Shown: positions 1 to 64,000 of the stretch, in pieces
How positions within the stretch are numbered: the first letter of the stretch is position 1
Layout: every line of letters starts with the position of its first letter
DNA from: Arenibacter sp. F20364
GTDB lineage: Bacteria > Bacteroidota > Bacteroidia > Flavobacteriales > Flavobacteriaceae
NCBI RefSeq assembly: GCF_023015905.1
Contig: NZ_JALKBD010000008.1
Coordinates: forward strand, 124,001 to 188,000
Length of the DNA: 64,000 bases
Direction of reading: 5' to 3'
Notes under the pieces: generated by a model
What the model saw: only the letters and a program-made list of their open reading frames with translations
The model's database searches: none
Told to the model about the DNA's origin: nothing
Made by a program: the position numbers and the translations under genes

Positions 1-1
1 A

Positions 2-142
2 AATATTGTATTGCCCTTATTGGTCATTCAACAGTTTGCCCTCCAGCAAATGAGCAGGGATACAGAATATAAGGAGCTATATGAAAAAATAGTAATTAGG
101 TCCTTATATGGAAATATTAATGCGAGTAGGAATTCCGCATAA
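2..142 (+). CDS. ppc: C-terminal end of probable phosphoenolpyruvate carboxylase (partial)
   Basis: An open frame enters from the left edge and stops at TAA 140-142, leaving 46 residues. The tail ends in RSLYGNINASRNSA. This resembles the C-terminus I remember for flavobacterial phosphoenolpyruvate carboxylases, where an arginine-rich stretch and the final Asn-Ser residues belong to the conserved end of the enzyme. The enzyme would carboxylate phosphoenolpyruvate to oxaloacetate as an anaplerotic step in the cytoplasm. Only the tail is visible and no catalytic residue lies in the window, so the call rests on recognition of a short motif. The missing 5' part lies beyond the window. Confidence 0.5.
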   Translation, partial: NIVLPLLVIQQFALQQMSRDTEYKELYEKIVIRSLYGNINASRNSA

Positions 143-737
143 ATAAGATTCTAAAGGACAATTGGAAATATAAAGGGGACATTTAAGGGTTGTTTATGAA
201 GGTGTTCCATATTTTGGGAATGTTCACTTTTATACAAAATTTTCTTTTGTGCCCTATAAGTATCTTTATGGTCTTTAAGCTATAAGAAATATTGGCTTTA
301 GGTTGATCCAATTGATTATTTGACCATTTTTATGAAGTGCTTTATATTTCATTTTTAGTAAGCTCAATATAAGATAGTTGGAAGCGTAATTGCAGAAAAT
401 TCATTAAATTGATTAAAATTTTAGGTAAAATATAAGTTTTCAGTTTTGAAATCGTTTTTATTTTACGGTTCTTTCGGTTATGTTTAACCGTACAATGCTT
501 GTGGCCATAATATATTGGGGCGACAGCAATACGTAAATATGTTACGACTTCAAGGTATTCCCCCCTCTCCTTCATAGTTGCGATTTGATAGGGAACGAAT
601 GGCATGTACAAGACCATGTAATATTTGTTCAAGTTAAGATGAAATAAGTTTGTAAGTCTTTCACGCTAAAGTTCAATGTAATTTTATCGTGTAGAGAATG
701 TTTAATGATGTTTATACTTTAATTTGGGGAGGTCTTT
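143..737. other. Intergenic region, no supported gene
   Basis: About 600 AT-rich bases separate the ppc-like tail from the sensor kinase. An open frame on the minus strand (342-632, 96 codons) is present, but it has no recognisable motif and an unusual composition, so I do not call it. The 3' end of this stretch must hold the promoter of the kinase. A TTTAATTTGG sequence near 718-728 is only loosely like a Bacteroidota -7 box. No strong hairpin was seen. Confidence 0.5.
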
Positions 738-3700
738 ATGCCGAGAAACAATAATACTGTGTTGCAAAATGCATTTGACGATCTACTGAAAAAAGAACGT
801 AATTTTTTCAGTTTTTCCGAGGAAAGTTTAATGGACGGCTTATGGTTTTGGAACATAAATAATCCAGAAGCTGGTGGTATAAGTAATAAACTATCCCAAT
901 TTCTCGGCTTTTCCCCAAAGACGGGGCAGGACCCTATTACAATCGATTTTTTGTCCTTGGTTCATAGTGATGATATAATGATCATGCAAGATGCCTGTCA
1001 AAAGCATATCACCAATAAAGCCACTTTCCCATTTAACGTAGAAGTAAGAATAAATCACCAAAAGGGGCATTCCTTGTGGTTCAATCTTAGGGGGAATATG
1101 GTATCCGAGAACTCGGGAGACGGTCAAGGTCTTATGGGAATGGCCGTCTGTATACATAAGTATAAAGAAAGGGAAAGGCAGTTAAGAGTTGAGAAGGAAT
1201 ACTTTAAGAATGTTGTAAAAGGTGCCAATCTAGGGATTTGGGAAGGCAATCTTATTTCTGGTAGTGTGGTATGTAATGATAAGTGGGCTGACATTATTGG
1301 TTATACCTTGGATGAATTGGATCCATTGACTTACGATACTTTTTTGAGCCTTGTTCATCCAGAAGATGTTGACCAAATAAACAGAACCCTTGAAAAACAT
1401 GTTAAGGAGAAAGGAATTTATGAGATAGAATTTAGAATGCTCCATAAAATGGGGCATTTGGTGTGGGTCTTAAGTCGTGGAGAGATCACCCGGTATGGTG
1501 CAAACGACCTTCCTGAAATTGTGTCCGGAATTCATTATGATATAACCGATCGTAAAGTCAATGAAATATTGTTGAAGAAGTATAAAGATCTTCTTGAACG
1601 CTCAAGTGAAACTGCAAAAATTGGATATTGTGAAGTTGATCTAAAGGAAAATAATATTTTTTGGAGTAAAGTTAATAGGCAAATACACGAGGTGTCAGAA
1701 GATTATAGGCCAACATTGGAAGCTGGTATAGATTTTTATTTGCAGGGTGAAAGTCGTGAACGCATAAAAACAGTTGTTTCACAGGCTATGGAAAACCCCA
1801 TGGAATTTGATGAACAATTGCAATTAAAAACGCAGAACGGAAAGGTTAAATGGGTCAGGGTTATAGGTGTTTCAGAGCACCGGGGCAACGAGTGTGCAAA
1901 GTTGTACGGACTTATACAGGATATTGATCAAATTAAAAAAGTTCAGCTAGAAATCAGGATTCGGGAGGAGCAGTTTAGACAGACCTTTAACCATGCGGTT
2001 ATGGGTATGGCGCTGATAGATGGTGAAAATAAACTGTTAAGAGCAAACAAGAGTTTTTGCAATATTTTTGGCTACAGTGAGGCTGAATTACAATCTTTGG
2101 ATCTTGCTAATATTGCCCATGAGGAGGACTTAAAGTTAAACAGATCGCTTATTGAGGAATTATTTCAAGGCAAGCATAAATATATTAATTTGGAGCACAG
2201 GTTCCACCATAAAAATGGTTCCATAATTTGGGCCAACATATCTATGTCCGCCATACATAATGATCAAGGGAATATCATTCATTTTGTATCCCAGGTTCAG
2301 GATGTAACCGAGCGTAAGAAAAATGAACTTTTATTGGCCCATAATGCAGATATTATACGGCGTATCAATGATGCTGTACGCATTGGAATCTGGGAGCTGG
2401 ATTTTATAACCAATACTGTTCATTGGAGTCCTACCATAAAGAAAATGGTGGGTGTTCCAGAAGATTACATCCCGACCTTAGAGGAGGTTTATCTATATTT
2501 TAATGAAGGGCAACATCGGGCTACAATAAAAGAAGTTATAGCGACTGCCATTGAAAAGGGTGAAGGATTTGATATTGAACTTCAAGTGGTGACTACGAGC
2601 CAAAGGGTGTTTTGGTCCAGAACGATTGGAATTCCGGAAATGGTGGATGGAGTCTGTACCCGACTTTACGGTTTTTTCCAGGACATAGACGAGAAGACAA
2701 AGGCAACAAAAGAGTTGGCGATCAAGGAAGAGGAGTATAGAAGGTCTTTTAAACATGCGGCCATAGGAATGTTGGTTATTGATTTGAAGGGAAGATTACG
2801 GGCAGCAAATCCCAGAATTTGTGAAATACTAGGGTATGCAGAGAAGGAAATTGTAAAAAAAACAATTTTTGATTTGGCTCATCCAGAGGATATAGATAGG
2901 CTTGAGGGCATGTTGGAGGAAATACAAAGTGGGGAAAAAGGGTCGTTTAAGTTGGAAAAACGTTGCGTGCACAAAAGTGGTGGCCATGTATGGGTAAATG
3001 CGGCCATAGCAGCAGTTAAAAACGATGAGGGTCAGTTTACCCATCTTGTGGCTCAGATTCAGGATATTTCTGACAAGAAGCAATTGACAGAGAATCTTAC
3101 GGAACATAATAACCGCCTAATAAATTTTGCGCATATCGTATCGCATAATTTAAGATCCCATACCAGTAATATTTCCATGCTTTTGGATTTGGCATTACAG
3201 GATGATCCCAAAATAATTGAGAATGAATACTACCGCAATATTAAGGTGGTTTCGGATAATATGAACGAAACCATCTACCAGTTAAATGAGATTGTTGAGA
3301 TAAATTCAAAAGTCAGTTCTACCCTGAGCTCCCAAAATTTATTAAAAAATGTTCAGAAGGCTTTAAAGACGATTGATCACTTTGTAAAGAAAAACAATGC
3401 AAAAATTCAATTAGAGGTAGAATCTACTATTAATGTTCTGGCCGTACATGCCTATTTGGAAAGTATTATCCTTAATTTAATTACGAACGCTATTAAATAT
3501 CGATCTCCCGATAGGAGGGTGGAGCTAGAAATAAGCAGTGGGATTAAGGGCCAATACGCTTATTTAAGTGTTGCCGACAATGGCCTTGGGATTGATTTGA
3601 AGCGATATGGTTCCAAGCTATTTGGAATGTATAAAACTTTTCACAATCACCCTGAATCAAGGGGTATAGGGCTTTTTATCAGTAAAAACCAAATTGAGAC

Positions 3701-3776
3701 CATGGGCGGTAAAATTGAGGTTGAAAGTGAGGTAAATGTGGGGACAAAGTTTACTACTTATTTTAGGGTTATTTAA
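738..3776 (+). CDS. Multi-PAS sensor histidine kinase
   Basis: The protein is 1012 residues and has no obvious transmembrane segment or signal peptide, so it is probably a cytoplasmic sensor. Six successive PAS-like units can be followed at about residues 25-140, 155-275, 285-400, 408-530, 540-655 and 662-785, several ending in the PAC-type D-I-T/D-I-D pattern. The kinase core follows. The phosphoacceptor is probably His803 in the VSHNLRS motif, the N box is NLITNAIKY near 911, and the G boxes are DNGLGI near 947 and RGIGLFI near 974. There is no receiver domain. A single-domain receiver protein is encoded 207 bp downstream on the same strand and is the likely partner. The signal cannot be deduced; PAS3 and PAS5 resemble each other, as do PAS4 and PAS6, which suggests internal duplication of a two-PAS block. 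Confidence 0.9.
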   Translation: MPRNNNTVLQNAFDDLLKKERNFFSFSEESLMDGLWFWNINNPEAGGISNKLSQFLGFSPKTGQDPITIDFLSLVHSDDIMIMQDACQKHITNKATFPFNVEVRINHQKGHSLWFNLRGNMVSENSGDGQGLMGMAVCIHKYKERERQLRVEKEYFKNVVKGANLGIWEGNLISGSVVCNDKWADIIGYTLDELDPLTYDTFLSLVHPEDVDQINRTLEKHVKEKGIYEIEFRMLHKMGHLVWVLSRGEITRYGANDLPEIVSGIHYDITDRKVNEILLKKYKDLLERSSETAKIGYCEVDLKENNIFWSKVNRQIHEVSEDYRPTLEAGIDFYLQGESRERIKTVVSQAMENPMEFDEQLQLKTQNGKVKWVRVIGVSEHRGNECAKLYGLIQDIDQIKKVQLEIRIREEQFRQTFNHAVMGMALIDGENKLLRANKSFCNIFGYSEAELQSLDLANIAHEEDLKLNRSLIEELFQGKHKYINLEHRFHHKNGSIIWANISMSAIHNDQGNIIHFVSQVQDVTERKKNELLLAHNADIIRRINDAVRIGIWELDFITNTVHWSPTIKKMVGVPEDYIPTLEEVYLYFNEGQHRATIKEVIATAIEKGEGFDIELQVVTTSQRVFWSRTIGIPEMVDGVCTRLYGFFQDIDEKTKATKELAIKEEEYRRSFKHAAIGMLVIDLKGRLRAANPRICEILGYAEKEIVKKTIFDLAHPEDIDRLEGMLEEIQSGEKGSFKLEKRCVHKSGGHVWVNAAIAAVKNDEGQFTHLVAQIQDISDKKQLTENLTEHNNRLINFAHIVSHNLRSHTSNISMLLDLALQDDPKIIENEYYRNIKVVSDNMNETIYQLNEIVEINSKVSSTLSSQNLLKNVQKALKTIDHFVKKNNAKIQLEVESTINVLAVHAYLESIILNLITNAIKYRSPDRRVELEISSGIKGQYAYLSVADNGLGIDLKRYGSKLFGMYKTFHNHPESRGIGLFISKNQIETMGGKIEVESEVNVGTKFTTYFRVI

Positions 3777-3983
3777 CAGGGATTAATTGCTTCGGAAAAA
3801 GTCTGCAGTACTTTTGGCCAAATTAAAAAAGACTTTCTTTTTTGTAATAACAATTTGTTATTAGTTGTAAGATTGAATAATGAAGAAATATTCATTATAT
3901 TAGAAACCAATTTATTCTATAGGGTAAAAAGATTGTCTTGTTTTTGCCATAAGGATAAGAGGACAACATAAATTTTATAGTGA

Positions 3984-4379
3984 ATGAGTGTCAATACTGC
4001 CTGTATTATAGATGATGACCCTATTTTTGTTTTCGGCTCAAAAGTTCTTTTGAGAAATAATGGCTTTGCCTCCAGTATTATTGTCTGTCAAAACGGGAAA
4101 GAAGCCCTAGAGGTAATAATTCCTCTACTTGAATCTGGAGAAGGACTGCCAGAGGTAATATTTTTGGATTTGAACATGCCCATAATGGATGGCTGGGAGT
4201 TTTTGGATGAGTTTAGTAAACTGCCAAAGGTGCAAGGCACGAGGGTTTATATTTTGAGCTCATCCATAGATTTTAGGGATATTGAACGGGCCAAAGAGTA
4301 TGATATAGTAAGTGATTTTGTAGCCAAACCCTTAACCGATAGGAAAATTATGGAATTGCTAAAGGAATTGGAGGACTAG
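3984..4379 (+). CDS. Single-domain response regulator
   Basis: This 131-residue protein is a lone receiver domain of CheY/Rcp1 type with no output domain. The acidic pocket is Asp10-Asp12 in IIDDDP, the phosphorylation site is Asp62 in FLDLNMP, and the conserved lysine is Lys115 in FVAKPL. The Ser/Thr position appears as SSS after the fourth strand. It follows the six-PAS kinase with a 207 bp gap and probably accepts its phosphate. Because there is no DNA-binding or enzymatic output, it should act through protein contacts or pass phosphate to another component. Target genes cannot be inferred from the sequence. Confidence 0.9.
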   Translation: MSVNTACIIDDDPIFVFGSKVLLRNNGFASSIIVCQNGKEALEVIIPLLESGEGLPEVIFLDLNMPIMDGWEFLDEFSKLPKVQGTRVYILSSSIDFRDIERAKEYDIVSDFVAKPLTDRKIMELLKELED

Positions 4380-4629
4380 GTTCTTCAGGGAATGTTATGG
4401 CTATAAGCATATGCTGCTGGAGGAGAGGTAAATAGTATTGCCCTTCTTTATTATAAATTGGAGTTTGTTCCAAGGGTTGTGGTAGAAAGTAATAATGTAG
4501 GAATAAAACATTTTATTGTTCTATTTGTACGTATTTTGTCAAATTTATATTAATCCATTAGTATTTTAAATGCCTCTGTATTAATTTAGTGGCCTTGTCA
4601 AAATTTCAGAATACAAACTACTACTATTA

Positions 4630-6870
4630 ATGAGATTATCATTTTGTTTATCCCTTTCCATTTCGCTTATCGTTTTATCATGTAAACCCTCCTTCCATGA
4701 ACCACAGATTTCATTAGAAGATTATAAGGTAGAAGAAGGTTTTGAACTGGAAATGGTAGCGTCCGAACCTCTTTTGACAGCTCCTGTGGCTATAGATTTT
4801 GATTCTAAAGGGCGTATTTGGGTAGCTGAAATGAACGGATTCATGCTTAATTTGGAGGGGGATGGCGAAGATTTGCCTAGCGGGTCCATTAAAATATTGG
4901 AAGATCGTGATAATGACGGAATTATGGATCACGCCGAAACGTTTTTGGATAGTTTGGTAATGCCAAGGGCGTTGGCCCTTGTTTATGGGGGCTTACTATA
5001 TGCGGAATCCCCTAATCTTTGGTTTGTTGAAATTGAGAATGATAGACCGGGAAACCGGGTATTGGTAGATTCGCTTTATGCTACTGTGGGAAATCCTGAA
5101 CATCAGCCCAATGGTTTAATGATGAATTTGGACAACTGGATCTACAATGCCAAATCCAATTTTAGATATCAGCGCAAGGATGGTGTCTGGAAAAAGGAGC
5201 CTACTACGCAGCGAGGACAGTGGGGTATCTCCCATGATAATTTTGGAAGGCTTTATTACAATAATAATTCCACCCAGTTATTAGGGGATCACATACTGCC
5301 CAATCGTTTGGTCCGTAATAAATATTTTGTTCCCAAAAAGGGAGTGGATGAAACTTTGACAGAAGATCAACGCGTATATTCCTTGCATACTGCTTCTGTG
5401 AACCGGGGTTATGAAGAAGGGGTTTTAAACCAGGACAGTCTGTTGGTTAATGTCACAGCGGCCTGCGGGCCATTGGTATACAGGGGAGGAATGTTCCCCA
5501 GTGATTATGATCAAAATGTCTTTGTTTGCATTCCTGAGGCCAATTTGATAAAAAGAAACATCCTAACCTTTTATGGGGATCGGGTTGAAGCTAAACAGGC
5601 GTATCAAGGAAAAGAGTTTTTGGCCTCTACGGATGAAGGTTTCCGGCCAGTGAATTTATTCAATGGGCCCGATGGAAACATGTATGTTGTGGATATGCAC
5701 CGTGGTGTAATTCAGCATTATGCATTTTTGAGCCCTTATTTGAAGAAGATATCAGCAGAGAAAAAATTGGACACCATACTTGATTACGGAAGGATATTAC
5801 GAGTACGGAGCAAAGACAAACCGGCGAGGGATATTCCGGATCTGGAGGCTTTTTCCGCACCACAATTGTTGGCGTCGTTAAAAGATTCCAACGGATGGAT
5901 CCGAGATAAGGCACAGCAATATTTGATACATAAAAATGATAAGGGTGTTTTACCTGAACTCGAATCAATGGCTTTGGACAATAAAAGTCCTTTGGCACAA
6001 ATACACGCGCTATATACCTTAAAAGGGCTAAATGCTCTTACGTTCGACTTCCTGCAGCAACTGGCCCAAAATGAGGGACTGGAAGTCGCATCACATGCCA
6101 TTGTCCTTTTAGAGGATTTCGCTTCAGAAATAAATGTTCCCAAGGCAAAGGTTCTTTTTGCTGACCTAATAAAAAGGAATGAACCCATGTTGGATCTTTA
6201 TCTTTCCACAACTCTGGGAATCTGGGCCACTGAGGATAAAGAAGTGTTTTTTCCTTTCATATACGATTTGTCCCTTAAGTACAGTAATAATGTTATAGTT
6301 CAAGAGGCAATCCTAAGTGGTTCCGAAGGGGTCATGTCCGCTTTAAAGATGCAGGTTGATCAGATGGCGGACCTAAAAAATACTGACCTAAGCGTATTGA
6401 CGTCGGAAAGTTTCGATCGGCAAAAAAATGATAAACCCAATTATATTTATTCTACTAGGGTTGCTAGGGCAGATTCTAGGACCAATGGAGCCATACTTTT
6501 TCGACAAATATGCGCCTCCTGTCATTCTAGCAGCGGAGAGGGTATTCACGGATTGGCACCACCTCTGGTAGGGTCCGAGTATATTTCTACCCATTTGGAG
6601 CAACTGGGGCTTATTATTCTTCACGGCCTTAAAGGTCCTCTCAAAATTAATGGTGAAGTTTATGATAATAATCATCAAATGCCTGGACTTAAGTATAATA
6701 AAAATCTTTCCGATAAGGACATCTCGGATATAATATCCTATGTGACCAATGCATTTTCAATTCAACCAAAAGGTTTAAAGCCGGAAAAGATTAAGGAGCT
6801 ACGGAATGTTAATTCAAAGGACGGTATGGAGTATACCGAAGAGGAATTGTATGAACGTATTGGAAAATAA
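4630..6870 (+). CDS. PVC-type beta-propeller dehydrogenase-like lipoprotein with C-terminal cytochrome c domain
   Basis: The 746-residue protein starts with a lipoprotein-like leader (LIVLSCKP, Cys18), so it should sit in the periplasm or on a membrane. Residues about 30-390 form a glucose/sorbosone dehydrogenase-like beta-propeller of the kind found in Planctomycetes and Bacteroidota (VAIDFDSKGRIWVAEMNG, FNGPDGNMYVVDMHRG). Residues about 400-560 look like HEAT-type helical repeats. A class I cytochrome c domain follows, with haem motif CASCH at 628-632 and a Met later in the domain (HQMPGL) as a possible axial ligand. The family is annotated as membrane-bound dehydrogenase domain protein, but substrates are mostly unknown. 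It stands 71 bp upstream of uxaC and could be the electron acceptor or dehydrogenase of the hexuronate/glycoside locus; that link is inference. Confidence 0.8.
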   Translation: MRLSFCLSLSISLIVLSCKPSFHEPQISLEDYKVEEGFELEMVASEPLLTAPVAIDFDSKGRIWVAEMNGFMLNLEGDGEDLPSGSIKILEDRDNDGIMDHAETFLDSLVMPRALALVYGGLLYAESPNLWFVEIENDRPGNRVLVDSLYATVGNPEHQPNGLMMNLDNWIYNAKSNFRYQRKDGVWKKEPTTQRGQWGISHDNFGRLYYNNNSTQLLGDHILPNRLVRNKYFVPKKGVDETLTEDQRVYSLHTASVNRGYEEGVLNQDSLLVNVTAACGPLVYRGGMFPSDYDQNVFVCIPEANLIKRNILTFYGDRVEAKQAYQGKEFLASTDEGFRPVNLFNGPDGNMYVVDMHRGVIQHYAFLSPYLKKISAEKKLDTILDYGRILRVRSKDKPARDIPDLEAFSAPQLLASLKDSNGWIRDKAQQYLIHKNDKGVLPELESMALDNKSPLAQIHALYTLKGLNALTFDFLQQLAQNEGLEVASHAIVLLEDFASEINVPKAKVLFADLIKRNEPMLDLYLSTTLGIWATEDKEVFFPFIYDLSLKYSNNVIVQEAILSGSEGVMSALKMQVDQMADLKNTDLSVLTSESFDRQKNDKPNYIYSTRVARADSRTNGAILFRQICASCHSSSGEGIHGLAPPLVGSEYISTHLEQLGLIILHGLKGPLKINGEVYDNNHQMPGLKYNKNLSDKDISDIISYVTNAFSIQPKGLKPEKIKELRNVNSKDGMEYTEEELYERIGK

Positions 6871-6941
6871 CCTTAGATAGTAGAACTACCTTTAGGGAAA
6901 TATTAGGTATATTAAGAATTAAAAATAAATTCGGTAGTAAG

Positions 6942-8348
6942 ATGAAGACTTTCATAAATGATGATTTCCTATTGCAGAGTGATTTTGCGAAAACTTTATA
7001 TCACAATTTTGCAAAAAAATTGCCCATTATAGACTATCACAACCACCTGCCTCCCCAAGAAATTGATGATAACAGGGTTTTCGGGAATATCAGTCAAGCT
7101 TGGTTGGCAGGAGACCACTATAAATGGCGTGCCATGCGCGCTTTTGGGATAGATGAGCATTTTATAACCGGGAATGCAACCGACAGAGAAAAATTTTTGA
7201 AATGGGCGGAAACTGTGCCCTATACAGTGAGAAACCCTTTGTATCATTGGACCCATTTGGAATTGCAGCGTTATTTTGGGGTTCAGGAATTGTTGGGGCC
7301 GGATAATGCAGAGGAAATATATGAACATACTTCGGCAATGCTGCAGCAAACTTCCCACCACACCTTGGGACTTTTGCAACAGCAAAATGTAGAGTCTTTA
7401 TGTACTACGGACGAATCTATAGACCCCCTTCAGTTTCATAAAAGCCTTAAGCAAAAAGGGATTTCGCCAAAAGTTTTTCCGACATTCCGTCCAGATAAGA
7501 CCTTTGCCATAGAACAGGGAGGGACTTATGTTGCCTATTTGCAGAAATTGGGCGAGGCGTCCAACATGAATATAGAGTCCTATAACGACTTATTGGCCGC
7601 CTTGGAAAATAGGATAAACTATTTTCATGAACAGGGCGGTAGGCTTGCGGATCATGGATTGGAACAACTCTATTATTTTAAGGAAGGTACCTATAATGCC
7701 GAAAGTTTGTTTAAAAAAGCTTTGGATGGTAAAACTCTTGTTGTGGAAGAAGTCCAATATTTCAAGGCACAAGTGTTGCTATTTTTGGGAAGATGTTATC
7801 ACAAAAAAGGATGGGTGCAACAATTCCATATAGGAGCTATTCGGGACAATAATAAGAGGTTGTTGTCCAAATTGGGTCCTGATACCGGGTTCGATTCTAT
7901 AGGTGATTTTTCACAGGCACGTGCGTTGAGCGGTTTCTTAAATGAATTGGACGGAACGGATCAACTTGCCAAAACCGTAATATACAACCTTAACCCCTCC
8001 GATAATGAAGTAATAGCGACCATGGTGGGTAATTTTAATGATGGTAGCGTTAGGGGAAAGGTTCAGTTTGGTTCTGGATGGTGGTTCCTAGATCAAAAGG
8101 ACGGAATGGAGAAGCAGATGAACACCCTGTCCAATATGGGGCTGTTAAGCTGTTTTGTGGGAATGTTGACAGATTCTAGAAGCTTTTTGTCTTTTCCTAG
8201 GCATGAATACTTTAGAAGGATCTTGTGCAACCTAATAGGGAATGATGTTGTAAACGGTGAGTTGCCGGCAGATGAAAAATTATTGGGAAAAATTGTATCC
8301 GATATATCCTACTATAACGCCAAAAACTTTTTCGATTTTAATAAATAA
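6942..8348 (+). CDS. uxaC: Glucuronate isomerase (uronate isomerase)
   Basis: The 468-residue protein matches UxaC over its full usual length. It isomerises D-glucuronate to D-fructuronate, and also D-galacturonate to D-tagaturonate, in the cytoplasm. The metal-binding HNHLPP motif is near residue 33, and the C-terminal FPRHEYFRRILCN region is typical of the family. It follows the propeller/cytochrome gene by 71 bp on the same strand and ends at a strong bidirectional terminator. The next two steps of the pathway, an SDR mannonate oxidoreductase and UxuA, lie about 12 kb downstream in the same locus, so glucuronate rather than galacturonate is the probable substrate. No altaronate-branch genes (UxaA, UxaB) are visible here. 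Confidence 0.95.
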   Translation: MKTFINDDFLLQSDFAKTLYHNFAKKLPIIDYHNHLPPQEIDDNRVFGNISQAWLAGDHYKWRAMRAFGIDEHFITGNATDREKFLKWAETVPYTVRNPLYHWTHLELQRYFGVQELLGPDNAEEIYEHTSAMLQQTSHHTLGLLQQQNVESLCTTDESIDPLQFHKSLKQKGISPKVFPTFRPDKTFAIEQGGTYVAYLQKLGEASNMNIESYNDLLAALENRINYFHEQGGRLADHGLEQLYYFKEGTYNAESLFKKALDGKTLVVEEVQYFKAQVLLFLGRCYHKKGWVQQFHIGAIRDNNKRLLSKLGPDTGFDSIGDFSQARALSGFLNELDGTDQLAKTVIYNLNPSDNEVIATMVGNFNDGSVRGKVQFGSGWWFLDQKDGMEKQMNTLSNMGLLSCFVGMLTDSRSFLSFPRHEYFRRILCNLIGNDVVNGELPADEKLLGKIVSDISYYNAKNFFDFNK

Positions 8349-8377
8349 GGCTATTCAAAAGCACTCGATTTAGGGTT

Positions 8378-8421
8378 TATACAAAAAATGCGCATCGTTT
8401 CAGATGCGCATTTTTTGTATA
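8378..8421. terminator. Bidirectional intrinsic terminator between uxaC and thuA-like gene
   Basis: A perfect 18 bp inverted repeat (TATACAAAAAATGCGCAT and its complement) surrounds an 8-base loop. The A-tract on one side and T-tract on the other are within the stem, so it can end transcripts from both strands. It lies exactly between the convergent uxaC and ThuA-like genes. Confidence 0.9.
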
Positions 8422-8444
8422 GACCATTAGGGATAAGAAATGTA

Positions 8445-9362
8445 TTACAGTTTCCCAATGGGACTGTCGTCACATTTAAGATCTCCCACTACATACTGTA
8501 TTCCATCCAAGAAAAATTGAAGTAAATCCGGATTTTCCATGCTTTGTGCATTATGCGATGGGGAACTGTAGAAAACCCTTCCCTTGCCATATCGCTTTAT
8601 CCAGGCTACATAGATGGTGTTATCGCTGACCTCCTTTTTAACACCTTCCAATTTATCGGCCTCAATATATAGGAGAGGTCTAAAATTGTAATCGGAATAG
8701 GCATTGTTAAAAAAATAAGGTTCATCGACGTGGGTGAACCCCTTGCCTTTGAATGCTTGTACCATAGGATGGTCGGTATTGACCTCTTTTAAGTGCATTT
8801 CCTGTTGTTTTGGATGGTAGTCAAAACTGCCACCGACCATTTTGCTGAATTTAACGGAATTGTTTTGAACGGTGATAGCCCCATGCATTATCATTAATCC
8901 GCCTCCTTTGGTCACATAATTCATGAGATTTTCTTCATATTCTGCCGCCATACTGGCAATAGTATTATCGTCCAAACTGCTGTTCTTCTTTAATAGATCC
9001 CAGAATAGGTCGCGTTTTGGACCCGCTGGGTTGGAATTGTTTAGAATTACGGCATCGTACTGTTTTAAATTCTTTGCGTCGAAGCTATCAATATCCCGGG
9101 CAATGGTAACCTCAAAAGCACCCGATTTTCTGGCTAAAATTTTAAGCATTTCGTCGTTATGCGGAATTGTCCAGTGGTAAAACCCGGTATGCTGGGAAAA
9201 AACAAGGATTTTTTTTACATCCGCCCTAACTGTTGGGGTGGACGGAGCCAAAGATTCTATTTTGGCGAGCCATTGTTCGGTTATTGGAAATTCTTTTAGA
9301 CCTTGGGCGAAAGTTGAGCTAACAAAAAGAAATGTTAGTAGGGTGTAAACTGCTTTATTCAT
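8445..9362 (-). CDS. ThuA-like domain protein, exported
   Basis: The 305-residue protein begins with a clear Sec signal peptide (MNKAVYTLLTFLFVSSTFAQ), so it acts in the periplasm. The body is a ThuA/class I glutamine amidotransferase-like fold: KILVFSQHTGFYHWTIPHND near 50, the YDAVILNNSN segment, and GGGLMIMHGAI in the middle. ThuA proteins accompany Gfo/Idh/MocA dehydrogenases such as ThuB, which make 3-keto-glycosides in trehalose and related sugar catabolism; ThuA is thought to process the 3-keto product. Here two exported Gfo/Idh/MocA-type proteins are encoded nearby, which supports such a role. The gene starts 9 bp after the LacI regulator gene and is probably co-transcribed with it. 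Substrate is unknown. Confidence 0.85.
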   Translation of the reverse strand: MNKAVYTLLTFLFVSSTFAQGLKEFPITEQWLAKIESLAPSTPTVRADVKKILVFSQHTGFYHWTIPHNDEMLKILARKSGAFEVTIARDIDSFDAKNLKQYDAVILNNSNPAGPKRDLFWDLLKKNSSLDDNTIASMAAEYEENLMNYVTKGGGLMIMHGAITVQNNSVKFSKMVGGSFDYHPKQQEMHLKEVNTDHPMVQAFKGKGFTHVDEPYFFNNAYSDYNFRPLLYIEADKLEGVKKEVSDNTIYVAWIKRYGKGRVFYSSPSHNAQSMENPDLLQFFLDGIQYVVGDLKCDDSPIGKL

Positions 9363-9371
9363 TGAAAATAA

Positions 9372-10388
9372 TTATTTAAATGTGGATTCTCTCTTTATTA
9401 ATTGATGTCTAAGGTTTATGGAGTTGGCGGGCTGCAGGTTGATACTCCCATTTAGCTGACTTATTACGCTTTGTCCGGCCAAAACTCCCATTTCATATCC
9501 AGGGTAATTTATGGTGGTTAAAGTAGGGGTAACCAAATCCGATATCGGGTCATTGTTAAAACCGACTATTTTTATGTCCTGTGGAATTTTATAATTCTCT
9601 CTTTTTAATGCCTTCATGATATGGGCGGCAAAGTTATCACTTGACACAAAAAGGCCGTCTACCGGATTTTCCATATTTCTTATATACTGAATCACGGAAT
9701 CCACGTCATCCGGACTTAGATCGGTTTCCAAGAAATGGGTCTGGTCAAAATCCAGTTGGTGTTTTGCCATAGCCTCCTTAAATCCTTCCAACCTGTCCAA
9801 ATATACGTTACGTTTTATGTTTCCCCCAACGTAAAGTAAGTTTTTGCAGCCTAAGGCTATTAAATGTTCCGTAGCTTCAAATCCGGCCAGCCTGTTATTG
9901 ATGATTATCGTGGAACAATTAGGTAAATTGTGTACCCTGTCAATAAAAATAAGGGGGATTTTGTTGCGAATGTAATGCGCAAAGTGGTCAAAATTGGAAG
10001 TGTCGTAGGCCAAAGATACCAAGAGAGCATCTACTCCGCTATCGTAGAGCGTTTTTGCATTTAGTTTCTCCTTTTCCATGGACTCCAAAGACTGACTGAT
10101 AATCAAATTGTAGCCGGCCTCATTGACTGTTTTTTCTATTCCAGCCAATACGGTGGACATAAATATGGAATTGAGTTTGGGGACTATTACCCCTATGGTA
10201 TTGGATTTTTGTTTGCTGAGGTTTACCGCAAATTTATTGGTCTTATAGCCCAACTCATTAGCCATGGCAATAACCTTTTGCTTGGTTTTTTGACTTATGG
10301 ATGGATGGTCGTTAAGACTCCGGCTTACCGTTCCGGCCGAAACACCTAGCGTTTTGGCCAGATCGTATATGGTTATTTTTTTGCTCAT
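9372..10388 (-). CDS. LacI family transcriptional regulator
   Basis: The 338-residue protein has an N-terminal LacI helix-turn-helix (ITIYDLAKTLGVSAGTVSRSLND, residues about 5-27), the hinge region to about 60, and a periplasmic-binding-protein-like sugar sensor domain (IGVIVPKLNSIFMSTVLAGIE onward). It is divergent from the susC operon, with 284 bp between start codons, and sits in front of the ThuA-like gene. A palindrome of LacI-operator type overlaps the likely susC promoter, so it probably represses susC-susD and the genes behind them until a uronate or a uronate-containing sugar binds. A shorter palindrome just upstream of its own start may allow autoregulation. The inducer is not known. 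Confidence 0.93.
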   Translation of the reverse strand: MSKKITIYDLAKTLGVSAGTVSRSLNDHPSISQKTKQKVIAMANELGYKTNKFAVNLSKQKSNTIGVIVPKLNSIFMSTVLAGIEKTVNEAGYNLIISQSLESMEKEKLNAKTLYDSGVDALLVSLAYDTSNFDHFAHYIRNKIPLIFIDRVHNLPNCSTIIINNRLAGFEATEHLIALGCKNLLYVGGNIKRNVYLDRLEGFKEAMAKHQLDFDQTHFLETDLSPDDVDSVIQYIRNMENPVDGLFVSSDNFAAHIMKALKRENYKIPQDIKIVGFNNDPISDLVTPTLTTINYPGYEMGVLAGQSVISQLNGSINLQPANSINLRHQLIKRESTFK

Positions 10389-10416
10389 GGGTTCATCCCT
10401 GAAAATTGTTGCACGG

Positions 10417-10426
10417 GTTTCGAAAC
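10417..10426. promoter_or_regulatory. Short palindrome upstream of lacI-type gene, possible autoregulatory operator
   Basis: GTTTCGAAAC is a perfect 10 bp palindrome centred on CG, located about 29 bp before the regulator's start codon. LacI-family operators usually have a central CG. The half-site differs from the operator in front of susC, so binding by the same protein is uncertain. Confidence 0.3.
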
Positions 10427-10551
10427 AATATTACATAATAAAATGTATTAATTAAAATTACAATGATAATTTCATCAAAAAATATAGAATAAGTAATAAT
10501 TATAGGTATAAATTGCACATTTTGAAGATTAGTTGTGAAATAAGGCAATAT

Positions 10552-10577
10552 TTATTACGCAATCGGTTGCGTAATAA
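10552..10577. promoter_or_regulatory. LacI-type operator in front of susC
   Basis: Two 11-base arms, TTATTACGCAA and TTGCGTAATAA, are perfect inverse complements and flank a 4-base centre TCGG. The spacing and the CGCAA/TTGCG core fit LacI-family operators. The right arm overlaps the candidate -33 TTG at 10566-10568, which would let a bound repressor block RNA polymerase. The LacI gene lies directly on the other side of the divergent region. Confidence 0.7.
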
Positions 10578-10597
10578 AATGCAATTAATTAGATTTG
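10566..10597 (+). promoter_or_regulatory. susC: Candidate Bacteroidota promoter of the susC operon
   Basis: TTG at 10566-10568 and TAGATTTG at 10590-10597 match the Bacteroidota -33 and -7 (TAnnTTTG) elements with a 21-base spacer. This predicts a start about 70 bases before the susC start codon at 10673. Confidence 0.5.
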
Positions 10598-10672
10598 TTC
10601 GGAATAAAGCTGTGATTTGACTCATCACGGTGTTACTTAAATTCAATAACTACCAACTTTAAAAAATTATGT

Positions 10673-11449
10673 ATGAGAAATTTATTTAAAAAAGTTAGGT
10701 GCAGCGCTCTAATACTTATGACGCTGCTGTGCACCTTATTTTCGGCTTCTGTCTATGCGCAAGATGGCTTCACGGTTTCGGGAACCGTGATTGATGATCT
10801 GGGCCTTCCCTTGCCTGGTGCATCCATTGTTGAAAAGGGAACGACCAACGGCGTGGTTTCCGATTTTGATGGGAACTTTAGCTTTGAGGTGGACAATCCG
10901 AACGCCACATTGACTATTAGTTATGTTGGCTTCGAAACCCAAGAAGTGCCCATAAATGGTGATTCTGTAATAAATGTCACTATGCAGGCCACGGCTTCTA
11001 CCTTGGATGAAGTGGTGCTTGTTGGCTACGGTGCCGTGAAGAAGAAAGATCTTACCGGGGCTATTTCACAAGTGGATGCCGATGCGCTTTCCGATCAATC
11101 TACGAACTCGGTTACCGATGTGTTGAGAGGTAATGTTGCTGGTCTTAGTATCGGACTTTCTGCCTCCCCAAAAGGCACCAGCCAGATTAGGATTCGTGGG
11201 AACAATAGTCTTTCTGCGGGTTCCAGTCCATTGATTGTAGTGGACGGAATGATTTATAACGGAGACCTATCCGATATTGCTCCATCGGATATCGATAAAC
11301 TGGATGTAATGAAGGATGCCAGTTCCGCAGCGGTATATGGAGCAAGGGGTGCCAGTGGGGTAATTTTAGTTACCACCAAAAGGGGTACTAGCGATAAGCC
11401 GACGATTAATATTAATACCAGTGTTGGGATAGCAACGGATGCCTATTAG
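10673..11449 (+). CDS. 5' fragment of broken susC (signal peptide, regulatory domain, plug)
   Basis: This is the piece that would be translated from the normal start: 258 residues ending just after the plug domain at the TAG codon. It contains the LIVVDGMIY and ASSAAVYGARGASG plug motifs but no barrel strands. It is listed separately because gene callers will report it as its own gene. Confidence 0.6.
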   Translation: MRNLFKKVRCSALILMTLLCTLFSASVYAQDGFTVSGTVIDDLGLPLPGASIVEKGTTNGVVSDFDGNFSFEVDNPNATLTISYVGFETQEVPINGDSVINVTMQATASTLDEVVLVGYGAVKKKDLTGAISQVDADALSDQSTNSVTDVLRGNVAGLSIGLSASPKGTSQIRIRGNNSLSAGSSPLIVVDGMIYNGDLSDIAPSDIDKLDVMKDASSAAVYGARGASGVILVTTKRGTSDKPTININTSVGIATDAY

Positions 11450-11572
11450 GAAAGACCTTATGATGCCCAGGGTTATGCAGACTGGAGAACCGAAGTATTT
11501 AAAAGTATTAATCCCCAGAATACCATAGATGATCCAGGAAGATATAACAACCCCAATAATTTACCGGCAGGG

Positions 11573-13801
11573 GTGACTTTGGATCAGTGGTTGGCCTATG
11601 ACGGGTCTGCCGGAGACCCTACAAGGGCTTGGTTAAATAGGATCGGATTTCAGGATGTGGAAATAGAAAACTATTTGGCCGGTAACAGTATTAACTGGTA
11701 CGACCGAATTATGCAGACTGGATTTCGTAACGATATCAACACAAGTATATCCGGACGAAATGGTGGGTTGAACTACTATTGGTCCATTGGCCGTACTTCC
11801 AACGAAGGTATTGTGGATGGTGAAAAGTTTGAAGCTTTACGTTCGCGCTTAAATTTGGATGCCAAAATAACCGATTGGTTAACGGTTGGGATGAATACCC
11901 AATTTGCCAAGCGTAATGAAGGTTTTATTGCCGCAGATCGCGGCCAAATCGAAAGGTCCTCGCCTTGGGGATCCGAATTCGATGATGAGGGGAATATCCG
12001 TCTAAGCCCTCAGGACGATAATGGAGCTGGTGCCGTTAATGCATTTTTAGGCCAGAAATTTAATGATCGTATAGACTTGGATCATACATTTAATTCAAGG
12101 GTTTATGCCAAGGTGAAGTTGCCATTGGGCTTTTCTTATGAATTGGGCTATACCAACCGTCTGGAATTCCAGGAGTATTACAACCATGCCCTGGCAGCTA
12201 GTCCACAGAACGTGGTAGGATCAGCCGTTAGACAAGTGACCAAGATAAATGAATGGCAGTTGGACAACATTTTGCGTTGGGACAAGACCATTGACAAGCA
12301 TTCTTTTAATTTGATGTTTTTGGTGTACGGCGAAAAATATCAAAGTTATTTCACCCGGTCTAGGGCAAATACCTTTGAGCCCAGTGATGCCTTAGGTTAT
12401 AGTGCTTTGGAATTAGGTACTGTGCAAACTGTGGACAGTGAGGATGAAACCAGTACGGGTGATGCCGTAATGACACGATTGAACTATAATTATGATTCCC
12501 GTTATCTGCTTACCCTGACAATGCGTAGGGATGGATATTCCGCTTTTGGAGAAACCAATAAGCGAGCATATTTCCCATCCATCGCGGGGGCTTGGACCAT
12601 TTCCAATGAATCTTTTTTTAATTCTGAATTTGTTAACTTCCTTAAACTTAGATTGTCTTACGGGGAAAATGGGAACCGTGATATAGGTAGGTTTACGGCC
12701 TTATCCAGGCTTAATGCCAATAAATATCTAAATGTTGATGCCGGTGGAAATGTTATAACCGTGCCAACTTTTGATAACGGAACCCAAGAAAATACCGAGT
12801 TAAGATGGGAACGTACCAAGGCGACCAATTTAGGATTGGACTTTAGTTTGGCCAACGGAATTGTTGAAGGTTCCATTGAGGCCTACCAGAATATCACCAA
12901 TGATCTGATTGTTACAAGACAATTGCCAAATATTATAGGTTTTAATAATGTGACCACCAATTTGGGGGAGATAGAAAATAAAGGGTTGGAGTTTACCCTG
13001 GCCACGGAAAATATCAATAGGGAGAATTTTCAATGGAATACCAATTTTAATTTCTCATTGAACAGGAATAAGATCAGGAAATTGTACGGTGATCTGGATG
13101 AAAATGGGGAGGAACTGGACGATATTACAAATCAACGCTTTATTGGTGAAGCAACGGATGTAATTTGGGGTCAGGAAGCCATAGGGATTTGGCAGACAAA
13201 TGAGGCCGCTGAAGCTGCCGAATACGGTGTTTTTCCCGGTGATTGGAAAATTAGGGATGTGGATAATAGCGGAGACTTCACCGTGGAGGATAATGTTTTT
13301 CAGGGCCATAGATCACCGCGATTCAGTTGGGCCATGTCCAACAGGTTTACCATGTTGAAGAATTTCGATTTTTCCTTTGAGGTTTATTCCAATTGGGGGC
13401 AAAAAAGAATATTTAATGAAGCAAAAAACAGAAATGGTTTTATAGACCGTACCAATTCTATTCAAACACCATACTGGACTCCTGACAATCCTATAAATGA
13501 TTATGCCAGATTGTTTTCAAGTGATGGTAGTTCCAACTTTGCCATTTGGAGGGATGCTTCGTTTATTAGGTTGAGTAATATTACAGTGGCTTATAGGTTT
13601 CCGAAATCTATTCTTGAAAAGTTGTCATTACAAAGTCTTAGGTTATATGCAAACGCTAGAAATGTGGCCGTTTATGCACCGCATTGGGACTTTTACGATC
13701 CGGAACCTACTAATATTGATGGAAGAAATTCTAACGGTACCAACGATTCGAGTTTGCCGACACCCAGGTTTTTCACCTTTGGAATTGATTTAAGTCTTTA
13801 A
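11573..13801 (+). CDS. 3' fragment of broken susC (beta-barrel)
   Basis: This piece carries the barrel of the same receptor. GTG at 11573 is the first start-like codon after the TAG used by gene callers, but it lies inside conserved SusC sequence and about 40 in-frame codons precede it with no stop. Without the signal peptide, independent expression would not give an exported protein, so it is best read as part of the interrupted gene. Confidence 0.55.
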   Translation: MTLDQWLAYDGSAGDPTRAWLNRIGFQDVEIENYLAGNSINWYDRIMQTGFRNDINTSISGRNGGLNYYWSIGRTSNEGIVDGEKFEALRSRLNLDAKITDWLTVGMNTQFAKRNEGFIAADRGQIERSSPWGSEFDDEGNIRLSPQDDNGAGAVNAFLGQKFNDRIDLDHTFNSRVYAKVKLPLGFSYELGYTNRLEFQEYYNHALAASPQNVVGSAVRQVTKINEWQLDNILRWDKTIDKHSFNLMFLVYGEKYQSYFTRSRANTFEPSDALGYSALELGTVQTVDSEDETSTGDAVMTRLNYNYDSRYLLTLTMRRDGYSAFGETNKRAYFPSIAGAWTISNESFFNSEFVNFLKLRLSYGENGNRDIGRFTALSRLNANKYLNVDAGGNVITVPTFDNGTQENTELRWERTKATNLGLDFSLANGIVEGSIEAYQNITNDLIVTRQLPNIIGFNNVTTNLGEIENKGLEFTLATENINRENFQWNTNFNFSLNRNKIRKLYGDLDENGEELDDITNQRFIGEATDVIWGQEAIGIWQTNEAAEAAEYGVFPGDWKIRDVDNSGDFTVEDNVFQGHRSPRFSWAMSNRFTMLKNFDFSFEVYSNWGQKRIFNEAKNRNGFIDRTNSIQTPYWTPDNPINDYARLFSSDGSSNFAIWRDASFIRLSNITVAYRFPKSILEKLSLQSLRLYANARNVAVYAPHWDFYDPEPTNIDGRNSNGTNDSSLPTPRFFTFGIDLSL

Positions 13802-13817
13802 TAAAAAAATAATAGCA

Positions 13818-15662
13818 ATGAGAAATATAATATACAACTATCGAAAAGCCTTTTTAAGCTTTACCCTAATTGTTGCCATAACCCTCACGGGTTGTGAGGA
13901 AGAATTTTTGGATGCCGATCCGCAATCATTCTTTACACCAACTAACGCCTTGGATACTCCGGAAGGATTAAATAGTCTTTTGTCCCAAGCAATGAGGAAT
14001 TTGAGGGCAGAGTACTATGGAGATGGGGCTCCAATGATTACTGAGAACATCTTTTCCGAAGTTTCGGTAGAAGGTACAACGGATAAATCAGGTCCTGCCC
14101 AGGATTTAAATCTTTTAATACTACCGGATGCCAATCTAAACTCTGCCAATTTTAATCGAATTGGATGGTTTTGGGAGGAATTCTACAAAGGCATCAAGTA
14201 TGCCAATACCGTAATAGGAAGATTGGATGATGCTACCTTTGAAAGTGATGCTCAAAAAAATGATATTTTAGGTCGTGCCCTTTTTCATAGGGCTTATCGA
14301 TACTACAGATTGACACAGCAGTTTGGGGATATTCCTTTGATCTTGGAGGAGATTACCTCGGCTAGGTTAGACTTTGTTTCTACAGCCAGGGAGACCATTC
14401 TTAGAAAAATGCAGGAAGATCTTAATATAGCTGTCCCCTTGGTAAATGAAGTGGCAAACAATGGTGATATTAATAGGGATGCAGTTTTGCATTTGTTGAC
14501 CAAGGTTAATCTTGCCCTCGGTGATTTTGATGCTGCCATAGCATCTTCTTCCCAAATAATCGAAGGTAGTACGCATACTTTAACCACGGATCGGTTTGGG
14601 ATAGATGCCGGTAACGCATCAAAAGATGTTACTTGGGATTTGCACCGTGTGGAAAACAAAAGTATCCCTGGAAATACTGAAGGAATATTGGTGGTTATAG
14701 ATCGATTGGGATATGAGGATAATGGGGATTATGCTGGTGGTACAAGTATCCAAAGACAAGCGGTGCCCCTTTGGTGGCGGTTTATCAACACACCAGATGG
14801 TCAGAACGGAATGTCCGATGCCCCTGGGATAGATATAGATCAGGTGACTGCCATTGGCAGGGGAATAGGTAGAAATAGAGGTACACATTACAGCACCAAA
14901 GAGGTATGGAAAAATGCCAATAACGATCAACGTCACAAATTGGGCAATTGGTATGATATGGAGGATTTGGTTTACAATGCACCTAGTTTGCAAAGTTCTG
15001 GAAATTCCTATTACGGGAAAAATCTGGAGCTTTATTTGCCCAATGGGACTCCGCTATGTTCGGATACCATAAGAAACTGGTATGGTTTTCCACATTACAA
15101 ATTTTTTGTTCCGGATCCCCTGAATGTAAAACCGGCCGGAGGGCATGGCGATTGGTATGTGTACCGTGTGGCTGAAACCTATCTCTTAAGGGCTGAGGCA
15201 TACTTTTGGAAAGGAAATTTAGGGCTTGCCGCTGAGGACATTAATGTGGTTAGAAGAAGGGCAGAGGCCGATGAGATTACGGCTGCAGATGTGGATATAG
15301 ACTACATTTTGGACGAACGTGCACGGGAATTGTATTATGAGGAGAATAGGAAAACAGAACTGACGCGTATTGCTTACATTTTTGCAAAGACCGGTAAAAC
15401 AGCCTATAATGGTAAGACCTACAGTTTGGCTAATTTCTCTACGGATAATTTTTGGTACGATCGGATAATGGAGGTTACGGACTTTTACAACAAAGGTGTA
15501 AAAACTATTCACGGAGATGAATATACCATGAGTCCATATCACGTGCTATGGCCAATTCCGGCCTCGGCGATAAATGCCAATACCCAAGGGGTAATAAACC
15601 AAAACGAAGGATATCCGGGTGCGCAGAATAACATTCCGCCCTTGACCACTATCCCTGAATAA
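13818..15662 (+). CDS. susD: SusD/RagB family nutrient-binding lipoprotein
   Basis: The 614-residue protein has a lipoprotein signal ending in LTGC (Cys26), followed by the typical SusD N-terminus EEEFLDADPQSFF. TPR-like helices (GRALFHRAYRYYRLTQQFGDIPLI) and the C-terminal RagB region (VRRRAEADEI, LDERARELYYEENRKTEL, WPIPASAINANTQ) are all present. SusD proteins sit on the outer membrane and cap the SusC channel to bind oligosaccharides. It starts 16 bp after the interrupted susC and has an intact frame, so the lesion is confined to the receptor. The ligand is not predictable, but the neighbouring uronate genes suggest a uronic-acid-containing glycan or glycoside. Confidence 0.95.
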   Translation: MRNIIYNYRKAFLSFTLIVAITLTGCEEEFLDADPQSFFTPTNALDTPEGLNSLLSQAMRNLRAEYYGDGAPMITENIFSEVSVEGTTDKSGPAQDLNLLILPDANLNSANFNRIGWFWEEFYKGIKYANTVIGRLDDATFESDAQKNDILGRALFHRAYRYYRLTQQFGDIPLILEEITSARLDFVSTARETILRKMQEDLNIAVPLVNEVANNGDINRDAVLHLLTKVNLALGDFDAAIASSSQIIEGSTHTLTTDRFGIDAGNASKDVTWDLHRVENKSIPGNTEGILVVIDRLGYEDNGDYAGGTSIQRQAVPLWWRFINTPDGQNGMSDAPGIDIDQVTAIGRGIGRNRGTHYSTKEVWKNANNDQRHKLGNWYDMEDLVYNAPSLQSSGNSYYGKNLELYLPNGTPLCSDTIRNWYGFPHYKFFVPDPLNVKPAGGHGDWYVYRVAETYLLRAEAYFWKGNLGLAAEDINVVRRRAEADEITAADVDIDYILDERARELYYEENRKTELTRIAYIFAKTGKTAYNGKTYSLANFSTDNFWYDRIMEVTDFYNKGVKTIHGDEYTMSPYHVLWPIPASAINANTQGVINQNEGYPGAQNNIPPLTTIPE

Positions 15663-15720
15663 TATTAGTTGAATTGAGTTAATTAGTTTTTTGTAAATTT
15701 CATCATCCAAACCTATTTTA

Positions 15721-16947
15721 ATGAGACATATTCTCTTCGCATGTTTTTTAGTTTTCCTAATATCCTGTAATGATAACGAGAAGTATAGTTTCAAAATAGT
15801 GGAGGATGATGGAATTTTTCAATCTTCGCCAATTTCATTAAAAGTGGAAGCCATAGGGCTCGAAGATATGAACGGCCAAGATAATTTGGCGTTGACCTCT
15901 AACGGGGAACAGATTCCATTTCAAATTGATAACGATAAAAAAACGCTCTGGTTTGTTTACGACTCTAGCCATGAAGGTGCTTATGAAATAGTAAGGAAAG
16001 CGAGTTTCAACGAGGGCTCGGGTGGCATAAAAATGGAAAAGAACAATGGGAATCTACAATTGTTGAAAGCTAATGTGCCCTTACTTACTTATAGGTACGG
16101 TATGACCTATCCTCCACAGGGAGTAGATTCCATTTTCAAAAAATCCGGGTATATTCACCCTTTACTTTCTCCTTCCGGTGATACCATTAGCCGTATTCAA
16201 CCCCCTGATCATTATCATCATTATGGTATTTGGGGACCATGGACACATACCCAAATAGAAGGTGAAAGGGTAGATTTTTGGAATTTGGTGGAGCAACAGG
16301 GAACGGTCCTTTTTAAGGATTTTAACGACACTAATTCTGGAGCCGTATATGGTGGTTTTAGTGCCCGTCAAGAGCATATCAACCTAAATGCTTCCATGGA
16401 TAAACGCATAGCGTTGAACGAGGACTTGGAGGTGAAGGTGTGGGACCTGGGCCGCCCAGATAGGTATATGGTAGATTATACATCCAATTTTAATTCGCCA
16501 CTGGAAAACGGTATTCTTTTTGAAGCATATCGATATGGAGGTGGTCTTGGGATGCGGTTTACCGAACGTTGGCACAAGGATAATTGTACAGTGCTTACCT
16601 CTGAAGGCAACGATCGCCTTACGGCCGATGGGACCAACGCCCGTTGGTGTATGGTTACCGGAGAATCGGCGGACGGCAAGGGTACCAATGGTGTTTTGTT
16701 TTTGAGTTACCCGGAGAATAGAGCTCATCCGGAACCAATGCGTGTTTGGCCTATTGATGGCAACGGAGGAAGGGGAGATATGTTTTTCGAGTTTTGTCCA
16801 ATTCGACATGAAGAATGGAAAATAGAACCTGATAAAGATTATCGATTAAAGTATAGAATGGTGGTTTTTGATGGCAAACTTACTGCCGAGGAAGCTGAAT
16901 CTTATTGGAAGAGTTTTGCAGAAATGCCTAGAATTGTAATAGAATAA
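15721..16947 (+). CDS. DUF6807 (PmoA-like) lipoprotein
   Basis: The 408-residue protein starts with a lipobox leader (LISC, Cys16). Its body matches the family now called DUF6807 and earlier labelled PmoA-like: the PPDHYHHYGIWGPWTHT segment with clustered histidines near 160, WNLVEQQGTV, and a C-terminal FFEFCPIRHEEW region. The histidine-rich motif suggests metal or catalytic residues, but the family has no settled function that I know. It often lies beside Gfo/Idh/MocA oxidoreductases in sugar loci, as here, where it sits between susD (58 bp) and the first oxidoreductase. A role in processing an oxidised sugar in the periplasm is inference. Confidence 0.8.
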   Translation: MRHILFACFLVFLISCNDNEKYSFKIVEDDGIFQSSPISLKVEAIGLEDMNGQDNLALTSNGEQIPFQIDNDKKTLWFVYDSSHEGAYEIVRKASFNEGSGGIKMEKNNGNLQLLKANVPLLTYRYGMTYPPQGVDSIFKKSGYIHPLLSPSGDTISRIQPPDHYHHYGIWGPWTHTQIEGERVDFWNLVEQQGTVLFKDFNDTNSGAVYGGFSARQEHINLNASMDKRIALNEDLEVKVWDLGRPDRYMVDYTSNFNSPLENGILFEAYRYGGGLGMRFTERWHKDNCTVLTSEGNDRLTADGTNARWCMVTGESADGKGTNGVLFLSYPENRAHPEPMRVWPIDGNGGRGDMFFEFCPIRHEEWKIEPDKDYRLKYRMVVFDGKLTAEEAESYWKSFAEMPRIVIE

Positions 16948-17012
16948 ACCCGAGGACAGGGGTGAATACCCAGGTTTTCAGCCAAATAATTTGTAATTTA
17001 AAACCAAAAAAG

Positions 17013-18389
17013 ATGCAAAGAAGAAAGTTCATTAATAACTCCTTATTGACCACCGCGGCCGTAGTTGGATTTCCAACCATAGTACCGGCAAGCGTATTTG
17101 GAAAAAATGCACCGAGCAATAAGATCAATATCGGGCAAATTGGTTGTGGAAGAATTGCCCGTGATCATGATATTCACGATACTATCAGATTTGACCAATC
17201 CCGTTATATTGCCGTTTGTGACCTGGATTCCAATAGGGCTGCCGATGCCAAGGTATTGGTAGACAAGTTCTATAAGGAGAAGACAGGGAAGGATAAATAT
17301 ATGGACACCAAAATCTACGACGACTATCGTGAAATGTTACTTAATAAGGACATTGATGCGGTGGTTATTAGTACCCCGGACCACTGGCATTCCCAGCCGG
17401 CTATGGAAGCTGCCTTGGCCGGAAAGGATATATACCTTCAAAAGCCAACCTCCCTTACGGTAAGGGAAGGCCAGCAGTTGCGCGATGCCGTTCAGAAAAC
17501 GGGCGTTATTCTGCAGGTGGGAACCCAGCAGAGGGCCATGCCCCAATTTAGGGTAGCTGCCGAGCTGGTAAGAAATGGCCGCATAGGTAAAATCCATACG
17601 GTGAAAATTGGGCTTCCAGGGGATCCGGCAGGACCTGAAGCACCAGCAATGCCGGTTCCTAAAAATTTAAACTTTGACATGTGGTTGGGGTCAACACCAG
17701 AAGTTCCCTATACCGAAATAGGTGTTCATCCACAGCAGGGCTATAGTAGGCCGGGCTGGCTTCGTCTTAGAAGCTATGGAGCAGGTATGATAACAGGTTG
17801 GGGACAGCACCATTATGATTCCGCAGCATGGGGAATGGATACGGAGCTAACGGGACCAAAATCCGTAGAGGCTTTGGCAGAGTTTCCAAAATCGGGTCTC
17901 TGGAACGTGCATGGTGATTTCTTTGTGAAACACGAATACGACAACGATATTACAGTGTATACCAGTGGAGGTTATACCAACGGAATACGTTATGAGGGTA
18001 CGGACGGATGGATCTTTGTATCGCGTGGGGCTTATCAAGCTTCAGCCTCCGATCCTGTGGATCAGGAAAAGAGCGCCAAAGCCCTTAATGCCTCGGATCC
18101 TAAAATATTGGAATCGGTAATCGGAGATAACGAGACCCATTTGGAGAAGATCGATGATCAACACGGTAACTGGTTGGATTGCATTAAAACAAGGAAAGCT
18201 CCGATTTCACCCATTGAAAAAGGACACAAGGCCTGCGTAACTTGTTTGATCAGTGATATCGCCATGCAATTTGATAGAAAATTGGAATGGGACAACGAGA
18301 AGGAAATGTTTATTAACGATGATGAAGCCAACGCCATGTTGCACAGGGAACAAAGAAAGCCTTATGGTACCGACTTTGTGAAAGTTTAG
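17013..18389 (+). CDS. Gfo/Idh/MocA family oxidoreductase with Tat-type leader
   Basis: The ATG at 17013 is preferred over an upstream GTG at 16962, because the protein then begins MQRRKFINNSLLTTAAVVG, a twin-arginine leader. A Rossmann domain follows (NIGQIGCGRIARDHD) with the substrate-side STPDHWHSQPAMEAALAGKDIYLQKP segment; the lysine of the usual EKP motif is kept but Glu is replaced by Gln. The C-terminal Gfo/Idh/MocA domain contains GAGMITGWGQHHYDSAAWGMD. Tat export is known for family members that carry a tightly held NAD(P), such as glucose-fructose oxidoreductase. It could oxidise or reduce a glycoside in the periplasm. It lies in the susCD operon, 65 bp after the DUF6807 gene. Confidence 0.88.
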   Translation: MQRRKFINNSLLTTAAVVGFPTIVPASVFGKNAPSNKINIGQIGCGRIARDHDIHDTIRFDQSRYIAVCDLDSNRAADAKVLVDKFYKEKTGKDKYMDTKIYDDYREMLLNKDIDAVVISTPDHWHSQPAMEAALAGKDIYLQKPTSLTVREGQQLRDAVQKTGVILQVGTQQRAMPQFRVAAELVRNGRIGKIHTVKIGLPGDPAGPEAPAMPVPKNLNFDMWLGSTPEVPYTEIGVHPQQGYSRPGWLRLRSYGAGMITGWGQHHYDSAAWGMDTELTGPKSVEALAEFPKSGLWNVHGDFFVKHEYDNDITVYTSGGYTNGIRYEGTDGWIFVSRGAYQASASDPVDQEKSAKALNASDPKILESVIGDNETHLEKIDDQHGNWLDCIKTRKAPISPIEKGHKACVTCLISDIAMQFDRKLEWDNEKEMFINDDEANAMLHREQRKPYGTDFVKV

Positions 18390-18425
18390 TAAACATGTTA
18401 TATATTTAACATTGTAAAAAATAAT

Positions 18426-18462
18426 CCCTCCTTTGGTCAATAATAGGTTGAACAATGGAGGG
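18426..18462 (+). terminator. Imperfect hairpin, possible attenuator or terminator
   Basis: CCCTCC and GGAGGG pair at the base and TCAA/TTGA near the tip, with two internal mismatches and a 7-base loop. It lies between the two oxidoreductase genes. There is no long T-run after it, so it may be an RNA-processing or attenuation structure instead of a full terminator. Confidence 0.35.
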
Positions 18463-18491
18463 CTTGTTATTATCCGTAATAAATCCAATAA

Positions 18492-19868
18492 ATGAAGTAT
18501 AATGTTTTAGCCCTATTGGCAGTCTTATGTCTAGGTTGCGGGGAAAGTAAAAAAGAAGTGAAATCCACTATGGACGATAATCCAGGGCAAGTTAGACTAA
18601 TGACCTTGGACCCAGGACATTTTCATGCTGCTCTGGTTCAAAAAACGATGTATAAGGGGGTGGATTCCACCATCTATGTTTTTGCCCCTGAAGGGCCGGA
18701 AGTAAATGATTTTTTGAACAAAATTGAATCCTATAATACCAGATCCGAAAACCCTACACATTGGAAGGTGGATAGTTATTTTGGCGCTGATTATTTAGAA
18801 GAAATGATTGCCCAAAAACCTGGCAATGTCATGGTTGTGGCAGGAAAAAACTCCAAGAAGATAGACTATATTTTGGCTGCAGTAAAAGCTGGGTTAAACG
18901 TTTATGCCGATAAACCATTGGTGATCAACCCAGAGGGATTCCAGAAATTGGAGGAGGCCTTCAAAATAGCAAATGAAAAAGGGGTCATGATCTATGATAT
19001 TATGACAGAGCGTTTTGAGGTTACGACCGGAATGCAAAGGCAGTTTTCCATGTTGCCGGAGATCTTTGGTCAAGTGCTGGAGGGAAGCGCGGAAGAACCG
19101 GCCATTATAAAAGAAAGTGTACATCATTTCTTCAAGTACGTTTCAGGCCAACCATTGGTAAGGCCGGCATGGTTTTTTGATGTTAATGAAGAAGGTGAGG
19201 GAATTGTAGATGTAACCACCCACTTGGTAGATTTAGTGCAATGGGAACTTTTTCCGGACAAGATTATTGACCGTACGGATGTAGAAATGGTGGAAGCAAA
19301 GCGTTGGCCAACGGTGTTGACCTTGGAAGAATTTTCAAGGGTAACCGGACTGGACAGTTTTCCCGACTACCTTCAAAAGGATGTGGAAGGTGATCAACTT
19401 AAGGTGTATTGCAATGGGGAAATGCTATATAAAATTAAGGACAAGTATGCCAAAGTTTCTGTGATATGGAATTATGAAGCTCCTGAAGGTACAGGGGATA
19501 CCCATTATAGTATTATGAGGGGGACAAAAAGTGACCTTATCATTAAACAGGGTGAGGAGGAAAATTATAAGCCAACCTTATATATCAAATCCAAGGGAGG
19601 GGAAAATTTTGATAATGTCATGGCTGATGCAATAGAACAGCATATAAACTCCAAATTTGCGGGAACTAAAGCGGAAAAAGTATCAGAAGACATGTGGAAG
19701 ATCAATATTCCAGAAGAATTTAAAATAGGTCATGAGGCACATTTTGCCCAAGTAACCCGAAATTATTTGCGTTATCTGGAAGATGGTAAATTGCCCAACT
19801 GGGAGGTACCCAATATGATTACCAAATATTATACGACGATTGAAGGTTATAAAATGGCCAAAAAATAG
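18492..19868 (+). CDS. Putative exported oxidoreductase, Gfo/Idh/MocA-related lipoprotein
   Basis: The 458-residue protein has a lipobox leader (LCLGC, Cys16). The N-terminal domain is a Rossmann-like fold of the Gfo/Idh/MocA type, but the usual GxGxxG loop is replaced by TLDPGHFHAALVQ, so cofactor binding may differ. KAGLNVYADKPLVI corresponds to the EKP motif with Asp instead of Glu. The C-terminal part (FKYVSGQPLVRPAWFFD, VDVTTHLVDLVQWELFP) resembles the Pfam putative oxidoreductase C-terminal family. It is the second exported oxidoreductase of the locus, 102 bp after the first. A partner role in oxidising a sugar hydroxyl in the periplasm is plausible but unproven. Confidence 0.75.
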   Translation: MKYNVLALLAVLCLGCGESKKEVKSTMDDNPGQVRLMTLDPGHFHAALVQKTMYKGVDSTIYVFAPEGPEVNDFLNKIESYNTRSENPTHWKVDSYFGADYLEEMIAQKPGNVMVVAGKNSKKIDYILAAVKAGLNVYADKPLVINPEGFQKLEEAFKIANEKGVMIYDIMTERFEVTTGMQRQFSMLPEIFGQVLEGSAEEPAIIKESVHHFFKYVSGQPLVRPAWFFDVNEEGEGIVDVTTHLVDLVQWELFPDKIIDRTDVEMVEAKRWPTVLTLEEFSRVTGLDSFPDYLQKDVEGDQLKVYCNGEMLYKIKDKYAKVSVIWNYEAPEGTGDTHYSIMRGTKSDLIIKQGEEENYKPTLYIKSKGGENFDNVMADAIEQHINSKFAGTKAEKVSEDMWKINIPEEFKIGHEAHFAQVTRNYLRYLEDGKLPNWEVPNMITKYYTTIEGYKMAKK

Positions 19869-19952
19869 GGAGTACATTTAGCTTTAGGACTTATCGGGAT
19901 TTGCGTAGCTATGTGAACCTTTGTGTATTTTACCTAGCGTAAATATTAGATA

Positions 19953-19986
19953 TTGTGATTATTATGGTCCCCATGTATTATATTTG
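19953..19986 (+). promoter_or_regulatory. Candidate promoter for the SDR-uxuA genes
   Basis: TTG at 19953-19955 and TATATTTG at 19979-19986 fit the Bacteroidota -33/-7 elements with a 23-base spacer. They lie about 35 bp before the SDR start codon and would allow its expression apart from the susCD operon. Confidence 0.4.
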
Positions 19987-20021
19987 GGCTTTGTTGAAAT
20001 GGAATAATAAAATTAGAATTG

Positions 20022-20840
20022 ATGAGTAAACTTTTTTCGATTGAAGATAAAATATATGCTTTATCCGGAGCAACTGGTACTTTGGGAGGGTCAATTGCCA
20101 AGTATCTTGTAGAAAACGGAGCCAAAACATTGCTTTTGGGCAGATCACTTGACAAATTGGAGGAAAAATGCAAGGAACTAAATGCGATTGCCCCTGACAG
20201 TGCACATTTGTTCGTATTGGATGTGATGGACGAAAGGCAATTAAAGGAATTAAAAAATACTATAATCACTAAGTTTAAGAGATTGGACGGACTGGTAAAT
20301 TTGGCGGGGGGTAACATTCCGGGAGCCACTTTAAAACCAGATCAGACGATTTACGATATTGAGTTGGGAGATACCCAAAAAGTAGTGGATATAAATTTGT
20401 TCGGCACCGTAATTCCAACTATAGTTCTAAGTGAAATTATGGCAAAACAAGGGTATGGATCAATAGTAAACATTTCATCTATGGCGGCAAAACAGACCAT
20501 TTCAAGAGTATTGGGTTATTCTATGGCCAAGGCCGGAGTGGATATTTTTACGAAGTGGATGGCCAATGAGCTAGCCTCTAAATTCAGTGATAAGATTAGG
20601 GTGAATGCCATTGCTCCTGGTTTTTTTATTGGAAATCAGAATAGAAGACTTTTAACCAAGGAGGACGGTTCCTTTACGGATAGGGGGGATAAAATAATTT
20701 CCAATACCCCTATGGGACGTTTTGGGGATGCATCCGAACTTAACGGAATGGTACATTATCTTCTCAGTGATGCCTCTTCCTTTGTTACTGGTAGTATCTA
20801 CGAAATAGATGGCGGTTTCAGTTCCTTTTCAGGGGTATGA
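20022..20840 (+). CDS. SDR family D-mannonate oxidoreductase (fructuronate reductase)
   Basis: ATG at 20022 is chosen over an adjacent TTG. The 272-residue short-chain dehydrogenase has the cofactor loop GATGTLGG at 16-23, an NLAGG motif near 93-97, Ser152/Ser153, and the catalytic Tyr166 and Lys170 in YSMAK. The C-terminal half contains NAIAPGFFIGNQNRRLLTKEDGS, a segment I associate with SDR-type mannonate oxidoreductases. It should reduce D-fructuronate to D-mannonate with NAD(P)H, the step between UxaC and UxuA. The next gene is uxuA, which supports the assignment. It replaces the long-chain UxuB of enterobacteria, so I leave the symbol empty. Confidence 0.85.
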   Translation: MSKLFSIEDKIYALSGATGTLGGSIAKYLVENGAKTLLLGRSLDKLEEKCKELNAIAPDSAHLFVLDVMDERQLKELKNTIITKFKRLDGLVNLAGGNIPGATLKPDQTIYDIELGDTQKVVDINLFGTVIPTIVLSEIMAKQGYGSIVNISSMAAKQTISRVLGYSMAKAGVDIFTKWMANELASKFSDKIRVNAIAPGFFIGNQNRRLLTKEDGSFTDRGDKIISNTPMGRFGDASELNGMVHYLLSDASSFVTGSIYEIDGGFSSFSGV

Positions 20841-20892
20841 TTTTTTCAGGTTAAAAAACACAACACTATATAATTCGAAGGTAGATAAAATT

Positions 20893-20930
20893 CCCTCTTG
20901 AGAGGAGTTAGGGGTGTGTATTCGCACATA
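20893..20930. repeat. Double-hairpin intergenic element
   Basis: Two small stems lie side by side: CCTCT/AGAGG (20894-20905) and GTGTG/CGCAC (20914-20927), joined by AGTTAGGG. The layout resembles the double hairpin at 50761-50802 but the sequences differ. It may be a member of a short repetitive extragenic family, or a transcript-stabilising structure between the SDR gene and uxuA. Confidence 0.3.
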
Positions 20931-21025
20931 TAGGGATTGCCATGAGTTTTATGTTAAGTGTAATACAAATACTGTCCGCAAGTCCTCATTATTACAAAGT
21001 AATAACTTTTTAAGAACGCATATAA

Positions 21026-22219
21026 TTGAAATATTTAAAGAAAACACTTAGGTGGTTCGGGCCCAGTTTTGGAGTTTCCCTCAGGGATATCAAGGAACTC
21101 GGAGTGGAGGGCGTGGTAACCGCCTGCCATCAAGTGCCTATTGGTGAGGTTTGGTCCTCCGAAACTATTAGAAGTGTCAAAAAGGACATTGAGGACAATG
21201 GACTGGAATGGTCCGTGGTGGAAAGCGTTAATATACACAAGGCAATCAAATACGGCTTACCGGAAAGGGACATCTTCGTAAAGAATTATATTGAAACCCT
21301 TCGGAATTTGGCAGAAAACAATATTAAGGTGGTCTGCTATAATTTTATGCAATTGATAGATTGGACCCGTACCCATTTGAATTATGTGCTTCCAACAGGG
21401 GCAATAAGTTTATTGTACGACCCCGTGGCAATAGCTGCTTTTGATTTGTATATCCTGCAAAGGGATAGGGCAGCCGAGGTCTATGGTGATGAAATGGTCC
21501 ATAAGGCCGGAAAGTATTACAATGCCTTGGACCAGCAGGGGCGAAAGCTGCTGAAAAGTGCTATATTGGCCGGGATGCCTGGCTCCAAGGTTGCCATTCC
21601 CCTTTCCGATTTTAAGGCCACCTTGGAGGAGGTAAGTAAAATTGAAAAGCCGGTACTTAGGGAAAATTTGGCTTATTTTTTAAAAGCGGTTATACCTGAG
21701 GCCGAAAAACTGGGCATAAGAATGGCTTTGCATCCCGACGACCCTCCATTCCCGGTATTTGGTATTCCTCGCATTGCATCGACCTACGAAGATCTGCAAT
21801 ATATTTTGGATTGTATTCCTTCCCCTAGTAACGGATTAACCTTTTGTTCGGGTTCTTTGGGTGCAGTTGCTTCCAATGACCTACTTAAAATTATAAGAGA
21901 TTTTGGACCGAAAATTCATTTTTTGCATCTTAGAAATGTTTCCAGGGAGGAAGACGGCAGGTTTTATGAAGCGGCGCATTTGGATGGTTCCTTACCTATG
22001 GCCAAGATAATGCTGGAGGTTGTAAAGGAACAAAAAAGGAGAAAGGATTGTGGATTGGGAGAGGTAGCCATACCCATCAGGCCGGATCATGGCCATGTTT
22101 TGTTGGACGATAAAAAAAGGAAAGATGAGTTTTACTCTGGGTATTCGCTAATAGGAAGGGGCATTGGAATGGCTGAGCTCTATGGTCTGGAAAAAGGCAT
22201 TAGGGAAATGTTTCTTTAG
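21026..22219 (+). CDS. uxuA: Mannonate dehydratase
   Basis: The 397-residue protein matches UxuA along its length: LRWFGPSFGVSLRDIKELG at the N-terminus, MALHPDDPPFPVFGIPRI in the middle with metal-binding His and Asp, FCSGSLGA, and RPDHGHVLLDD near the C-terminus. It dehydrates D-mannonate to 2-keto-3-deoxy-D-gluconate using Fe2+ or Mn2+. The only possible start is TTG, because a TAA codon immediately precedes it in frame (21023-21025). Family members usually begin with ATG at this same place, so ATG may have mutated to TTG, lowering translation. A 185 bp gap with a double hairpin separates it from the SDR gene. Confidence 0.93.
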   Translation: MKYLKKTLRWFGPSFGVSLRDIKELGVEGVVTACHQVPIGEVWSSETIRSVKKDIEDNGLEWSVVESVNIHKAIKYGLPERDIFVKNYIETLRNLAENNIKVVCYNFMQLIDWTRTHLNYVLPTGAISLLYDPVAIAAFDLYILQRDRAAEVYGDEMVHKAGKYYNALDQQGRKLLKSAILAGMPGSKVAIPLSDFKATLEEVSKIEKPVLRENLAYFLKAVIPEAEKLGIRMALHPDDPPFPVFGIPRIASTYEDLQYILDCIPSPSNGLTFCSGSLGAVASNDLLKIIRDFGPKIHFLHLRNVSREEDGRFYEAAHLDGSLPMAKIMLEVVKEQKRRKDCGLGEVAIPIRPDHGHVLLDDKKRKDEFYSGYSLIGRGIGMAELYGLEKGIREMFL

Positions 22220-22336
22220 AAATATTCATAAATATGTAAAATTGAGGGATTATTAATGGGAAGGCTATAGGTAAATGGCTATAATTGTTGTTAAATTTTA
22301 AAAAAAGACTATATTTAAAGTTTTGGATATAAAATC

Positions 22337-22362
22337 TATATTTGTATTCGTTAACGTTAACG
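22337..22362 (+). promoter_or_regulatory. -7 box and overlapping LacI-type palindrome before the TRAP operon
   Basis: TATATTTG at 22337-22344 fits the -7 consensus, although no TTG lies at the best distance upstream. Four bases later CGTTAACGTTAACG (22349-22362) is a perfect 14 bp palindrome. It would cover the transcription start, a normal repressor position. The half-site differs from the operator before susC, so another LacI or GntR-type protein may bind it. Confidence 0.55.
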
Positions 22363-22375
22363 CACATATAAAAAA

Positions 22376-23377
22376 ATGTATATGCAGGTTTATAAAACCC
22401 TAATGGGGAAATTGGTGATTGCGATCAGTGTTTTGGCGTGTTTAGGCTTAAACTCTTGCTCCGATATAACTAATCACAAGACTTTATTCTTTGCCCATTC
22501 CTTACCCATAACCCATCCGGTTCATAAGGGAATCCTAGCCATGCAAGCAGCACTCAAGGAAAAATCTGGAGGGAAGTTGCAGATTAAAATATTCCCTGAT
22601 GGCCAATTAGGCACGGAGAGGGAAGTGTTGGAATTGTTGCAGATAGGCAGCGTGGCCATGACAAAGGTAAGTGCCGCCGCCATGTCCAGTTTTGCGCCGG
22701 AATATAGAGTTTTGGGAGTGCCATATTTGTTTAGGGACAGCGAACATATGTTCAATGTCCTGGAGGGCAAAGTGGGACAGGAGCTTCTGGAAGGAGGTAG
22801 CGAATATCTGCTGCGTGGCCTGTGTTTTTATGATGCGGGCAGTAGAAGTTTTTATACTTTGGACGGCTTTATTAAAACTCCAGACGATTTAAAGGGAAAA
22901 AAGATCAGGGTTATGAACGATCAAATGGCCGTTAATATGGTAAATGATCTTGGGGGGTCCGCTACCCCTATGGCCTATGGGGAGCTTTATACTGCTCTTC
23001 AACAGCGAGTGGTGGATGGTGCTGAAAACAATGTTCCTTCCTTTGTAACCTCCAATCACTACGAGGTCTGCAAATTCTATACCTTGGACGAGCATAGTAT
23101 GGTACCGGACGTAGTGGTGGTAGGTACCAAATTTTGGGATACCCTGAGCGATACTGAAAAAGGATGGTTGCAAGATGCGGCAGTTGAAAGCGTGAAAAAA
23201 CAAAAAGTATATTGGAAGGAAAACGTAGAGGAGGGTATGAAAATCTTAAAAGAGGCAAATGTGGAAATCTATAATCCGGATAAAACTCCCTTTGTTGAAA
23301 AGACCAAGCCTATTTTGGAGGAATTGATCAAGGATCCAAAGATGAAAAAAATAATCGAAGAAATCAACAATCAATAA
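22376..23377 (+). CDS. dctP: TRAP transporter solute-binding protein, DctP family
   Basis: The 333-residue protein belongs to the DctP family: FAHSLPITHPVHKGILAM near the start, FPDGQLGTEREVLELLQIG, and the ligand-region segments LDGFIKTPDDLKGKKIRVM and GELYTALQQRVVDGAENN. The conserved Arg that pairs with a carboxylate ligand is likely the one in KIRVM. It has a lipobox-like leader (LNSC, Cys28), so it is probably tethered and not free in the periplasm. It starts the dctPQM operon beside uxuA, and a hexuronate such as glucuronate is the probable substrate. A perfect palindrome precedes it. Confidence 0.9.
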   Translation: MYMQVYKTLMGKLVIAISVLACLGLNSCSDITNHKTLFFAHSLPITHPVHKGILAMQAALKEKSGGKLQIKIFPDGQLGTEREVLELLQIGSVAMTKVSAAAMSSFAPEYRVLGVPYLFRDSEHMFNVLEGKVGQELLEGGSEYLLRGLCFYDAGSRSFYTLDGFIKTPDDLKGKKIRVMNDQMAVNMVNDLGGSATPMAYGELYTALQQRVVDGAENNVPSFVTSNHYEVCKFYTLDEHSMVPDVVVVGTKFWDTLSDTEKGWLQDAAVESVKKQKVYWKENVEEGMKILKEANVEIYNPDKTPFVEKTKPILEELIKDPKMKKIIEEINNQ

Positions 23378-23865
23378 TGCACACGACGTATAAAATATTG
23401 AATAGGGCCATTGAGGGATTGTTAGTACTTATATTTAGTTTATTGGTGCTTGATGTGGTTTGGCAGGTGGTCTCCCGGTATGTGGTAGGACAATCTAGCT
23501 CTTTTACGGAGGAATTCGCTAGATTTTCATTGATCTGGTTAACGGTTTTGGGTGCGGCCTATATCAATGGACAAAAGGAAGGTCATCTTTCCATGGATTT
23601 TTTATTGTCAAAGCTCCCCGTGGACAAGCAGAAAAGAAGACACCGGATAATACAGGTGATTATGGCAATTTTCGCCTTGGTCATTATGGTTATTGGTGGA
23701 GGTAATTTAGTCTACACTACTTTAAAGTTAGGGCAGTTATCCCCTGCTTTATTGGTGCCACTTGGCTATGTGTACGCCATTGTGCCTATTTGTGGCCTTA
23801 TGATCATTTTCTTTTCCGTTTATCATATTAAAATAACCTTTAACGCCAACAACGATGAGTATTGA
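23377..23865 (+). CDS. dctQ: TRAP transporter small permease, DctQ family
   Basis: The 162-residue membrane protein has four predicted transmembrane stretches (about 12-32, 50-68, 90-110, 128-150). The VVSRYVVGQSSSFTEEFARFSLIW segment is typical of DctQ. Its start codon overlaps the dctP stop codon (TAATG), and its end overlaps dctM by 11 bp, showing translational coupling. It forms the membrane complex with the large permease DctM and receives substrate from DctP in a sodium-driven uptake. Confidence 0.93.
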   Translation: MHTTYKILNRAIEGLLVLIFSLLVLDVVWQVVSRYVVGQSSSFTEEFARFSLIWLTVLGAAYINGQKEGHLSMDFLLSKLPVDKQKRRHRIIQVIMAIFALVIMVIGGGNLVYTTLKLGQLSPALLVPLGYVYAIVPICGLMIIFFSVYHIKITFNANNDEY

Positions 23866-25165
23866 AACCATAAGTATCCTAGTATTGTTTATTAGTTTTA
23901 TGGGTTTGTTGGCCTACGGAGTGCCGGTGGCGTATGCCATTGGGATTTCAACAACGATCACATTATTGATCAATATAGCGTTCATGCCTTCCATCACAAC
24001 GGTAAGTCAAAGAATGACCACAGGTATCGATAATTTTGCCTTATTGGCCATTCCCTTCTTTATTTTGGCAGGGGAAATTATGAATCGGGGAGGTATTGCG
24101 AATCGTTTGATCGACTTTGCGAAATCACTTATCGGTAGTTTGCCCGGTGGATTGGCATATGTTAATATAATTTCCGCCATGTTGTTTGGGGCCATATCTG
24201 GGTCGGCTATTGCGGCTGCATCGGCCATTGGAAGTACTTTGACAGAAAAGATGGCTAAAGACGGTTATCCGAGGGAATTTAGTGCTGCTGTTAATATTAG
24301 TGCGTCAACTACAGGACTATTGATCCCGCCTAGCAACGTTTTAATAATCTTTGCCTTGGCCAGTGGAGGTACCGCATCGGTAGCTGCGCTGTTTATTGCT
24401 GGGTATATACCCGGTATTTTGGTAGGTCTGGCCATTATGATGATGGTGTATTTTTATGCTAGAAAAAAAGGCCTGCCCAAGGAAGAAAGGGTGGGTTTTA
24501 AAAAGCTGTTCCGCGATTTTAGGAATGCTTTTTTAAGTTTAACCTTATTGGTTATAGTCGTGGGAGGTATTGTAGCAGGTATTTTTACCGCTACGGAAGC
24601 GGCGGCTATTGCGGTAGTCTATGCTGTTTTACTTGGTTTTGTCAATAAGGAACTTAAGTTTGCCGATTTTAGGCCTATTCTTCTTCGCAGCGCCAAAACT
24701 ACTGCAATAGTGATGTTCTTAATTGCAACTTCCATGGCCATGTCCTGGTTGTTCTCTTTCGAGTCCATTCCACAGTCATTAACGGGCTTCCTTTTGGAAT
24801 CGGTTAAAAATCCCTTATTGGTATTGCTTTTTATAAATATCACCTTATTGGTAGTAGGTACCTTTATGGATATGACTCCGGCAGTACTTATTTTTACACC
24901 AATATTCTTACCGGTTGTTATGGCCTTGGGCATGCATCCGGTTCAATTCGGGATGGTAATCGTCCTCAATTTGTGTATAGGGGTTTGTACCCCTCCAGTG
25001 GGAACCCTATTATTTGTGGGTAGCGGGGTGGCCAAGGTGCCGGTTACCAAGGTGATAAAACCATTATTGCCATTATTGGCTGCTATGACGACGGTTTTAT
25101 TGATTCTTACTTATATTCCTGAACTTTCCTTATGGCTGCCCAGAGCTTTTGGATTGATAGATTAG
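23855..25165 (+). CDS. dctM: TRAP transporter large permease, DctM family
   Basis: The 436-residue protein is an integral membrane permease with about 12 hydrophobic segments. Family motifs include IPFFILAGEIMNRGGIANRL, the GAISGSAIAAASAIG loop, the NISASTTGLLIPPSN region and TATEAAAIAVVYA. It carries out ion-coupled substrate translocation with DctQ, after capture by DctP. It is the last gene of the TRAP operon and is followed by a perfect palindromic terminator. Neighbouring uxuA and mannonate oxidoreductase make uronate uptake the likely function. Confidence 0.93.
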   Translation: MSIETISILVLFISFMGLLAYGVPVAYAIGISTTITLLINIAFMPSITTVSQRMTTGIDNFALLAIPFFILAGEIMNRGGIANRLIDFAKSLIGSLPGGLAYVNIISAMLFGAISGSAIAAASAIGSTLTEKMAKDGYPREFSAAVNISASTTGLLIPPSNVLIIFALASGGTASVAALFIAGYIPGILVGLAIMMMVYFYARKKGLPKEERVGFKKLFRDFRNAFLSLTLLVIVVGGIVAGIFTATEAAAIAVVYAVLLGFVNKELKFADFRPILLRSAKTTAIVMFLIATSMAMSWLFSFESIPQSLTGFLLESVKNPLLVLLFINITLLVVGTFMDMTPAVLIFTPIFLPVVMALGMHPVQFGMVIVLNLCIGVCTPPVGTLLFVGSGVAKVPVTKVIKPLLPLLAAMTTVLLILTYIPELSLWLPRAFGLID

Positions 25166-25190
25166 TAATTATACACCTACACAATTTTGT

Positions 25191-25222
25191 AAGTCCCTAT
25201 TTCATTAATGAAATAGGGACTT
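25191..25222 (+). terminator. Intrinsic terminator after dctM
   Basis: AAGTCCCTATTTCATT is followed directly by its exact complement, so 32 bases form one perfect palindrome, with TTTTGTTT after it. It closes the TRAP operon and separates it from the phosphonate genes. Confidence 0.88.
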
Positions 25223-25485
25223 TTGTTTAGACCTTGTTGGTCAATAGCGTCCATTTTTTTATTTAAAAAAAAGCTCATTTCACATAATTAATTTAGTGTT
25301 TAACTAACGATATAATAATCTCAATGTCGTTGTTCTTCCTGATATTAAATTGATTTTTGTTGGACAAGTATACTTCTCTCTTCCTGCCTATATATCTTTT
25401 ATTTTTAATTATAAAAATTATCCTATTAGTAAAATTTTTGTACTTTAGTGCAAAATTAATGAGAAACTCAAAGACTTTTTAAAAC

Positions 25486-26703
25486 ATGAATATTAACGAC
25501 AGAAATTACCCTAGGCAAAAGCAGACCATTATTGGAATATGTATGGATGGAACCTCTTATCCTTATTACGAAGGCGCCAAGGAGGTAATGCCCAATTTGC
25601 AAAGGTTTATTAAGGAAGGTTCCATGGGAATGGTAAAAAGTGTGATTCCATCCTTTACAAATCCGAACAATATGGCAATTGTTACCGGGGTTACGCCCAA
25701 GGTGAACGGAATTTGCGGGAATTTTTATTGGGATACCGAGCTTCAGGAAGAGGTAATGATGAACGACCCTAAGTATCTGAAGGTGCCAACCATTTTATCA
25801 GAGTTAAGTAAAAACGGTAGAAAAGTGGCTGTGGTGACCGCCAAGGATAAGTTGCGCAAAATGTTGGCCCACAATTTGGATGGTATCTGCTTTTCGGCAG
25901 AATTTGCCAATCAGGCCACTATGGAGGAAAACGGGATTGAAAACGTAGAGCAAGGATTAATGGGCAAGGAAAGACCAGGTATCTATGATCCCTATATTTC
26001 AGTGTACTGTATAGAGGCCGGTGCCAAATTGTTAAAGCGCGAACATTTTGATGTTATGTATTTAACAACAACCGATTTTGTGCAGCATAAATATGCTCCC
26101 GGAAGTCCGGATGCAAACGATTTCTTGTCAAAAATAGACCTTTGGCTAGGGGAACTGGACAAGTTGGGAGCTATTATCGGTGTAACCGCCGATCACGGTA
26201 TGCAGGCCAAGACCAATCTAGATGGCAGTCCAAAAGTGCAGTTTATAGAACAACTTTTGGACGCCCAAAATATTAAATCGAGGGTTATTTTACCTATTAC
26301 GGATCCTTATGTAGTACATCACGGTGCCTTGGGAGGTTATGGTACCTTGTATTTGGAAGATAAATCCCAGTTGCAGGCGGCCAAGGACTATTTGTTGTCC
26401 CTGGACGGAATAGAAAAGGTACTTACCAATGCCGAAGCCGTTGAAGAATATGAACTTCCCGGCGATAGAATTGGAGACTTGGTGGTATTGGCAGATTCGG
26501 CGACCACTATTGGTAGGACCCCTGATTGGCATGAGTTGGATAAAGTGAAGGAAGGTTTAAGATCTCATGGCGGGGAACACTGTCAAGAGGTGCCTATGAT
26601 ATTCAATAAGAAGCTAAACGCTGAATACAGTGCTAAATTAGCGTCTGGGGCCAGTAGGAATTTTGACCTGTTCCATTTCTTGAGTAACGGATTCTCCAAC
26701 TAA
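25486..26703 (+). CDS. phnA: Phosphonoacetate hydrolase
   Basis: The 405-residue protein is a zinc-dependent alkaline-phosphatase-superfamily enzyme of the PhnA type. Visible residues are Asp21 in CMDGT, the nucleophile Thr58 in SFTNPNN, the DFVQHKYAPGSPDAN metal site, ADHGM, and GGEHCQEVP near the C-terminus. It cleaves phosphonoacetate to acetate and phosphate in the cytoplasm and is the last step of the PhnW-PhnY-PhnA route. It is the first gene of the cluster, 18 bp before phnY, and no leader is present. Length agrees with known PhnA proteins. A 263 bp gap after the previous terminator should hold its promoter, but I found no convincing -7 box. Confidence 0.93.
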   Translation: MNINDRNYPRQKQTIIGICMDGTSYPYYEGAKEVMPNLQRFIKEGSMGMVKSVIPSFTNPNNMAIVTGVTPKVNGICGNFYWDTELQEEVMMNDPKYLKVPTILSELSKNGRKVAVVTAKDKLRKMLAHNLDGICFSAEFANQATMEENGIENVEQGLMGKERPGIYDPYISVYCIEAGAKLLKREHFDVMYLTTTDFVQHKYAPGSPDANDFLSKIDLWLGELDKLGAIIGVTADHGMQAKTNLDGSPKVQFIEQLLDAQNIKSRVILPITDPYVVHHGALGGYGTLYLEDKSQLQAAKDYLLSLDGIEKVLTNAEAVEEYELPGDRIGDLVVLADSATTIGRTPDWHELDKVKEGLRSHGGEHCQEVPMIFNKKLNAEYSAKLASGASRNFDLFHFLSNGFSN

Positions 26704-26721
26704 ACCCTTTAAAGCAATACT

Positions 26722-28149
26722 ATGATAGAATTTGGAAATATAGTTAATGGAAAGCAAGTAGTTAGCGGGGAATGGATAGATATTTATAATCCATATACCA
26801 AAAAACAGGTAGGTAGAGTGTCATCCATGGATACAAAAACCTTGGACAAGGTGTTGACGGATACCAAGAATACTAAAATTAACCTTACCAGGTATGAACG
26901 TTATGATATCTTGAATAAGATAGCAAATGCCTTGGAAGAGCGCGTGGATGAGGTAAGTAAAATGATTACCGATGAGACCGGACTTTGTTTAAAGGATACC
27001 CGTTATGAAGCAAGTAGGGTTTCGGATGTGCTGCGATTTTCTGCCATGAAGGCTTTGGATGACGACTCCCAAGTGTTTCCCTGCGATGTTTCTAAAAATG
27101 GGAAACCTAGAAGAATCTATACTACACGTGTTCCCTTGGGACTTATAAGTTGTATTACCCCTTTCAATCACCCTATGAACCAAGTGGTGCACAAAATAGC
27201 TCCGGCTATTGCCACCAATAATACGGTGGTTCTGAAGCCGTCAGAAAAAACCCCTTTATCGGCTTATTATTTTGCTCAATTGGCGCTGGATTGTGGCTTA
27301 CCGCCAAATATGTTGAATGTTATTAATGGAGCCGATGTTCAGGCAACGGCAGAGATGATGACTGTTCATCCGGAAATTACCATGGTCTCCTTTACGGGAG
27401 GTAGTAGGGTGGGAAAAATTATTGCATCCAAAGCTGGTTATAAGAAGTTGGTTTTGGAGCTAGGGGGCAGTTCAGCATTGTTGGTACTTGAGGACGCAGA
27501 TATAGATGAGGCCGTGGAAGTAACCATGTCCGGAACTTTTAAAAATTCCGCTCAGCGCTGTACCGCGATCAGAAGGATTTTGGTACACGAAAGCATCGCT
27601 GATGACTATGCAGCTAAATTGGCGATTCGAGTAAAGGCCTTGAAATATGGGGATCCCTATAATGCCGAAAACGATATGGGTACCGTTATTACGGAGGAAT
27701 CTGCCATGGAAATGGAATCGCGTGTCCAAGATGCTATTGATAATGGAGCAATATTATTGGCAGGACATAAGCGTGATGGAGCCCTTTACGCCCCTACCGT
27801 TTTGGATCATGTGCAAAATGCCCACGAAGTGGTAGCCAAAGAGACCTTTGGCCCAGTAGCCCCTATCATTCGCTTTAAAACCTTGGATGAGGCAATAGAA
27901 ATAGCCAATGATACCCCATATGGCCTGTCTGGTGGAGTAGTGAGCAATCACTGGCCGTCCATACAAAGGGTTATCACGGAATTGGATACGGGTACCGTTA
28001 ATGTGAACGAGGCGCCGAGTTACCGATTGGAATGGACACCCTTTGGTGGGGTAAAAGATTCTGGCCTAGGGTATAAGGAAGGAGTCATTGAGACCATGAA
28101 AGGGTATACCTATATAAAAACCTATTCCTTGCCTTGGGATATAGCCTAA
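26722..28149 (+). CDS. phnY: Phosphonoacetaldehyde dehydrogenase
   Basis: The 475-residue protein is an aldehyde dehydrogenase of the PhnY type. The general base is probably Glu246 in LELGGS, the nucleophile is Cys280 in NSAQRCTAIRR, and the cofactor region SFTGGSRVGK is near 223-232. It oxidises phosphonoacetaldehyde to phosphonoacetate with NAD+. Its place between phnA (18 bp) and phnW (65 bp) supports this specific assignment over a general aldehyde dehydrogenase. No phosphonatase (PhnX) is present, so the island uses the oxidative phosphonoacetate branch. Confidence 0.93.
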   Translation: MIEFGNIVNGKQVVSGEWIDIYNPYTKKQVGRVSSMDTKTLDKVLTDTKNTKINLTRYERYDILNKIANALEERVDEVSKMITDETGLCLKDTRYEASRVSDVLRFSAMKALDDDSQVFPCDVSKNGKPRRIYTTRVPLGLISCITPFNHPMNQVVHKIAPAIATNNTVVLKPSEKTPLSAYYFAQLALDCGLPPNMLNVINGADVQATAEMMTVHPEITMVSFTGGSRVGKIIASKAGYKKLVLELGGSSALLVLEDADIDEAVEVTMSGTFKNSAQRCTAIRRILVHESIADDYAAKLAIRVKALKYGDPYNAENDMGTVITEESAMEMESRVQDAIDNGAILLAGHKRDGALYAPTVLDHVQNAHEVVAKETFGPVAPIIRFKTLDEAIEIANDTPYGLSGGVVSNHWPSIQRVITELDTGTVNVNEAPSYRLEWTPFGGVKDSGLGYKEGVIETMKGYTYIKTYSLPWDIA

Positions 28150-28214
28150 GGAGGTCTTTTGAATTTTCAATAATTATTTGAGTTAGTCAAAATTTTAATC
28201 GAAAAAAATAATAC

Positions 28215-29327
28215 ATGCAAATAAAAAGAAATGTGTTGCTCAATCCTGGTCCGGCAACCACTACAGATACTGTTAAATTGGCCCAAGCGGTTACCGATAT
28301 TTGTCCGCGAGAAAAAGAGTTTGGCGACCTTATGGAATACTGCGCCACCGAGATCACCAAATTTGTGGGCGACCCTAAGGAGTATGCCACTGTTTTTTTC
28401 GGGGGTTCCGGGACAGCCACAGTAGAGGCCATCTTAAGCTCTGTAGTGCCAGAAGATGGACGTATCCTTATCATAGATAATGGAGCCTATGGCAAGCGCA
28501 TGTGCCAGATTACCAAAATATATAAGATTGATACCGTAGTTTTTGAATCCTCTTCCATTGAGCCAATAGATTTAAAGGCCTTAGAGGAGGTGATAAAAGC
28601 AGAAAAAGGATTGACCCATTTGGCAGTGATCCATCACGAAACCACTACTGGTCTCCTAAATGATATTACTGCAGTAGGAGAATTATGTTCCACCTACAAT
28701 ATAAGTTTTATAGTGGATTCTATGAGCGGATTTGCAGCTATACCCGTAGATATGAAGGCCATGAATATTGATTATTTGGCAGCAAGTTCCAATAAGAATA
28801 TTCAGGGAATGGCAGGAATAGGGTTTGCTATATGTAATAAGAAGGCTTTGATTGCAACAGAAGCCATCCCCATGAGGAACCTGTATTTAAATCTATATGC
28901 GCAGTATGCCTATTTTGAAAAAACCCATCAGACAAGGTTTACGCCTCCAGTACAAACGTTTTATGCCTTAAAACAGGCCATTATTGAAACTAAGGAGGAA
29001 ACTATTGAAAAACGATATGCCAGATATTCCAAATCTTGGGAGACCTTATTGGAAGGAATTTCGGAAATGGGATTGGAATATTTAATAGATAGGGAATATC
29101 ATTCCAAAATTATAACCTCCATCATTGAGCCAAAGAGCGATCAATATGATTTTGAGGAAATGCACGATTTTTTCTTTGAAAGAGGTTTTACCATCTATCC
29201 AGGTAAGGTTAATAATTATGATACTTTCCGGATATCCAATATAGGACAGATTGACTACACGGATATTCAAGATTTCCTGAAAGTTTTAAAGGAGTACTTA
29301 ACCAAAATAGGATTTTTAAAAGTATAA
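28215..29327 (+). CDS. phnW: 2-aminoethylphosphonate-pyruvate transaminase
   Basis: The 370-residue PLP enzyme starts MQIKRNVLLNPGPATTT, the typical PhnW N-terminus. The PLP-binding Lys194 is in ASSNKNIQG, and Asp168 in FIVDSMSG contacts the pyridine ring. FFGGSGTATVEA gives the phosphate-cup region. It transfers the amino group of 2-aminoethylphosphonate to pyruvate, making phosphonoacetaldehyde and alanine. Together with PhnY and PhnA it completes a pathway from 2-aminoethylphosphonate to acetate and phosphate. The order phnA-phnY-phnW places the first step last in the operon. Confidence 0.95.
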   Translation: MQIKRNVLLNPGPATTTDTVKLAQAVTDICPREKEFGDLMEYCATEITKFVGDPKEYATVFFGGSGTATVEAILSSVVPEDGRILIIDNGAYGKRMCQITKIYKIDTVVFESSSIEPIDLKALEEVIKAEKGLTHLAVIHHETTTGLLNDITAVGELCSTYNISFIVDSMSGFAAIPVDMKAMNIDYLAASSNKNIQGMAGIGFAICNKKALIATEAIPMRNLYLNLYAQYAYFEKTHQTRFTPPVQTFYALKQAIIETKEETIEKRYARYSKSWETLLEGISEMGLEYLIDREYHSKIITSIIEPKSDQYDFEEMHDFFFERGFTIYPGKVNNYDTFRISNIGQIDYTDIQDFLKVLKEYLTKIGFLKV

Positions 29328-29328
29328 C

Positions 29329-29460
29329 CTCGATTAGCGAGATCCCTGAATTATTAATTGTTAAGGTAGTTTGTGATTAATTAATATGTTTTGTCCGTTT
29401 TTGCCTGCTTATCCGCGGGCATTCGGGCGCTGTTCGGAATATAAGGGTCGAGGTTGAAGC
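29329..29460. repeat. Degenerate intergenic repeat, copy A
   Basis: CTCGATTAGCGAG at 29329-29341 is a near-palindrome, one base different from the perfect sequences at 35243 and 60032. GC-rich stems follow near 29408-29430 (GCCTGC and GCGGGC). The stretch lies directly after phnW and differs in base composition from its AT-rich surroundings. It appears to be a decayed copy of a dispersed repeat. Confidence 0.4.
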
Positions 29461-29529
29461 CTCCCTAAAACAGGCTTTCTTTTGATTTGTCTTTAAATTT
29501 TAAGTACTGCCAACCAATAAAATCTAAGA

Positions 29530-30792
29530 ATGAGTTTAACCGTAGATCAAAAATATTGGAGGAAGAGAATATTTGTTCTTACTTGGCTCGCCTATGCCGG
29601 GTTTTATTTTGGAAGGAAGAACTTATCGGTCACCTGGAGTTCCATGGAGGCGGATTTGGGGCTGGACAACTCTGACTACGCATCCATTATTTTTGTATAT
29701 AGTTTGATATATACCATCGGACAATTTGTTAATGGGTACCTATCCGATACTTTTGGACCTAGAAAGGTGGTTACAGTGGGGTTGTTTCTCGCTGCCATTG
29801 GAAACTTATTTCTTGGAATGACCTTTTCTGCAGGAGTGATTATATTCTTAATAGCCTTGAACGGATATGGTCAATCTACCGGTTGGAGCGGCTTAATAAA
29901 GAATATGACCCCATGGTTTAAACGGACGGAACGTGGTATAGTTATGTCGTGGTGGTCTACCTGTTATGTTACGGGCGGTTTTCTAGCTACCATCTTTGCC
30001 ACTTATGCCGCTTTCGATATGGAGTTCTTGTCGGATCTGGGTTGGAAAAGGGGTTTTATTTTTCCATCGCTGATTCTATTTATTATAGCCATTCTCTATC
30101 TCTTATTTACTAGGAACAATCCAGAAGACGTTGGGATTCCCAAAATTGTAGAGAATAAGTACGAATTTGAAGGAGGGGCAAAGGCAGAGAAACTTAAAAT
30201 TTTAGGCCTGTTATTACGCAATAGTTCGCTTTGGATCTATTCCAGTTGCTATATGATCCTTAAAATGACCAGATATGCCTTTCTTTTTTGGTTACCGGTG
30301 TATTTGGAAAAGGCTTTGCATTATGGTGTCAGTGATGCAGGATATATGTCTTCGGTATATGAGCTGATCGGCTTTTTTGGGGTTATTCTGGCAGGCTATA
30401 GTTCAGACAAAATTTTTAAATCGAATCGTTTTAGTACGGTTTCCTTAATGATGTTGGGACTGGGCCTTGCCTGCTTGGCCCATCCCTTTATGGTTCCCTA
30501 CGGAAAAATAGCGACTATCATCAGTATAGCCCTTATAGGAATTGCCACTTACGGCCCTGATTCCCTTATATGCACTGCTGGATCTATGGATGTGGGCGGT
30601 ACCAAAGGAGCGGCCATGGCAGCCGGTATCATCAATGGAATGGGGTCTGTTGGACAAATGTTCTCTGGTTTTATTGTGGTTGCCATTAACGAGTATTTCG
30701 GATGGAATAATCTTTTTTATTTTTTCGTTATCATGTCCTTCATCGGCGGGGGTTTAGCGGCCATGAAGTGGAACCTTAAAAGCACAGATTAA
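29530..30792 (+). CDS. MFS transporter, GlpT/OPA (organophosphate antiporter) family
   Basis: The 420-residue protein has about 12 transmembrane segments. GFYFGRKNLSVTW near residues 19-31 is the OPA signature with the conserved Arg, and GYLSDTFGPRKVV is the major-facilitator loop motif. The family exchanges organophosphates such as glycerol-3-phosphate for phosphate. Position right after phnW suggests uptake of 2-aminoethylphosphonate or a phosphonate ester. It is clearly different in sequence from the two near-duplicate transporters that follow. Transport specificity is inferred from context only. Confidence 0.88.
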   Translation: MSLTVDQKYWRKRIFVLTWLAYAGFYFGRKNLSVTWSSMEADLGLDNSDYASIIFVYSLIYTIGQFVNGYLSDTFGPRKVVTVGLFLAAIGNLFLGMTFSAGVIIFLIALNGYGQSTGWSGLIKNMTPWFKRTERGIVMSWWSTCYVTGGFLATIFATYAAFDMEFLSDLGWKRGFIFPSLILFIIAILYLLFTRNNPEDVGIPKIVENKYEFEGGAKAEKLKILGLLLRNSSLWIYSSCYMILKMTRYAFLFWLPVYLEKALHYGVSDAGYMSSVYELIGFFGVILAGYSSDKIFKSNRFSTVSLMMLGLGLACLAHPFMVPYGKIATIISIALIGIATYGPDSLICTAGSMDVGGTKGAAMAAGIINGMGSVGQMFSGFIVVAINEYFGWNNLFYFFVIMSFIGGGLAAMKWNLKSTD

Positions 30793-30894
30793 CCGTTGTT
30801 AGTTCTTATATTGAACCTGAAGAATTGCCTTTTTAAACGAGGTATTTCTAAAGCGTCGATTTTATGTTTGGAATCTTATTTTTTATCAAATTTA

Positions 30895-31146
30895 ATGACT
30901 GGAGAGAACTTCATTCAGGCCAGGTTTCCGGTTTTTAAGGATGCTTGGAAATTTTTAATGTTTATAGAAAAGGAATTTTCTTTAGGCTTAAATGCTAGCG
31001 AAATAATGACCGCGATACTATCGTCCAAGATTGGAGTGTTTGGCAACCTTGTGGGGCAGTCCATTTATTTTGAGGAAGGTGTGGAGTTGTGGCCTGAGCC
31101 TAAAAATCACATGGCGTTCAGGGTCTCATTAAATTTTCAAAACTAA
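30895..31146 (+). CDS. Small hypothetical protein between two transporters
   Basis: From ATG 30895 there are 83 codons ending 31144-31146, directly before the next transporter start. An upstream TTG at 30796 in the same frame would add 33 residues with an unlikely composition. I recognise no domain. The sequence has hydrophobic stretches but no signal peptide or clear transmembrane helix, and ends in AFRVSLNFQN. It may be a real small gene, a remnant, or a chance frame. Its only support is tight spacing to the following gene. Confidence 0.3.
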   Translation: MTGENFIQARFPVFKDAWKFLMFIEKEFSLGLNASEIMTAILSSKIGVFGNLVGQSIYFEEGVELWPEPKNHMAFRVSLNFQN

Positions 31147-32391
31147 ATGGATTCCAGGACCAACTATAGTTCACAATTTCGAAAATACCAATGGAAAATG
31201 CTCTTTACAGCAATGTTCTGCTACCTCTTTTATTACACGGGCAGACAGAATTTTGGATGGGCCATTCAGGGTATGGCACTCGAATTTAATGTTACTAAGC
31301 AGCAAATAGGTTGGGCCGGAGCGGCATTGCTTTGGGCATATGGAATAGGACAGTTTATAAATGGCAATTTGGCCGACAAGTATGGCGCACGGAAGATGAT
31401 GGCCATTGGTGGCCTTCTTTCCGTTTTCTTGAACTGGGGGATAAGTTTTGTAACCGCCTATTGGATGATTGTGATTTTTTGGGCTTTTAACGGATTTGCC
31501 CAATCATTGGGCTGGGCACCTGGGAGCCGCTTAATTGCTAATTGGTGGGGAGGTAAGGAAAGAGGCAAGGCTTTTGGGTTTTATGTTTTTGCCGCTGGAT
31601 GTTCTTCGATCCTAATTTATCTATTGTCCATAATTATCCTTCATGTATATGAACTGGATTGGCAATGGCTTTTTAGATTACCGGTCTTATTACTTCTTTT
31701 AGGCTGTGTCATTTTCTATTTTATAGCGAGGGATAAACCGGAGGATGCTGGGTTTAACCCCATAAAGGAGGATGCTGCATCCGTTGGTCCCCAAGTCATG
31801 GAAAGATCTATAGACCGCTACAAAAATGTTTTGGGGAATAGGAAGTTTATTCTGGCGTGTATCTCCATTGGTTTTCAAAATATGGCCCGTTATGGACTTC
31901 TGGTGTGGGTACCGCTGTATTATTTGGGCAGTAAATTACAAGATTCCTCAAATTTATGGATTGCCTTAGCGCTACCGGTGGGAATGGCCTTGGGGGCGAT
32001 TTTCTTTGGACAACTATCCGATAGGGTCTTTAGATCAAATCGATCAAAACCTATAGCCATATCCATGGGTTTGGCTGGCCTGGTGATTTTGATGATATAT
32101 CTGGTTCCAAAAGAAAGTGTATTGGGTGGATTGATTCTATTGTTTGCAGCAGGATTTTTAGTGTACGGTCCGCGATCCTGTTTTTGGCCCTTAAGCCCGG
32201 ATTTATTGGGTGTTAAAAGGTCTGGCACGGGAGTGGGGGTTATGAACGCTTTTGCCTCCGTTTTTGCAGGTGCAGGGGAGCCATTTATAGGGTATATGGT
32301 AGACGCAACTAGGCAACAAAATATAGTTTTTGTGGTAACTGCGGTGATGTGCTTTTGTAGCGCTATAATAGTATTATTTGTGAGGCGTTGA
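31147..32391 (+). CDS. MFS transporter, GlpT/OPA family (first of two near-duplicates)
   Basis: The 414-residue protein has about 12 transmembrane segments with the motif FYYTGRQNFGWAIQG at residues 26-40, which corresponds to the OPA signature, and GNLADKYGARKMMAIGG as the loop motif. It is very similar along its full length to the protein encoded at 33812-35056, which has exactly the same length. Its likely substrates are organophosphates or phosphonates. It begins right after a small hypothetical frame. After it comes 329 bp without a gene, so it may end a transcript. Confidence 0.88.
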   Translation: MDSRTNYSSQFRKYQWKMLFTAMFCYLFYYTGRQNFGWAIQGMALEFNVTKQQIGWAGAALLWAYGIGQFINGNLADKYGARKMMAIGGLLSVFLNWGISFVTAYWMIVIFWAFNGFAQSLGWAPGSRLIANWWGGKERGKAFGFYVFAAGCSSILIYLLSIIILHVYELDWQWLFRLPVLLLLLGCVIFYFIARDKPEDAGFNPIKEDAASVGPQVMERSIDRYKNVLGNRKFILACISIGFQNMARYGLLVWVPLYYLGSKLQDSSNLWIALALPVGMALGAIFFGQLSDRVFRSNRSKPIAISMGLAGLVILMIYLVPKESVLGGLILLFAAGFLVYGPRSCFWPLSPDLLGVKRSGTGVGVMNAFASVFAGAGEPFIGYMVDATRQQNIVFVVTAVMCFCSAIIVLFVRR

Positions 32392-32720
32392 ATCTTATTT
32401 TGGGACATGGGCTATCGGTTTTTTTTTGCCAATATCCAAGAAGGTTTAGATCGGAAAAAGAAATATTGTACCATGGAAAAGTACAGAATTGTATTGGTGA
32501 CATTATGAATTAAAGCGACTGGAAAATCTAAGGTCTCAATAATTCAATGGTTTATTTTTTTACCATTTAATAATATATGGGATTAGGCCAATACTGGGCA
32601 ATTGGCTTTATTGTGTTCCTAATAACCAGAGTGTTTGAAATTGATAATTGACAAAATGATCATTTTAAAAAATTATAATAACAAAATTGCTGACGCATAT
32701 GATAATGCTAGATGTAAAAA
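32392..32720 (+). other. Intergenic region between transporter and alcohol dehydrogenase
   Basis: No gene was found in this AT-rich stretch. A short hairpin, GCCAAT/ATTGGC with an 8-base loop, lies at 32587-32606, followed by TTTATTGTG; it could be a weak terminator. The 3' part should contain the promoter of the alcohol dehydrogenase gene. Confidence 0.4.
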
Positions 32721-32723
32721 TTG

Positions 32724-33815
32724 ATGTATCCAATGCAGGAAGATAAGCTAATAAAAACTGAATTTCAGATTTTTGAGGAGGCCGGAAAGTCCTTTAATTA
32801 CGAAGAAAAAGAAATCGAATTAAACCTCAATTCCGGTGAAGTTTTGGTCAAGGTACTTTTATCTACCATATGCGGCTCGGACCTACATACCATTGAAGGG
32901 AAAAGAAAAGAGGATGTTCCGTGTATTCTCGGTCATGAGGCAGTTGGTGAAATAATCCGCATTAATGACAGGAAAGGTTTTGAAATTGGGGATAGGGTAA
33001 CCTGGACCATTGCGGATAGTTGCGGGAAATGTGCTGCATGTACTGATTATGGACTACCGGAAAAATGCCATGAACTTTTTAAGTATGGCCACGCATCCAT
33101 CAACAAGGGTAGTGGCTTAAATGGCTGTTATTCCAACATCATCCATATTAGACGGGGTACACATTTGGTGAAGGTTCCGGAGGTCGTCAGCAACCCTATG
33201 GCGGCACCTGCCAATTGCGCCCTTGCAACAATGGTAAATGCTGTGTCCCAATTAAAAAAAGTACCCAAAAAAGTAGTAGTTCAGGGAGGGGGGCTTCTAG
33301 GGGTCTATGCCTGTGCACTTTTAGAGGAAATGGGCGTTAGCGAGATATATTGTTCGGATATCAATTTGGATCGTTTTGACATTATTGGAAAATTTGGAGC
33401 AGTCCCTGTCGATGGCCGGGATATGCAAAAGGCAACCGCGTTTTTGTTGGACAGGCTTGGAGATGGAGCGGATGCCATAATTGAGGTTGCCGGAGTCAAG
33501 GAATTGATTCCCCAAGGAATAAGTTTGTTAAGGCCGGGTGGGGAATACGTCCTTGTCGGGTTGGTACATCCAGATTCTGAATTGAACATCACGGCAGAGC
33601 AAATTATTAGAAAATGCCTTACCGTAAGGGGTGTTCATAATTATGCCCCTTGGCATTTGGAAGAAGCTATTGACTTTTTGGAACGAAACCATAGGAACTT
33701 CCCTTTTGGTGAACTTGTGAGTCCGCCCTTTAACTTGGAAAATTTGGAAGAGGCCGTAATGGAGGCAAAAAAACAACATTGGTTTAGGGTCTCGGTAAAA
33801 CCAAAACATAAATGA
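32724..33815 (+). CDS. Zinc-binding alcohol dehydrogenase, phosphonate-catabolism-associated type
   Basis: The 363-residue protein (ATG at 32724; a TTG lies just upstream, another ATG at 32733) is a medium-chain dehydrogenase. Catalytic zinc ligands are visible in ICGSDLH and LGHEAVGE. Structural-zinc-type cysteines are in DSCGKCAACTDYGLPEKC. The nucleotide loop is VQGGGLLGVYA. It resembles the family described as putative phosphonate-catabolism-associated alcohol dehydrogenase, consistent with the neighbours. Its stop codon overlaps the start of the next transporter (ATGA). It could oxidise a hydroxy-phosphonate or an alcohol released from a phosphonate ester; this is not established. Confidence 0.85.
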   Translation: MYPMQEDKLIKTEFQIFEEAGKSFNYEEKEIELNLNSGEVLVKVLLSTICGSDLHTIEGKRKEDVPCILGHEAVGEIIRINDRKGFEIGDRVTWTIADSCGKCAACTDYGLPEKCHELFKYGHASINKGSGLNGCYSNIIHIRRGTHLVKVPEVVSNPMAAPANCALATMVNAVSQLKKVPKKVVVQGGGLLGVYACALLEEMGVSEIYCSDINLDRFDIIGKFGAVPVDGRDMQKATAFLLDRLGDGADAIIEVAGVKELIPQGISLLRPGGEYVLVGLVHPDSELNITAEQIIRKCLTVRGVHNYAPWHLEEAIDFLERNHRNFPFGELVSPPFNLENLEEAVMEAKKQHWFRVSVKPKHK

Positions 33816-35056
33816 ATCCTATAGAAAATACAAATCAAAATTTTCGAAGGCACCAATGGAAAATGTTGTTTGCAGTTATGTTCTGCTACCTATTTTACTA
33901 TACCGGCAGACAGAATTTCGGTTGGGCCATTCAAGGTATAGCCCTTGAATTTAATGTAGCGAAACAATATATTGGCTGGGCTGGTGCCGCCATGCTTTGG
34001 GCTTATGGAATAGGACAATTTATTAACGGTAATTTGGCCGATAAGTTTGGTGCACGCCGGATGATGGTGATAGGTGGCGTCCTTTCGGTACTTATGAACT
34101 GGGCTACAAGTTTTGCAACCGCCTATTGGATGATCGTAGTATTCTGGGCCTTGAATGGCTTTTCACAATCATTGGGCTGGGCTCCAGGGAGCCGCATGGT
34201 AGCCAATTGGTGGGGTGGGAAGGAGAGAGGAAAAGCTTTTGGTTTTTACGTGTTTGCAGCTGGGTGCTCCTCGGTACTCATTTATTTGTTGTCCATAATA
34301 ATGTTGGACATTTATGGAGTGGATTGGCGGTGGCTTTTTAGATTGCCGGTATTGTTACTTCTTTTGGGCTGTGGTGTTTTTTATTTCGTGGTTAGGGATA
34401 AACCGGAAGATGCTGGTTTTAAACCCGTGAAAGGTGACACGGCCTTTGTTTTGCCCAAAGAAAATGAAAGCTCTTTGGAACGGTACAAAAAGGTTCTTTG
34501 TAACAAAAAATTCATATTGGCATGTATCTCTATTGGCTTTCAAAATATGGCAAGATACGGGCTTCTGGTATGGGTGCCGCTTTATTATTTGGGAACAAAA
34601 TTAAATGAAAACGCCAATTTATGGATTGCTTTGGCCCTTCCAGTGGGGATGGCCTTGGGCACTATTTTTTTTGGACAATTATCGGATAGGGTCTTTAATT
34701 CCAATAGGTCCAGACCTATAGCGCTTTCAATGGGTTTGGCAGGTGTGGTCATATTAATGGTTTATCTGGTGCCCAAAGAAAATTTACTTGGGGGTTTAGT
34801 GCTAATGTTTGCGGCCGGATTTTTGGTATATGGCCCACAATCCTGTTATTGGCCCCTGAGTCCGGATTTGTTGGGAGTTAAAAGGTCGGGTACGGGAGTA
34901 GGGGTTATGAACACCTTTGCCTATGCCTTTGCAGGGGCAGGTGAGCCCTTTATAGGATATATGATAGATGTTACTGGAGAACAAAATATAGTTTTTGTGG
35001 TAACTGCCGTGATGTGTTTTTTTAGTGCTCTGATAATATTATTTGTGAGGCGCTGA
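33812..35056 (+). CDS. MFS transporter, GlpT/OPA family (second of two near-duplicates)
   Basis: The 414-residue protein is a paralogue of that at 31147-32391, with the same length and identical residues at most positions by eye. The OPA motif FYYTGRQNFGWAIQG and GNLADKFGARRMMVIGG are present. Differences cluster in the central loop (about residues 205-225) and the N-terminus. The gene overlaps the alcohol dehydrogenase gene by 4 bp, so the two are translationally coupled, in contrast to the first copy. This suggests the transporter imports the substrate of the dehydrogenase or exports its product. Confidence 0.88.
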   Translation: MNPIENTNQNFRRHQWKMLFAVMFCYLFYYTGRQNFGWAIQGIALEFNVAKQYIGWAGAAMLWAYGIGQFINGNLADKFGARRMMVIGGVLSVLMNWATSFATAYWMIVVFWALNGFSQSLGWAPGSRMVANWWGGKERGKAFGFYVFAAGCSSVLIYLLSIIMLDIYGVDWRWLFRLPVLLLLLGCGVFYFVVRDKPEDAGFKPVKGDTAFVLPKENESSLERYKKVLCNKKFILACISIGFQNMARYGLLVWVPLYYLGTKLNENANLWIALALPVGMALGTIFFGQLSDRVFNSNRSRPIALSMGLAGVVILMVYLVPKENLLGGLVLMFAAGFLVYGPQSCYWPLSPDLLGVKRSGTGVGVMNTFAYAFAGAGEPFIGYMIDVTGEQNIVFVVTAVMCFFSALIILFVRR

Positions 35057-35149
35057 TATAAAAATTTTAATGCCTTATATCAATTGAAGTCAGGGAATAA
35101 TTATCGATTTAAGTCTTTTGCCCCAGGGCAAGCCCTTGAGGCATCAGAA

Positions 35150-35260
35150 GGAGACTACTAATAACATTTCGATGCCCACCTGAATGGAACGGGCAGGCCC
35201 GCCTAAATGGATTCGGGCAAGCAAGCGTCGGAGCATTTTAATCTCGATTATCGAGTTAAA
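35150..35260. repeat. Degenerate intergenic repeat, copy B
   Basis: CTCGATTATCGAG at 35243-35255 is a near-perfect palindrome. It is preceded by a GC-rich stretch with a CGGGC-AG-GCCCG hairpin near 35189-35201. The same two parts appear, in inverse orientation, at about 60024-60128. The region lies between the second near-duplicate transporter and the phosphodiesterase-like gene. Confidence 0.45.
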
Positions 35261-35271
35261 TAATATAGAAG

Positions 35272-36213
35272 ATGATAAGGAAACAAAATTTGATCATTTA
35301 TTGGAGTTTTATTTGGTTGTTGGGCAGCTGTAATACTTCAAAAGTAGCTCTAGAAAATAGGGTTCTTACAAAACGCGTTGTTGCCATTGGCTTGGACGGT
35401 ATAAGTGTGGATGGCTATAAAGCAGCAAAACACCCAAATATGGATGCGCTTATGGCAGACGGGGTACTGTCCTTGACCACCAGAAATGTTATGCCCTCGG
35501 TGACCCTGCCCAATTGGACTTCCCACCTTACTGGAAGCGGTCCGGAACAGCATGGTGTATTAAGTAATGGGTGGACAAAAGAAAAAGTGATTTTACCAAG
35601 TATTGATAATGATGATGACGGATATTATCCTTCCATTTTTAAAATATTGAAAGAAGCTATTCCAGACGTAAAGACAGCCTTCTATTACAATTGGGCCGAA
35701 TTGATCAATTCGTTCAACCCTCACTATATCGATGAATTAAGTTTTGAAGGGAATGATGAATACCAAAATAATTATGGAAAGGCTTTCGATTTTATCGTTG
35801 ATAACAAGTCGGATCCTATCATGGTTTTTCTTTACTCTGTACATACGGATCATGCTGGACATAATCATGGTTGGATGTCCCCGGAATATATTACGTCTAT
35901 AGAAGAGGCAGATGTGCATATTGGAAAGTTTATACAGAAACTTAAGGATGAAGGTCTCTACGGGGATACACATTTTATGTTCTTCACAGACCATGGCGGT
36001 GTACCCGAAAAAGGTCATGGGGGTGTAACCCGTCAGGAATTGGAAGTGCCATGGGCCATAACTGGCCCTGGAATAAGAAAGGGGGAAATGTTAACGGAAC
36101 CTAATAATTCTGTTAATACGGCTATGACCATATCTTATCTGTTTGGCTGTAAAAATATTCCTCTTTCTTGGACGGGAGAGGTGCCGATGACCATTTTTGA
36201 AACCAAGGAATAG
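35272..36213 (+). CDS. Alkaline-phosphatase-superfamily phosphodiesterase, lipoprotein
   Basis: The 313-residue protein carries a lipobox-type leader (LLGSC, Cys20). The fold is of the nucleotide pyrophosphatase/phosphodiesterase (NPP) type: Asp42 in GLDGIS, the nucleophile Thr78 in SVTLPNWTSHLTG, DHAGHNHGW as the metal site, and FTDHGG plus KGHGG later. It should hydrolyse phosphate or phosphonate mono- or diesters outside the cytoplasm. NPP relatives include enzymes that remove choline head groups from lipids. In this island it may free phosphonate head groups for import, which is inference. It follows the repeat copy B. Confidence 0.85.
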   Translation: MIRKQNLIIYWSFIWLLGSCNTSKVALENRVLTKRVVAIGLDGISVDGYKAAKHPNMDALMADGVLSLTTRNVMPSVTLPNWTSHLTGSGPEQHGVLSNGWTKEKVILPSIDNDDDGYYPSIFKILKEAIPDVKTAFYYNWAELINSFNPHYIDELSFEGNDEYQNNYGKAFDFIVDNKSDPIMVFLYSVHTDHAGHNHGWMSPEYITSIEEADVHIGKFIQKLKDEGLYGDTHFMFFTDHGGVPEKGHGGVTRQELEVPWAITGPGIRKGEMLTEPNNSVNTAMTISYLFGCKNIPLSWTGEVPMTIFETKE

Positions 36214-36298
36214 TTGGTAGGTCCTAAGGTAAGGAAAGGAATTTTAATAAAAAGGGACAGAGGTAATTCGACAAAAGCAGTGGGGATTATATTGGAAA

Positions 36299-37534
36299 AT
36301 GAAGAATAAGTCAATGAAAACGACAGATCTGGTAATAATCGGAGGGGGTATATTTGGTTGTGCCATTGCTTATTACTACAGCAAAAATAATCCAGAAAAA
36401 AGAGTAATACTTTTAGAGCGCAATGAACTTAACAACGCCGCTACGAGTAGGGCAGCTGCACTTATGACCATGGTACGTTCCAAGCGTTCTTATATTCCGC
36501 TTACAATGGAGACCTTTAAGGTGGCCAAGGAAATGGAGCAGGAACTAGGGGAATCACTCGACTTCAAAGTAGTTGGTATGATGCATGTGGCGGCCAGTGA
36601 AGCCACGGTGAAGGACCTGGAAGAACTTATGGTGATCGCAAAGGAATACGATCAGCAAGCTTATTTTGTCACTAAGGAAGAAGCTAAAATCAAAGCCCCT
36701 TGGTTAAAGGTGGACGAGGCCCTGAAAATAGGGTTTGTGCCCAATGAAGCATATTGCGACCCTTATATGTTAGGGACATTTTTTGCGAGATGCGCAAAAA
36801 ATAGAGGTGTCGGGATTCGGCAGGGGGTAGAAGTTATTGGATTGATCCATGAGGGTGGAAATGTAAAAGGTGTAAAGACAAGGGAAGGAGAAATATATGC
36901 AGAAACTGTGGTGGACGCAGCAGGTGTTTGGGCTCCGATATTTGCCATGGAAATGGGAGTTGGTTTGCCTATGGCCCCAGTAAGGAGTCAATATTGGATC
37001 ACCGAACGCGCTGATATTTTCCCCTTGGATTCCCCCATGGTCCTATTGCCGGATGCCCAGGCCTATGTTCGCCCGGAAGGAGGGGGGTTGCTTTTTGGGA
37101 TACGTGAGAAGAAATCATTGGTGACTTCCCCTAAAATGGTGCCTAAGGATATAACGGATTTCGTTTTTAGTGCCGATGAAGGGATGAATGATCTATTTGA
37201 AAATGGAGAGCGACTTGCCCGTTTTTTTCCTGCTTTTTATGATATAGGAATAAAATACTATATAGCGGGATTTTCTGGCTACACCCCGGATTCCCAATTA
37301 ATATTGGGGCCTGTGCCCGGGACAACGGGATTTTTGGTGGCCTCAGGGTGTTGTGGTGCAGGGATTTCCGTTGCAGGCGGGGTAGGGCTCGGCATTGCTG
37401 AAATAGCAGCTGGAAGGCCAAACCCCCTCGATTTTTCGGAATTTGAAATTTCCAGATTTGGCAGAATAGATCCCTTTGGGGAAGAATGGCTGAACAAGTG
37501 TGCCGCTGCCAGATCCAATAAGGTAAGTGGTTAA
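36299..37534 (+). CDS. FAD-dependent oxidoreductase, DAO/glycine-oxidase type
   Basis: The 411-residue protein has an N-terminal FAD loop (VIIGGGIFGCAIAYYY) and the DAO pattern with TSRAAALMTM near 50, VVDAAGVWAP near 205, and IAGFSGYTPDSQLILGP near the C-terminus. It oxidises amines or amino acids to imines with release of peroxide. DAO-type enzymes are known in phosphonate clusters, where some act on N-methylated 2-aminoethylphosphonate. The same role is attractive here, as the product would enter PhnY or PhnW. Substrate is not proved. An internal ATG at 36314 is an alternative start. Confidence 0.83.
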   Translation: MKNKSMKTTDLVIIGGGIFGCAIAYYYSKNNPEKRVILLERNELNNAATSRAAALMTMVRSKRSYIPLTMETFKVAKEMEQELGESLDFKVVGMMHVAASEATVKDLEELMVIAKEYDQQAYFVTKEEAKIKAPWLKVDEALKIGFVPNEAYCDPYMLGTFFARCAKNRGVGIRQGVEVIGLIHEGGNVKGVKTREGEIYAETVVDAAGVWAPIFAMEMGVGLPMAPVRSQYWITERADIFPLDSPMVLLPDAQAYVRPEGGGLLFGIREKKSLVTSPKMVPKDITDFVFSADEGMNDLFENGERLARFFPAFYDIGIKYYIAGFSGYTPDSQLILGPVPGTTGFLVASGCCGAGISVAGGVGLGIAEIAAGRPNPLDFSEFEISRFGRIDPFGEEWLNKCAAARSNKVSG

Positions 37535-37553
37535 ACAATCAAGAAAGAATATA

Positions 37554-38558
37554 ATGCAAAATCAAGAAAAAGGACGTCGTAATTTTATGGCCAAGATGGG
37601 ATTGGGAACCTTGGCAATGGGATTGGGGAATGTTGGGGCTTACGCCTTTGCACCTAAAAATGAAATCATCAAAAAAAATAAGGTCAATATTGGTTTTATA
37701 ACCGATGTCCATCACGGCTTTTGTACAGACGGTCTTGAGCGTTTGCAGGTCTTTATAAAGGAGGCATCTTCCCGAAAATTGGATTTTATTATTCAGGGAG
37801 GGGATTTTTGCTTTGCAACGAAAGAAGCCCAGGAGTGTATGGATCTTTGGAACACCTACAAGGGTGAAAAATATCATGTGCTGGGGAACCATGATATGGA
37901 CAAGGTTACCAAGAAGGAAGCCATGGATTTTTTCGGGATGGAGAGTAATTATTATTCCTTTGATAAGGGCGACTTTCATTTTGTGGTAATGGATGGAAAT
38001 TATATACTGAAAGATGGGAAATATGAGGATTATGGCAATGCCAATTTTTATATTGATCAACAGAACAGAAGCTTGGTAAACCCAGAACAAATTGAATGGT
38101 TGAAGCAGGATTTGGAAAAAACGGATAAACAGACGATAATATTTTCCCATCAGGCTTTTGACGAAATTTGGGACGGTTGGTCCTCTCCCAGTAGGTTTGA
38201 GGTTAGGAAAGTGATCAACGATGCCAATAATAGAACGGATTTCCAAAAAGTTATTGCCTGTTTTTGTGGGCACCATCACGTGGACGATCACAGTTATATT
38301 AATAACGTCCATTATTTTCAAATGAACAGTGCTTCCTATTTTTATGTCGGAGAAGGCTATGGTTCCGATGGTAGTAGGGCCATGTACGAGGATTCTATTT
38401 TTGCTTTTTTAACCCTGGATCCCAGTGGTAAAATTTCAATTGAAGGACGCAAAAGTCAATTCGTACGTCCAACCCCAATGGAAAAAGGCCACCCCGATGC
38501 GCCAAGACTTTCCGCATCGATTAGTGATAGGAGTATTGGCTTTAGGAAGAAAGTATAA
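37554..38558 (+). CDS. Metallophosphoesterase with Tat-type leader
   Basis: ATG at 37554 is chosen over GTG 37527 because it gives a twin-arginine leader (GRRNFMAKMGLGTLAMGLG). The calcineurin-like fold is clear: ITDVHHG, GGDFCF, GNHDMDK, FSHQAF and GHHHVDDH supply the two-metal site. Tat export suggests the metals are loaded in the cytoplasm before transport to the periplasm. The enzyme should hydrolyse a phosphomonoester or diester. It is 19 bp after the FAD enzyme and 32 bp before the EEP-family gene, so the three are likely one operon. It could act on glycerophospho- or glycerophosphono-diesters. Confidence 0.85.
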   Translation: MQNQEKGRRNFMAKMGLGTLAMGLGNVGAYAFAPKNEIIKKNKVNIGFITDVHHGFCTDGLERLQVFIKEASSRKLDFIIQGGDFCFATKEAQECMDLWNTYKGEKYHVLGNHDMDKVTKKEAMDFFGMESNYYSFDKGDFHFVVMDGNYILKDGKYEDYGNANFYIDQQNRSLVNPEQIEWLKQDLEKTDKQTIIFSHQAFDEIWDGWSSPSRFEVRKVINDANNRTDFQKVIACFCGHHHVDDHSYINNVHYFQMNSASYFYVGEGYGSDGSRAMYEDSIFAFLTLDPSGKISIEGRKSQFVRPTPMEKGHPDAPRLSASISDRSIGFRKKV

Positions 38559-38590
38559 AATGAGATCAAATTATAAAATCAGAAACTTAA

Positions 38591-40285
38591 ATGAATCAAA
38601 TTTCTTGTAAGTCGGTCCAAAGTTCAGGGATATTAATGTATAATTATAAATTAAAGCCCTTGGCGCACTGCCCTAGAGGGCTATATGGTAAAATTGTTAA
38701 GTTTGCTCCCATTCTTATCATTTTCCTGATCGGCCATTTGGCAATATCGCAACAACCAGTTCTTCAAATGGATTTTGATGACAATGGCTTTGAGGAAAAA
38801 ATCATTTCTAAAAACGATGCGATTTACATGGTAGATCTTCAGCAGTCTCAATTTGCAGAGGGGTTGTCCGGCTATGCTCTTGATCTTTCAGCAAACGCCT
38901 CATTGAGGAGACCTGTAAAATTGAATAAAGACAGTTTTCCTGTACTTACCGAACAATCGTCCTTTAGTGTTCAAATCTGGGTAAAAACCTTGGCCAAGGC
39001 CAAAATGGGGGCCGTTATTGCTGGAAATAAAAATACCGATGAGCTTTCTAGCATGGGTTGGCAAATATATACCCAGGAGAATGGAGCCTGGGCCTTAAAT
39101 CTCAGCGATGGGAAGAATAGATATGACTATAGGCCCACTCCGGAAAGACAAAGAATTAACGATGGACGTTGGCATCAGATTTTAATTAGTATCGATCGTG
39201 ATAAAGATGAGCTTTGGGTGTATTTTGATGGCAAGAACGTGGCCATATATAATATGCCGGAGCTAAAAGGATTGGAGTCCGAATTGGCTACAGTTATCGG
39301 AGGTTCCGATGAAAAATGGGAATATGGGTCCTATGGACAATGGAATGCCTTCAATGGCTTTTTAGATGAAATAAAGGCATGGGATACGACAATTGACTCT
39401 GAAATCGCTAAAGAATTGTATGACCAATATCGACAAACTGCTGAAACGACCCAAACAAACTTAGATGCCCAACATATTAAAGTAATGACCTGGAATATTT
39501 GGCACGGAGGGCATAGATATGGCAAAGAGGTAGGAGTACAACGGGTCATCGAAACCATTAAGGCTACCAATGCGGATATTGTTGGACTAATAGAAACTTA
39601 TGGCTCCGGGGAAATAATTGCTGATTCCTTGGGCTATTACTTTTATCTGATAAGTTCCAACTTATCTATAATGAGTCGTTATCCTATTACTGAAACCATT
39701 AAAATTTTTAAGCCATTTAATTTTGGTGGGGTTAAATTAAATATGGGCACTTCCAAAGAATTGATCTTTTTTGATACCTGGCTGCATTATTTGCCTGATT
39801 ATAGCAAAAGCATTATAACAGAGAACAAAAGTCCAAAAGACTTGATAGCGGATGAGAAAAATACACGCCACGGTGAAATAAAGGAAATTTTAAAAAGTAT
39901 AACACCGTATCTAAAAAATACAGCTGAAACCCCTGTAATTATGGTAGGCGATTTTAATATGGGGTCACATCTTGATTGGATAAAGGAAACCAAGGATCTC
40001 CATTGTGGAAAGGTAGTGGAATGGCCAGAGAGTAAGGAAATGTACCTTGCCGGATTTAAAGATAGTTATCGTGAATTGCACATTAATCCTTTACTGGATC
40101 CCGGGTTTACATGGACTCCAAGAGCCGCCACCTCTTCGGACAAATACGGACTAAGGGATAGAATCGACTATATTTATTATAAAGGAAAAGGTTTGAACGT
40201 TTTGGAATCCAAAGTAATCGATTACCACCCAGTTATGTTCCCTTCGGATCACGCAGCTGTTTTTAGTGTTTTTCAATTGAATTAA
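38591..40285 (+). CDS. Exported LamG plus endonuclease/exonuclease/phosphatase domain protein
   Basis: The 564-residue protein has a leader (FAPILIIFLIGHLAIS, mature start near QQP). Residues about 60-275 are a LamG/concanavalin-like domain (SFSVQIWVKT, DGRWHQILISIDRDKDELWVYFDG). Residues about 297-560 form an EEP hydrolase: MTWNIWHGG, GLIETYGSG, MVGDFNMGSHLDW, GFTWTPR and PSDHAAVFS. EEP hydrolases include neutral sphingomyelinases and nucleases. With a LamG binding domain and the phosphonate genes, a lipid phosphodiesterase role is plausible. Start is uncertain: 38591 or the ATG at 38636. Another possibility is an extracellular nuclease. Confidence 0.8.
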   Translation: MNQISCKSVQSSGILMYNYKLKPLAHCPRGLYGKIVKFAPILIIFLIGHLAISQQPVLQMDFDDNGFEEKIISKNDAIYMVDLQQSQFAEGLSGYALDLSANASLRRPVKLNKDSFPVLTEQSSFSVQIWVKTLAKAKMGAVIAGNKNTDELSSMGWQIYTQENGAWALNLSDGKNRYDYRPTPERQRINDGRWHQILISIDRDKDELWVYFDGKNVAIYNMPELKGLESELATVIGGSDEKWEYGSYGQWNAFNGFLDEIKAWDTTIDSEIAKELYDQYRQTAETTQTNLDAQHIKVMTWNIWHGGHRYGKEVGVQRVIETIKATNADIVGLIETYGSGEIIADSLGYYFYLISSNLSIMSRYPITETIKIFKPFNFGGVKLNMGTSKELIFFDTWLHYLPDYSKSIITENKSPKDLIADEKNTRHGEIKEILKSITPYLKNTAETPVIMVGDFNMGSHLDWIKETKDLHCGKVVEWPESKEMYLAGFKDSYRELHINPLLDPGFTWTPRAATSSDKYGLRDRIDYIYYKGKGLNVLESKVIDYHPVMFPSDHAAVFSVFQLN

Positions 40286-40354
40286 TTGTCTATTTTTGCT
40301 ATATTAAATGTCATTGTGGCAAATTGATGCCTGCAAATGACCAATAGTAGCTAA

Positions 40355-40912
40355 ATGGATGACATTCTAATAAACATAGGTAGGCAATTAAAATTGGCCC
40401 GCCAGAAGAGGGATTTGACCTTGCAACAGGTGGCAAAAAGAACTGGTGTTAGCGCTGGGCTTATTTCTAAAATTGAAAATTTAAGAACCACGCCATCTTT
40501 ACCAGTGCTATTAAAAATAATGCAGACGCTTAGTATAGATCTGTCCGAGCTGGACCTATCGTCCAATGTTACTGGAGATTACATCGTAATCAAAAATGGA
40601 ACAGGGATAAAGGAAGACAGGGAAGATTCCGTTAATCTTGAGTATACGCACCTACTATCTACTCCTTCTTCCGATAGTAGTATTAGGGTTTACATTGTTA
40701 GTGTTGCTGCTGGTGCTTATCGAAAGCCAATCTCAACCAATGCCAATGAACTCATCTATGTACTTGGTGGTAAGGTTAATTACCTGCTTAAAAAGGACAA
40801 GGTGTTATTGGAAAAAGGAGATCTACTTTATTTTGATGGCTCTATTCCCCATGGCGTTTCCAATGAGTTCAATGAGCAGGCAATTATGTTGAAAATTTAC
40901 TTCCTGCATTAA
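40355..40912 (+). CDS. XRE family regulator with cupin domain
   Basis: The 185-residue protein has an N-terminal XRE helix-turn-helix (LTLQQVAKRTGVSAGLISKIENLRTTPSLPVLLKI, about 21-55) and a C-terminal cupin (YRKPISTNANELIYVLGGKVNYLL, LLYFDGSIPHGVSNEF). HTH-cupin proteins sense small ligands. It sits at the end of the phosphonate island, 69 bp after the EEP-family gene in the same direction, so it could control the island. Its ligand could be a phosphonate or an aminated product; nothing in the sequence fixes it. Confidence 0.9.
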   Translation: MDDILINIGRQLKLARQKRDLTLQQVAKRTGVSAGLISKIENLRTTPSLPVLLKIMQTLSIDLSELDLSSNVTGDYIVIKNGTGIKEDREDSVNLEYTHLLSTPSSDSSIRVYIVSVAAGAYRKPISTNANELIYVLGGKVNYLLKKDKVLLEKGDLLYFDGSIPHGVSNEFNEQAIMLKIYFLH

Positions 40913-41310
40913 ATAGTATAGATCTCATGAGTATTTAGGGCTTGGGGGTGAATGCTATATTCCTCCAAAAAATGATATTTTATCCATTCCGGATAAATAA
41001 ACCTATTGCTGGCGACTATTGCAAATTTCAATATTTGGTTTTGGTTGTTTCCCACCCTGCCATGTCTTGTTTTGACACCATTTTGTCAGGTCTTAAAAGA
41101 GTACATTATTTGTCTATAGGCCCAAATCCCTAATTTTTTTTGTTTTTTTCGGAAATCCCAATCCTCAGTATAGCTTAGGTTATCGCCAGAGTATAGATTT
41201 TATCTATGACAAAGAAGGATCAACAGTAAAACTCTATAATCTTAATGGGGTAATCGCATGGTTATTGTACAATTGGGGGTGTAATTTAAATATAAACTTA
41301 AAAACAATAC
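40913..41310 (+). other. Intergenic region before proC
   Basis: About 400 bp without a supported gene. A frame at 40942-41133 has no recognisable motif. A T-rich run (AATTTTTTTTGTTTTTTT) occurs near 41132-41149 with no strong stem upstream. The 3' part must hold the promoter of the proline operon. Confidence 0.45.
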
Positions 41311-42117
41311 ATGAAAGTATTAGTAATTGGGGCGGGAAACATGGGCTTGACCTATGCGGAATCTATGTCGAAATCAAAACTGTTGAAGAAAAGAAATTTA
41401 ATGATTTTGGACAGTTCCCAGGAAAAGACTCTGTCCTTAAAAAAGATCCTACATTTTGAAGTTCATGAAAATTTAGAGGATTGCGTACCCAAAGCAGATT
41501 TAATTTTTATTGCGGTTAAACCTTACCATAGTGAGGATTTATTTAAGAAAATGAAAAATTTGGTCAAGGGCGGGCAAATTGTTATATCAATTATGGCCGG
41601 TGTGACTATAAAATCGATGCAAGAGGGGCTTGGGATCAATAAAATTGTCCGGGCTATGCCGAACCTTCCGGCACAAATAGGTAAGGGGGTAACCTCTTAT
41701 ACGGCTTCCAGCGAAGTATCAAGAATAGAATTATTGACCATTGAAAATTTATTGGATACAACAGGTAAATCTATTTTGGTAAGTTCGGAAAAATTCATAG
41801 ACGCCTCCACGGGAATCTCCGGGAGTGGTCCGGCCTATGTTTTTTACTTTATGCAAAGTATGATGGAGGCGGCCTTAAAAATGGGCTTTTCGGCCAATGA
41901 TAGCAAGGTGTTGGTCAGTCAGACATTTGAAGGTGCAGTAGATTTATTCAATCAATCCGACCTTTCTCCCAATTCTTGGATGGAAAGAGTAGCTTCCAAG
42001 GGAGGGACCACTAGGGCTGCATTGGATTCCATGGAAGACAATAATGTAAAGGAACTGATAAAAGAAGCGGCCTATTCTGCTTTTAACAGAGCAGTTGAAC
42101 TAGGCAAAGACAAATAA
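41311..42117 (+). CDS. proC: Pyrroline-5-carboxylate reductase
   Basis: The 268-residue protein begins MKVLVIGAGNMGLTYAES, the NAD(P)-binding loop. AVKPYHSEDL, AMPNLPAQIGKGVTSYTA and the ISGSGPAYVFYFMQSM substrate region are typical of ProC. It reduces pyrroline-5-carboxylate to proline. The gene ends 1 bp before proB, and proA follows, so the complete glutamate-to-proline route is in one operon. Confidence 0.95.
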   Translation: MKVLVIGAGNMGLTYAESMSKSKLLKKRNLMILDSSQEKTLSLKKILHFEVHENLEDCVPKADLIFIAVKPYHSEDLFKKMKNLVKGGQIVISIMAGVTIKSMQEGLGINKIVRAMPNLPAQIGKGVTSYTASSEVSRIELLTIENLLDTTGKSILVSSEKFIDASTGISGSGPAYVFYFMQSMMEAALKMGFSANDSKVLVSQTFEGAVDLFNQSDLSPNSWMERVASKGGTTRAALDSMEDNNVKELIKEAAYSAFNRAVELGKDK

Positions 42118-42118
42118 T

Positions 42119-42889
42119 ATGTATAAACAGAGAGTAGTTATAAAAGTAGGTACCAATGTAATGACCAATAAAGACAATAGGATAGTTAAGCCTGTCTTGG
42201 ATCATTTGGTACAACAAATAGCAGAATTGTACGAACGCAATATAATGTCGGTTTTGGTTTCATCAGGATCGGTAATTGCCGGAATGGAAGTCATGGGCGA
42301 GAGCCATATTACGGACAAGGCCACCAGACGACAGGTGTATTCGGCCATTGGGCAACCCAGAATGATGCGCCACTATTACAATATATTCCAGGATTATGGA
42401 ATGAAGTGTGCCCAGGTTTTGGCTACAAAAAGGGATTTTAACCCTGGAAGCCATCGCGATAATATGATCAACTGTTATGAAGGCCTATTGGCGGAAGGTG
42501 TAGTGCCGATAGCCAATGAAGATGATGCTGTTTCCTTGACCAACTCCATGTTCTCTGATAACGATGAATTGGCAAGTCTTGTTGCGGAACTTACAAAAGC
42601 GGATAAACTGATAATTTTAACCGATACAGACGGATTATTTACAGGGCATCCCGATGATAAGGATACGGAAGTGATAAAGAATGTAAGCGTAGACGAAAAT
42701 GTGGAAAAATATATTAAAACCATAGACAAAGGTGAAGCAGAAGGTCGAGGGGGCATGGGTTCCAAGCTTAACATAGCTAAGCAGACCGCTTCAAAGAATA
42801 TCCCGACCTATATTGCCAATGGTAAACGAAAGCGGGTTATTTTGGATATCGTGGAAGGAAAGAGCGTGGGAACCAAGATTACGGTATAA
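42119..42889 (+). CDS. proB: Glutamate 5-kinase
   Basis: The 256-residue protein matches the kinase domain of ProB: VVIKVGTNVMTN, LVSSGSVIAGM, ANEDDAVSL and DTDGLFTGHP. It phosphorylates glutamate with ATP for proline synthesis and is usually feedback-inhibited by proline. The C-terminal PUA domain of the E. coli protein is absent, so it is a shorter variant, as in several bacterial groups. It lies between proC (1 bp) and proA (25 bp), so translation is probably coupled. Confidence 0.94.
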   Translation: MYKQRVVIKVGTNVMTNKDNRIVKPVLDHLVQQIAELYERNIMSVLVSSGSVIAGMEVMGESHITDKATRRQVYSAIGQPRMMRHYYNIFQDYGMKCAQVLATKRDFNPGSHRDNMINCYEGLLAEGVVPIANEDDAVSLTNSMFSDNDELASLVAELTKADKLIILTDTDGLFTGHPDDKDTEVIKNVSVDENVEKYIKTIDKGEAEGRGGMGSKLNIAKQTASKNIPTYIANGKRKRVILDIVEGKSVGTKITV

Positions 42890-42914
42890 CATAAGCTAAC
42901 GAAAAATTAATCGC

Positions 42915-44117
42915 ATGAAATTATTAAATACAGATATTAAAAATAAAGTATTGCAATCCATGATGCAGATTTTGGATAGCAAAAGGAAAGAAATAATAGC
43001 CGCCAATCAGAAAGATCTTGATCTTTTTGACAAAGAGGACAGGGCCATGTACGATAGGCTGATTGTGGACGATAAAAAGGTAGATGGAATGATAGCAGCT
43101 ATCAAGGAGGTTCTACAGCAAGATGATCCGGTTGGAAAAGTAAAATCGGAACAAGCCCTGGAAAACGGACTGAAAATTGAAAATAAAACAGCTCCTTTTG
43201 GCACCATAATGATTATTTATGAATCCAGACCCGATGTAACCATTGAAGCTGCGGTTTTAGCCTTTAAAGCCAATAATAGGATTTTGTTGAAGGGAGGAAA
43301 AGAGGCTATTAATAGTAATATTATCTTGGAGAAATGCTGGCACTTGGCCTTGGAAGAAAATGGTTTGGCAGCCGATTGGATCCAACTACTGCATATGAAT
43401 AGGCAGGAAACCCAAGAGTTCTTGAGGAATCCTACGGAAAAGTTGGATTTGATCGTTCCTCGTGGAGGCGAACGGTTGATCTCTTTCGTTAAGGAACATG
43501 CCAAATGTGCGGTATTGGTAAGTGGTAGGGGAAATAATTTCCTATATGTAGACAAAGAGGCCGACTGGGCACAAAGTTTGGAGGTAATCCTTAATGCAAA
43601 GACCCATAAGATTTCGGCTTGTAATGCACTGGATAAAATACTGGTGGATGTTAATATAGATGGTTACTCCAATAAAATTAAGGAACTCGAAACAATTCTG
43701 AAAGACCAAGGTGTTTCTGTTCTAGTGGATGAAAAAGTGGCTGAGGTACTTACCGATTCAACGATTATTGATGATGAATCTATCTGGTATGAGGAATTTT
43801 TGGCGATGAAATGCGTTGTAGGTGCTGCAGAGGATTTTGACGGAGCAGTGCAAAAGATCAATAAATATTCAGGAGGCCATTCGGCGACCATCATGACTAG
43901 AAATAACGACCTGGCCATGGAATTTATGAACCAAGTGGACAGTGCGGCTGTGTATCACAATGCCTCCACTAGGTTTACCGATGGTGGCCAAATGGGAGTG
44001 GGTGCAGAATTGGCCATTAGTACGGACAAATTGCACCATAGGGGACCATTGGGCTTGGAACAATTGGTTACCAATAAATACTATGTCTTTGGCAATGGAC
44101 AGGTAAGAACATCATAA
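42915..44117 (+). CDS. proA: Glutamate-5-semialdehyde dehydrogenase (gamma-glutamyl phosphate reductase)
   Basis: The 400-residue protein is ProA: YESRPDVTIEAAVLAFKANN, LDLIVPRGGERLI, the catalytic Cys in HKISACNALDK, and TDGGQMGVGAELAISTDKLHHRGP near the C-terminus. It reduces gamma-glutamyl phosphate to glutamate-5-semialdehyde with NADPH. It is the last gene of the proCBA operon and is followed by a strong terminator. A proline operon in this kind of organism may also serve osmotic adaptation. Confidence 0.95.
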   Translation: MKLLNTDIKNKVLQSMMQILDSKRKEIIAANQKDLDLFDKEDRAMYDRLIVDDKKVDGMIAAIKEVLQQDDPVGKVKSEQALENGLKIENKTAPFGTIMIIYESRPDVTIEAAVLAFKANNRILLKGGKEAINSNIILEKCWHLALEENGLAADWIQLLHMNRQETQEFLRNPTEKLDLIVPRGGERLISFVKEHAKCAVLVSGRGNNFLYVDKEADWAQSLEVILNAKTHKISACNALDKILVDVNIDGYSNKIKELETILKDQGVSVLVDEKVAEVLTDSTIIDDESIWYEEFLAMKCVVGAAEDFDGAVQKINKYSGGHSATIMTRNNDLAMEFMNQVDSAAVYHNASTRFTDGGQMGVGAELAISTDKLHHRGPLGLEQLVTNKYYVFGNGQVRTS

Positions 44118-44154
44118 AAAATCCAGTACCCCGCTATAGGGGAGAGATATCGGT

Positions 44155-44198
44155 ACGGCGGTCCTTTTGCAATTAATGCTATTTAAAAGGGCCGCCGT
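44155..44198 (+). terminator. Intrinsic terminator after proA
   Basis: ACGGCGGTCCTTTT pairs with AAAAGGGCCGCCGT over 14 bases with one T-G wobble and a 16-base loop. TTTTT follows. It closes the proline operon. Confidence 0.88.
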
Positions 44199-44374
44199 TT
44201 TTGATTTCTCAAGACGGGACAAACACAAAACATAAATGGGTCGGAAATTAACTTGGTGCTAAGTTTTTCCAAAAATCCTAATTCAAAAAAATATTAAATT
44301 AAAAATGTCTATCTATACCTGGTAGAAGACAGTTTTGAGTTGACCCTTATGCTCTTTCAATTTTAATGTGTCTT

Positions 44375-46642
44375 TTATTTTTCATTCGATAGGGAATATG
44401 GGAAATCGGATGTCTGGGTTCCCCTAGTTTTATTGGGAGTATCCGTCATGTCAAAATCCAAAACCGCTCCCTGCGTCAATTCCTTATGGCTCAACCAGTT
44501 TTTGGAATGTGCTTTTCCGTTCACATTTAGACTATTTACATATTTGTTGTCGACACTGTTGTCTGGAGCATTGATATTGATTTCCTTGCCATTTTCCAGC
44601 AATAGGGTTGTTTTTTGGAACAAGGGTGCGCCCAAAACATATTGATCTGTTCCAGGGCATACTGGATAGAAGCCCATAGCGGAAAAAACATACCAGGCCG
44701 AGGTCTGGCCATTATCCTCATCGCCACAATAGCCATCGGGTGCTGGGGTGTACATCCTATCCATAGTTTCCCTCACCCAATATTGGGTCTTCCAAGGTTG
44801 GCCTGCAAAATTATATAAATAGGGCATGTGCTGTATGGGTTGGTTGCCATGGGCATATTGCCCCATATTGGCCACCTGCATTTCCCGTATTTCGTGGATT
44901 ACAAAGCCATAATAACTCTCGTCAAAAACAGGAGGTAGTGAAAAAACTTCATCCAGTTTAGCGGCAAAGGCCAGGTTACCGCCCATTAAATCTGCCAAGC
45001 CTTGAATATCGTGAAATACGGACCAAGTGTAATGCCAGCTATTGCCCTCGGTAAAGGCGTCCCCCCATTTAAAAGGATTAAAGGGATCCATAAAATCACC
45101 GTTCTCATTTTTCCCCCGCATCAATTTTGTCTCTGGGTCAAAAAGATTTTTATAGTTTAGGCTGCGTTTTTTGTATAGGTTGATTTCCTTTTTAGGCTTG
45201 TTCAGGGCTTTTGCCAATTGATAGATCGTAAAATCGTCATAGGCATATTCCAAGGTCCTTGCTGCATTTTCATTGATGTCCACATCATAAGGCACATAAC
45301 CCAGTTTGTTGTAATAGTCTACACCTGCACGTCCAACAGCTGTTAGGGGACCGGCATTATTGGCACCATGGATCAAGGCCTCGTACAAGGTTGCAATGTC
45401 ATATTTTTGGTGGTTCCCAATTTTTAAATAGGCATCTGCTACAACGGAAGCGGAATTGTTACCGACCATGACATTTCTTAAGCCAGGACTTCCCCATTCA
45501 GGCAACCAGCCACCTTCTTTATAGGCATTGGCCAATCCCTCTTGTATTTGGGAGTTGAGTTCGGGGTACATAAGGTTGAGAAAGGGGAAAAGGGCCCTAA
45601 AGGTGTCCCAAAACCCTGTATCCGTAAACATATAACCTGGCAATACTTTTCCATTATAAGGGCTGTAATGCACTACATTTCCGCTAGCGTCATATTCGAA
45701 GAACTTTCTGGGGAACAATAATGATCTATACAAACAGGAATAAAAGGTTCTGAATTGGTCAATACTACCACCTTCTACCCTAATTCTTCCCAACTCCTTG
45801 TTCCAAGCAGTCCGTCCTTTTTCCTTTAGGGCGTCGAAATTATCGGTGCCAAGCTCCTTTAAATTCAATTCGGCCTGGTCCAAGCTAATAAAAGAAGAGG
45901 CTACTTTGGCAATCACAACTTCGCCCTTCTTTGTCTTAAAACTTACGATGGCACCTGCATGGTCGGTTTCAATATCCAGACCTTCAAGAAGTTGCTCTCC
46001 ACTAAAAGTCTTGGTGGCTTCGAAATCCTTATCAAAGACCATCACAAAATAGTTTTTAAAATTATCAGGTACCCCACCGCTGTTCTTGGTAGTGTATCCT
46101 ATTATTTTGCGTTCATCCGGGATAATTTTCACAAAGGAACCTTTGTCCAAGGCATCGATTACTACATGTGAATTATCATTTTGCGGAAAGGTGAACCTAA
46201 ACATGGCAGCTCTCTCGGTAGGGGTTATTTCAGTGGTGATATCATGATCGGCCAAATAAACACTATAGTAATGAGGCTTTACAATCTCGGATTTATGCGA
46301 ATACCAACTGGCCCTATCGTCTTCCGAAAAGCGTAATTTTCCGGTAAGTGGCATAATGGCAAACTGACCGTAGTCGTTCATCCAAGGGGAAGGTTGGTGG
46401 GTCTGCTTAAAGCCTCTTATTTTATCGGCCGCATAAGTATAGGCCCAGCCATCTCCCATTTTTCCAGTTTGAGGGGTCCAAAAGTTCATACCCCATGGCA
46501 TGGCTATGGCCGGATAAGTATTTCCGTTGGACATGCTCGGCTTGGAATCAGTGCCCACCAAGGGGTTAACGTAATCTACGGGTTCTTGTGCGTTAATTAT
46601 CCAGGTGCTAAGTAGCAAGAGGGATAGAATTTGATTTTTCAT
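44375..46642 (-). CDS. GH92 family alpha-1,2-mannosidase-type glycoside hydrolase
   Basis: The protein is 755 residues from ATG 46642, giving a clean signal peptide (MKNQILSLLLLSTWIINAQ); an in-frame ATG at 46660 would add six residues. GH92 features are visible: VNPLVGTDSKPSMSNGNTYPAIAMPWGM at the start, the GWAYTYAADKIRGFKQTHQPSPWM segment, MFTDTGFWDTFRALFPFL, and GYCGDEDNGQTSAWYVFSAMGFYPV-type catalytic region near the C-terminus. GH92 enzymes are calcium-dependent exo-alpha-mannosidases that act on N-glycan mannose. It stands alone on the minus strand with no SusC/D partner and no mannose genes beside it, so it may serve host or algal glycoproteins. Confidence 0.92.
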   Translation of the reverse strand: MKNQILSLLLLSTWIINAQEPVDYVNPLVGTDSKPSMSNGNTYPAIAMPWGMNFWTPQTGKMGDGWAYTYAADKIRGFKQTHQPSPWMNDYGQFAIMPLTGKLRFSEDDRASWYSHKSEIVKPHYYSVYLADHDITTEITPTERAAMFRFTFPQNDNSHVVIDALDKGSFVKIIPDERKIIGYTTKNSGGVPDNFKNYFVMVFDKDFEATKTFSGEQLLEGLDIETDHAGAIVSFKTKKGEVVIAKVASSFISLDQAELNLKELGTDNFDALKEKGRTAWNKELGRIRVEGGSIDQFRTFYSCLYRSLLFPRKFFEYDASGNVVHYSPYNGKVLPGYMFTDTGFWDTFRALFPFLNLMYPELNSQIQEGLANAYKEGGWLPEWGSPGLRNVMVGNNSASVVADAYLKIGNHQKYDIATLYEALIHGANNAGPLTAVGRAGVDYYNKLGYVPYDVDINENAARTLEYAYDDFTIYQLAKALNKPKKEINLYKKRSLNYKNLFDPETKLMRGKNENGDFMDPFNPFKWGDAFTEGNSWHYTWSVFHDIQGLADLMGGNLAFAAKLDEVFSLPPVFDESYYGFVIHEIREMQVANMGQYAHGNQPIQHMPYLYNFAGQPWKTQYWVRETMDRMYTPAPDGYCGDEDNGQTSAWYVFSAMGFYPVCPGTDQYVLGAPLFQKTTLLLENGKEININAPDNSVDNKYVNSLNVNGKAHSKNWLSHKELTQGAVLDFDMTDTPNKTRGTQTSDFPYSLSNEK

Positions 46643-46859
46643 TTTAATGTAGTTCATCATTTTAGTCGAGTTGTAATCAGCACGTATTAGACTATTAATA
46701 TTTAGGCAGGTAATAGTGAAATAGCCCTTATTTTGTTGAGTTTAATTTTGGAAATCGAAAGTAGGGCTTTTGCCAATGGAATTAAAAAAAAATCCCGGAT
46801 ATTCCACTCTATTAACAAAAGGACGGATTCCTGATATAAAATCTGTCAAAATTATAAGA

Positions 46860-46887
46860 TTGACTTTGATTTTGTGCCTTATCTTTG
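46860..46887 (+). promoter_or_regulatory. Candidate promoter for the siroheme-synthase-like gene
   Basis: TTG at 46860-46862 and TATCTTTG at 46880-46887 match Bacteroidota -33/-7 elements with a 17-base spacer. The predicted start of transcription near 46894 excludes the longest possible coding start at 46885 and supports a later ATG. Confidence 0.6.
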
Positions 46888-46977
46888 AAGGGATTGCTTA
46901 CTAACTATGGAGAACGCCGTTTTAAAGGTCAAAGCCATTGTATTGAACAATTTAAAATGAATAATACTGAAGGAACT

Positions 46978-47562
46978 ATGGAAAGGAATGAATTGTACCC
47001 TATTTTTTTAAAGGTATCTCAGCTAAACATACTTATTGTAGGAGGGGGTAATGTTGGTTTGGAAAAACTGACTTTTATGCTAAAATCAAGCCCCCATGCC
47101 CAGGTCGAAATGGTAGCACCGGAATTCTTGGATGATACTTTGCAACTGGCCAAAAAGCATCAAGTGAAAATAACTAAGGATGTCTATAGGAAATCGTACT
47201 TGGATGGGCGGCATATGGTCATTGCCACTACAGATAAAGTGGAGGTCAATGAACAGGTTTATTACGATTGTCGGGAAAGGAATATTCTTGTGAATGTGGC
47301 AGATAACCCGCCTTTTTGTGATTTTTACATGGGCGGAATAGTGACCAAGGGCAATGTAAAAGTAGCCATTAGCACCAATGGTAAGTCGCCTACAACCGCC
47401 AAACGACTGAGACAGTTTTTTGAGGATGTAATTCCTGAGAATATAGATGATCTGGTGAAAAATTTAAATGAATTCAGGAAAACAATAAAAGGCGACTTCG
47501 AGGAAAAAGTGGAAACCTTGAACGAGTTCACCAAAGGATTGGTGGGCAAGAAGGAGAAATAA
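46978..47562 (+). CDS. Precorrin-2 dehydrogenase/ferrochelatase-like protein (siroheme synthase N-terminal type)
   Basis: ATG 46978 is chosen because an AAGGA sequence lies 5 bases before it, and a promoter at 46860-46887 rules out the longest frame; ATG 46957 is an alternative. The 194-residue protein has NILIVGGGNVGLEKL as NAD loop, VIATTDKVEVNEQVYYDC and VNVADNPPFCDFYMGGIV, plus STNGKSPTTAKRLRQ. This is the Met8/CysG N-terminal type that oxidises precorrin-2 to sirohydrochlorin and may insert iron to make sirohaem for sulfite or nitrite reductase. No sulfur or nitrite genes lie beside it. The methyltransferase domain of CysG is absent. Confidence 0.85.
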   Translation: MERNELYPIFLKVSQLNILIVGGGNVGLEKLTFMLKSSPHAQVEMVAPEFLDDTLQLAKKHQVKITKDVYRKSYLDGRHMVIATTDKVEVNEQVYYDCRERNILVNVADNPPFCDFYMGGIVTKGNVKVAISTNGKSPTTAKRLRQFFEDVIPENIDDLVKNLNEFRKTIKGDFEEKVETLNEFTKGLVGKKEK

Positions 47563-47638
47563 ATTCAAAAGGTAGGTTTTTAAAGACTAAATCCAATACT
47601 GTTAAAGGATTAAAGCTCACCGGCAATCCCAAATTCTA

Positions 47639-47652
47639 CGAAAGCGTTTTCG
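47639..47652. promoter_or_regulatory. LacI-type palindrome before the xylose genes
   Basis: CGAAAGCGTTTTCG is a 14-base palindrome with one mismatched pair and central CG. A second palindrome, TTTTCGAAAA (47647-47656), overlaps it. A -7-like TATATTTG occurs at 47797-47804, about 55 bp before xylB, without a clear -33. The LacI gene at 50885 is a likely binder. Confidence 0.45.
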
Positions 47653-47860
47653 AAAAGTTTCGCACATTTACGAAAATTATGTAACTAATTGTTTAATAGA
47701 TTTTTACAATTAAATTTTCTGGTTTATAGTCTTGTTTTATTGCTGTGAATTTTTACTCCTCGTGGGAAAAAATGAAGACGGTGATATAGATTTTAATATA
47801 TTTGATTGGATCTTCATAAATTTTCATATTGGAAATTTATCCTCTAAAATATTGGGATAT

Positions 47861-49339
47861 ATGTATTATTTGGGATTGGATATTGGTAGCTCTTCAATAA
47901 AAGTGGCCTTGGTGGAGATGGCTACTGGAAAAAGTGTTGGGGTAGTACAGGAGCCGGAAACGGAAATGGAAATGTTGGCGTTGAAAAATGGCTGGGCAGA
48001 ACAGGATCCCAAAGAATGGTGGGGACATGTTTGTAAGGGCATTAAAAAAATAAAACAAAAGTACCAAATTGATAAGGATCAGATCACAGGGGTAGGCATT
48101 GCCTATCAAATGCATGGACTGGTATTGGTAGATAAGCAGGGAGAGCCCGTACGGAAATCTATTATTTGGTGCGATAGTCGTGCAGTGGAAATAGGACGGA
48201 AGGCCTATGTTGACATTGGGGAGGACATCTGTAAGTCCCATTTGTTGAATTCCCCAGCAAACTTTACCGCTTCTAAATTAAAATGGGTAAAGGAAAATGA
48301 ACCAGAACTATATAAGATGGCAGACAAACTAATGCTGCCGGGAGATTATATAGCTTTTCGTTTTTCCAATGTTATCAATACTACTATTTCCGGATTATCG
48401 GAGGGTATCCTTTGGGATTTCAAAGAAGATGCGGTAGCAGATCTGCTTTTGGAGCATTATGGTATTCCCAAGTCCTTTATCCCGGATATTGTGGATACAT
48501 TTGGGCTTCAATCCAAAGTTGATGCCAAGGGAGCGGAAGAAAGTGGCTTGGCAGTAGGCACACCTATATTATACAGGGCAGGGGATCAACCCAATAATGC
48601 CTTGGCCCTTAATGTGTTCAATCCAGGTGAAGTTGCGGCCACGGGAGGTACCTCCGGAGTGGTCTATGCGGTTACCGATAGTCTATCGGGAAAGGAAAGC
48701 ACCAGGGTGAATAATTTTGCCCACGTCAACTACAGCAAGCAGAATCCAAGAGTAGGGAAATTACTGAATATCAATGGTGCTGGAATTCAGTACCGCTGGC
48801 TATTGAACAATCTGGATGTGGATTCTTACGAGGAAATGAACTCCTTGGCTTCAGAAATTCCGGTGGGCTCTGACGGAGTAGGTCTAATTCCTTTTGGAAA
48901 CGGAGCAGAGCGTATGCTCAACAATAAGGATATTGGAACCAGACTGGTCAACATCAACCTTAATAATCACACCAAGGCACATGTTTGTAGGGCGGCTTTG
49001 GAAGGTATAGCCTTTTCCTTTGTCTATGGCATGGAAATCCTGAAATCGGACGGAATTTTAATTGATGTAATGCGTGCCGGAAATGATAATTTGTTTAGGT
49101 CTGAAATATTTTCAAATACTATATCAACATTAGTGTCACAGGACATTGAAATTTATAATACTACAGGGGCAATTGGTGCGGCCAGGGCTGCAGGTATCAA
49201 TGAGGGAGGATTTGAAAAATTTGGAACATATATTACCAAGAACGACCATGTAATGACCTTTGTGCCTTTAAAGGACAAGCAAGCATATCAAAAGGCTTAT
49301 GAAAATTGGAAAAAAGAATTGGAACTAATCATTAATTAA
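47861..49339 (+). CDS. xylB: Xylulokinase
   Basis: ATG 47861 is chosen because the protein then begins [20 protein letters not shown], the normal FGGY-kinase start; the frame runs 43 codons further upstream but that part is not conserved. The 492-residue kinase has [42 protein letters not shown] and the C-terminal [12 protein letters not shown] and [14 protein letters not shown]. It phosphorylates D-xylulose to xylulose-5-phosphate with ATP. It lies 13 bp before xylA, so the two are an operon for xylose catabolism. Confidence 0.95.
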
Positions 49340-49352
49340 TTATAACAAAGAG

Positions 49353-50678
49353 ATGGCAATAATTGGAAACAAGGAATACTTTAAGGGAATAGGGGACATT
49401 AAATTTGAAGGAAAGGAATCAGATAATCCTATGGCCTTCAAATATTACAATCCAGATCAGGTGGTAGCTGGGAAAACCATGCGCGAACATTTTAAGTTTG
49501 CCATAGCATATTGGCATACCTTCTGTGGGCAGGGAGCCGATCCGTTTGGTCCAGGAACCCAAAATTTTCCCTGGGATCAGGCTACCGACCCGGTACAAGC
49601 GGCCAAGGACAAGGCAGATGCTGCCTTTGAGTTTATCAGTAAAATGGGATTTGATTACTTTTGTTTCCATGATTTTGACCTTATCCAGGAAGCAGCCACT
49701 TTCGCAGAATCTGAAAAGCGGTTATCTGTAATAACCGATTATCTGAAAGAGAAAAAGGCCGAATCCGGGATCAAATTATTGTGGGGGACGGCCAATTGTT
49801 TCTCCAATCCACGTTACATGAACGGTGCTGCTACCAACCCTGATTTTAATGTTGTGGCCAGAGCAGGCGGGCAGATAAAATTGGCCTTGGATGCTACAAT
49901 TGCCCTAGGTGGTGAGAATTATGTTTTCTGGGGAGGAAGGGAAGGCTATATGTCCCTTTTAAATACCGATATGGGACGAGAACTGGACCATATGGCACAA
50001 TTCTTGGGCATGGCAAGGGATTATGCCAGGGCCCAAGGTTTTAAAGGTACCTTTTTTATAGAGCCTAAGCCTATGGAACCTTCCAAGCACCAATACGATT
50101 TTGATTCCGCCACGGCCATAGGTTTTCTTCGTGAATATGGATTGGAGAAAGACTTTAAAATAAACGTAGAAGTAAATCACGCCACTTTGGCCCAGCACAC
50201 TTTCCAACACGAATTGGCCGTAGCGGCCAAAGCGGGAATGTTGGGTAGTATAGATGCCAACAGAGGGGATTATCAAAATGGATGGGATACCGATCAGTTT
50301 CCAAACAATATACAAGAAACTACCGAGGCGATGTTGGTATTCCTTAAGGCCGGCGGATTGCAAGGGGGTGGTGTAAACTTTGATGCCAAAATAAGAAGGA
50401 ATTCAACCGATTTGGATGATATTTTCCATGCGCATATTGGAGGGGCGGATACTTTTGCCCGTGGTTTGCTCACTGCGGATAAGATAATTTCTTCCTCAGC
50501 CTATGAGAAGATGCTTTCGGAAAGATACAGTTCTTTCGATTCTGGAAATGGGAAAGACTTTGAGAATGGTAAATTGAATTTGGAGGCTCTTTATAAAATA
50601 GCTCAGGATAATGGAGAGCTGAAGTTGCAGAGTGGAAAACAAGAACTCTTCGAGAATATCATTAACCAATATATTTAG
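49353..50678 (+). CDS. xylA: Xylose isomerase
   Basis: The 441-residue protein matches class II xylose isomerases in length and motifs: [62 protein letters not shown] with Glu and His metal ligands, and [17 protein letters not shown] followed by SIDANRGD. It converts D-xylose to D-xylulose with two divalent metals. It follows xylB and precedes a LacI regulator gene by about 200 bp. No xylose transporter is nearby. Confidence 0.97.
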
Positions 50679-50760
50679 GATTTTAGTTTCTTGGTCTAAC
50701 CATTATAAATTACTTGATGGGCCATAGTGCAAATGTAAAATTTGATTGGATTTATAGCTC

Positions 50761-50802
50761 CTCCCTTTGGCCAAAGGGAGGTGTCTTTGCATAAGCAAAG
50801 AC
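50761..50802. repeat. Double-hairpin intergenic element after xylA
   Basis: CTCCCTTTGGCCAAAGGGAG (50761-50780) is a perfect 20 bp palindrome. Two bases later GTCTTTGC-ATAA-GCAAAGAC (50783-50802) is a perfect 8 bp stem. Two stems together suggest a repetitive extragenic element. It might also act as a terminator for xylA, but it lacks a T-run. Confidence 0.5.
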
Positions 50803-50884
50803 AGAGGAATCAATAGCTCAAGCCTAAATAAGTTGTTCTGATCTTTGGTTGACCTTAGCCTAAATAAGGCTATCTTGTAGATCT

Positions 50885-51901
50885 ATGAAAAAAATAACTT
50901 TAAAGGAAATAGCCCAATATTTTGGTGTTTCCATTTCAACGGTTTCCAAGGCCATCAACGATAGCCATGAAATTAGTGATGGATTAAAGGCTAAAATCCA
51001 GAAGTTTGCCAAGGATAATAAATACAGGCCCAATAAAGTGGCCTTGAGTTTATTGCAGCGGAAAACTAAGACCATTGGGGTTGTGGTGCCCAATATTCTA
51101 AATTATTTTTTTACACAGGTATTTTCGGGAATCGAAAAAGTAGCTAATGAACGGGGGTATATTTTGCTTAGCTGTATCAGTGACGAATCCTATGAAAAGG
51201 AGGTTGCAACTCTCGAATTTCTTGGAGGTGGTACAGTAGATGGATTGATAGTATCCATGGCGGAGGAAACACAATTTAAAAATAAGCTAGATCATTTTAA
51301 AAACATATTGGACGAACAGATTCCCTTGGTAATGTTCGATAGGGTATCGGATGAAATCTTATGCGACAAGGTTGTGGTAGATGATTTTGAGGCTGGTTAT
51401 AAAACCACCAAATATTTTTTAAATCTAGGTTGTAGCACCGTTGCCCTGGTTACCGCTATTGACCATTCCAGCGTTGGCAAATTGCGGGTAGAGGGATATA
51501 AAAAAGCATTGAAAGAGGCTGGTTTTCCCTTTGATGATAAATTAATTCTGAGGGTGGGCAAGGAGGACGATCTGGAAGTTCTTGTGACATTTTTGTTAAA
51601 TTATAAGCCTATAGATGGCATAATGGCTTTGGATGAAATTACGGCGGTGGAGGTATTGAGACTGATAAAGGCAAGGGGGTATAGAGTGCCGGAAGACCTT
51701 TCCGTTGTAGGGTTTACCAATGGCAAATTATCGCGCTACGTAAGCCCGGCACTTACCGCGGTAAGTCAGCACGGTACTTATATTGGTGAAACGGCGGCCA
51801 AGGTCCTTATTGAAAGGATTGAGAGCAAGGAGTATATGGATTGTACTACCAAGGTGATTAAAACCAGCCTAATTGTTAGGGATTCCACCAAGAAGGTTTA
51901 A
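50885..51901 (+). CDS. LacI family transcriptional regulator (probably xylose)
   Basis: The 338-residue protein has the LacI helix-turn-helix ITLKEIAQYFGVSISTVSKAIND (residues about 4-26) and the sugar-sensor domain beginning IGVVVPNILNYFFTQVFSGIE. It lies 206 bp after xylA in the same direction and probably controls the xylose genes through the palindromes at 47639-47656. It is the same length as the other LacI protein in the window but is clearly distinct in the ligand domain. The ligand is presumably xylose or a phosphorylated derivative. Confidence 0.93.
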   Translation: MKKITLKEIAQYFGVSISTVSKAINDSHEISDGLKAKIQKFAKDNKYRPNKVALSLLQRKTKTIGVVVPNILNYFFTQVFSGIEKVANERGYILLSCISDESYEKEVATLEFLGGGTVDGLIVSMAEETQFKNKLDHFKNILDEQIPLVMFDRVSDEILCDKVVVDDFEAGYKTTKYFLNLGCSTVALVTAIDHSSVGKLRVEGYKKALKEAGFPFDDKLILRVGKEDDLEVLVTFLLNYKPIDGIMALDEITAVEVLRLIKARGYRVPEDLSVVGFTNGKLSRYVSPALTAVSQHGTYIGETAAKVLIERIESKEYMDCTTKVIKTSLIVRDSTKKV

Positions 51902-51923
51902 TCGCCGCCGGTATTCAAAAGAA

Positions 51924-52997
51924 TTAAACTTTGGGTGTAAGCCCTTTCTTTACTACTTGGGTCATATACCCTATTTCTTGAAGAGCCTTATTGGTAAAAT
52001 CGAATAAGCTCAAGCAGCGGTCCAAATTCTGGTTTTCGTAAGATACCTTGTAATAGACATTGTTGTTCAAATAGTCGGTGAGGGCTCTTAAGCCGTGAAT
52101 GAAAGGCATAAATACAGCTCCCCAGGGCAGAAGGTCTATTTCCTCCTTGGATAAAAAAGGGCCGTTACTCTCCAAGCCCTTTACGAAAGCTTCGAACAAG
52201 GGTCTTTCAAAAGTAATTTTCCCATGGTCCTGTTCGTCCTCAGCAGCCGTATTGGCAACAGTTCTTATGGCATCGCCAAAATCAAAGTAAAAATATCCCT
52301 TCATAATGGTGTCTAAATCTATAAGGCAAAGGGCCTTATTTTCTTCTTTGGAGAAAAGGATATTGTTTAACTTGGTATCATTATGGCAAACCCGTAATGG
52401 CAACTTGGAATTGTCCAATACTTTTAGTTTTTCCAAAGTTTCCTTAGCAAAAGTTATGGCTTCGTTGGCCGTTTCCAGTTTTTCTTTTTTGGCGGATAAA
52501 ATGGATTCCTTAAATTGATTTTGCCTTAACGCAAGATCATGGAATTGGGGTATAGTATCCACGTAATTTTCCAAAGGGGCATCTGCAAGAAGTTGATGGA
52601 ATTTTCCAACTACCCTTCCGGCCTCGAAAGCAATATGCTCATCAGTAGCATTGTCATAGGCGGTAGTGTTGTTGATGTAGGTCATCAACCTCCAATATCC
52701 CGTATTTTCATGCTTAAAATAGGAACTGGCCAATTCAGTTTTTAATAGTTCAATGGCCGTGTAATCTTCGTCCTGCAAACATTCAAACGCATTGGCAATA
52801 TTGCCCATTAGGCCATGAACATCCTTAAAGACATTGTGGTTTACCCTTTGAAGAATGTACAATGGGCAATTGTTGTCCAGGACTAGGTAGGTGTCATTGA
52901 TATAGCCTTGGTTTATGCCTTGGAACTCATAGGTTTTCCTGTCTATGGAGAAGTTTTGTAACAGCTCGTTCAGTTCGTCATATTTATTTGCAATCAT
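51924..52997 (-). CDS. Aminoglycoside-phosphotransferase-fold sugar kinase (NahK-like)
   Basis: The 357-residue protein has the APH fold: INQGYINDTYLV near the N-terminus, the catalytic CHNDTKLNNILF and the metal-binding LIDLDTIMKG. Proteins of this type paired with a nucleotidyltransferase phosphorylate hexoses or N-acetylhexosamines at C1, as in NahK. The adjacent gene, 12 bp upstream in transcription order, is a nucleotidyltransferase, so the pair could make NDP-sugars from free sugars. It converges with the LacI gene with a 22 bp gap. The exact sugar is unknown. Confidence 0.78.
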   Translation of the reverse strand: MIANKYDELNELLQNFSIDRKTYEFQGINQGYINDTYLVLDNNCPLYILQRVNHNVFKDVHGLMGNIANAFECLQDEDYTAIELLKTELASSYFKHENTGYWRLMTYINNTTAYDNATDEHIAFEAGRVVGKFHQLLADAPLENYVDTIPQFHDLALRQNQFKESILSAKKEKLETANEAITFAKETLEKLKVLDNSKLPLRVCHNDTKLNNILFSKEENKALCLIDLDTIMKGYFYFDFGDAIRTVANTAAEDEQDHGKITFERPLFEAFVKGLESNGPFLSKEEIDLLPWGAVFMPFIHGLRALTDYLNNNVYYKVSYENQNLDRCLSLFDFTNKALQEIGYMTQVVKKGLTPKV

Positions 52998-53009
52998 TGA
53001 TCAACTATT

Positions 53010-53900
53010 CTAAACATTTTCCCATAGTGGGGAGATATACTCATTATTGTCCGTCATGCGCTGTAATTCTGAAACTGCCACTTCCTTGTCACTGGCGTAT
53101 GTTACTCCAAACCATTGACTTGCGGAAGGAATTACGTCTACATCTATTAAATTTTGTGCAATCATTTCTTTTATGGCGAACGGAAGGTATATTTCCCCTT
53201 TGGCATGATTGTCCTTGTTTCCTATAAACTCTCTAAGGTAATCCGTAGTAAACTGAAAAATAGAAGGTTGACAAACCCAAAAGTTCATACTGACCAATTC
53301 TTCCCCAGTAAATTTGGTGCCTGAGTCCAAATCAATAATAGCATTTTCTTGAGCTTCTATTTTAGTGTATTCGTTTATGGAAGTTAGTTTGCCGCCTTCG
53401 GATTTACATACTCCCCTTGAAACAGAACCGTGCTCTGACAAAGTGTTTTTAAGGATATAGGCAATTAGGCCAAAGGTCTCTTTGTTACCATTCCCCTTAA
53501 TGAAGCTGGCAGCACTTTCAAAGGCATTTTTACCATAATAATCATCCGCATTAATAATGGCAAAAGGTCCCTTAATTACATTTCTAGCGGTCCATACTGC
53601 ATGCGCCGTACCCCAAGGTTTGGTCCTTTCACCTGTAAAAGTTACGCCTTCCGGAAGATCGTTTACTTCCTGTGCCAAAACATCCAATTTTATACTTTTG
53701 GGTAATCTGCTGGATAAGTGCTCTTTTAAAAATTCTACATTTTCCTTTTTTGTAATGGCAACGATGTGGTCAAAACCATTTTTAAGGGCATCATAAATAC
53801 TGAACTCCATTAGGAACTCTTCTTTTGGACCCAGGTCATCAAATTGTTTAAGCTTGCCATATCGACTGCCACTACCGGCTGCCATTAAAAGTAAAGTCAT
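53010..53900 (-). CDS. Sugar-1-phosphate nucleotidyltransferase family protein
   Basis: The 296-residue protein begins MTLLLMAAGSGSRYGKLKQF, the nucleotidyltransferase signature (GxGxR). KPWGTAHAVWTAR, FAIINADDYYGKNAFE with the metal-binding Asp residues, and VSMNFWVCQPSIF follow. It should transfer a nucleotide to a sugar-1-phosphate or polyol phosphate. It is 12 bp before the APH-fold kinase gene and they look like an operon. The length is near that of a single-domain enzyme without a beta-helix C-terminal domain. Confidence 0.85.
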   Translation of the reverse strand: MTLLLMAAGSGSRYGKLKQFDDLGPKEEFLMEFSIYDALKNGFDHIVAITKKENVEFLKEHLSSRLPKSIKLDVLAQEVNDLPEGVTFTGERTKPWGTAHAVWTARNVIKGPFAIINADDYYGKNAFESAASFIKGNGNKETFGLIAYILKNTLSEHGSVSRGVCKSEGGKLTSINEYTKIEAQENAIIDLDSGTKFTGEELVSMNFWVCQPSIFQFTTDYLREFIGNKDNHAKGEIYLPFAIKEMIAQNLIDVDVIPSASQWFGVTYASDKEVAVSELQRMTDNNEYISPLWENV

Positions 53901-54230
53901 AATTGGTTATTTTTAAGTTTACAAAAATATAGTTTTTATCACAAAGGGGCTTCTAGAACGGATTATTTAAAAAATTAGTTTCGAATTGTACATTATTTAA
54001 CGATTTTTTGTTTTTCAATCTAAAGATTTCCCGATAGTCTTGGCTCAGGGATAAACGGATTTAAGAATTATTTTTACGGTTCTGCTGCTAGTGGAGGAAG
54101 GTTGATCGGATTTTGAAATATCCAGGTATTAGGTATAAAGGTGTCAGGTTCATTCCCAAACCTGATAAGTGTCATATTTTTATAGGCAACGACATGGTAT
54201 TTTTGTTGCCATTGCAAATAAAAACAACTC
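53901..54230. other. Divergent intergenic region before hemN
   Basis: No gene was found. Two inverted repeats occur: TCAGGTT/AACCTGA at 54144-54165 and GGCAAC/GTTGCC at 54185-54210. On the minus strand a TATTTTTG sequence lies near the nucleotidyltransferase start. The region must drive both directions. Confidence 0.45.
54163..54205 (+). promoter_or_regulatory. hemN: Possible Crp/Fnr-type site and -7 box before hemN
   Basis: TGATAAGTGTCA (54163-54174) has TGA and TCA ends six bases apart. TATTTTTG (54198-54205) fits the -7 consensus. The first lies about 43 bases before the predicted start, a usual activator position. The half-sites are only partly symmetrical. Confidence 0.3.
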
Positions 54231-55592
54231 ATGACCAGTTTAGTTCAAAAGTATAATATTCCCGGCCCTAGATACACTAGTTATCCCACTGTTCCTTATT
54301 GGAATTTGGAAACTTTTTCTGGTCGGCAATGGGGAAATACGCTAATCAAAAATTTCAATGAAAGCAATGCGGAAGAAGGAATTAGCCTATATATTCATTT
54401 ACCGTTTTGTGAAAGCCTTTGTACTTTTTGCGGATGTCACAAAAGAATTACCAAACGGCATGAAGTTGAAAACCCATATATCAGTAATGTATTAAAGGAG
54501 TGGAAGCTTTATTGTGATTTGTTTGAAACAAAACCAAGAATTAAGGAGCTGCATCTGGGAGGTGGAACGCCTACTTTTTTCTCCCCCGAAAATTTGACCC
54601 GCCTTATAAATGGTATTTTCATGTCTGCTACCCATGCAGATAATTTTGAGTATAGTTTTGAGGGTCACCCCAATAATACTTCCAAAGAACATTTGCAGGC
54701 CCTTTATGATGTTGGGTTTAGAAGAGTGAGCTACGGGGTTCAGGACTATAACAAGAAGGTTCAGCTTGCTATTCATAGGCTACAGCCATTTGAAAATGTA
54801 AAAAATGTTACCCAATGGGCAAGGGAGATAGGATATACTTCCGTTGGTCATGACATTATCTTTGGATTGCCCTTCCAAACGAAGGAGGATGTTACCGAAA
54901 CTATTTTAAAGACCAAAGAATTAATGCCAGATAGATTGGCCTTCTATAGTTATGCCCATGTTCCTTGGTTAAAGGGAAATGGACAAAGGGGATATAAGGA
55001 TTCAGATCTGCCCACGGCGGAGGAGAAGCGCGATCAGTATGAGATGGGCAAGGCATTGTTGGCAGAAGTAGGTTATTCGGAAATAGGAATGGATCATTTT
55101 TCGTTAAAAACGGATTCACTGTTCAAAGCCATGGGGCATGGTACCTTGCATAGGAATTTTATGGGGTATACAGCTTCTAAAACCCGTGTAATGGTTGGTT
55201 TGGGAGTCTCCAGTATAAGTGATAGCTGGGATAGCTTTGCCCAAAATGTAAAAAGTCTGGAGGAATATCGGCATTTGGTCGAAAGCAATATTATTCCCAT
55301 CTATAGAGGTCACATTTTAACCGAAGAAGACAGGATTATTCGAAGGCACATCTTAAATTTAATGTGTAAATTTAAGACTACTTGGGAGAATGAAAATGAA
55401 AGGTTTGATGAACTGGATGAGGTCAAGGACAGGCTGAATGAAATGGCTACGGATGGATTGTTGGAAATAGATTCAAATAGCATCTATGTTACCGAAAAAG
55501 GAAGGCCCTTTGTACGTAACGTATGTATGGCGTTCGATTTGTTCTTGCATCGCAAGGCACCGGATACCAGATTGTTTTCGATGACTATTTAG
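54231..55592 (+). CDS. hemN: Oxygen-independent coproporphyrinogen III oxidase
   Basis: The 453-residue radical SAM protein has the iron-sulfur motif Cys60-x3-Cys64-x2-Cys67 in LPFCESLCTFCGC. NIPGPRYTSYPTVPYW at the start and LHLGGGTPTFFSPENL are family motifs. The enzyme makes protoporphyrinogen IX without oxygen. It lies near cbb3 oxidase genes, consistent with growth at low oxygen. A universal stress protein gene follows by 78 bp in the same direction. Length and motifs indicate HemN and not HemW. Confidence 0.95.
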   Translation: MTSLVQKYNIPGPRYTSYPTVPYWNLETFSGRQWGNTLIKNFNESNAEEGISLYIHLPFCESLCTFCGCHKRITKRHEVENPYISNVLKEWKLYCDLFETKPRIKELHLGGGTPTFFSPENLTRLINGIFMSATHADNFEYSFEGHPNNTSKEHLQALYDVGFRRVSYGVQDYNKKVQLAIHRLQPFENVKNVTQWAREIGYTSVGHDIIFGLPFQTKEDVTETILKTKELMPDRLAFYSYAHVPWLKGNGQRGYKDSDLPTAEEKRDQYEMGKALLAEVGYSEIGMDHFSLKTDSLFKAMGHGTLHRNFMGYTASKTRVMVGLGVSSISDSWDSFAQNVKSLEEYRHLVESNIIPIYRGHILTEEDRIIRRHILNLMCKFKTTWENENERFDELDEVKDRLNEMATDGLLEIDSNSIYVTEKGRPFVRNVCMAFDLFLHRKAPDTRLFSMTI

Positions 55593-55670
55593 CGCTGCCA
55601 AGCTAATTTAGAATTTCTAAGTCCTTATCTTTTTAAATCTTTTGGTAATAAATCAGTTAAAATAAAACTT

Positions 55671-56492
55671 ATGAAAAAAATTATTGTACCTGTCGATTTT
55701 TCAGAGCAATCGGAAATAGCATTAAAAACGGCCGCTTCCATTGCTACCAAATACGGTTCCGAGCTCTTTGTCCTGCATATGTTGGAATTGTCCGATGCCC
55801 TAATTTCGGCCAATGAGCAGGCCCACTATGAGCAAGCTGTATTTTTAATGAAATTGGCAGAGAAAAAGTTCGAAACTTTTTTGGAAAAGCCCTACTTAAA
55901 GGGAATCAAACTTACGCCTATTGTAAAACATCATAAAGTTTTTAGCGAGGTGAATGCCGTTGCAGAAAAACACGGGGCAGACCTTATCATTATGGGATCT
56001 CATGGTACCGATGGTATCAAAGAAATATTTGTGGGTTCCAATGCAGAGAAAATGGTAAGAAATTCGAATATTCCGGTCCTCGTTATTAAAGACTTTATTG
56101 ATGGTTTTGAGGTGAAGAGGTTTGTTTTTGCCTGCGATTTTGAGGAAGAGAATTTGGATGCTTTTCATCGGGCCAAAAAATTGGCGGATAAGTTGGCTGC
56201 AGAATTGATATTGGTATATATTAATACTCCCGGAGATAATTTTCTGAGCACTAAGGATGCCTTTAAGAAAATTAATAAGTTTCTGCATTTGGCCAAAGTG
56301 AGTTTGGAAGTCGAGATTTATAACGACTACAGCGTAGAAAGGGGCATACTTGGTTTTAGTCAAAGCAGGAACGCCGATTTAATAGGATTGCCGACCCATG
56401 GAAGAAAAGGCTTGACCCATTTTCTAATGGGAAGTATTGGGGAAGACGTGACCAATCATTCCAAAATACCGGTTATCACTTTTAAAATATAG
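55671..56492 (+). CDS. Universal stress protein, tandem UspA domains
   Basis: The 273-residue protein holds two Usp units, residues 1-145 and 150-273. The first begins KKIIVPVDFSEQSEIALK and ends with GSHGTDGIKEIFVGSNAEKMVR, the G-x2-G-x9-G-S ATP-binding pattern. The second ends GLPTHGRKGLTHFLMGSIGED. It is probably involved in stress or energy limitation and follows hemN by 78 bp. UspA genes are frequent near cbb3 and anaerobic genes in Bacteroidota. Confidence 0.92.
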   Translation: MKKIIVPVDFSEQSEIALKTAASIATKYGSELFVLHMLELSDALISANEQAHYEQAVFLMKLAEKKFETFLEKPYLKGIKLTPIVKHHKVFSEVNAVAEKHGADLIIMGSHGTDGIKEIFVGSNAEKMVRNSNIPVLVIKDFIDGFEVKRFVFACDFEEENLDAFHRAKKLADKLAAELILVYINTPGDNFLSTKDAFKKINKFLHLAKVSLEVEIYNDYSVERGILGFSQSRNADLIGLPTHGRKGLTHFLMGSIGEDVTNHSKIPVITFKI

Positions 56493-56636
56493 TGGCTTTA
56501 GGAATTTGAAATCAATTGGCTACAAGTGCTTGCCGAACGATGGCTAGTAAGATTGTATGTCATAGTTGATACTTAAATCGTTATATTTGAGGGGTATGGG
56601 TTGCCTATTATGGTCTAATTCTTAAAAATCCTCTAT

Positions 56637-57704
56637 ATGAAAATTTACTACATCATTTTTTTATGCATTGCTTTTGGTCCTAACGCAGTTAATGCACAAG
56701 AAGATATTTTACTAAAGGATTACGATCCGGTATCTATTTATAATATTCCCAAGACCAAAATATCCAAAGCCAAATTTCCAGTGGTGGATTTTCACTCGCA
56801 TTCGTACCCAAAGTCGGAACAGGAAATAAGCGAATGGGTGAAGACCATGGACAAAAAGGGAGTGGCAAAGTCCATTATACTAACCTATCAGACCGGAAAG
56901 TCCTTTGATAGCATTGTAAATCTGTATTCCAAATATGGGGATCGTTTTGAGCTTTGGTGCGGTTTTGATTTTACCGGTTACGAAGAAAAAGGCTGGAGCA
57001 AACGTGCTGTAAAAGAGTTGGAAAGATGCTATAAGATGGGGGCGAAGGGAGTTGGTGAATTGGGCGATAAAGGTTTTGGTTTTTTTTACTCCAAGCCTAC
57101 ACGGACAGAAGGGATGCACGCGGATGATGAAAGGATGAAACCTTTATGGGAAAAATGTGGGGAATTGGGTATGCCGGTAAGCATTCACGTGGCGGACCCT
57201 ATGTGGATGTACGAACCGATGGATGTTCATAATGATGGACTTATGAATGCCTACAAATGGAGAATAGATAAGAGCAAGGAAGGGTTGTTGACACACGCAG
57301 AACTAATTGCTACCTTGGAAAATGCAGTTAGGGAAAATCCGAAAACTACTTTTATAGCTTGCCATTTCGCTAATTGTAGCCATGACTTGGATATTGTTGG
57401 GAGACTGTTGGGTACTTATGATAATCTGTATGCCGATATTTCTGCCAGATATGCGGAAACGGCTGCAGTTCCCAGATATACCAAACGCTTTTATGAAAAG
57501 TATCAGGATAAACTGGTCTATGGTACGGATATGGGTACCGATCCGGAAATGTACGAAATAACGTTTCGCATTCTGGAAAGCGAGGATGAACATTTTTATG
57601 ACAAGAATATTTCCTCCTATCATTGGTCTTTTAACGGCTTGGGACTTAGTGACGAGGTTTTGAAAAAAATATATAATGAAAATTCTAAAAAAATCCTAGA
57701 CTAG
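56637..57704 (+). CDS. Exported amidohydrolase family protein
   Basis: The 355-residue protein has a Sec signal (MKIYYIIFLCIAFGPNAVNAQ). An amidohydrolase-2 type fold is suggested by VVDFHSHSYPKSEQE (metal-binding HxH), MPVSIHVADP, TTFIACHFANCSHD and LVYGTDMGTDPEMY with the late Asp. It should hydrolyse or decarboxylate a small organic substrate in the periplasm; the substrate is unknown. It is convergent with the PIG-L gene with only 28 bp between them. Confidence 0.8.
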   Translation: MKIYYIIFLCIAFGPNAVNAQEDILLKDYDPVSIYNIPKTKISKAKFPVVDFHSHSYPKSEQEISEWVKTMDKKGVAKSIILTYQTGKSFDSIVNLYSKYGDRFELWCGFDFTGYEEKGWSKRAVKELERCYKMGAKGVGELGDKGFGFFYSKPTRTEGMHADDERMKPLWEKCGELGMPVSIHVADPMWMYEPMDVHNDGLMNAYKWRIDKSKEGLLTHAELIATLENAVRENPKTTFIACHFANCSHDLDIVGRLLGTYDNLYADISARYAETAAVPRYTKRFYEKYQDKLVYGTDMGTDPEMYEITFRILESEDEHFYDKNISSYHWSFNGLGLSDEVLKKIYNENSKKILD

Positions 57705-57732
57705 TCAATATCCGTTTTTTTGCTGATAAAGA

Positions 57733-58602
57733 TTATTCTTTAAGCATAGGGAAAAGTGTCTTGATTTCCTCGCCTGTGGGTTGTTTGCCGTACTCGCATA
57801 TTTCAAAACCTTCTATATGCTTGGCGGAAGAAGCTTTGTTTCCGTACCATTTTTCAGCACATTTCAGGAGTACTTCATTAGGGGTTCGCGAACGCCAATT
57901 GGCCAGCATTTCCAATCTACCTTTGTCATCCTTGGGCACTTTGTCCAAAGTGCCGGCAGTCCAGGGAAGCCATTCAAAGAACTGTGATTTATGGGCTGAC
58001 ATGGCGTAAATTTTTTGATCAAAAACAGCATCTGTAATGACTGCAATATCAGGTTCGAAGGGACTGGGTTTTTGAAAACTATCTTCGGAGTAAAGGAAAA
58101 CCGGATTTTTTTGTAGCGGGGGTACTTCCGGTGCTACGTTGGGGACTATGACCATATAGGCGGCATCCTGTACCAGAACACCGGTATACCTGTGATCAGG
58201 ATGATAGTCGTTAGGTCTTGGGGCAATAACCACATCCGCATTCCATTTTCTAATCTCACGTATCACCTTTAAACGGTTTTCCAAAGTAGGCATTAATTCC
58301 CCGTCGTGGTTGTCCAAAACCGTATATTCTACCCCAAATCTTTTACCTGCTTCCTCGGCCTCGGCAATCCTTACTTTGGCTAGCTCCCCTCCGCCCATGG
58401 CATAATGGCCGGCATCTCCATTGGTGAGCGAAACAAATTTTACATTATGGCCCATTTTAGACAGTAAAATGGCCGTGCCTCCAGTGTCAATATCACAATC
58501 ATCGGGATGCGCTCCAAATACAATGACGTTTACTTTTTCGCTCTGCGAAAATAGTAGGGTAGTATGCAATATGAAATAACAGAGAAGTATGATTTTTTTC
58601 AT
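57733..58602 (-). CDS. PIG-L (LmbE-like) deacetylase, exported
   Basis: The 289-residue protein has a signal peptide (MKKIILLCYFILHTTLLFSQ). VIVFGAHPDDCDIDTGG is the zinc-binding AHPDD motif, and APRPNDYHPDHRYTG supplies the third ligand. PIG-L enzymes remove N-acetyl groups from N-acetylglucosamine conjugates. The signal peptide indicates periplasmic action on an extracellular or cell-envelope glycan. No related sugar genes are next to it. Confidence 0.88.
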   Translation of the reverse strand: MKKIILLCYFILHTTLLFSQSEKVNVIVFGAHPDDCDIDTGGTAILLSKMGHNVKFVSLTNGDAGHYAMGGGELAKVRIAEAEEAGKRFGVEYTVLDNHDGELMPTLENRLKVIREIRKWNADVVIAPRPNDYHPDHRYTGVLVQDAAYMVIVPNVAPEVPPLQKNPVFLYSEDSFQKPSPFEPDIAVITDAVFDQKIYAMSAHKSQFFEWLPWTAGTLDKVPKDDKGRLEMLANWRSRTPNEVLLKCAEKWYGNKASSAKHIEGFEICEYGKQPTGEEIKTLFPMLKE

Positions 58603-58753
58603 AAGGGGTTGATTATGGTTGTGCGAATATCCGGCATTTCAAAAATTGATCGGACCTGTTTAAATATGCTGAATTCCAATATACTTGAAATTTACATTAT
58701 TTTGTAATACACGACAAGCATAAAATGCAGTGGGAGGTGGATGTAATGGATAA

Positions 58754-59455
58754 TTAATGACACTCCAGGCTGCTGTCCACAACTTCTAAGACAGGTTCGG
58801 GCGAAATATAGGGAATGCCAAGTCCCATACCTCTTAATATGAACAGTAGCCCTACAATGACTACAAAAACAGGGATTAATCGCTGCACTGATTTTTTCAT
58901 GCTGCCTTTTAGCATACTGCCAAAGTAGACGGCAGTGGTCATTAAAGGGATGGTACCCAATCCAAATAGTAGCATAAAGAGTGCTCCAAGCCATGGGTTG
59001 GCAGTGGCAATACTGCCAAAAAGAGCCATGTAAACCAATCCACAGGGTAGTAAACCGTTAAGGAAGCCAATGGTCAGGAAGGTGTCTGGACTTTTTCGCT
59101 GTAATTCTTTTCCCAATTGGCTTTTTATTTTGGAGAGGAAAGAATATATGGGTTTGGAGAAATTGTATTTGCTAAATGTTTTGTAGGGAATTAGGATTAC
59201 TATAATCATGAGGATCCCAATAATGATAGAAAGTCTTTGCTGTAGGCCAAATACATAAAGGCCCTTGCCCAAGAACCCAAAAATGAGTCCGATAAGGCTG
59301 TATGAAGTAAGCCTGCCCATATGATAAAGAAAGACCTGTAATAATTTCTTTGCGGGTTTGTGGCGATCTACCGGTAACATAAAGGCAATAGGGCCGCACA
59401 TCCCAACACAGTGAAAGCTTCCCATTAGACCCAGAAGTACGGCAGATATCAACAT
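58754..59455 (-). CDS. SafE/DsbD_2-type membrane protein, cbb3-linked
   Basis: The 233-residue protein has about six transmembrane segments. It begins LLGLMGSFHCVGMCGPIAFML, the cysteine-containing motif of the sulfite-exporter-like/DsbD_2 family. In Bacteroidota such proteins lie at the end of cbb3 oxidase clusters and are thought to help in oxidase assembly or metal handling. It is downstream of the FixH gene, with 37 bp between. A true sulfite transport role is not supported. Confidence 0.82.
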   Translation of the reverse strand: MLISAVLLGLMGSFHCVGMCGPIAFMLPVDRHKPAKKLLQVFLYHMGRLTSYSLIGLIFGFLGKGLYVFGLQQRLSIIIGILMIIVILIPYKTFSKYNFSKPIYSFLSKIKSQLGKELQRKSPDTFLTIGFLNGLLPCGLVYMALFGSIATANPWLGALFMLLFGLGTIPLMTTAVYFGSMLKGSMKKSVQRLIPVFVVIVGLLFILRGMGLGIPYISPEPVLEVVDSSLECH

Positions 59456-59492
59456 AGTTTAAATGTATTGACCCTTGAGCTATTTACGCTCC

Positions 59493-59951
59493 TTATTTAT
59501 TTTTGCTATAGGTTATTTTTTTCTTATATAAATAGGCTTCCCCTTTATATTCCCAGGATACTTTAATGTCCCAGCGACCATCCAACAAACGATTGTCAGG
59601 TATGAGCAAATAGTCTTGGGATAAACTTATAGGTAAGTCAAAATCCAAGTGCTTGTTAGATGGCCTGTACAGGGACACTGTACCTTTAATATTTTCTGTG
59701 TTCAAGCCATTTGGGAATACCAATTTTAGGCCTTCATCGGTAGTTTTTAGTGTAAGGTCCACTTCTTTTGCGCGGGCATTATTTTCTGCGTCAATTTCAT
59801 TTTGATACCCCAATTCCGCACTGTAATAGTTCTCAATGACCAAATCATGATTGGCCCTATTATCCATACTCATGCGGACAACAAAAAATAGGATAAAACT
59901 TATAAACCCTATGAAGGCTAGTACAATTCCGGTTCCCCAATTAATTTTCAT
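59493..59951 (-). CDS. FixH family protein
   Basis: The 152-residue protein has one N-terminal transmembrane helix (GIVLAFIGFISFILFFVVR) followed by a periplasmic domain containing YYSAELGYQNEIDAENNAR, a FixH-type region. FixH/CcoH proteins are needed for stable assembly of the cbb3 oxidase. It lies downstream of ccoG, separated by a repeat-containing 180 bp gap. Confidence 0.88.
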   Translation of the reverse strand: MKINWGTGIVLAFIGFISFILFFVVRMSMDNRANHDLVIENYYSAELGYQNEIDAENNARAKEVDLTLKTTDEGLKLVFPNGLNTENIKGTVSLYRPSNKHLDFDLPISLSQDYLLIPDNRLLDGRWDIKVSWEYKGEAYLYKKKITYSKNK

Positions 59952-60023
59952 AGCTTTTTATTTTAGTTACGATCTTCTTTATTACAGAGATCCTATTCGT
60001 GTTTTAAGGATTAACCAACTTCT

Positions 60024-60128
60024 TTAATTTACTCGATAATCGAGATTTTAACCTGCCTACCGCAGGCGGGGGTCGAAATCTAAAATTAGGTTCCTTTCAA
60101 TGCTTTGCGGGCCTGTCTGCCCCGAGGT
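60024..60128. repeat. Degenerate intergenic repeat, copy C
   Basis: CTCGATAATCGAG at 60032-60044 is the exact complement of the core of copy B at 35243-35255. It is followed by CCTGCCTACCGCAGGCGGG near 60052-60070 with a CCTGC/GCAGG stem, then GGGCCTGTCTGCCCC. The layout in inverse orientation equals that of copy B. It lies between ccoG and fixH and so interrupts the oxidase cluster. Confidence 0.5.
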
Positions 60129-60131
60129 CGT

Positions 60132-61550
60132 TTACTTATAACTTCTCGGTGCCATAAATCTGGCTGTAGCTGTTTCAATCAATTTTTCACCGCTATAGAC
60201 TCCAATATTCAATTTGTTCTTGTCGCCTACCAAAGCCGAATTATTTATTTCTACAAATAAGGTTCCTTCTGCCAGACCTTGTGCCGGTACTGTAAACAGT
60301 TCATGTCTGACCAGGTTAATGGAGCCATTGTGCGATAACAGCTTAAAGCTTATGTCTGGAATGTCCTTGGTGGTTTTGTTTACCAATTTATAGGTGTAAA
60401 CATTGCTGATGATATTACCTTCCTTATGTTCATATAGTTGTCCTGGCAGTCTTAAGATATTTGCCTCCACCTCATTTCTAAGAAATAGCATTCCAATCAA
60501 AATTCCAATAAGAATTACAAGAACCGCAGTGTACCCCTTTAGTCGAGGTGTAAACTTGAACTTGGATTTTTTCTCAATGTTGTCTTCGCTGGCATAACGT
60601 ATAAGTCCTTTGGGAAGGTTGACTTTTTCCATTATGGTATCGCATTCATCAATACAGGCCGTACAGTTGACACATTCCAATTGCGTTCCATTTCTTATGT
60701 CTATCCCTGTTGGGCAGACGTTAACACATTGAAAACAATCGATACAGTCACCATTTCCAAGGGCTTCCCTGTCCTCTCCTTTCCTAAATTTTTTTCTTCC
60801 GTTTTCACCCTCGCCACGTTTATGGTCATAGGCCACAACAATTGACTTATTGTCGAGCAGTACCCCTTGCATCCTTCCATAAGGACAAGCTATTATACAT
60901 ACCTGCTCCCTAAACCAGGCAAATACAAAATAAAACACGGCGGTAAAAATTAAAAGGGAAACCAGTGTACTTATGTGTTGCAGGGGGCCATCGGTTATAT
61001 ACTCTATTAAACGGTCGCTCCCAATTAAATAGGCCAAGAATACATTGGCAATTAAAAAGGAAATAATGAAGAAAATAAGTAGTTTAAGGGTGCGTTTCCT
61101 TATTTTTTCCGCATTCCAAGACTGTTTTTTAAGTCGCATTTGGGCACCGCGGTCACCGTCGATCCAATATTCAATCCTCCTAAAGACCATTTCCATGAAT
61201 ATGGTTTGGGGACACATCCAGCCACAAAAAATACGACCAAAAGCAACGGTAAACAACGCTATAAATATTACCCCGATTATCATCGAAATTACAAATAGAT
61301 GAAAATCCTGTGGCCAAAAAGGAAACCCAAAAATGTTGAAACGCCTTTCCAATACATTGAACATTAAGAACTGGTTGCCGTTTATTTTCACAAAGGGGGC
61401 CAAAAAAAGAAATGCCAAAAGAACGTAACTTACATATTTTCGATATTCGTAAAACTTCCCACTTGGTTTTTTTGGAAATATCCATGCCCGTTTTCCCTCT
61501 TCATTTATCGTACCTATAGAGTCCCTAAAATTGTCCTGGTCCTGTGCCAT
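60132..61550 (-). CDS. ccoG: Cytochrome c oxidase accessory protein CcoG (FixG)
   Basis: The 472-residue protein has several membrane segments, CGWMCPQTIFMEMVFRRIEYW near residue 130, and two ferredoxin-type clusters, CIDCFQCVNVCPTG and CVNCTACIDECD. The C-terminal part is a periplasmic Ig-like domain. CcoG is linked to copper handling for cbb3 oxidase assembly. It lies 69 bp downstream of ccoP in the same cluster. Confidence 0.95.
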   Translation of the reverse strand: MAQDQDNFRDSIGTINEEGKRAWIFPKKPSGKFYEYRKYVSYVLLAFLFLAPFVKINGNQFLMFNVLERRFNIFGFPFWPQDFHLFVISMIIGVIFIALFTVAFGRIFCGWMCPQTIFMEMVFRRIEYWIDGDRGAQMRLKKQSWNAEKIRKRTLKLLIFFIISFLIANVFLAYLIGSDRLIEYITDGPLQHISTLVSLLIFTAVFYFVFAWFREQVCIIACPYGRMQGVLLDNKSIVVAYDHKRGEGENGRKKFRKGEDREALGNGDCIDCFQCVNVCPTGIDIRNGTQLECVNCTACIDECDTIMEKVNLPKGLIRYASEDNIEKKSKFKFTPRLKGYTAVLVILIGILIGMLFLRNEVEANILRLPGQLYEHKEGNIISNVYTYKLVNKTTKDIPDISFKLLSHNGSINLVRHELFTVPAQGLAEGTLFVEINNSALVGDKNKLNIGVYSGEKLIETATARFMAPRSYK

Positions 61551-61619
61551 TTCTTTGATCTACTTTTTTTTGATATTATGGGTATGCTTTAAAATGTACT
61601 CTTAGGTTGTTTTGGGTGT

Positions 61620-62498
61620 TTACTCCCCAGTCCAGATTTCTCCTTCTGCGGCCTTTGGGTTTGCAGGTGCCTTGCCACTTATCTCAGAGAGAATAAAGCT
61701 GGCTACCTGTGCTATTTCGGCTGGCTTAAGGGTCTGTTTCCAAGCTATCATTCCCTTACCATCCCTACCACCTTCGGAAATGGTGTGGAAAACGTTTTTG
61801 ATCCCACCTCCCAATATCCAATACTCGTCGGTGAGATTTGGGCCTATTCCCCCACCGCCATCCGGCATATGGCAAGCTACACAATTGGCTGTGTAGATGG
61901 CCCCACCAGCCTTAATATCGGAAGCTTCCGTCAATAGTTCCACGGTATTGGCGTCTACCAAACCTTTTGCAGTCTTTTTGTACTCTTCAATGGCAATCTG
62001 GGCCTCGGCCACTTCCTGTTCATATTCCATATCTTGGGTATAGTCATTAAAGACATGGAAACGGGCCAGATAAACTAAACCAAAAATAATGGTGGCATAG
62101 AACATATACACCCACCAAGGTGGAAGATTGTTGTCCAGTTCACGGATACCGTCATAATTGTGGTCGAGGATAATTTCTTTTTCTTCTTCAACAGGTTTGT
62201 TTCCGGTAATTTTTTTCCAGAAGGCTTTGCCCCATTTCCACTCCCATTGCTTGGATTTGGACTCCAAATATCGCTTTTGCGCTTCGGGGGATAGGGTTTG
62301 GAACATTACATTTTCCACTGATTTTAGGATCAATTCAATACCCACCAATATGAACAACACTACCAACATAAACACAAGTGTGATAGGATATTCAACAAAT
62401 GCGGGTTTGTCCCCGGAGTCAATAAAATACTCCATCAATCCGAAGATTAGGAAAAAGATTAGGGGGACTCTTATCCACCAAGGTGACATATTTCTCAT
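61620..62498 (-). CDS. ccoP: cbb3-type cytochrome c oxidase subunit III (CcoP), mono-haem
   Basis: The 292-residue protein has two N-terminal transmembrane segments (10-24 and 38-58), a third near 129-147 and a C-terminal cytochrome c domain. Its single CxxCH is Cys206-Val-Ala-Cys209-His210, with GKGMIAW as the likely Met ligand. Proteobacterial CcoP carries two haems, so this is a one-haem variant. It passes electrons to the CcoNO core. The gene overlaps ccoQ by 4 bp. Confidence 0.93.
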   Translation of the reverse strand: MRNMSPWWIRVPLIFFLIFGLMEYFIDSGDKPAFVEYPITLVFMLVVLFILVGIELILKSVENVMFQTLSPEAQKRYLESKSKQWEWKWGKAFWKKITGNKPVEEEKEIILDHNYDGIRELDNNLPPWWVYMFYATIIFGLVYLARFHVFNDYTQDMEYEQEVAEAQIAIEEYKKTAKGLVDANTVELLTEASDIKAGGAIYTANCVACHMPDGGGGIGPNLTDEYWILGGGIKNVFHTISEGGRDGKGMIAWKQTLKPAEIAQVASFILSEISGKAPANPKAAEGEIWTGE

Positions 62499-62689
62499 AA
62501 CGATTCTTCTTTAGGTTGGTTATCTGTTTCTAATGGTAATTCGCTAACTTCCTTGATGTGTTCTTTAGAGGCAGTTAATACCCACCAGAAAAGTACTGTG
62601 AAAAACACAAAGAAGATTAACAATGATATCATGGGATAGGTGGCAACACCATCTATGCTTTCCATATAACCTTTTACAAATTTTAGCAT
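62495..62689 (-). CDS. ccoQ: Small cbb3 oxidase component (CcoQ-like)
   Basis: The 64-residue protein has one transmembrane segment (YPMISLLIFFVFFTVLFWWVL) and a charged cytoplasmic tail. Its place between the CcoNO fusion (3 bp) and ccoP (4 bp overlap) identifies it as CcoQ or its Bacteroidota equivalent, which stabilises the oxidase. The sequence alone has little information. Confidence 0.85.
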   Translation of the reverse strand: MLKFVKGYMESIDGVATYPMISLLIFFVFFTVLFWWVLTASKEHIKEVSELPLETDNQPKEESL

Positions 62690-62692
62690 GAC

Positions 62693-64000
62693 TTATTTGT
62701 TTTGTGAAATTATTTCGTCCGTTTCCTTTATTTTAATATCTGTTCCCAGACGTTGCAGATAGGCTATCATTGCTACGATTTCCCTATCCTTCATTTCTAT
62801 GAATTCTTCTCCGTTTTCGGCGGCATATTTTTTGTCCTCTTCATACCCTTTGGCAAAATCAGGATCGGAGTATAGATTTTTCTCTATTTTGGTTGCCTGT
62901 TCGTTCATCAATTGTTCGGCATTCGCAATCTCCTCCTCGGAATACGGCACTCCTAGGGTGACCATAGTCTCCATTTTTGTCTGTATGTTACTTCTATCGT
63001 GTCTATTGCGAACCAACCACGAATAGGAAGGCATAATAGATCCTGAGGAGGTGGTTTGTGGGTCGTACATATGGTTAAGGTGCCAGTTGTCCGAATATTT
63101 GCCACCTACCCTTAAAAGATCGGGACCTGTTCTCTTGCTTCCCCAAAGGAAAGGATGGTCGTAAACATACTCCCCGGCTTTGGAGTACTCACCATAACGT
63201 TCTACCTCGCTTCGGAAAGGTCTTACCATTTGGGAGTGACAGCCAACACATCCCTCCCTTATGTATAGATCCCTGCCTTCCAATTCCAGAGGGGTATATG
63301 GTTTAACACTGGTTATCGTTGGAATGTTCGATTTTACCAAAATAGTGGGGACTATTTGGATTATTCCTCCTATTAAAATGGCAATGGTAGCCAAAATGGT
63401 CAATTGAATAGGCTTACGTTCCAACCAAGTGTGGAAAGTTTCTCCAGCAGTTCTTTTTCTGGATACGGTAGTCAATGCAGCTGCTTCTGCCAATTCATCC
63501 TCTACCTTGGTACCTTGCTTAATGGTTACCACTACGTTGTAGATCATGATAATTGCCCCAATAATATACATGGTGCCACCAATGGCCCTCATCCAGTACA
63601 TTGGAATAATTTCATTTACGGTCTCCAAAAAGTTACCGTAGGCCAAAGTTCCATCAGGGTTAAATTCTTTCCACATTAAGGCTTGGGTAAAACCGGCAAC
63701 ATACATGGGAAGTGCGTAAAGTATAATTCCTAAGGTACCGATCCAGAAATGGAAATTGGCCATGGGAAGTGAGTGCAATCTGGTCTTGAACATTTTTGGA
63801 ACCAACCAGTAGATCATACCAAAAGTCAGGAATCCGTTCCATGCCAAGGCTCCTACGTGTACGTGGGCAATAATCCAATCACTAAAATGCGCTATGGCAT
63901 TTACATTTTTAAGCGAAAGCATTGGTCCTTCAAAAGTGGCCATACCGTAACCCGTAATGGCTACTACCATAAACTTTAAAACTGGGTCTGTTCTTACCTT
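62693..64000 (-). CDS. ccoN: Fused CcoN-CcoO subunit of cbb3 cytochrome c oxidase (partial, 5' end outside window)
   Basis: The frame continues through the window edge (KVRTDPVLKF before the first internal Met), so the start is missing. The visible N-terminal part is the end of CcoN, with ITGYGMATFEGPML and HFSDWIIAHVHVG, whose histidines bind haem. Further membrane segments and a linker (about KQGTKVEDELAEAAALTT) follow, then CcoO with EGCVGCHSQMVRPFRSEVERYG. CcoO is a membrane-bound mono-haem cytochrome c. Fusion of subunits I and II is known in Bacteroidota. The oxidase reduces oxygen with high affinity. Confidence 0.93.
   Translation of the reverse strand, partial: KVRTDPVLKFMVVAITGYGMATFEGPMLSLKNVNAIAHFSDWIIAHVHVGALAWNGFLTFGMIYWLVPKMFKTRLHSLPMANFHFWIGTLGIILYALPMYVAGFTQALMWKEFNPDGTLAYGNFLETVNEIIPMYWMRAIGGTMYIIGAIIMIYNVVVTIKQGTKVEDELAEAAALTTVSRKRTAGETFHTWLERKPIQLTILATIAILIGGIIQIVPTILVKSNIPTITSVKPYTPLELEGRDLYIREGCVGCHSQMVRPFRSEVERYGEYSKAGEYVYDHPFLWGSKRTGPDLLRVGGKYSDNWHLNHMYDPQTTSSGSIMPSYSWLVRNRHDRSNIQTKMETMVTLGVPYSEEEIANAEQLMNEQATKIEKNLYSDPDFAKGYEEDKKYAAENGEEFIEMKDREIVAMIAYLQRLGTDIKIKETDEIISQNK

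Follow-up and report, generated by a model that had tools for sequence, protein, structure and literature searches.

The window analysed here is a stretch of 64,000 nucleotides from Arenibacter sp. F20364, within which the phosphonate island occupies positions 25486-40912, all of its named genes having been checked as open reading frames of the forward strand. The island opens with phnA (phosphonoacetate hydrolase, 25486..26703), phnY (phosphonoacetaldehyde dehydrogenase, 26722..28149) and phnW (2-aminoethylphosphonate (AEP) aminotransferase, 28215..29327). PhnA and PhnW, lying within one cluster, both exceed the curated cut-offs of their families (458.8 bits against 407.55 for TIGR02335 and 409.4 bits against 360.8 for TIGR03301), and PhnY, at 625.9 bits, falls slightly under the 635.65 bits of TIGR03250, which is still by far its best family, the next one scoring 431.9 bits. 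These three adjacent genes would together supply the known hydrolytic PhnW-PhnY-PhnA route for AEP, to which the Arenibacter cluster adds three OPA-type permeases and three predicted exported hydrolases. As judged from family profiles and N-termini, the genes are present just as the original prediction had described them, and its statement that there is no C-P lyase also holds, in that PhnJ was not found in any of the 17 genomes searched, Arenibacter sp. F20364 included. The same prediction left out three genes of the island, namely those of an HpnZ-type dehydrogenase, a flavin oxidoreductase and an XRE-cupin regulator.

On its upstream side the island is bordered by a terminator-like stem-loop of 14 paired bases on the forward strand (25191..25222), which lies between TRAP/uronate genes and phnA and has the longest stem of the terminator-like sites listed, such sites not being enriched in the region (14 observed against 15.6 expected in shuffles). 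The TRAP transporter (22376-25165) was considered as a phosphonate importer and rejected, because this stem-loop separates its genes from phnA, because relatives of mannonate dehydratase and mannonate oxidoreductase adjoin it, and because in four Arenibacter relatives (L021, L025, L027 and L039) a SusC/SusD block of several kb splits dctM from phnA. The SusC/SusD block is also present in a further locus, L026, where dctM is not in view.

In a family-wide search PhnA is present in 10 of 397 genomes. Comparison of gene content was made over 24 Bacteroidota PhnA loci out of 36, with spans of up to 10 kb on each side for 19 of them and five extended; the 12 non-Bacteroidota loci (L042-L048, L050-L054), which show none of the three exported hydrolases, were dropped. 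At identity thresholds of 45-60%, PhnY occurs in 24 of the 24 loci and PhnW in 22, with one locus (L040) counted below threshold though such genes exist there (PhnW 40%, OPA1 53%, regulator 44%). The predicted XRE-cupin regulator, encoded at the far end of the island (40355..40912, forward strand; PF01381, PF07883), is found in 22 loci, and the first permease, OPA1, is linked to phnWYA in 21, Kriegella included. This recurrence of PhnY, PhnW, regulator and OPA1 across PhnA loci is more than chance.

The three permeases, all MFS proteins whose best family is that of the TIGR00881/OPA models, are encoded on the forward strand at 29530..30792 (OPA1), 31147..32391 (OPA2) and 33812..35056 (OPA3). 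OPA2 and OPA3 are 80% identical to one another and form a separate branch, only about a quarter identical to OPA1 (26% and 24%, respectively). For OPA1 and OPA3, the two searched, the nearest solved structure is GlpT (1pw4), and in the structure-search alignments both retain arginines aligned with Arg45 and Arg269 of GlpT, which we take to be its phosphate-binding residues. OPA1, a putative AEP permease, matches the published OPA-type AEP permease AepP, sharing with it both the OPA/GlpT family and a place beside PhnWYA; moreover, Kriegella aquimaris, the organism named for AepP in PMC8316502, carries an OPA1 ortholog (81%) at the same position as in Arenibacter. Given this published precedent, the absence of an ABC transporter from the island, which had been thought unusual, is not so.

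The gene that overlaps that of OPA3 by four bases encodes the HpnZ-type zinc alcohol dehydrogenase (32721..33815, forward strand), which we propose to be a dehydrogenase of 2-hydroxyethylphosphonate (HEP). TIGR03366 (HpnZ), a family whose own role as a phosphonate-associated alcohol dehydrogenase is a proposed one, is by far its best match and keeps the same genomic company, but the Arenibacter protein, at 310.7 bits, lies under the curated cut-off of 328.1, with the Kriegella relative above it at 336.6 bits. C51, H72, E73 and C166, presumably the ligands of the catalytic zinc, are invariant in all 13 aligned sequences. No description of a catabolic HEP dehydrogenase was found in the literature searched.

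Downstream of OPA3 lies the gene of an NPP-type predicted exported phosphodiesterase lipoprotein (35272..36213, forward strand), the proposed esterase of the module described below, which passes the Pfam cut-off for PF01663 at 121.4 bits and carries at its N-terminus a lipobox, read by eye. Residues D42, N81, D193, H197, D240, H241 and H249 are invariant over 16 sequences, and T78 is kept in 15 of 15 orthologs and differs in the L029 paralog (of 38 matches in one search, 28 were NPP paralogs at 31-39% identity and were dropped before counting); we assume T78 to be the nucleophile and the invariant residues to include the ligands of two metals. The model, of the alkaline-phosphatase-superfamily fold, is usable overall (mean pLDDT 79.1), save for the stretches 75-80, which contains the nucleophile, and 91-113, both below 50. 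It matches sulfatases, nucleotide NPPs and alkaline sphingomyelinase at similar quality, and the fold is therefore not informative on substrate. Phosphonate monoester hydrolases (PMH/PEH) belong to the same superfamily and have the role proposed here for the NPP, but those of the formylglycine type are marked by a Cys or Ser formylglycine motif; no such motif was found at the nucleophile position of the NPP, and the enzyme is thus taken to be of the NPP type because it has threonine there.

Next in order is a DAO-type flavin oxidoreductase (36299..37534, forward strand; PF01266), whose nearest solved relatives are dimethylglycine dehydrogenase and sarcosine oxidase; 17 of the 24 PhnA loci encode a relative of it at 35% identity or more. 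It probably acts on N-methyl-AEP. With the PbfB, PbfC and PbfD enzymes, reported for this compound in PMC10590968, it has in common a DAO fold inside an AEP cluster; it is not PbfD, because it scores 41.8 bits against a TIGR03364 cut-off of 285.1, a distinction drawn for PbfD.

The two remaining hydrolases are a predicted exported metallophosphoesterase (37527..38558, likely start about 37554; PF00149), with a Tat-like leader of twin arginine and hydrophobic stretch, and a predicted exported protein with LamG and endonuclease/exonuclease/phosphatase (EEP) folds (38591..40285; PF13385, PF03372), with a hydrophobic stretch at its N-terminus. Both are on the forward strand and above the Pfam cut-offs, and both N-termini were read by eye. 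Among PhnA loci they occur in Arenibacter and Kriegella only, the metallophosphoesterase in 11 of 24 and the EEP protein in 6 of 24, as counted in the loci compared; in other words, they are patchy additions to the island. Of 14 metallophosphoesterase matches from a separate search, 11, relatives at 41-46% identity, were dropped before counting. For the EEP domain no solved relative was found by domain or whole-protein profile search, the sole matches of the LamG-EEP profile being to neurexin and pentraxin chains in the region of LamG, and the model (mean pLDDT 46.2) is too poor for use of its fold. The NPP is likewise present in 6 and absent from 18 of the 24 loci, and all three hydrolases occur together in three of the 24 plus the window, so that they do not form one conserved set in other genomes. 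The broader expectation that exported phosphohydrolases travel with phosphonate catabolism is borne out, both by these metallophosphoesterase counts and by the NPP, 12 of whose 15 orthologs lie in phosphonate-gene loci.

The NPP is linked to the dehydrogenase, 11 of the 15 orthologs sharing a locus of ~20 kb with HpnZ. In a TIGR03366 search of 164 genomes HpnZ was found in five, four of which also carry the NPP (E 1e-70), a co-occurrence of 2.2e-5 with the genome studied here excluded. Of the 397 family genomes, three have an HpnZ-a ortholog (E 1e-90), and each of these is one of the ten with PhnA (hypergeometric 1.2e-5, or 4.6e-4 without the Arenibacter sp. F20364 genome). Across the loci compared, the neighbours of HpnZ are phosphonate catabolic genes, and in 13 of 14 loci it is accompanied by OPA3 or by DUF5690. 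Exceptions are seen in both directions: HpnZ is present without the NPP in L096 (genome G328, in which it lies ~210 kb away from phnA) and in L109 (G098), and Arenibacter aquaticus (L039) retains OPA3 and the NPP without HpnZ. Overall, the dehydrogenase, OPA3 and the exported NPP behave as a module in relatives. The three NPP orthologs with no phosphonate gene in view adjoin a fucosidase, a GH95 enzyme and a PL8 lyase, neighbours which hint at phosphonoglycans rather than phosphonolipids.

Three genomes gave no match to PhnA, and in these the NPP is grouped with PbfD (over the TIGR03364 cut-off in all three), a PhnX-like hydrolase (over the TIGR03351 cut-off in the one genome scanned, and 74-76% identical in the other two), HpnZ and DUF5690. 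PbfD enzymes produce phosphonoacetaldehyde, according to PMC10590968, and the PhnX-like enzyme would consume it, a role suggested, though not proven, by the name of its family. HpnZ thus stands beside two distinct phosphonoacetaldehyde routes, and if the PhnX-like enzyme is taken as a consumer, oxidation of HEP would be the single role that fits both.

A Membranihabitans locus has the order phnA-phnY-hpnZ-decayed OPA3-DUF5690-NPP, and PhnW has no match in that genome at E 1e-40. It has one PbfD, on a separate contig, so that PhnA and PhnY could receive phosphonoacetaldehyde without HpnZ, which weakens an argument for HEP by exclusion. Moreover, the locus is a single case, since HpnZ-a occurs in 1 of 149 genomes of the order, that of Membranihabitans itself. 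DUF5690 is a membrane protein of about 11 hydrophobic stretches. A TM1-like motif had suggested a relationship to the OPA permeases, which was not upheld: profile comparison with OPA3, on only seven sequences per side, gave no match (probability 1.4%), and a solved-structure search gave nothing.

The emerging picture is that this marine Arenibacter probably uses the gene group to feed on natural compounds with a C-P bond. The island is mostly of a known kind, and its three-gene part looks like an undescribed means of freeing HEP from larger molecules and using it. The account that we favour, although we hold it with a little less than even confidence, is of an aminophosphonate catabolic cluster, with a core of PhnW, PhnY, PhnA, AepP-type permease and XRE-cupin regulator, to which input branches yielding phosphonoacetaldehyde have been added. 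AEP would enter through PhnW, and N-methyl-AEP probably through the flavin oxidoreductase. In the HEP branch, the NPP lipoprotein would hydrolyse a P-O-C ester outside the cell, most likely on a glycan; the HEP so released would probably be imported by OPA3 (and OPA2) and oxidised by HpnZ to phosphonoacetaldehyde, to be passed on to PhnY and PhnA, with the metallophosphoesterase and LamG-EEP protein serving as further optional exported hydrolases. The genes, their conservation and linkages and the conserved catalytic residues of the NPP and HpnZ are established, and regulation, together with the substrates of all the added branches, HEP above all, we infer.

HEP esters exist on marine polysaccharides, and an esterase resembling alkaline phosphatase has been postulated to cleave them (PMC5649143). 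Together with methylphosphonate esters they make up as much as 20% of the phosphorus in high-molecular-weight marine dissolved organic matter, according to PMC9381506, and the route described for both in PMC5649143 is C-P lyase, with release of ethylene and methane. The substrate proposed here is the same, but the route would be hydrolytic, PhnJ not having been detected in this Arenibacter genome. More generally, and only tentatively, the NPP, a permease (OPA3 or DUF5690) and HpnZ may constitute a route of marine Bacteroidota that dispenses with C-P lyase and has not been described before, by which glycan-ester HEP, and perhaps other phosphonates, would be cut and imported, and HEP oxidised by HpnZ, as the missing catabolic HEP dehydrogenase, for PhnY/PhnA or the PhnX-like hydrolase. 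If so, HEP from marine dissolved organic matter would be used without ethylene formation, bacteria that lack C-P lyase and have their own esterase could compete for this phosphorus gas-free, and two orphan families, TIGR03366 and DUF5690, would gain a functional guess.

Alternatively, the exported hydrolases could be ordinary phosphate-ester or nucleotide phosphodiesterases in a phosphorus or nitrogen supply locus, with HpnZ oxidising some other hydroxyphosphonate or an alcohol freed by the NPP. The nearest solved relatives of the NPP by sequence are indeed nucleotide NPPs, the metallophosphoesterase has no informative relative among solved structures and has a 71% ortholog in a genome that gave no match to PhnA, and the three NPP loci with no phosphonate genes in view accord with such a role; this explanation, however, leaves the recurrent NPP-HpnZ linkage across differing phosphonate backgrounds unaccounted for, and we judge it somewhat unlikely.

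Less probable still, and indeed doubtful, is the scavenging of phosphonolipids envisaged by the original prediction, in which the phosphonosphingolipids of marine animals lose their AEP or N-methyl-AEP head groups to the exported hydrolases, for use by the permeases and Phn enzymes. Sphingomyelinases belong to the EEP fold family, and the alkaline sphingomyelinase ENPP7 is among the many structural matches of the NPP model, at rank 15; a GDSL esterase adjoins the NPP in L090 and L093, which could be read as for or against a lipid target. The flavin oxidoreductase would fit N-methyl-AEP, recorded from shellfish and Tetrahymena sphingolipids in works listed among the references of PMC10590968. 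Against this, sulfatases and nucleotide NPPs match the NPP fold about equally well, family searches recognised no lipid-degrading family in the Arenibacter cluster, the three NPP orthologs outside phosphonate loci keep company with glycan-degrading enzymes, and the overlooked alcohol dehydrogenase to which the NPP is tied would be superfluous for AEP lipids. What is supported of the proposed scavenging system is the placing of exported hydrolases beside phosphonate catabolism; a single conserved trio and the unusual transport are not supported, and there is little in favour of a lipid target.

Finally, HpnZ might work in reverse and act as a relief valve, turning surplus phosphonoacetaldehyde into HEP that is then exported. 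The phosphonoacetaldehyde reductase PhpC performs this reduction in biosynthesis, but such a role for HpnZ is very improbable, given that PhpC is related to the iron alcohol dehydrogenases (PMC9381506), a different family, and that HpnZ is accompanied by an exported hydrolase and permeases, as expected of an uptake branch.

The island (25486-40912, + strand, in a 5.7-Mb genome) carries, in order, phnA, phnY, phnW, the permease genes OPA1 and OPA2, an alcohol dehydrogenase gene and OPA3, followed by genes for an NPP-type lipoprotein, a flavin oxidoreductase, a metallophosphoesterase, a LamG-EEP protein and an XRE-cupin regulator. PhnW, PhnY and PhnA are thus present together, as originally noted; PhnA and PhnW reach their curated cut-offs, PhnY scores 10 bits under its own with no near competitor family, and the dehydrogenase matches TIGR03366 (HpnZ) at 17 bits under the cut-off. 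The HpnZ and OPA3 genes overlap by 4 bases, such that they are probably translated jointly. The TRAP and uronate genes upstream appear to form a unit of their own, since a 14-bp terminator-like stem-loop lies between them and phnA and since, in four relatives, SusC/SusD genes intervene between dctM and phnA. By-eye look-alikes of proC, proB and proA follow the cluster (41311-44117), a position kept in other Arenibacter loci.

PhnA is uncommon in the family, with matches in 10 of 397 genomes; G373, a congener of the window's genome, gives none. The PhnA protein of the window shares 94-99% identity with its counterparts in the Arenibacter loci recovered, which places the window in Arenibacter or in a very close relative (Flavobacteriaceae). 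A PhnA scan gave 36 named loci, of which the 24 from Bacteroidota are the basis for the counts here. From these counts, the locus core consists of PhnA and PhnY (24/24 each), PhnW and the regulator (22/24 each), OPA1 (21/24, one frame-shifted) and, usually, the flavin oxidoreductase (17/24). The optional parts fall into two sets, HpnZ-OPA3-NPP (6/24, 7/24 with one decayed, and 6/24, respectively) and metallophosphoesterase-EEP (11/24 and 6/24), the latter set being found within these loci only in Arenibacter and Kriegella. The three exported hydrolases occur all together in 3 of the 24, so the proposed trio does not form a single conserved set. In Arenibacter sp. F26102 (L024) the OPA1 gene is apparently frame-shifted and the locus is without the flavin oxidoreductase and all three hydrolases; four Arenibacter loci (L019, L021, L056, L058) have an extra alkaline-phosphatase-superfamily protein of 347-348 aa after the EEP gene (PF01676 tested on L019).

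The island core is an already known kind of system. The lack of an ABC transporter, at first considered unusual, is not so, because an OPA-family permease for 2-aminoethylphosphonate (AEP) related to GlpT, AepP, is described in PMC8316502, because OPA1 has an 81% identical ortholog, the one OPA gene seen in the fetched locus, in Kriegella aquimaris, which that source lists as one of the bacteria where AepP adjoins PhnWAY, PhnWX or putative enzymes of catabolism, and because the two arginines aligned with the phosphate-binding ones of GlpT are kept in OPA1, as they are in OPA3. OPA2 and OPA3 are 80% identical, each being ~25% identical to OPA1. Flavin enzymes recurring in AEP clusters were shown to oxidise N-methyl-AEP to phosphonoacetaldehyde (PMC10590968), and the window's flavin oxidoreductase resembles dimethylglycine dehydrogenase and sarcosine oxidase; its assignment as PbfD is ruled out by the PbfD family model. 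The absence of C-P lyase is borne out, since none of the 17 genomes searched, the window's own included, gave a PhnJ match. In Kriegella (L029), PbfA adjoins phnA (727.3 bits, cut-off 525), and SusC/SusD-cluster genes, a LamG-cluster protein and a second NPP-like enzyme also lie upstream.

Neither the metallophosphoesterase nor the LamG-EEP protein is assignable from these results as a sphingomyelinase or nuclease, since the former has no informative relative among solved structures, the EEP domain of the latter has no solved relative and the model of that protein was unusable. A 71% ortholog of the metallophosphoesterase adjoins an NPP-like gene in another genome (L095), where the stretch in view lacks all of the phosphonate genes known from the window.

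The association of HpnZ with NPP extends beyond PhnA loci. Of 397 genomes, 3 have an ortholog of the window's HpnZ (E 1e-90), and each of these also has PhnA; NPP orthologs (E 1e-70) are present in eight, but PhnA in only three of the eight. Among the remaining five, L090, L093 and L094 have NPP beside PbfD (TIGR03364 above cut-off in all three), a PhnX-like hydrolase (TIGR03351 above cut-off in L090; L093 and L094 copies 76% and 74% identical) and DUF5690, together with two XRE-cupin regulator relatives and a second HpnZ type. Of 15 NPP orthologs (six Arenibacter, window included, and nine others), 11 share a stretch of ~20 kb with HpnZ and 12 share it with at least one phosphonate gene. In a sample of 164 genomes, five have HpnZ of any type, and four of the five have an NPP ortholog (hypergeometric 2.2e-5 without the window's own genome, assuming that the sample comprises genomes 1 to 164 of the 397, as those of its handles that are listed indicate). 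The fifth (L109) has no NPP; a single compact cluster there holds relatives of PbfD, the PhnX-like hydrolase, HpnZ and DUF5690, and also encodes a 958-aa exported-type protein and two XRE-cupin relatives. Of 14 HpnZ loci, all but L096 also contain OPA3 or DUF5690.

HpnZ occurs with two unrelated enzyme sets, PhnY-PhnA and PbfD with the PhnX-like enzyme, whose meeting point is phosphonoacetaldehyde, its consumption by the latter being taken from the family name. An alcohol dehydrogenase yielding this aldehyde must use 2-hydroxyethylphosphonate (HEP); HpnZ would accordingly oxidise HEP to phosphonoacetaldehyde, feeding PhnY-PhnA or the PhnX-like enzyme. The alternative, an acetaldehyde enzyme, would fit PhnX-type clusters but not those with PhnA, an enzyme whose product is acetate. 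PbfD is described as producing phosphonoacetaldehyde (PMC10590968); according to PMC12366243, HEP oxidation would supply these pathways, and PbfF was shown there not to oxidise HEP. The literature searched, including portions of PMC12366243, PMC9381506, PMC5649143 and PMC10590968, yielded no catabolic HEP dehydrogenase. The Membranihabitans maritimus locus (L038) runs phnA-phnY-hpnZ-decayed OPA3-DUF5690-NPP, in a genome where searches with PhnW (E 1e-40) and with the window's flavin oxidoreductase (E 1e-20) gave no match; it is not proof of a HEP role, since that genome holds one PbfD elsewhere. This lone TIGR03364 gene lies on another contig (L103), where neighbours at 3471-4148, 2256-3410 and 10531-11277 have no NCBIfam family match at E 1e-20. 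DUF5690 looks, from sequence, to have replaced OPA3 as permease there, since the OPA3 relative (L038:13789-15036) has nine in-frame stop codons while the DUF5690 gene next to it is open.

The NPP-type active site is complete, and by-eye reading finds a lipobox in the window's NPP and in all but one of the 14 other orthologs, the Membranihabitans protein having none but a signal-peptide-like start (by eye). In marine dissolved organic matter, HEP and methylphosphonate occur esterified to polysaccharides, and PMC5649143 postulates an alkaline-phosphatase-like enzyme that releases them. The exported NPP would free HEP from its esters, with a glycan as the likeliest carrier. The three NPP orthologs without phosphonate genes in view all adjoin glycan enzymes (an alpha-L-fucosidase in L061, a 17 kb contig; a GH95 enzyme; a PL8 lyase), which is suggestive only, since such genomes commonly carry glycan genes. 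These neighbourhoods lean towards glycans, as do the SusD-like genes that lie close to phnA in 13 of the 24 Bacteroidota loci (cluster x1; one member Pfam-checked). PMC11345257 reports a highly expressed Maribacter SusC/D pair whose neighbours encode an alkaline phosphatase, a flavin oxidoreductase and a phosphonatase-like hydrolase, a cluster which matches the L090 type by names only. In L090 and L092 the NPP orthologs have IS256-type transposase genes in their vicinity, a possible trace of gene movement.
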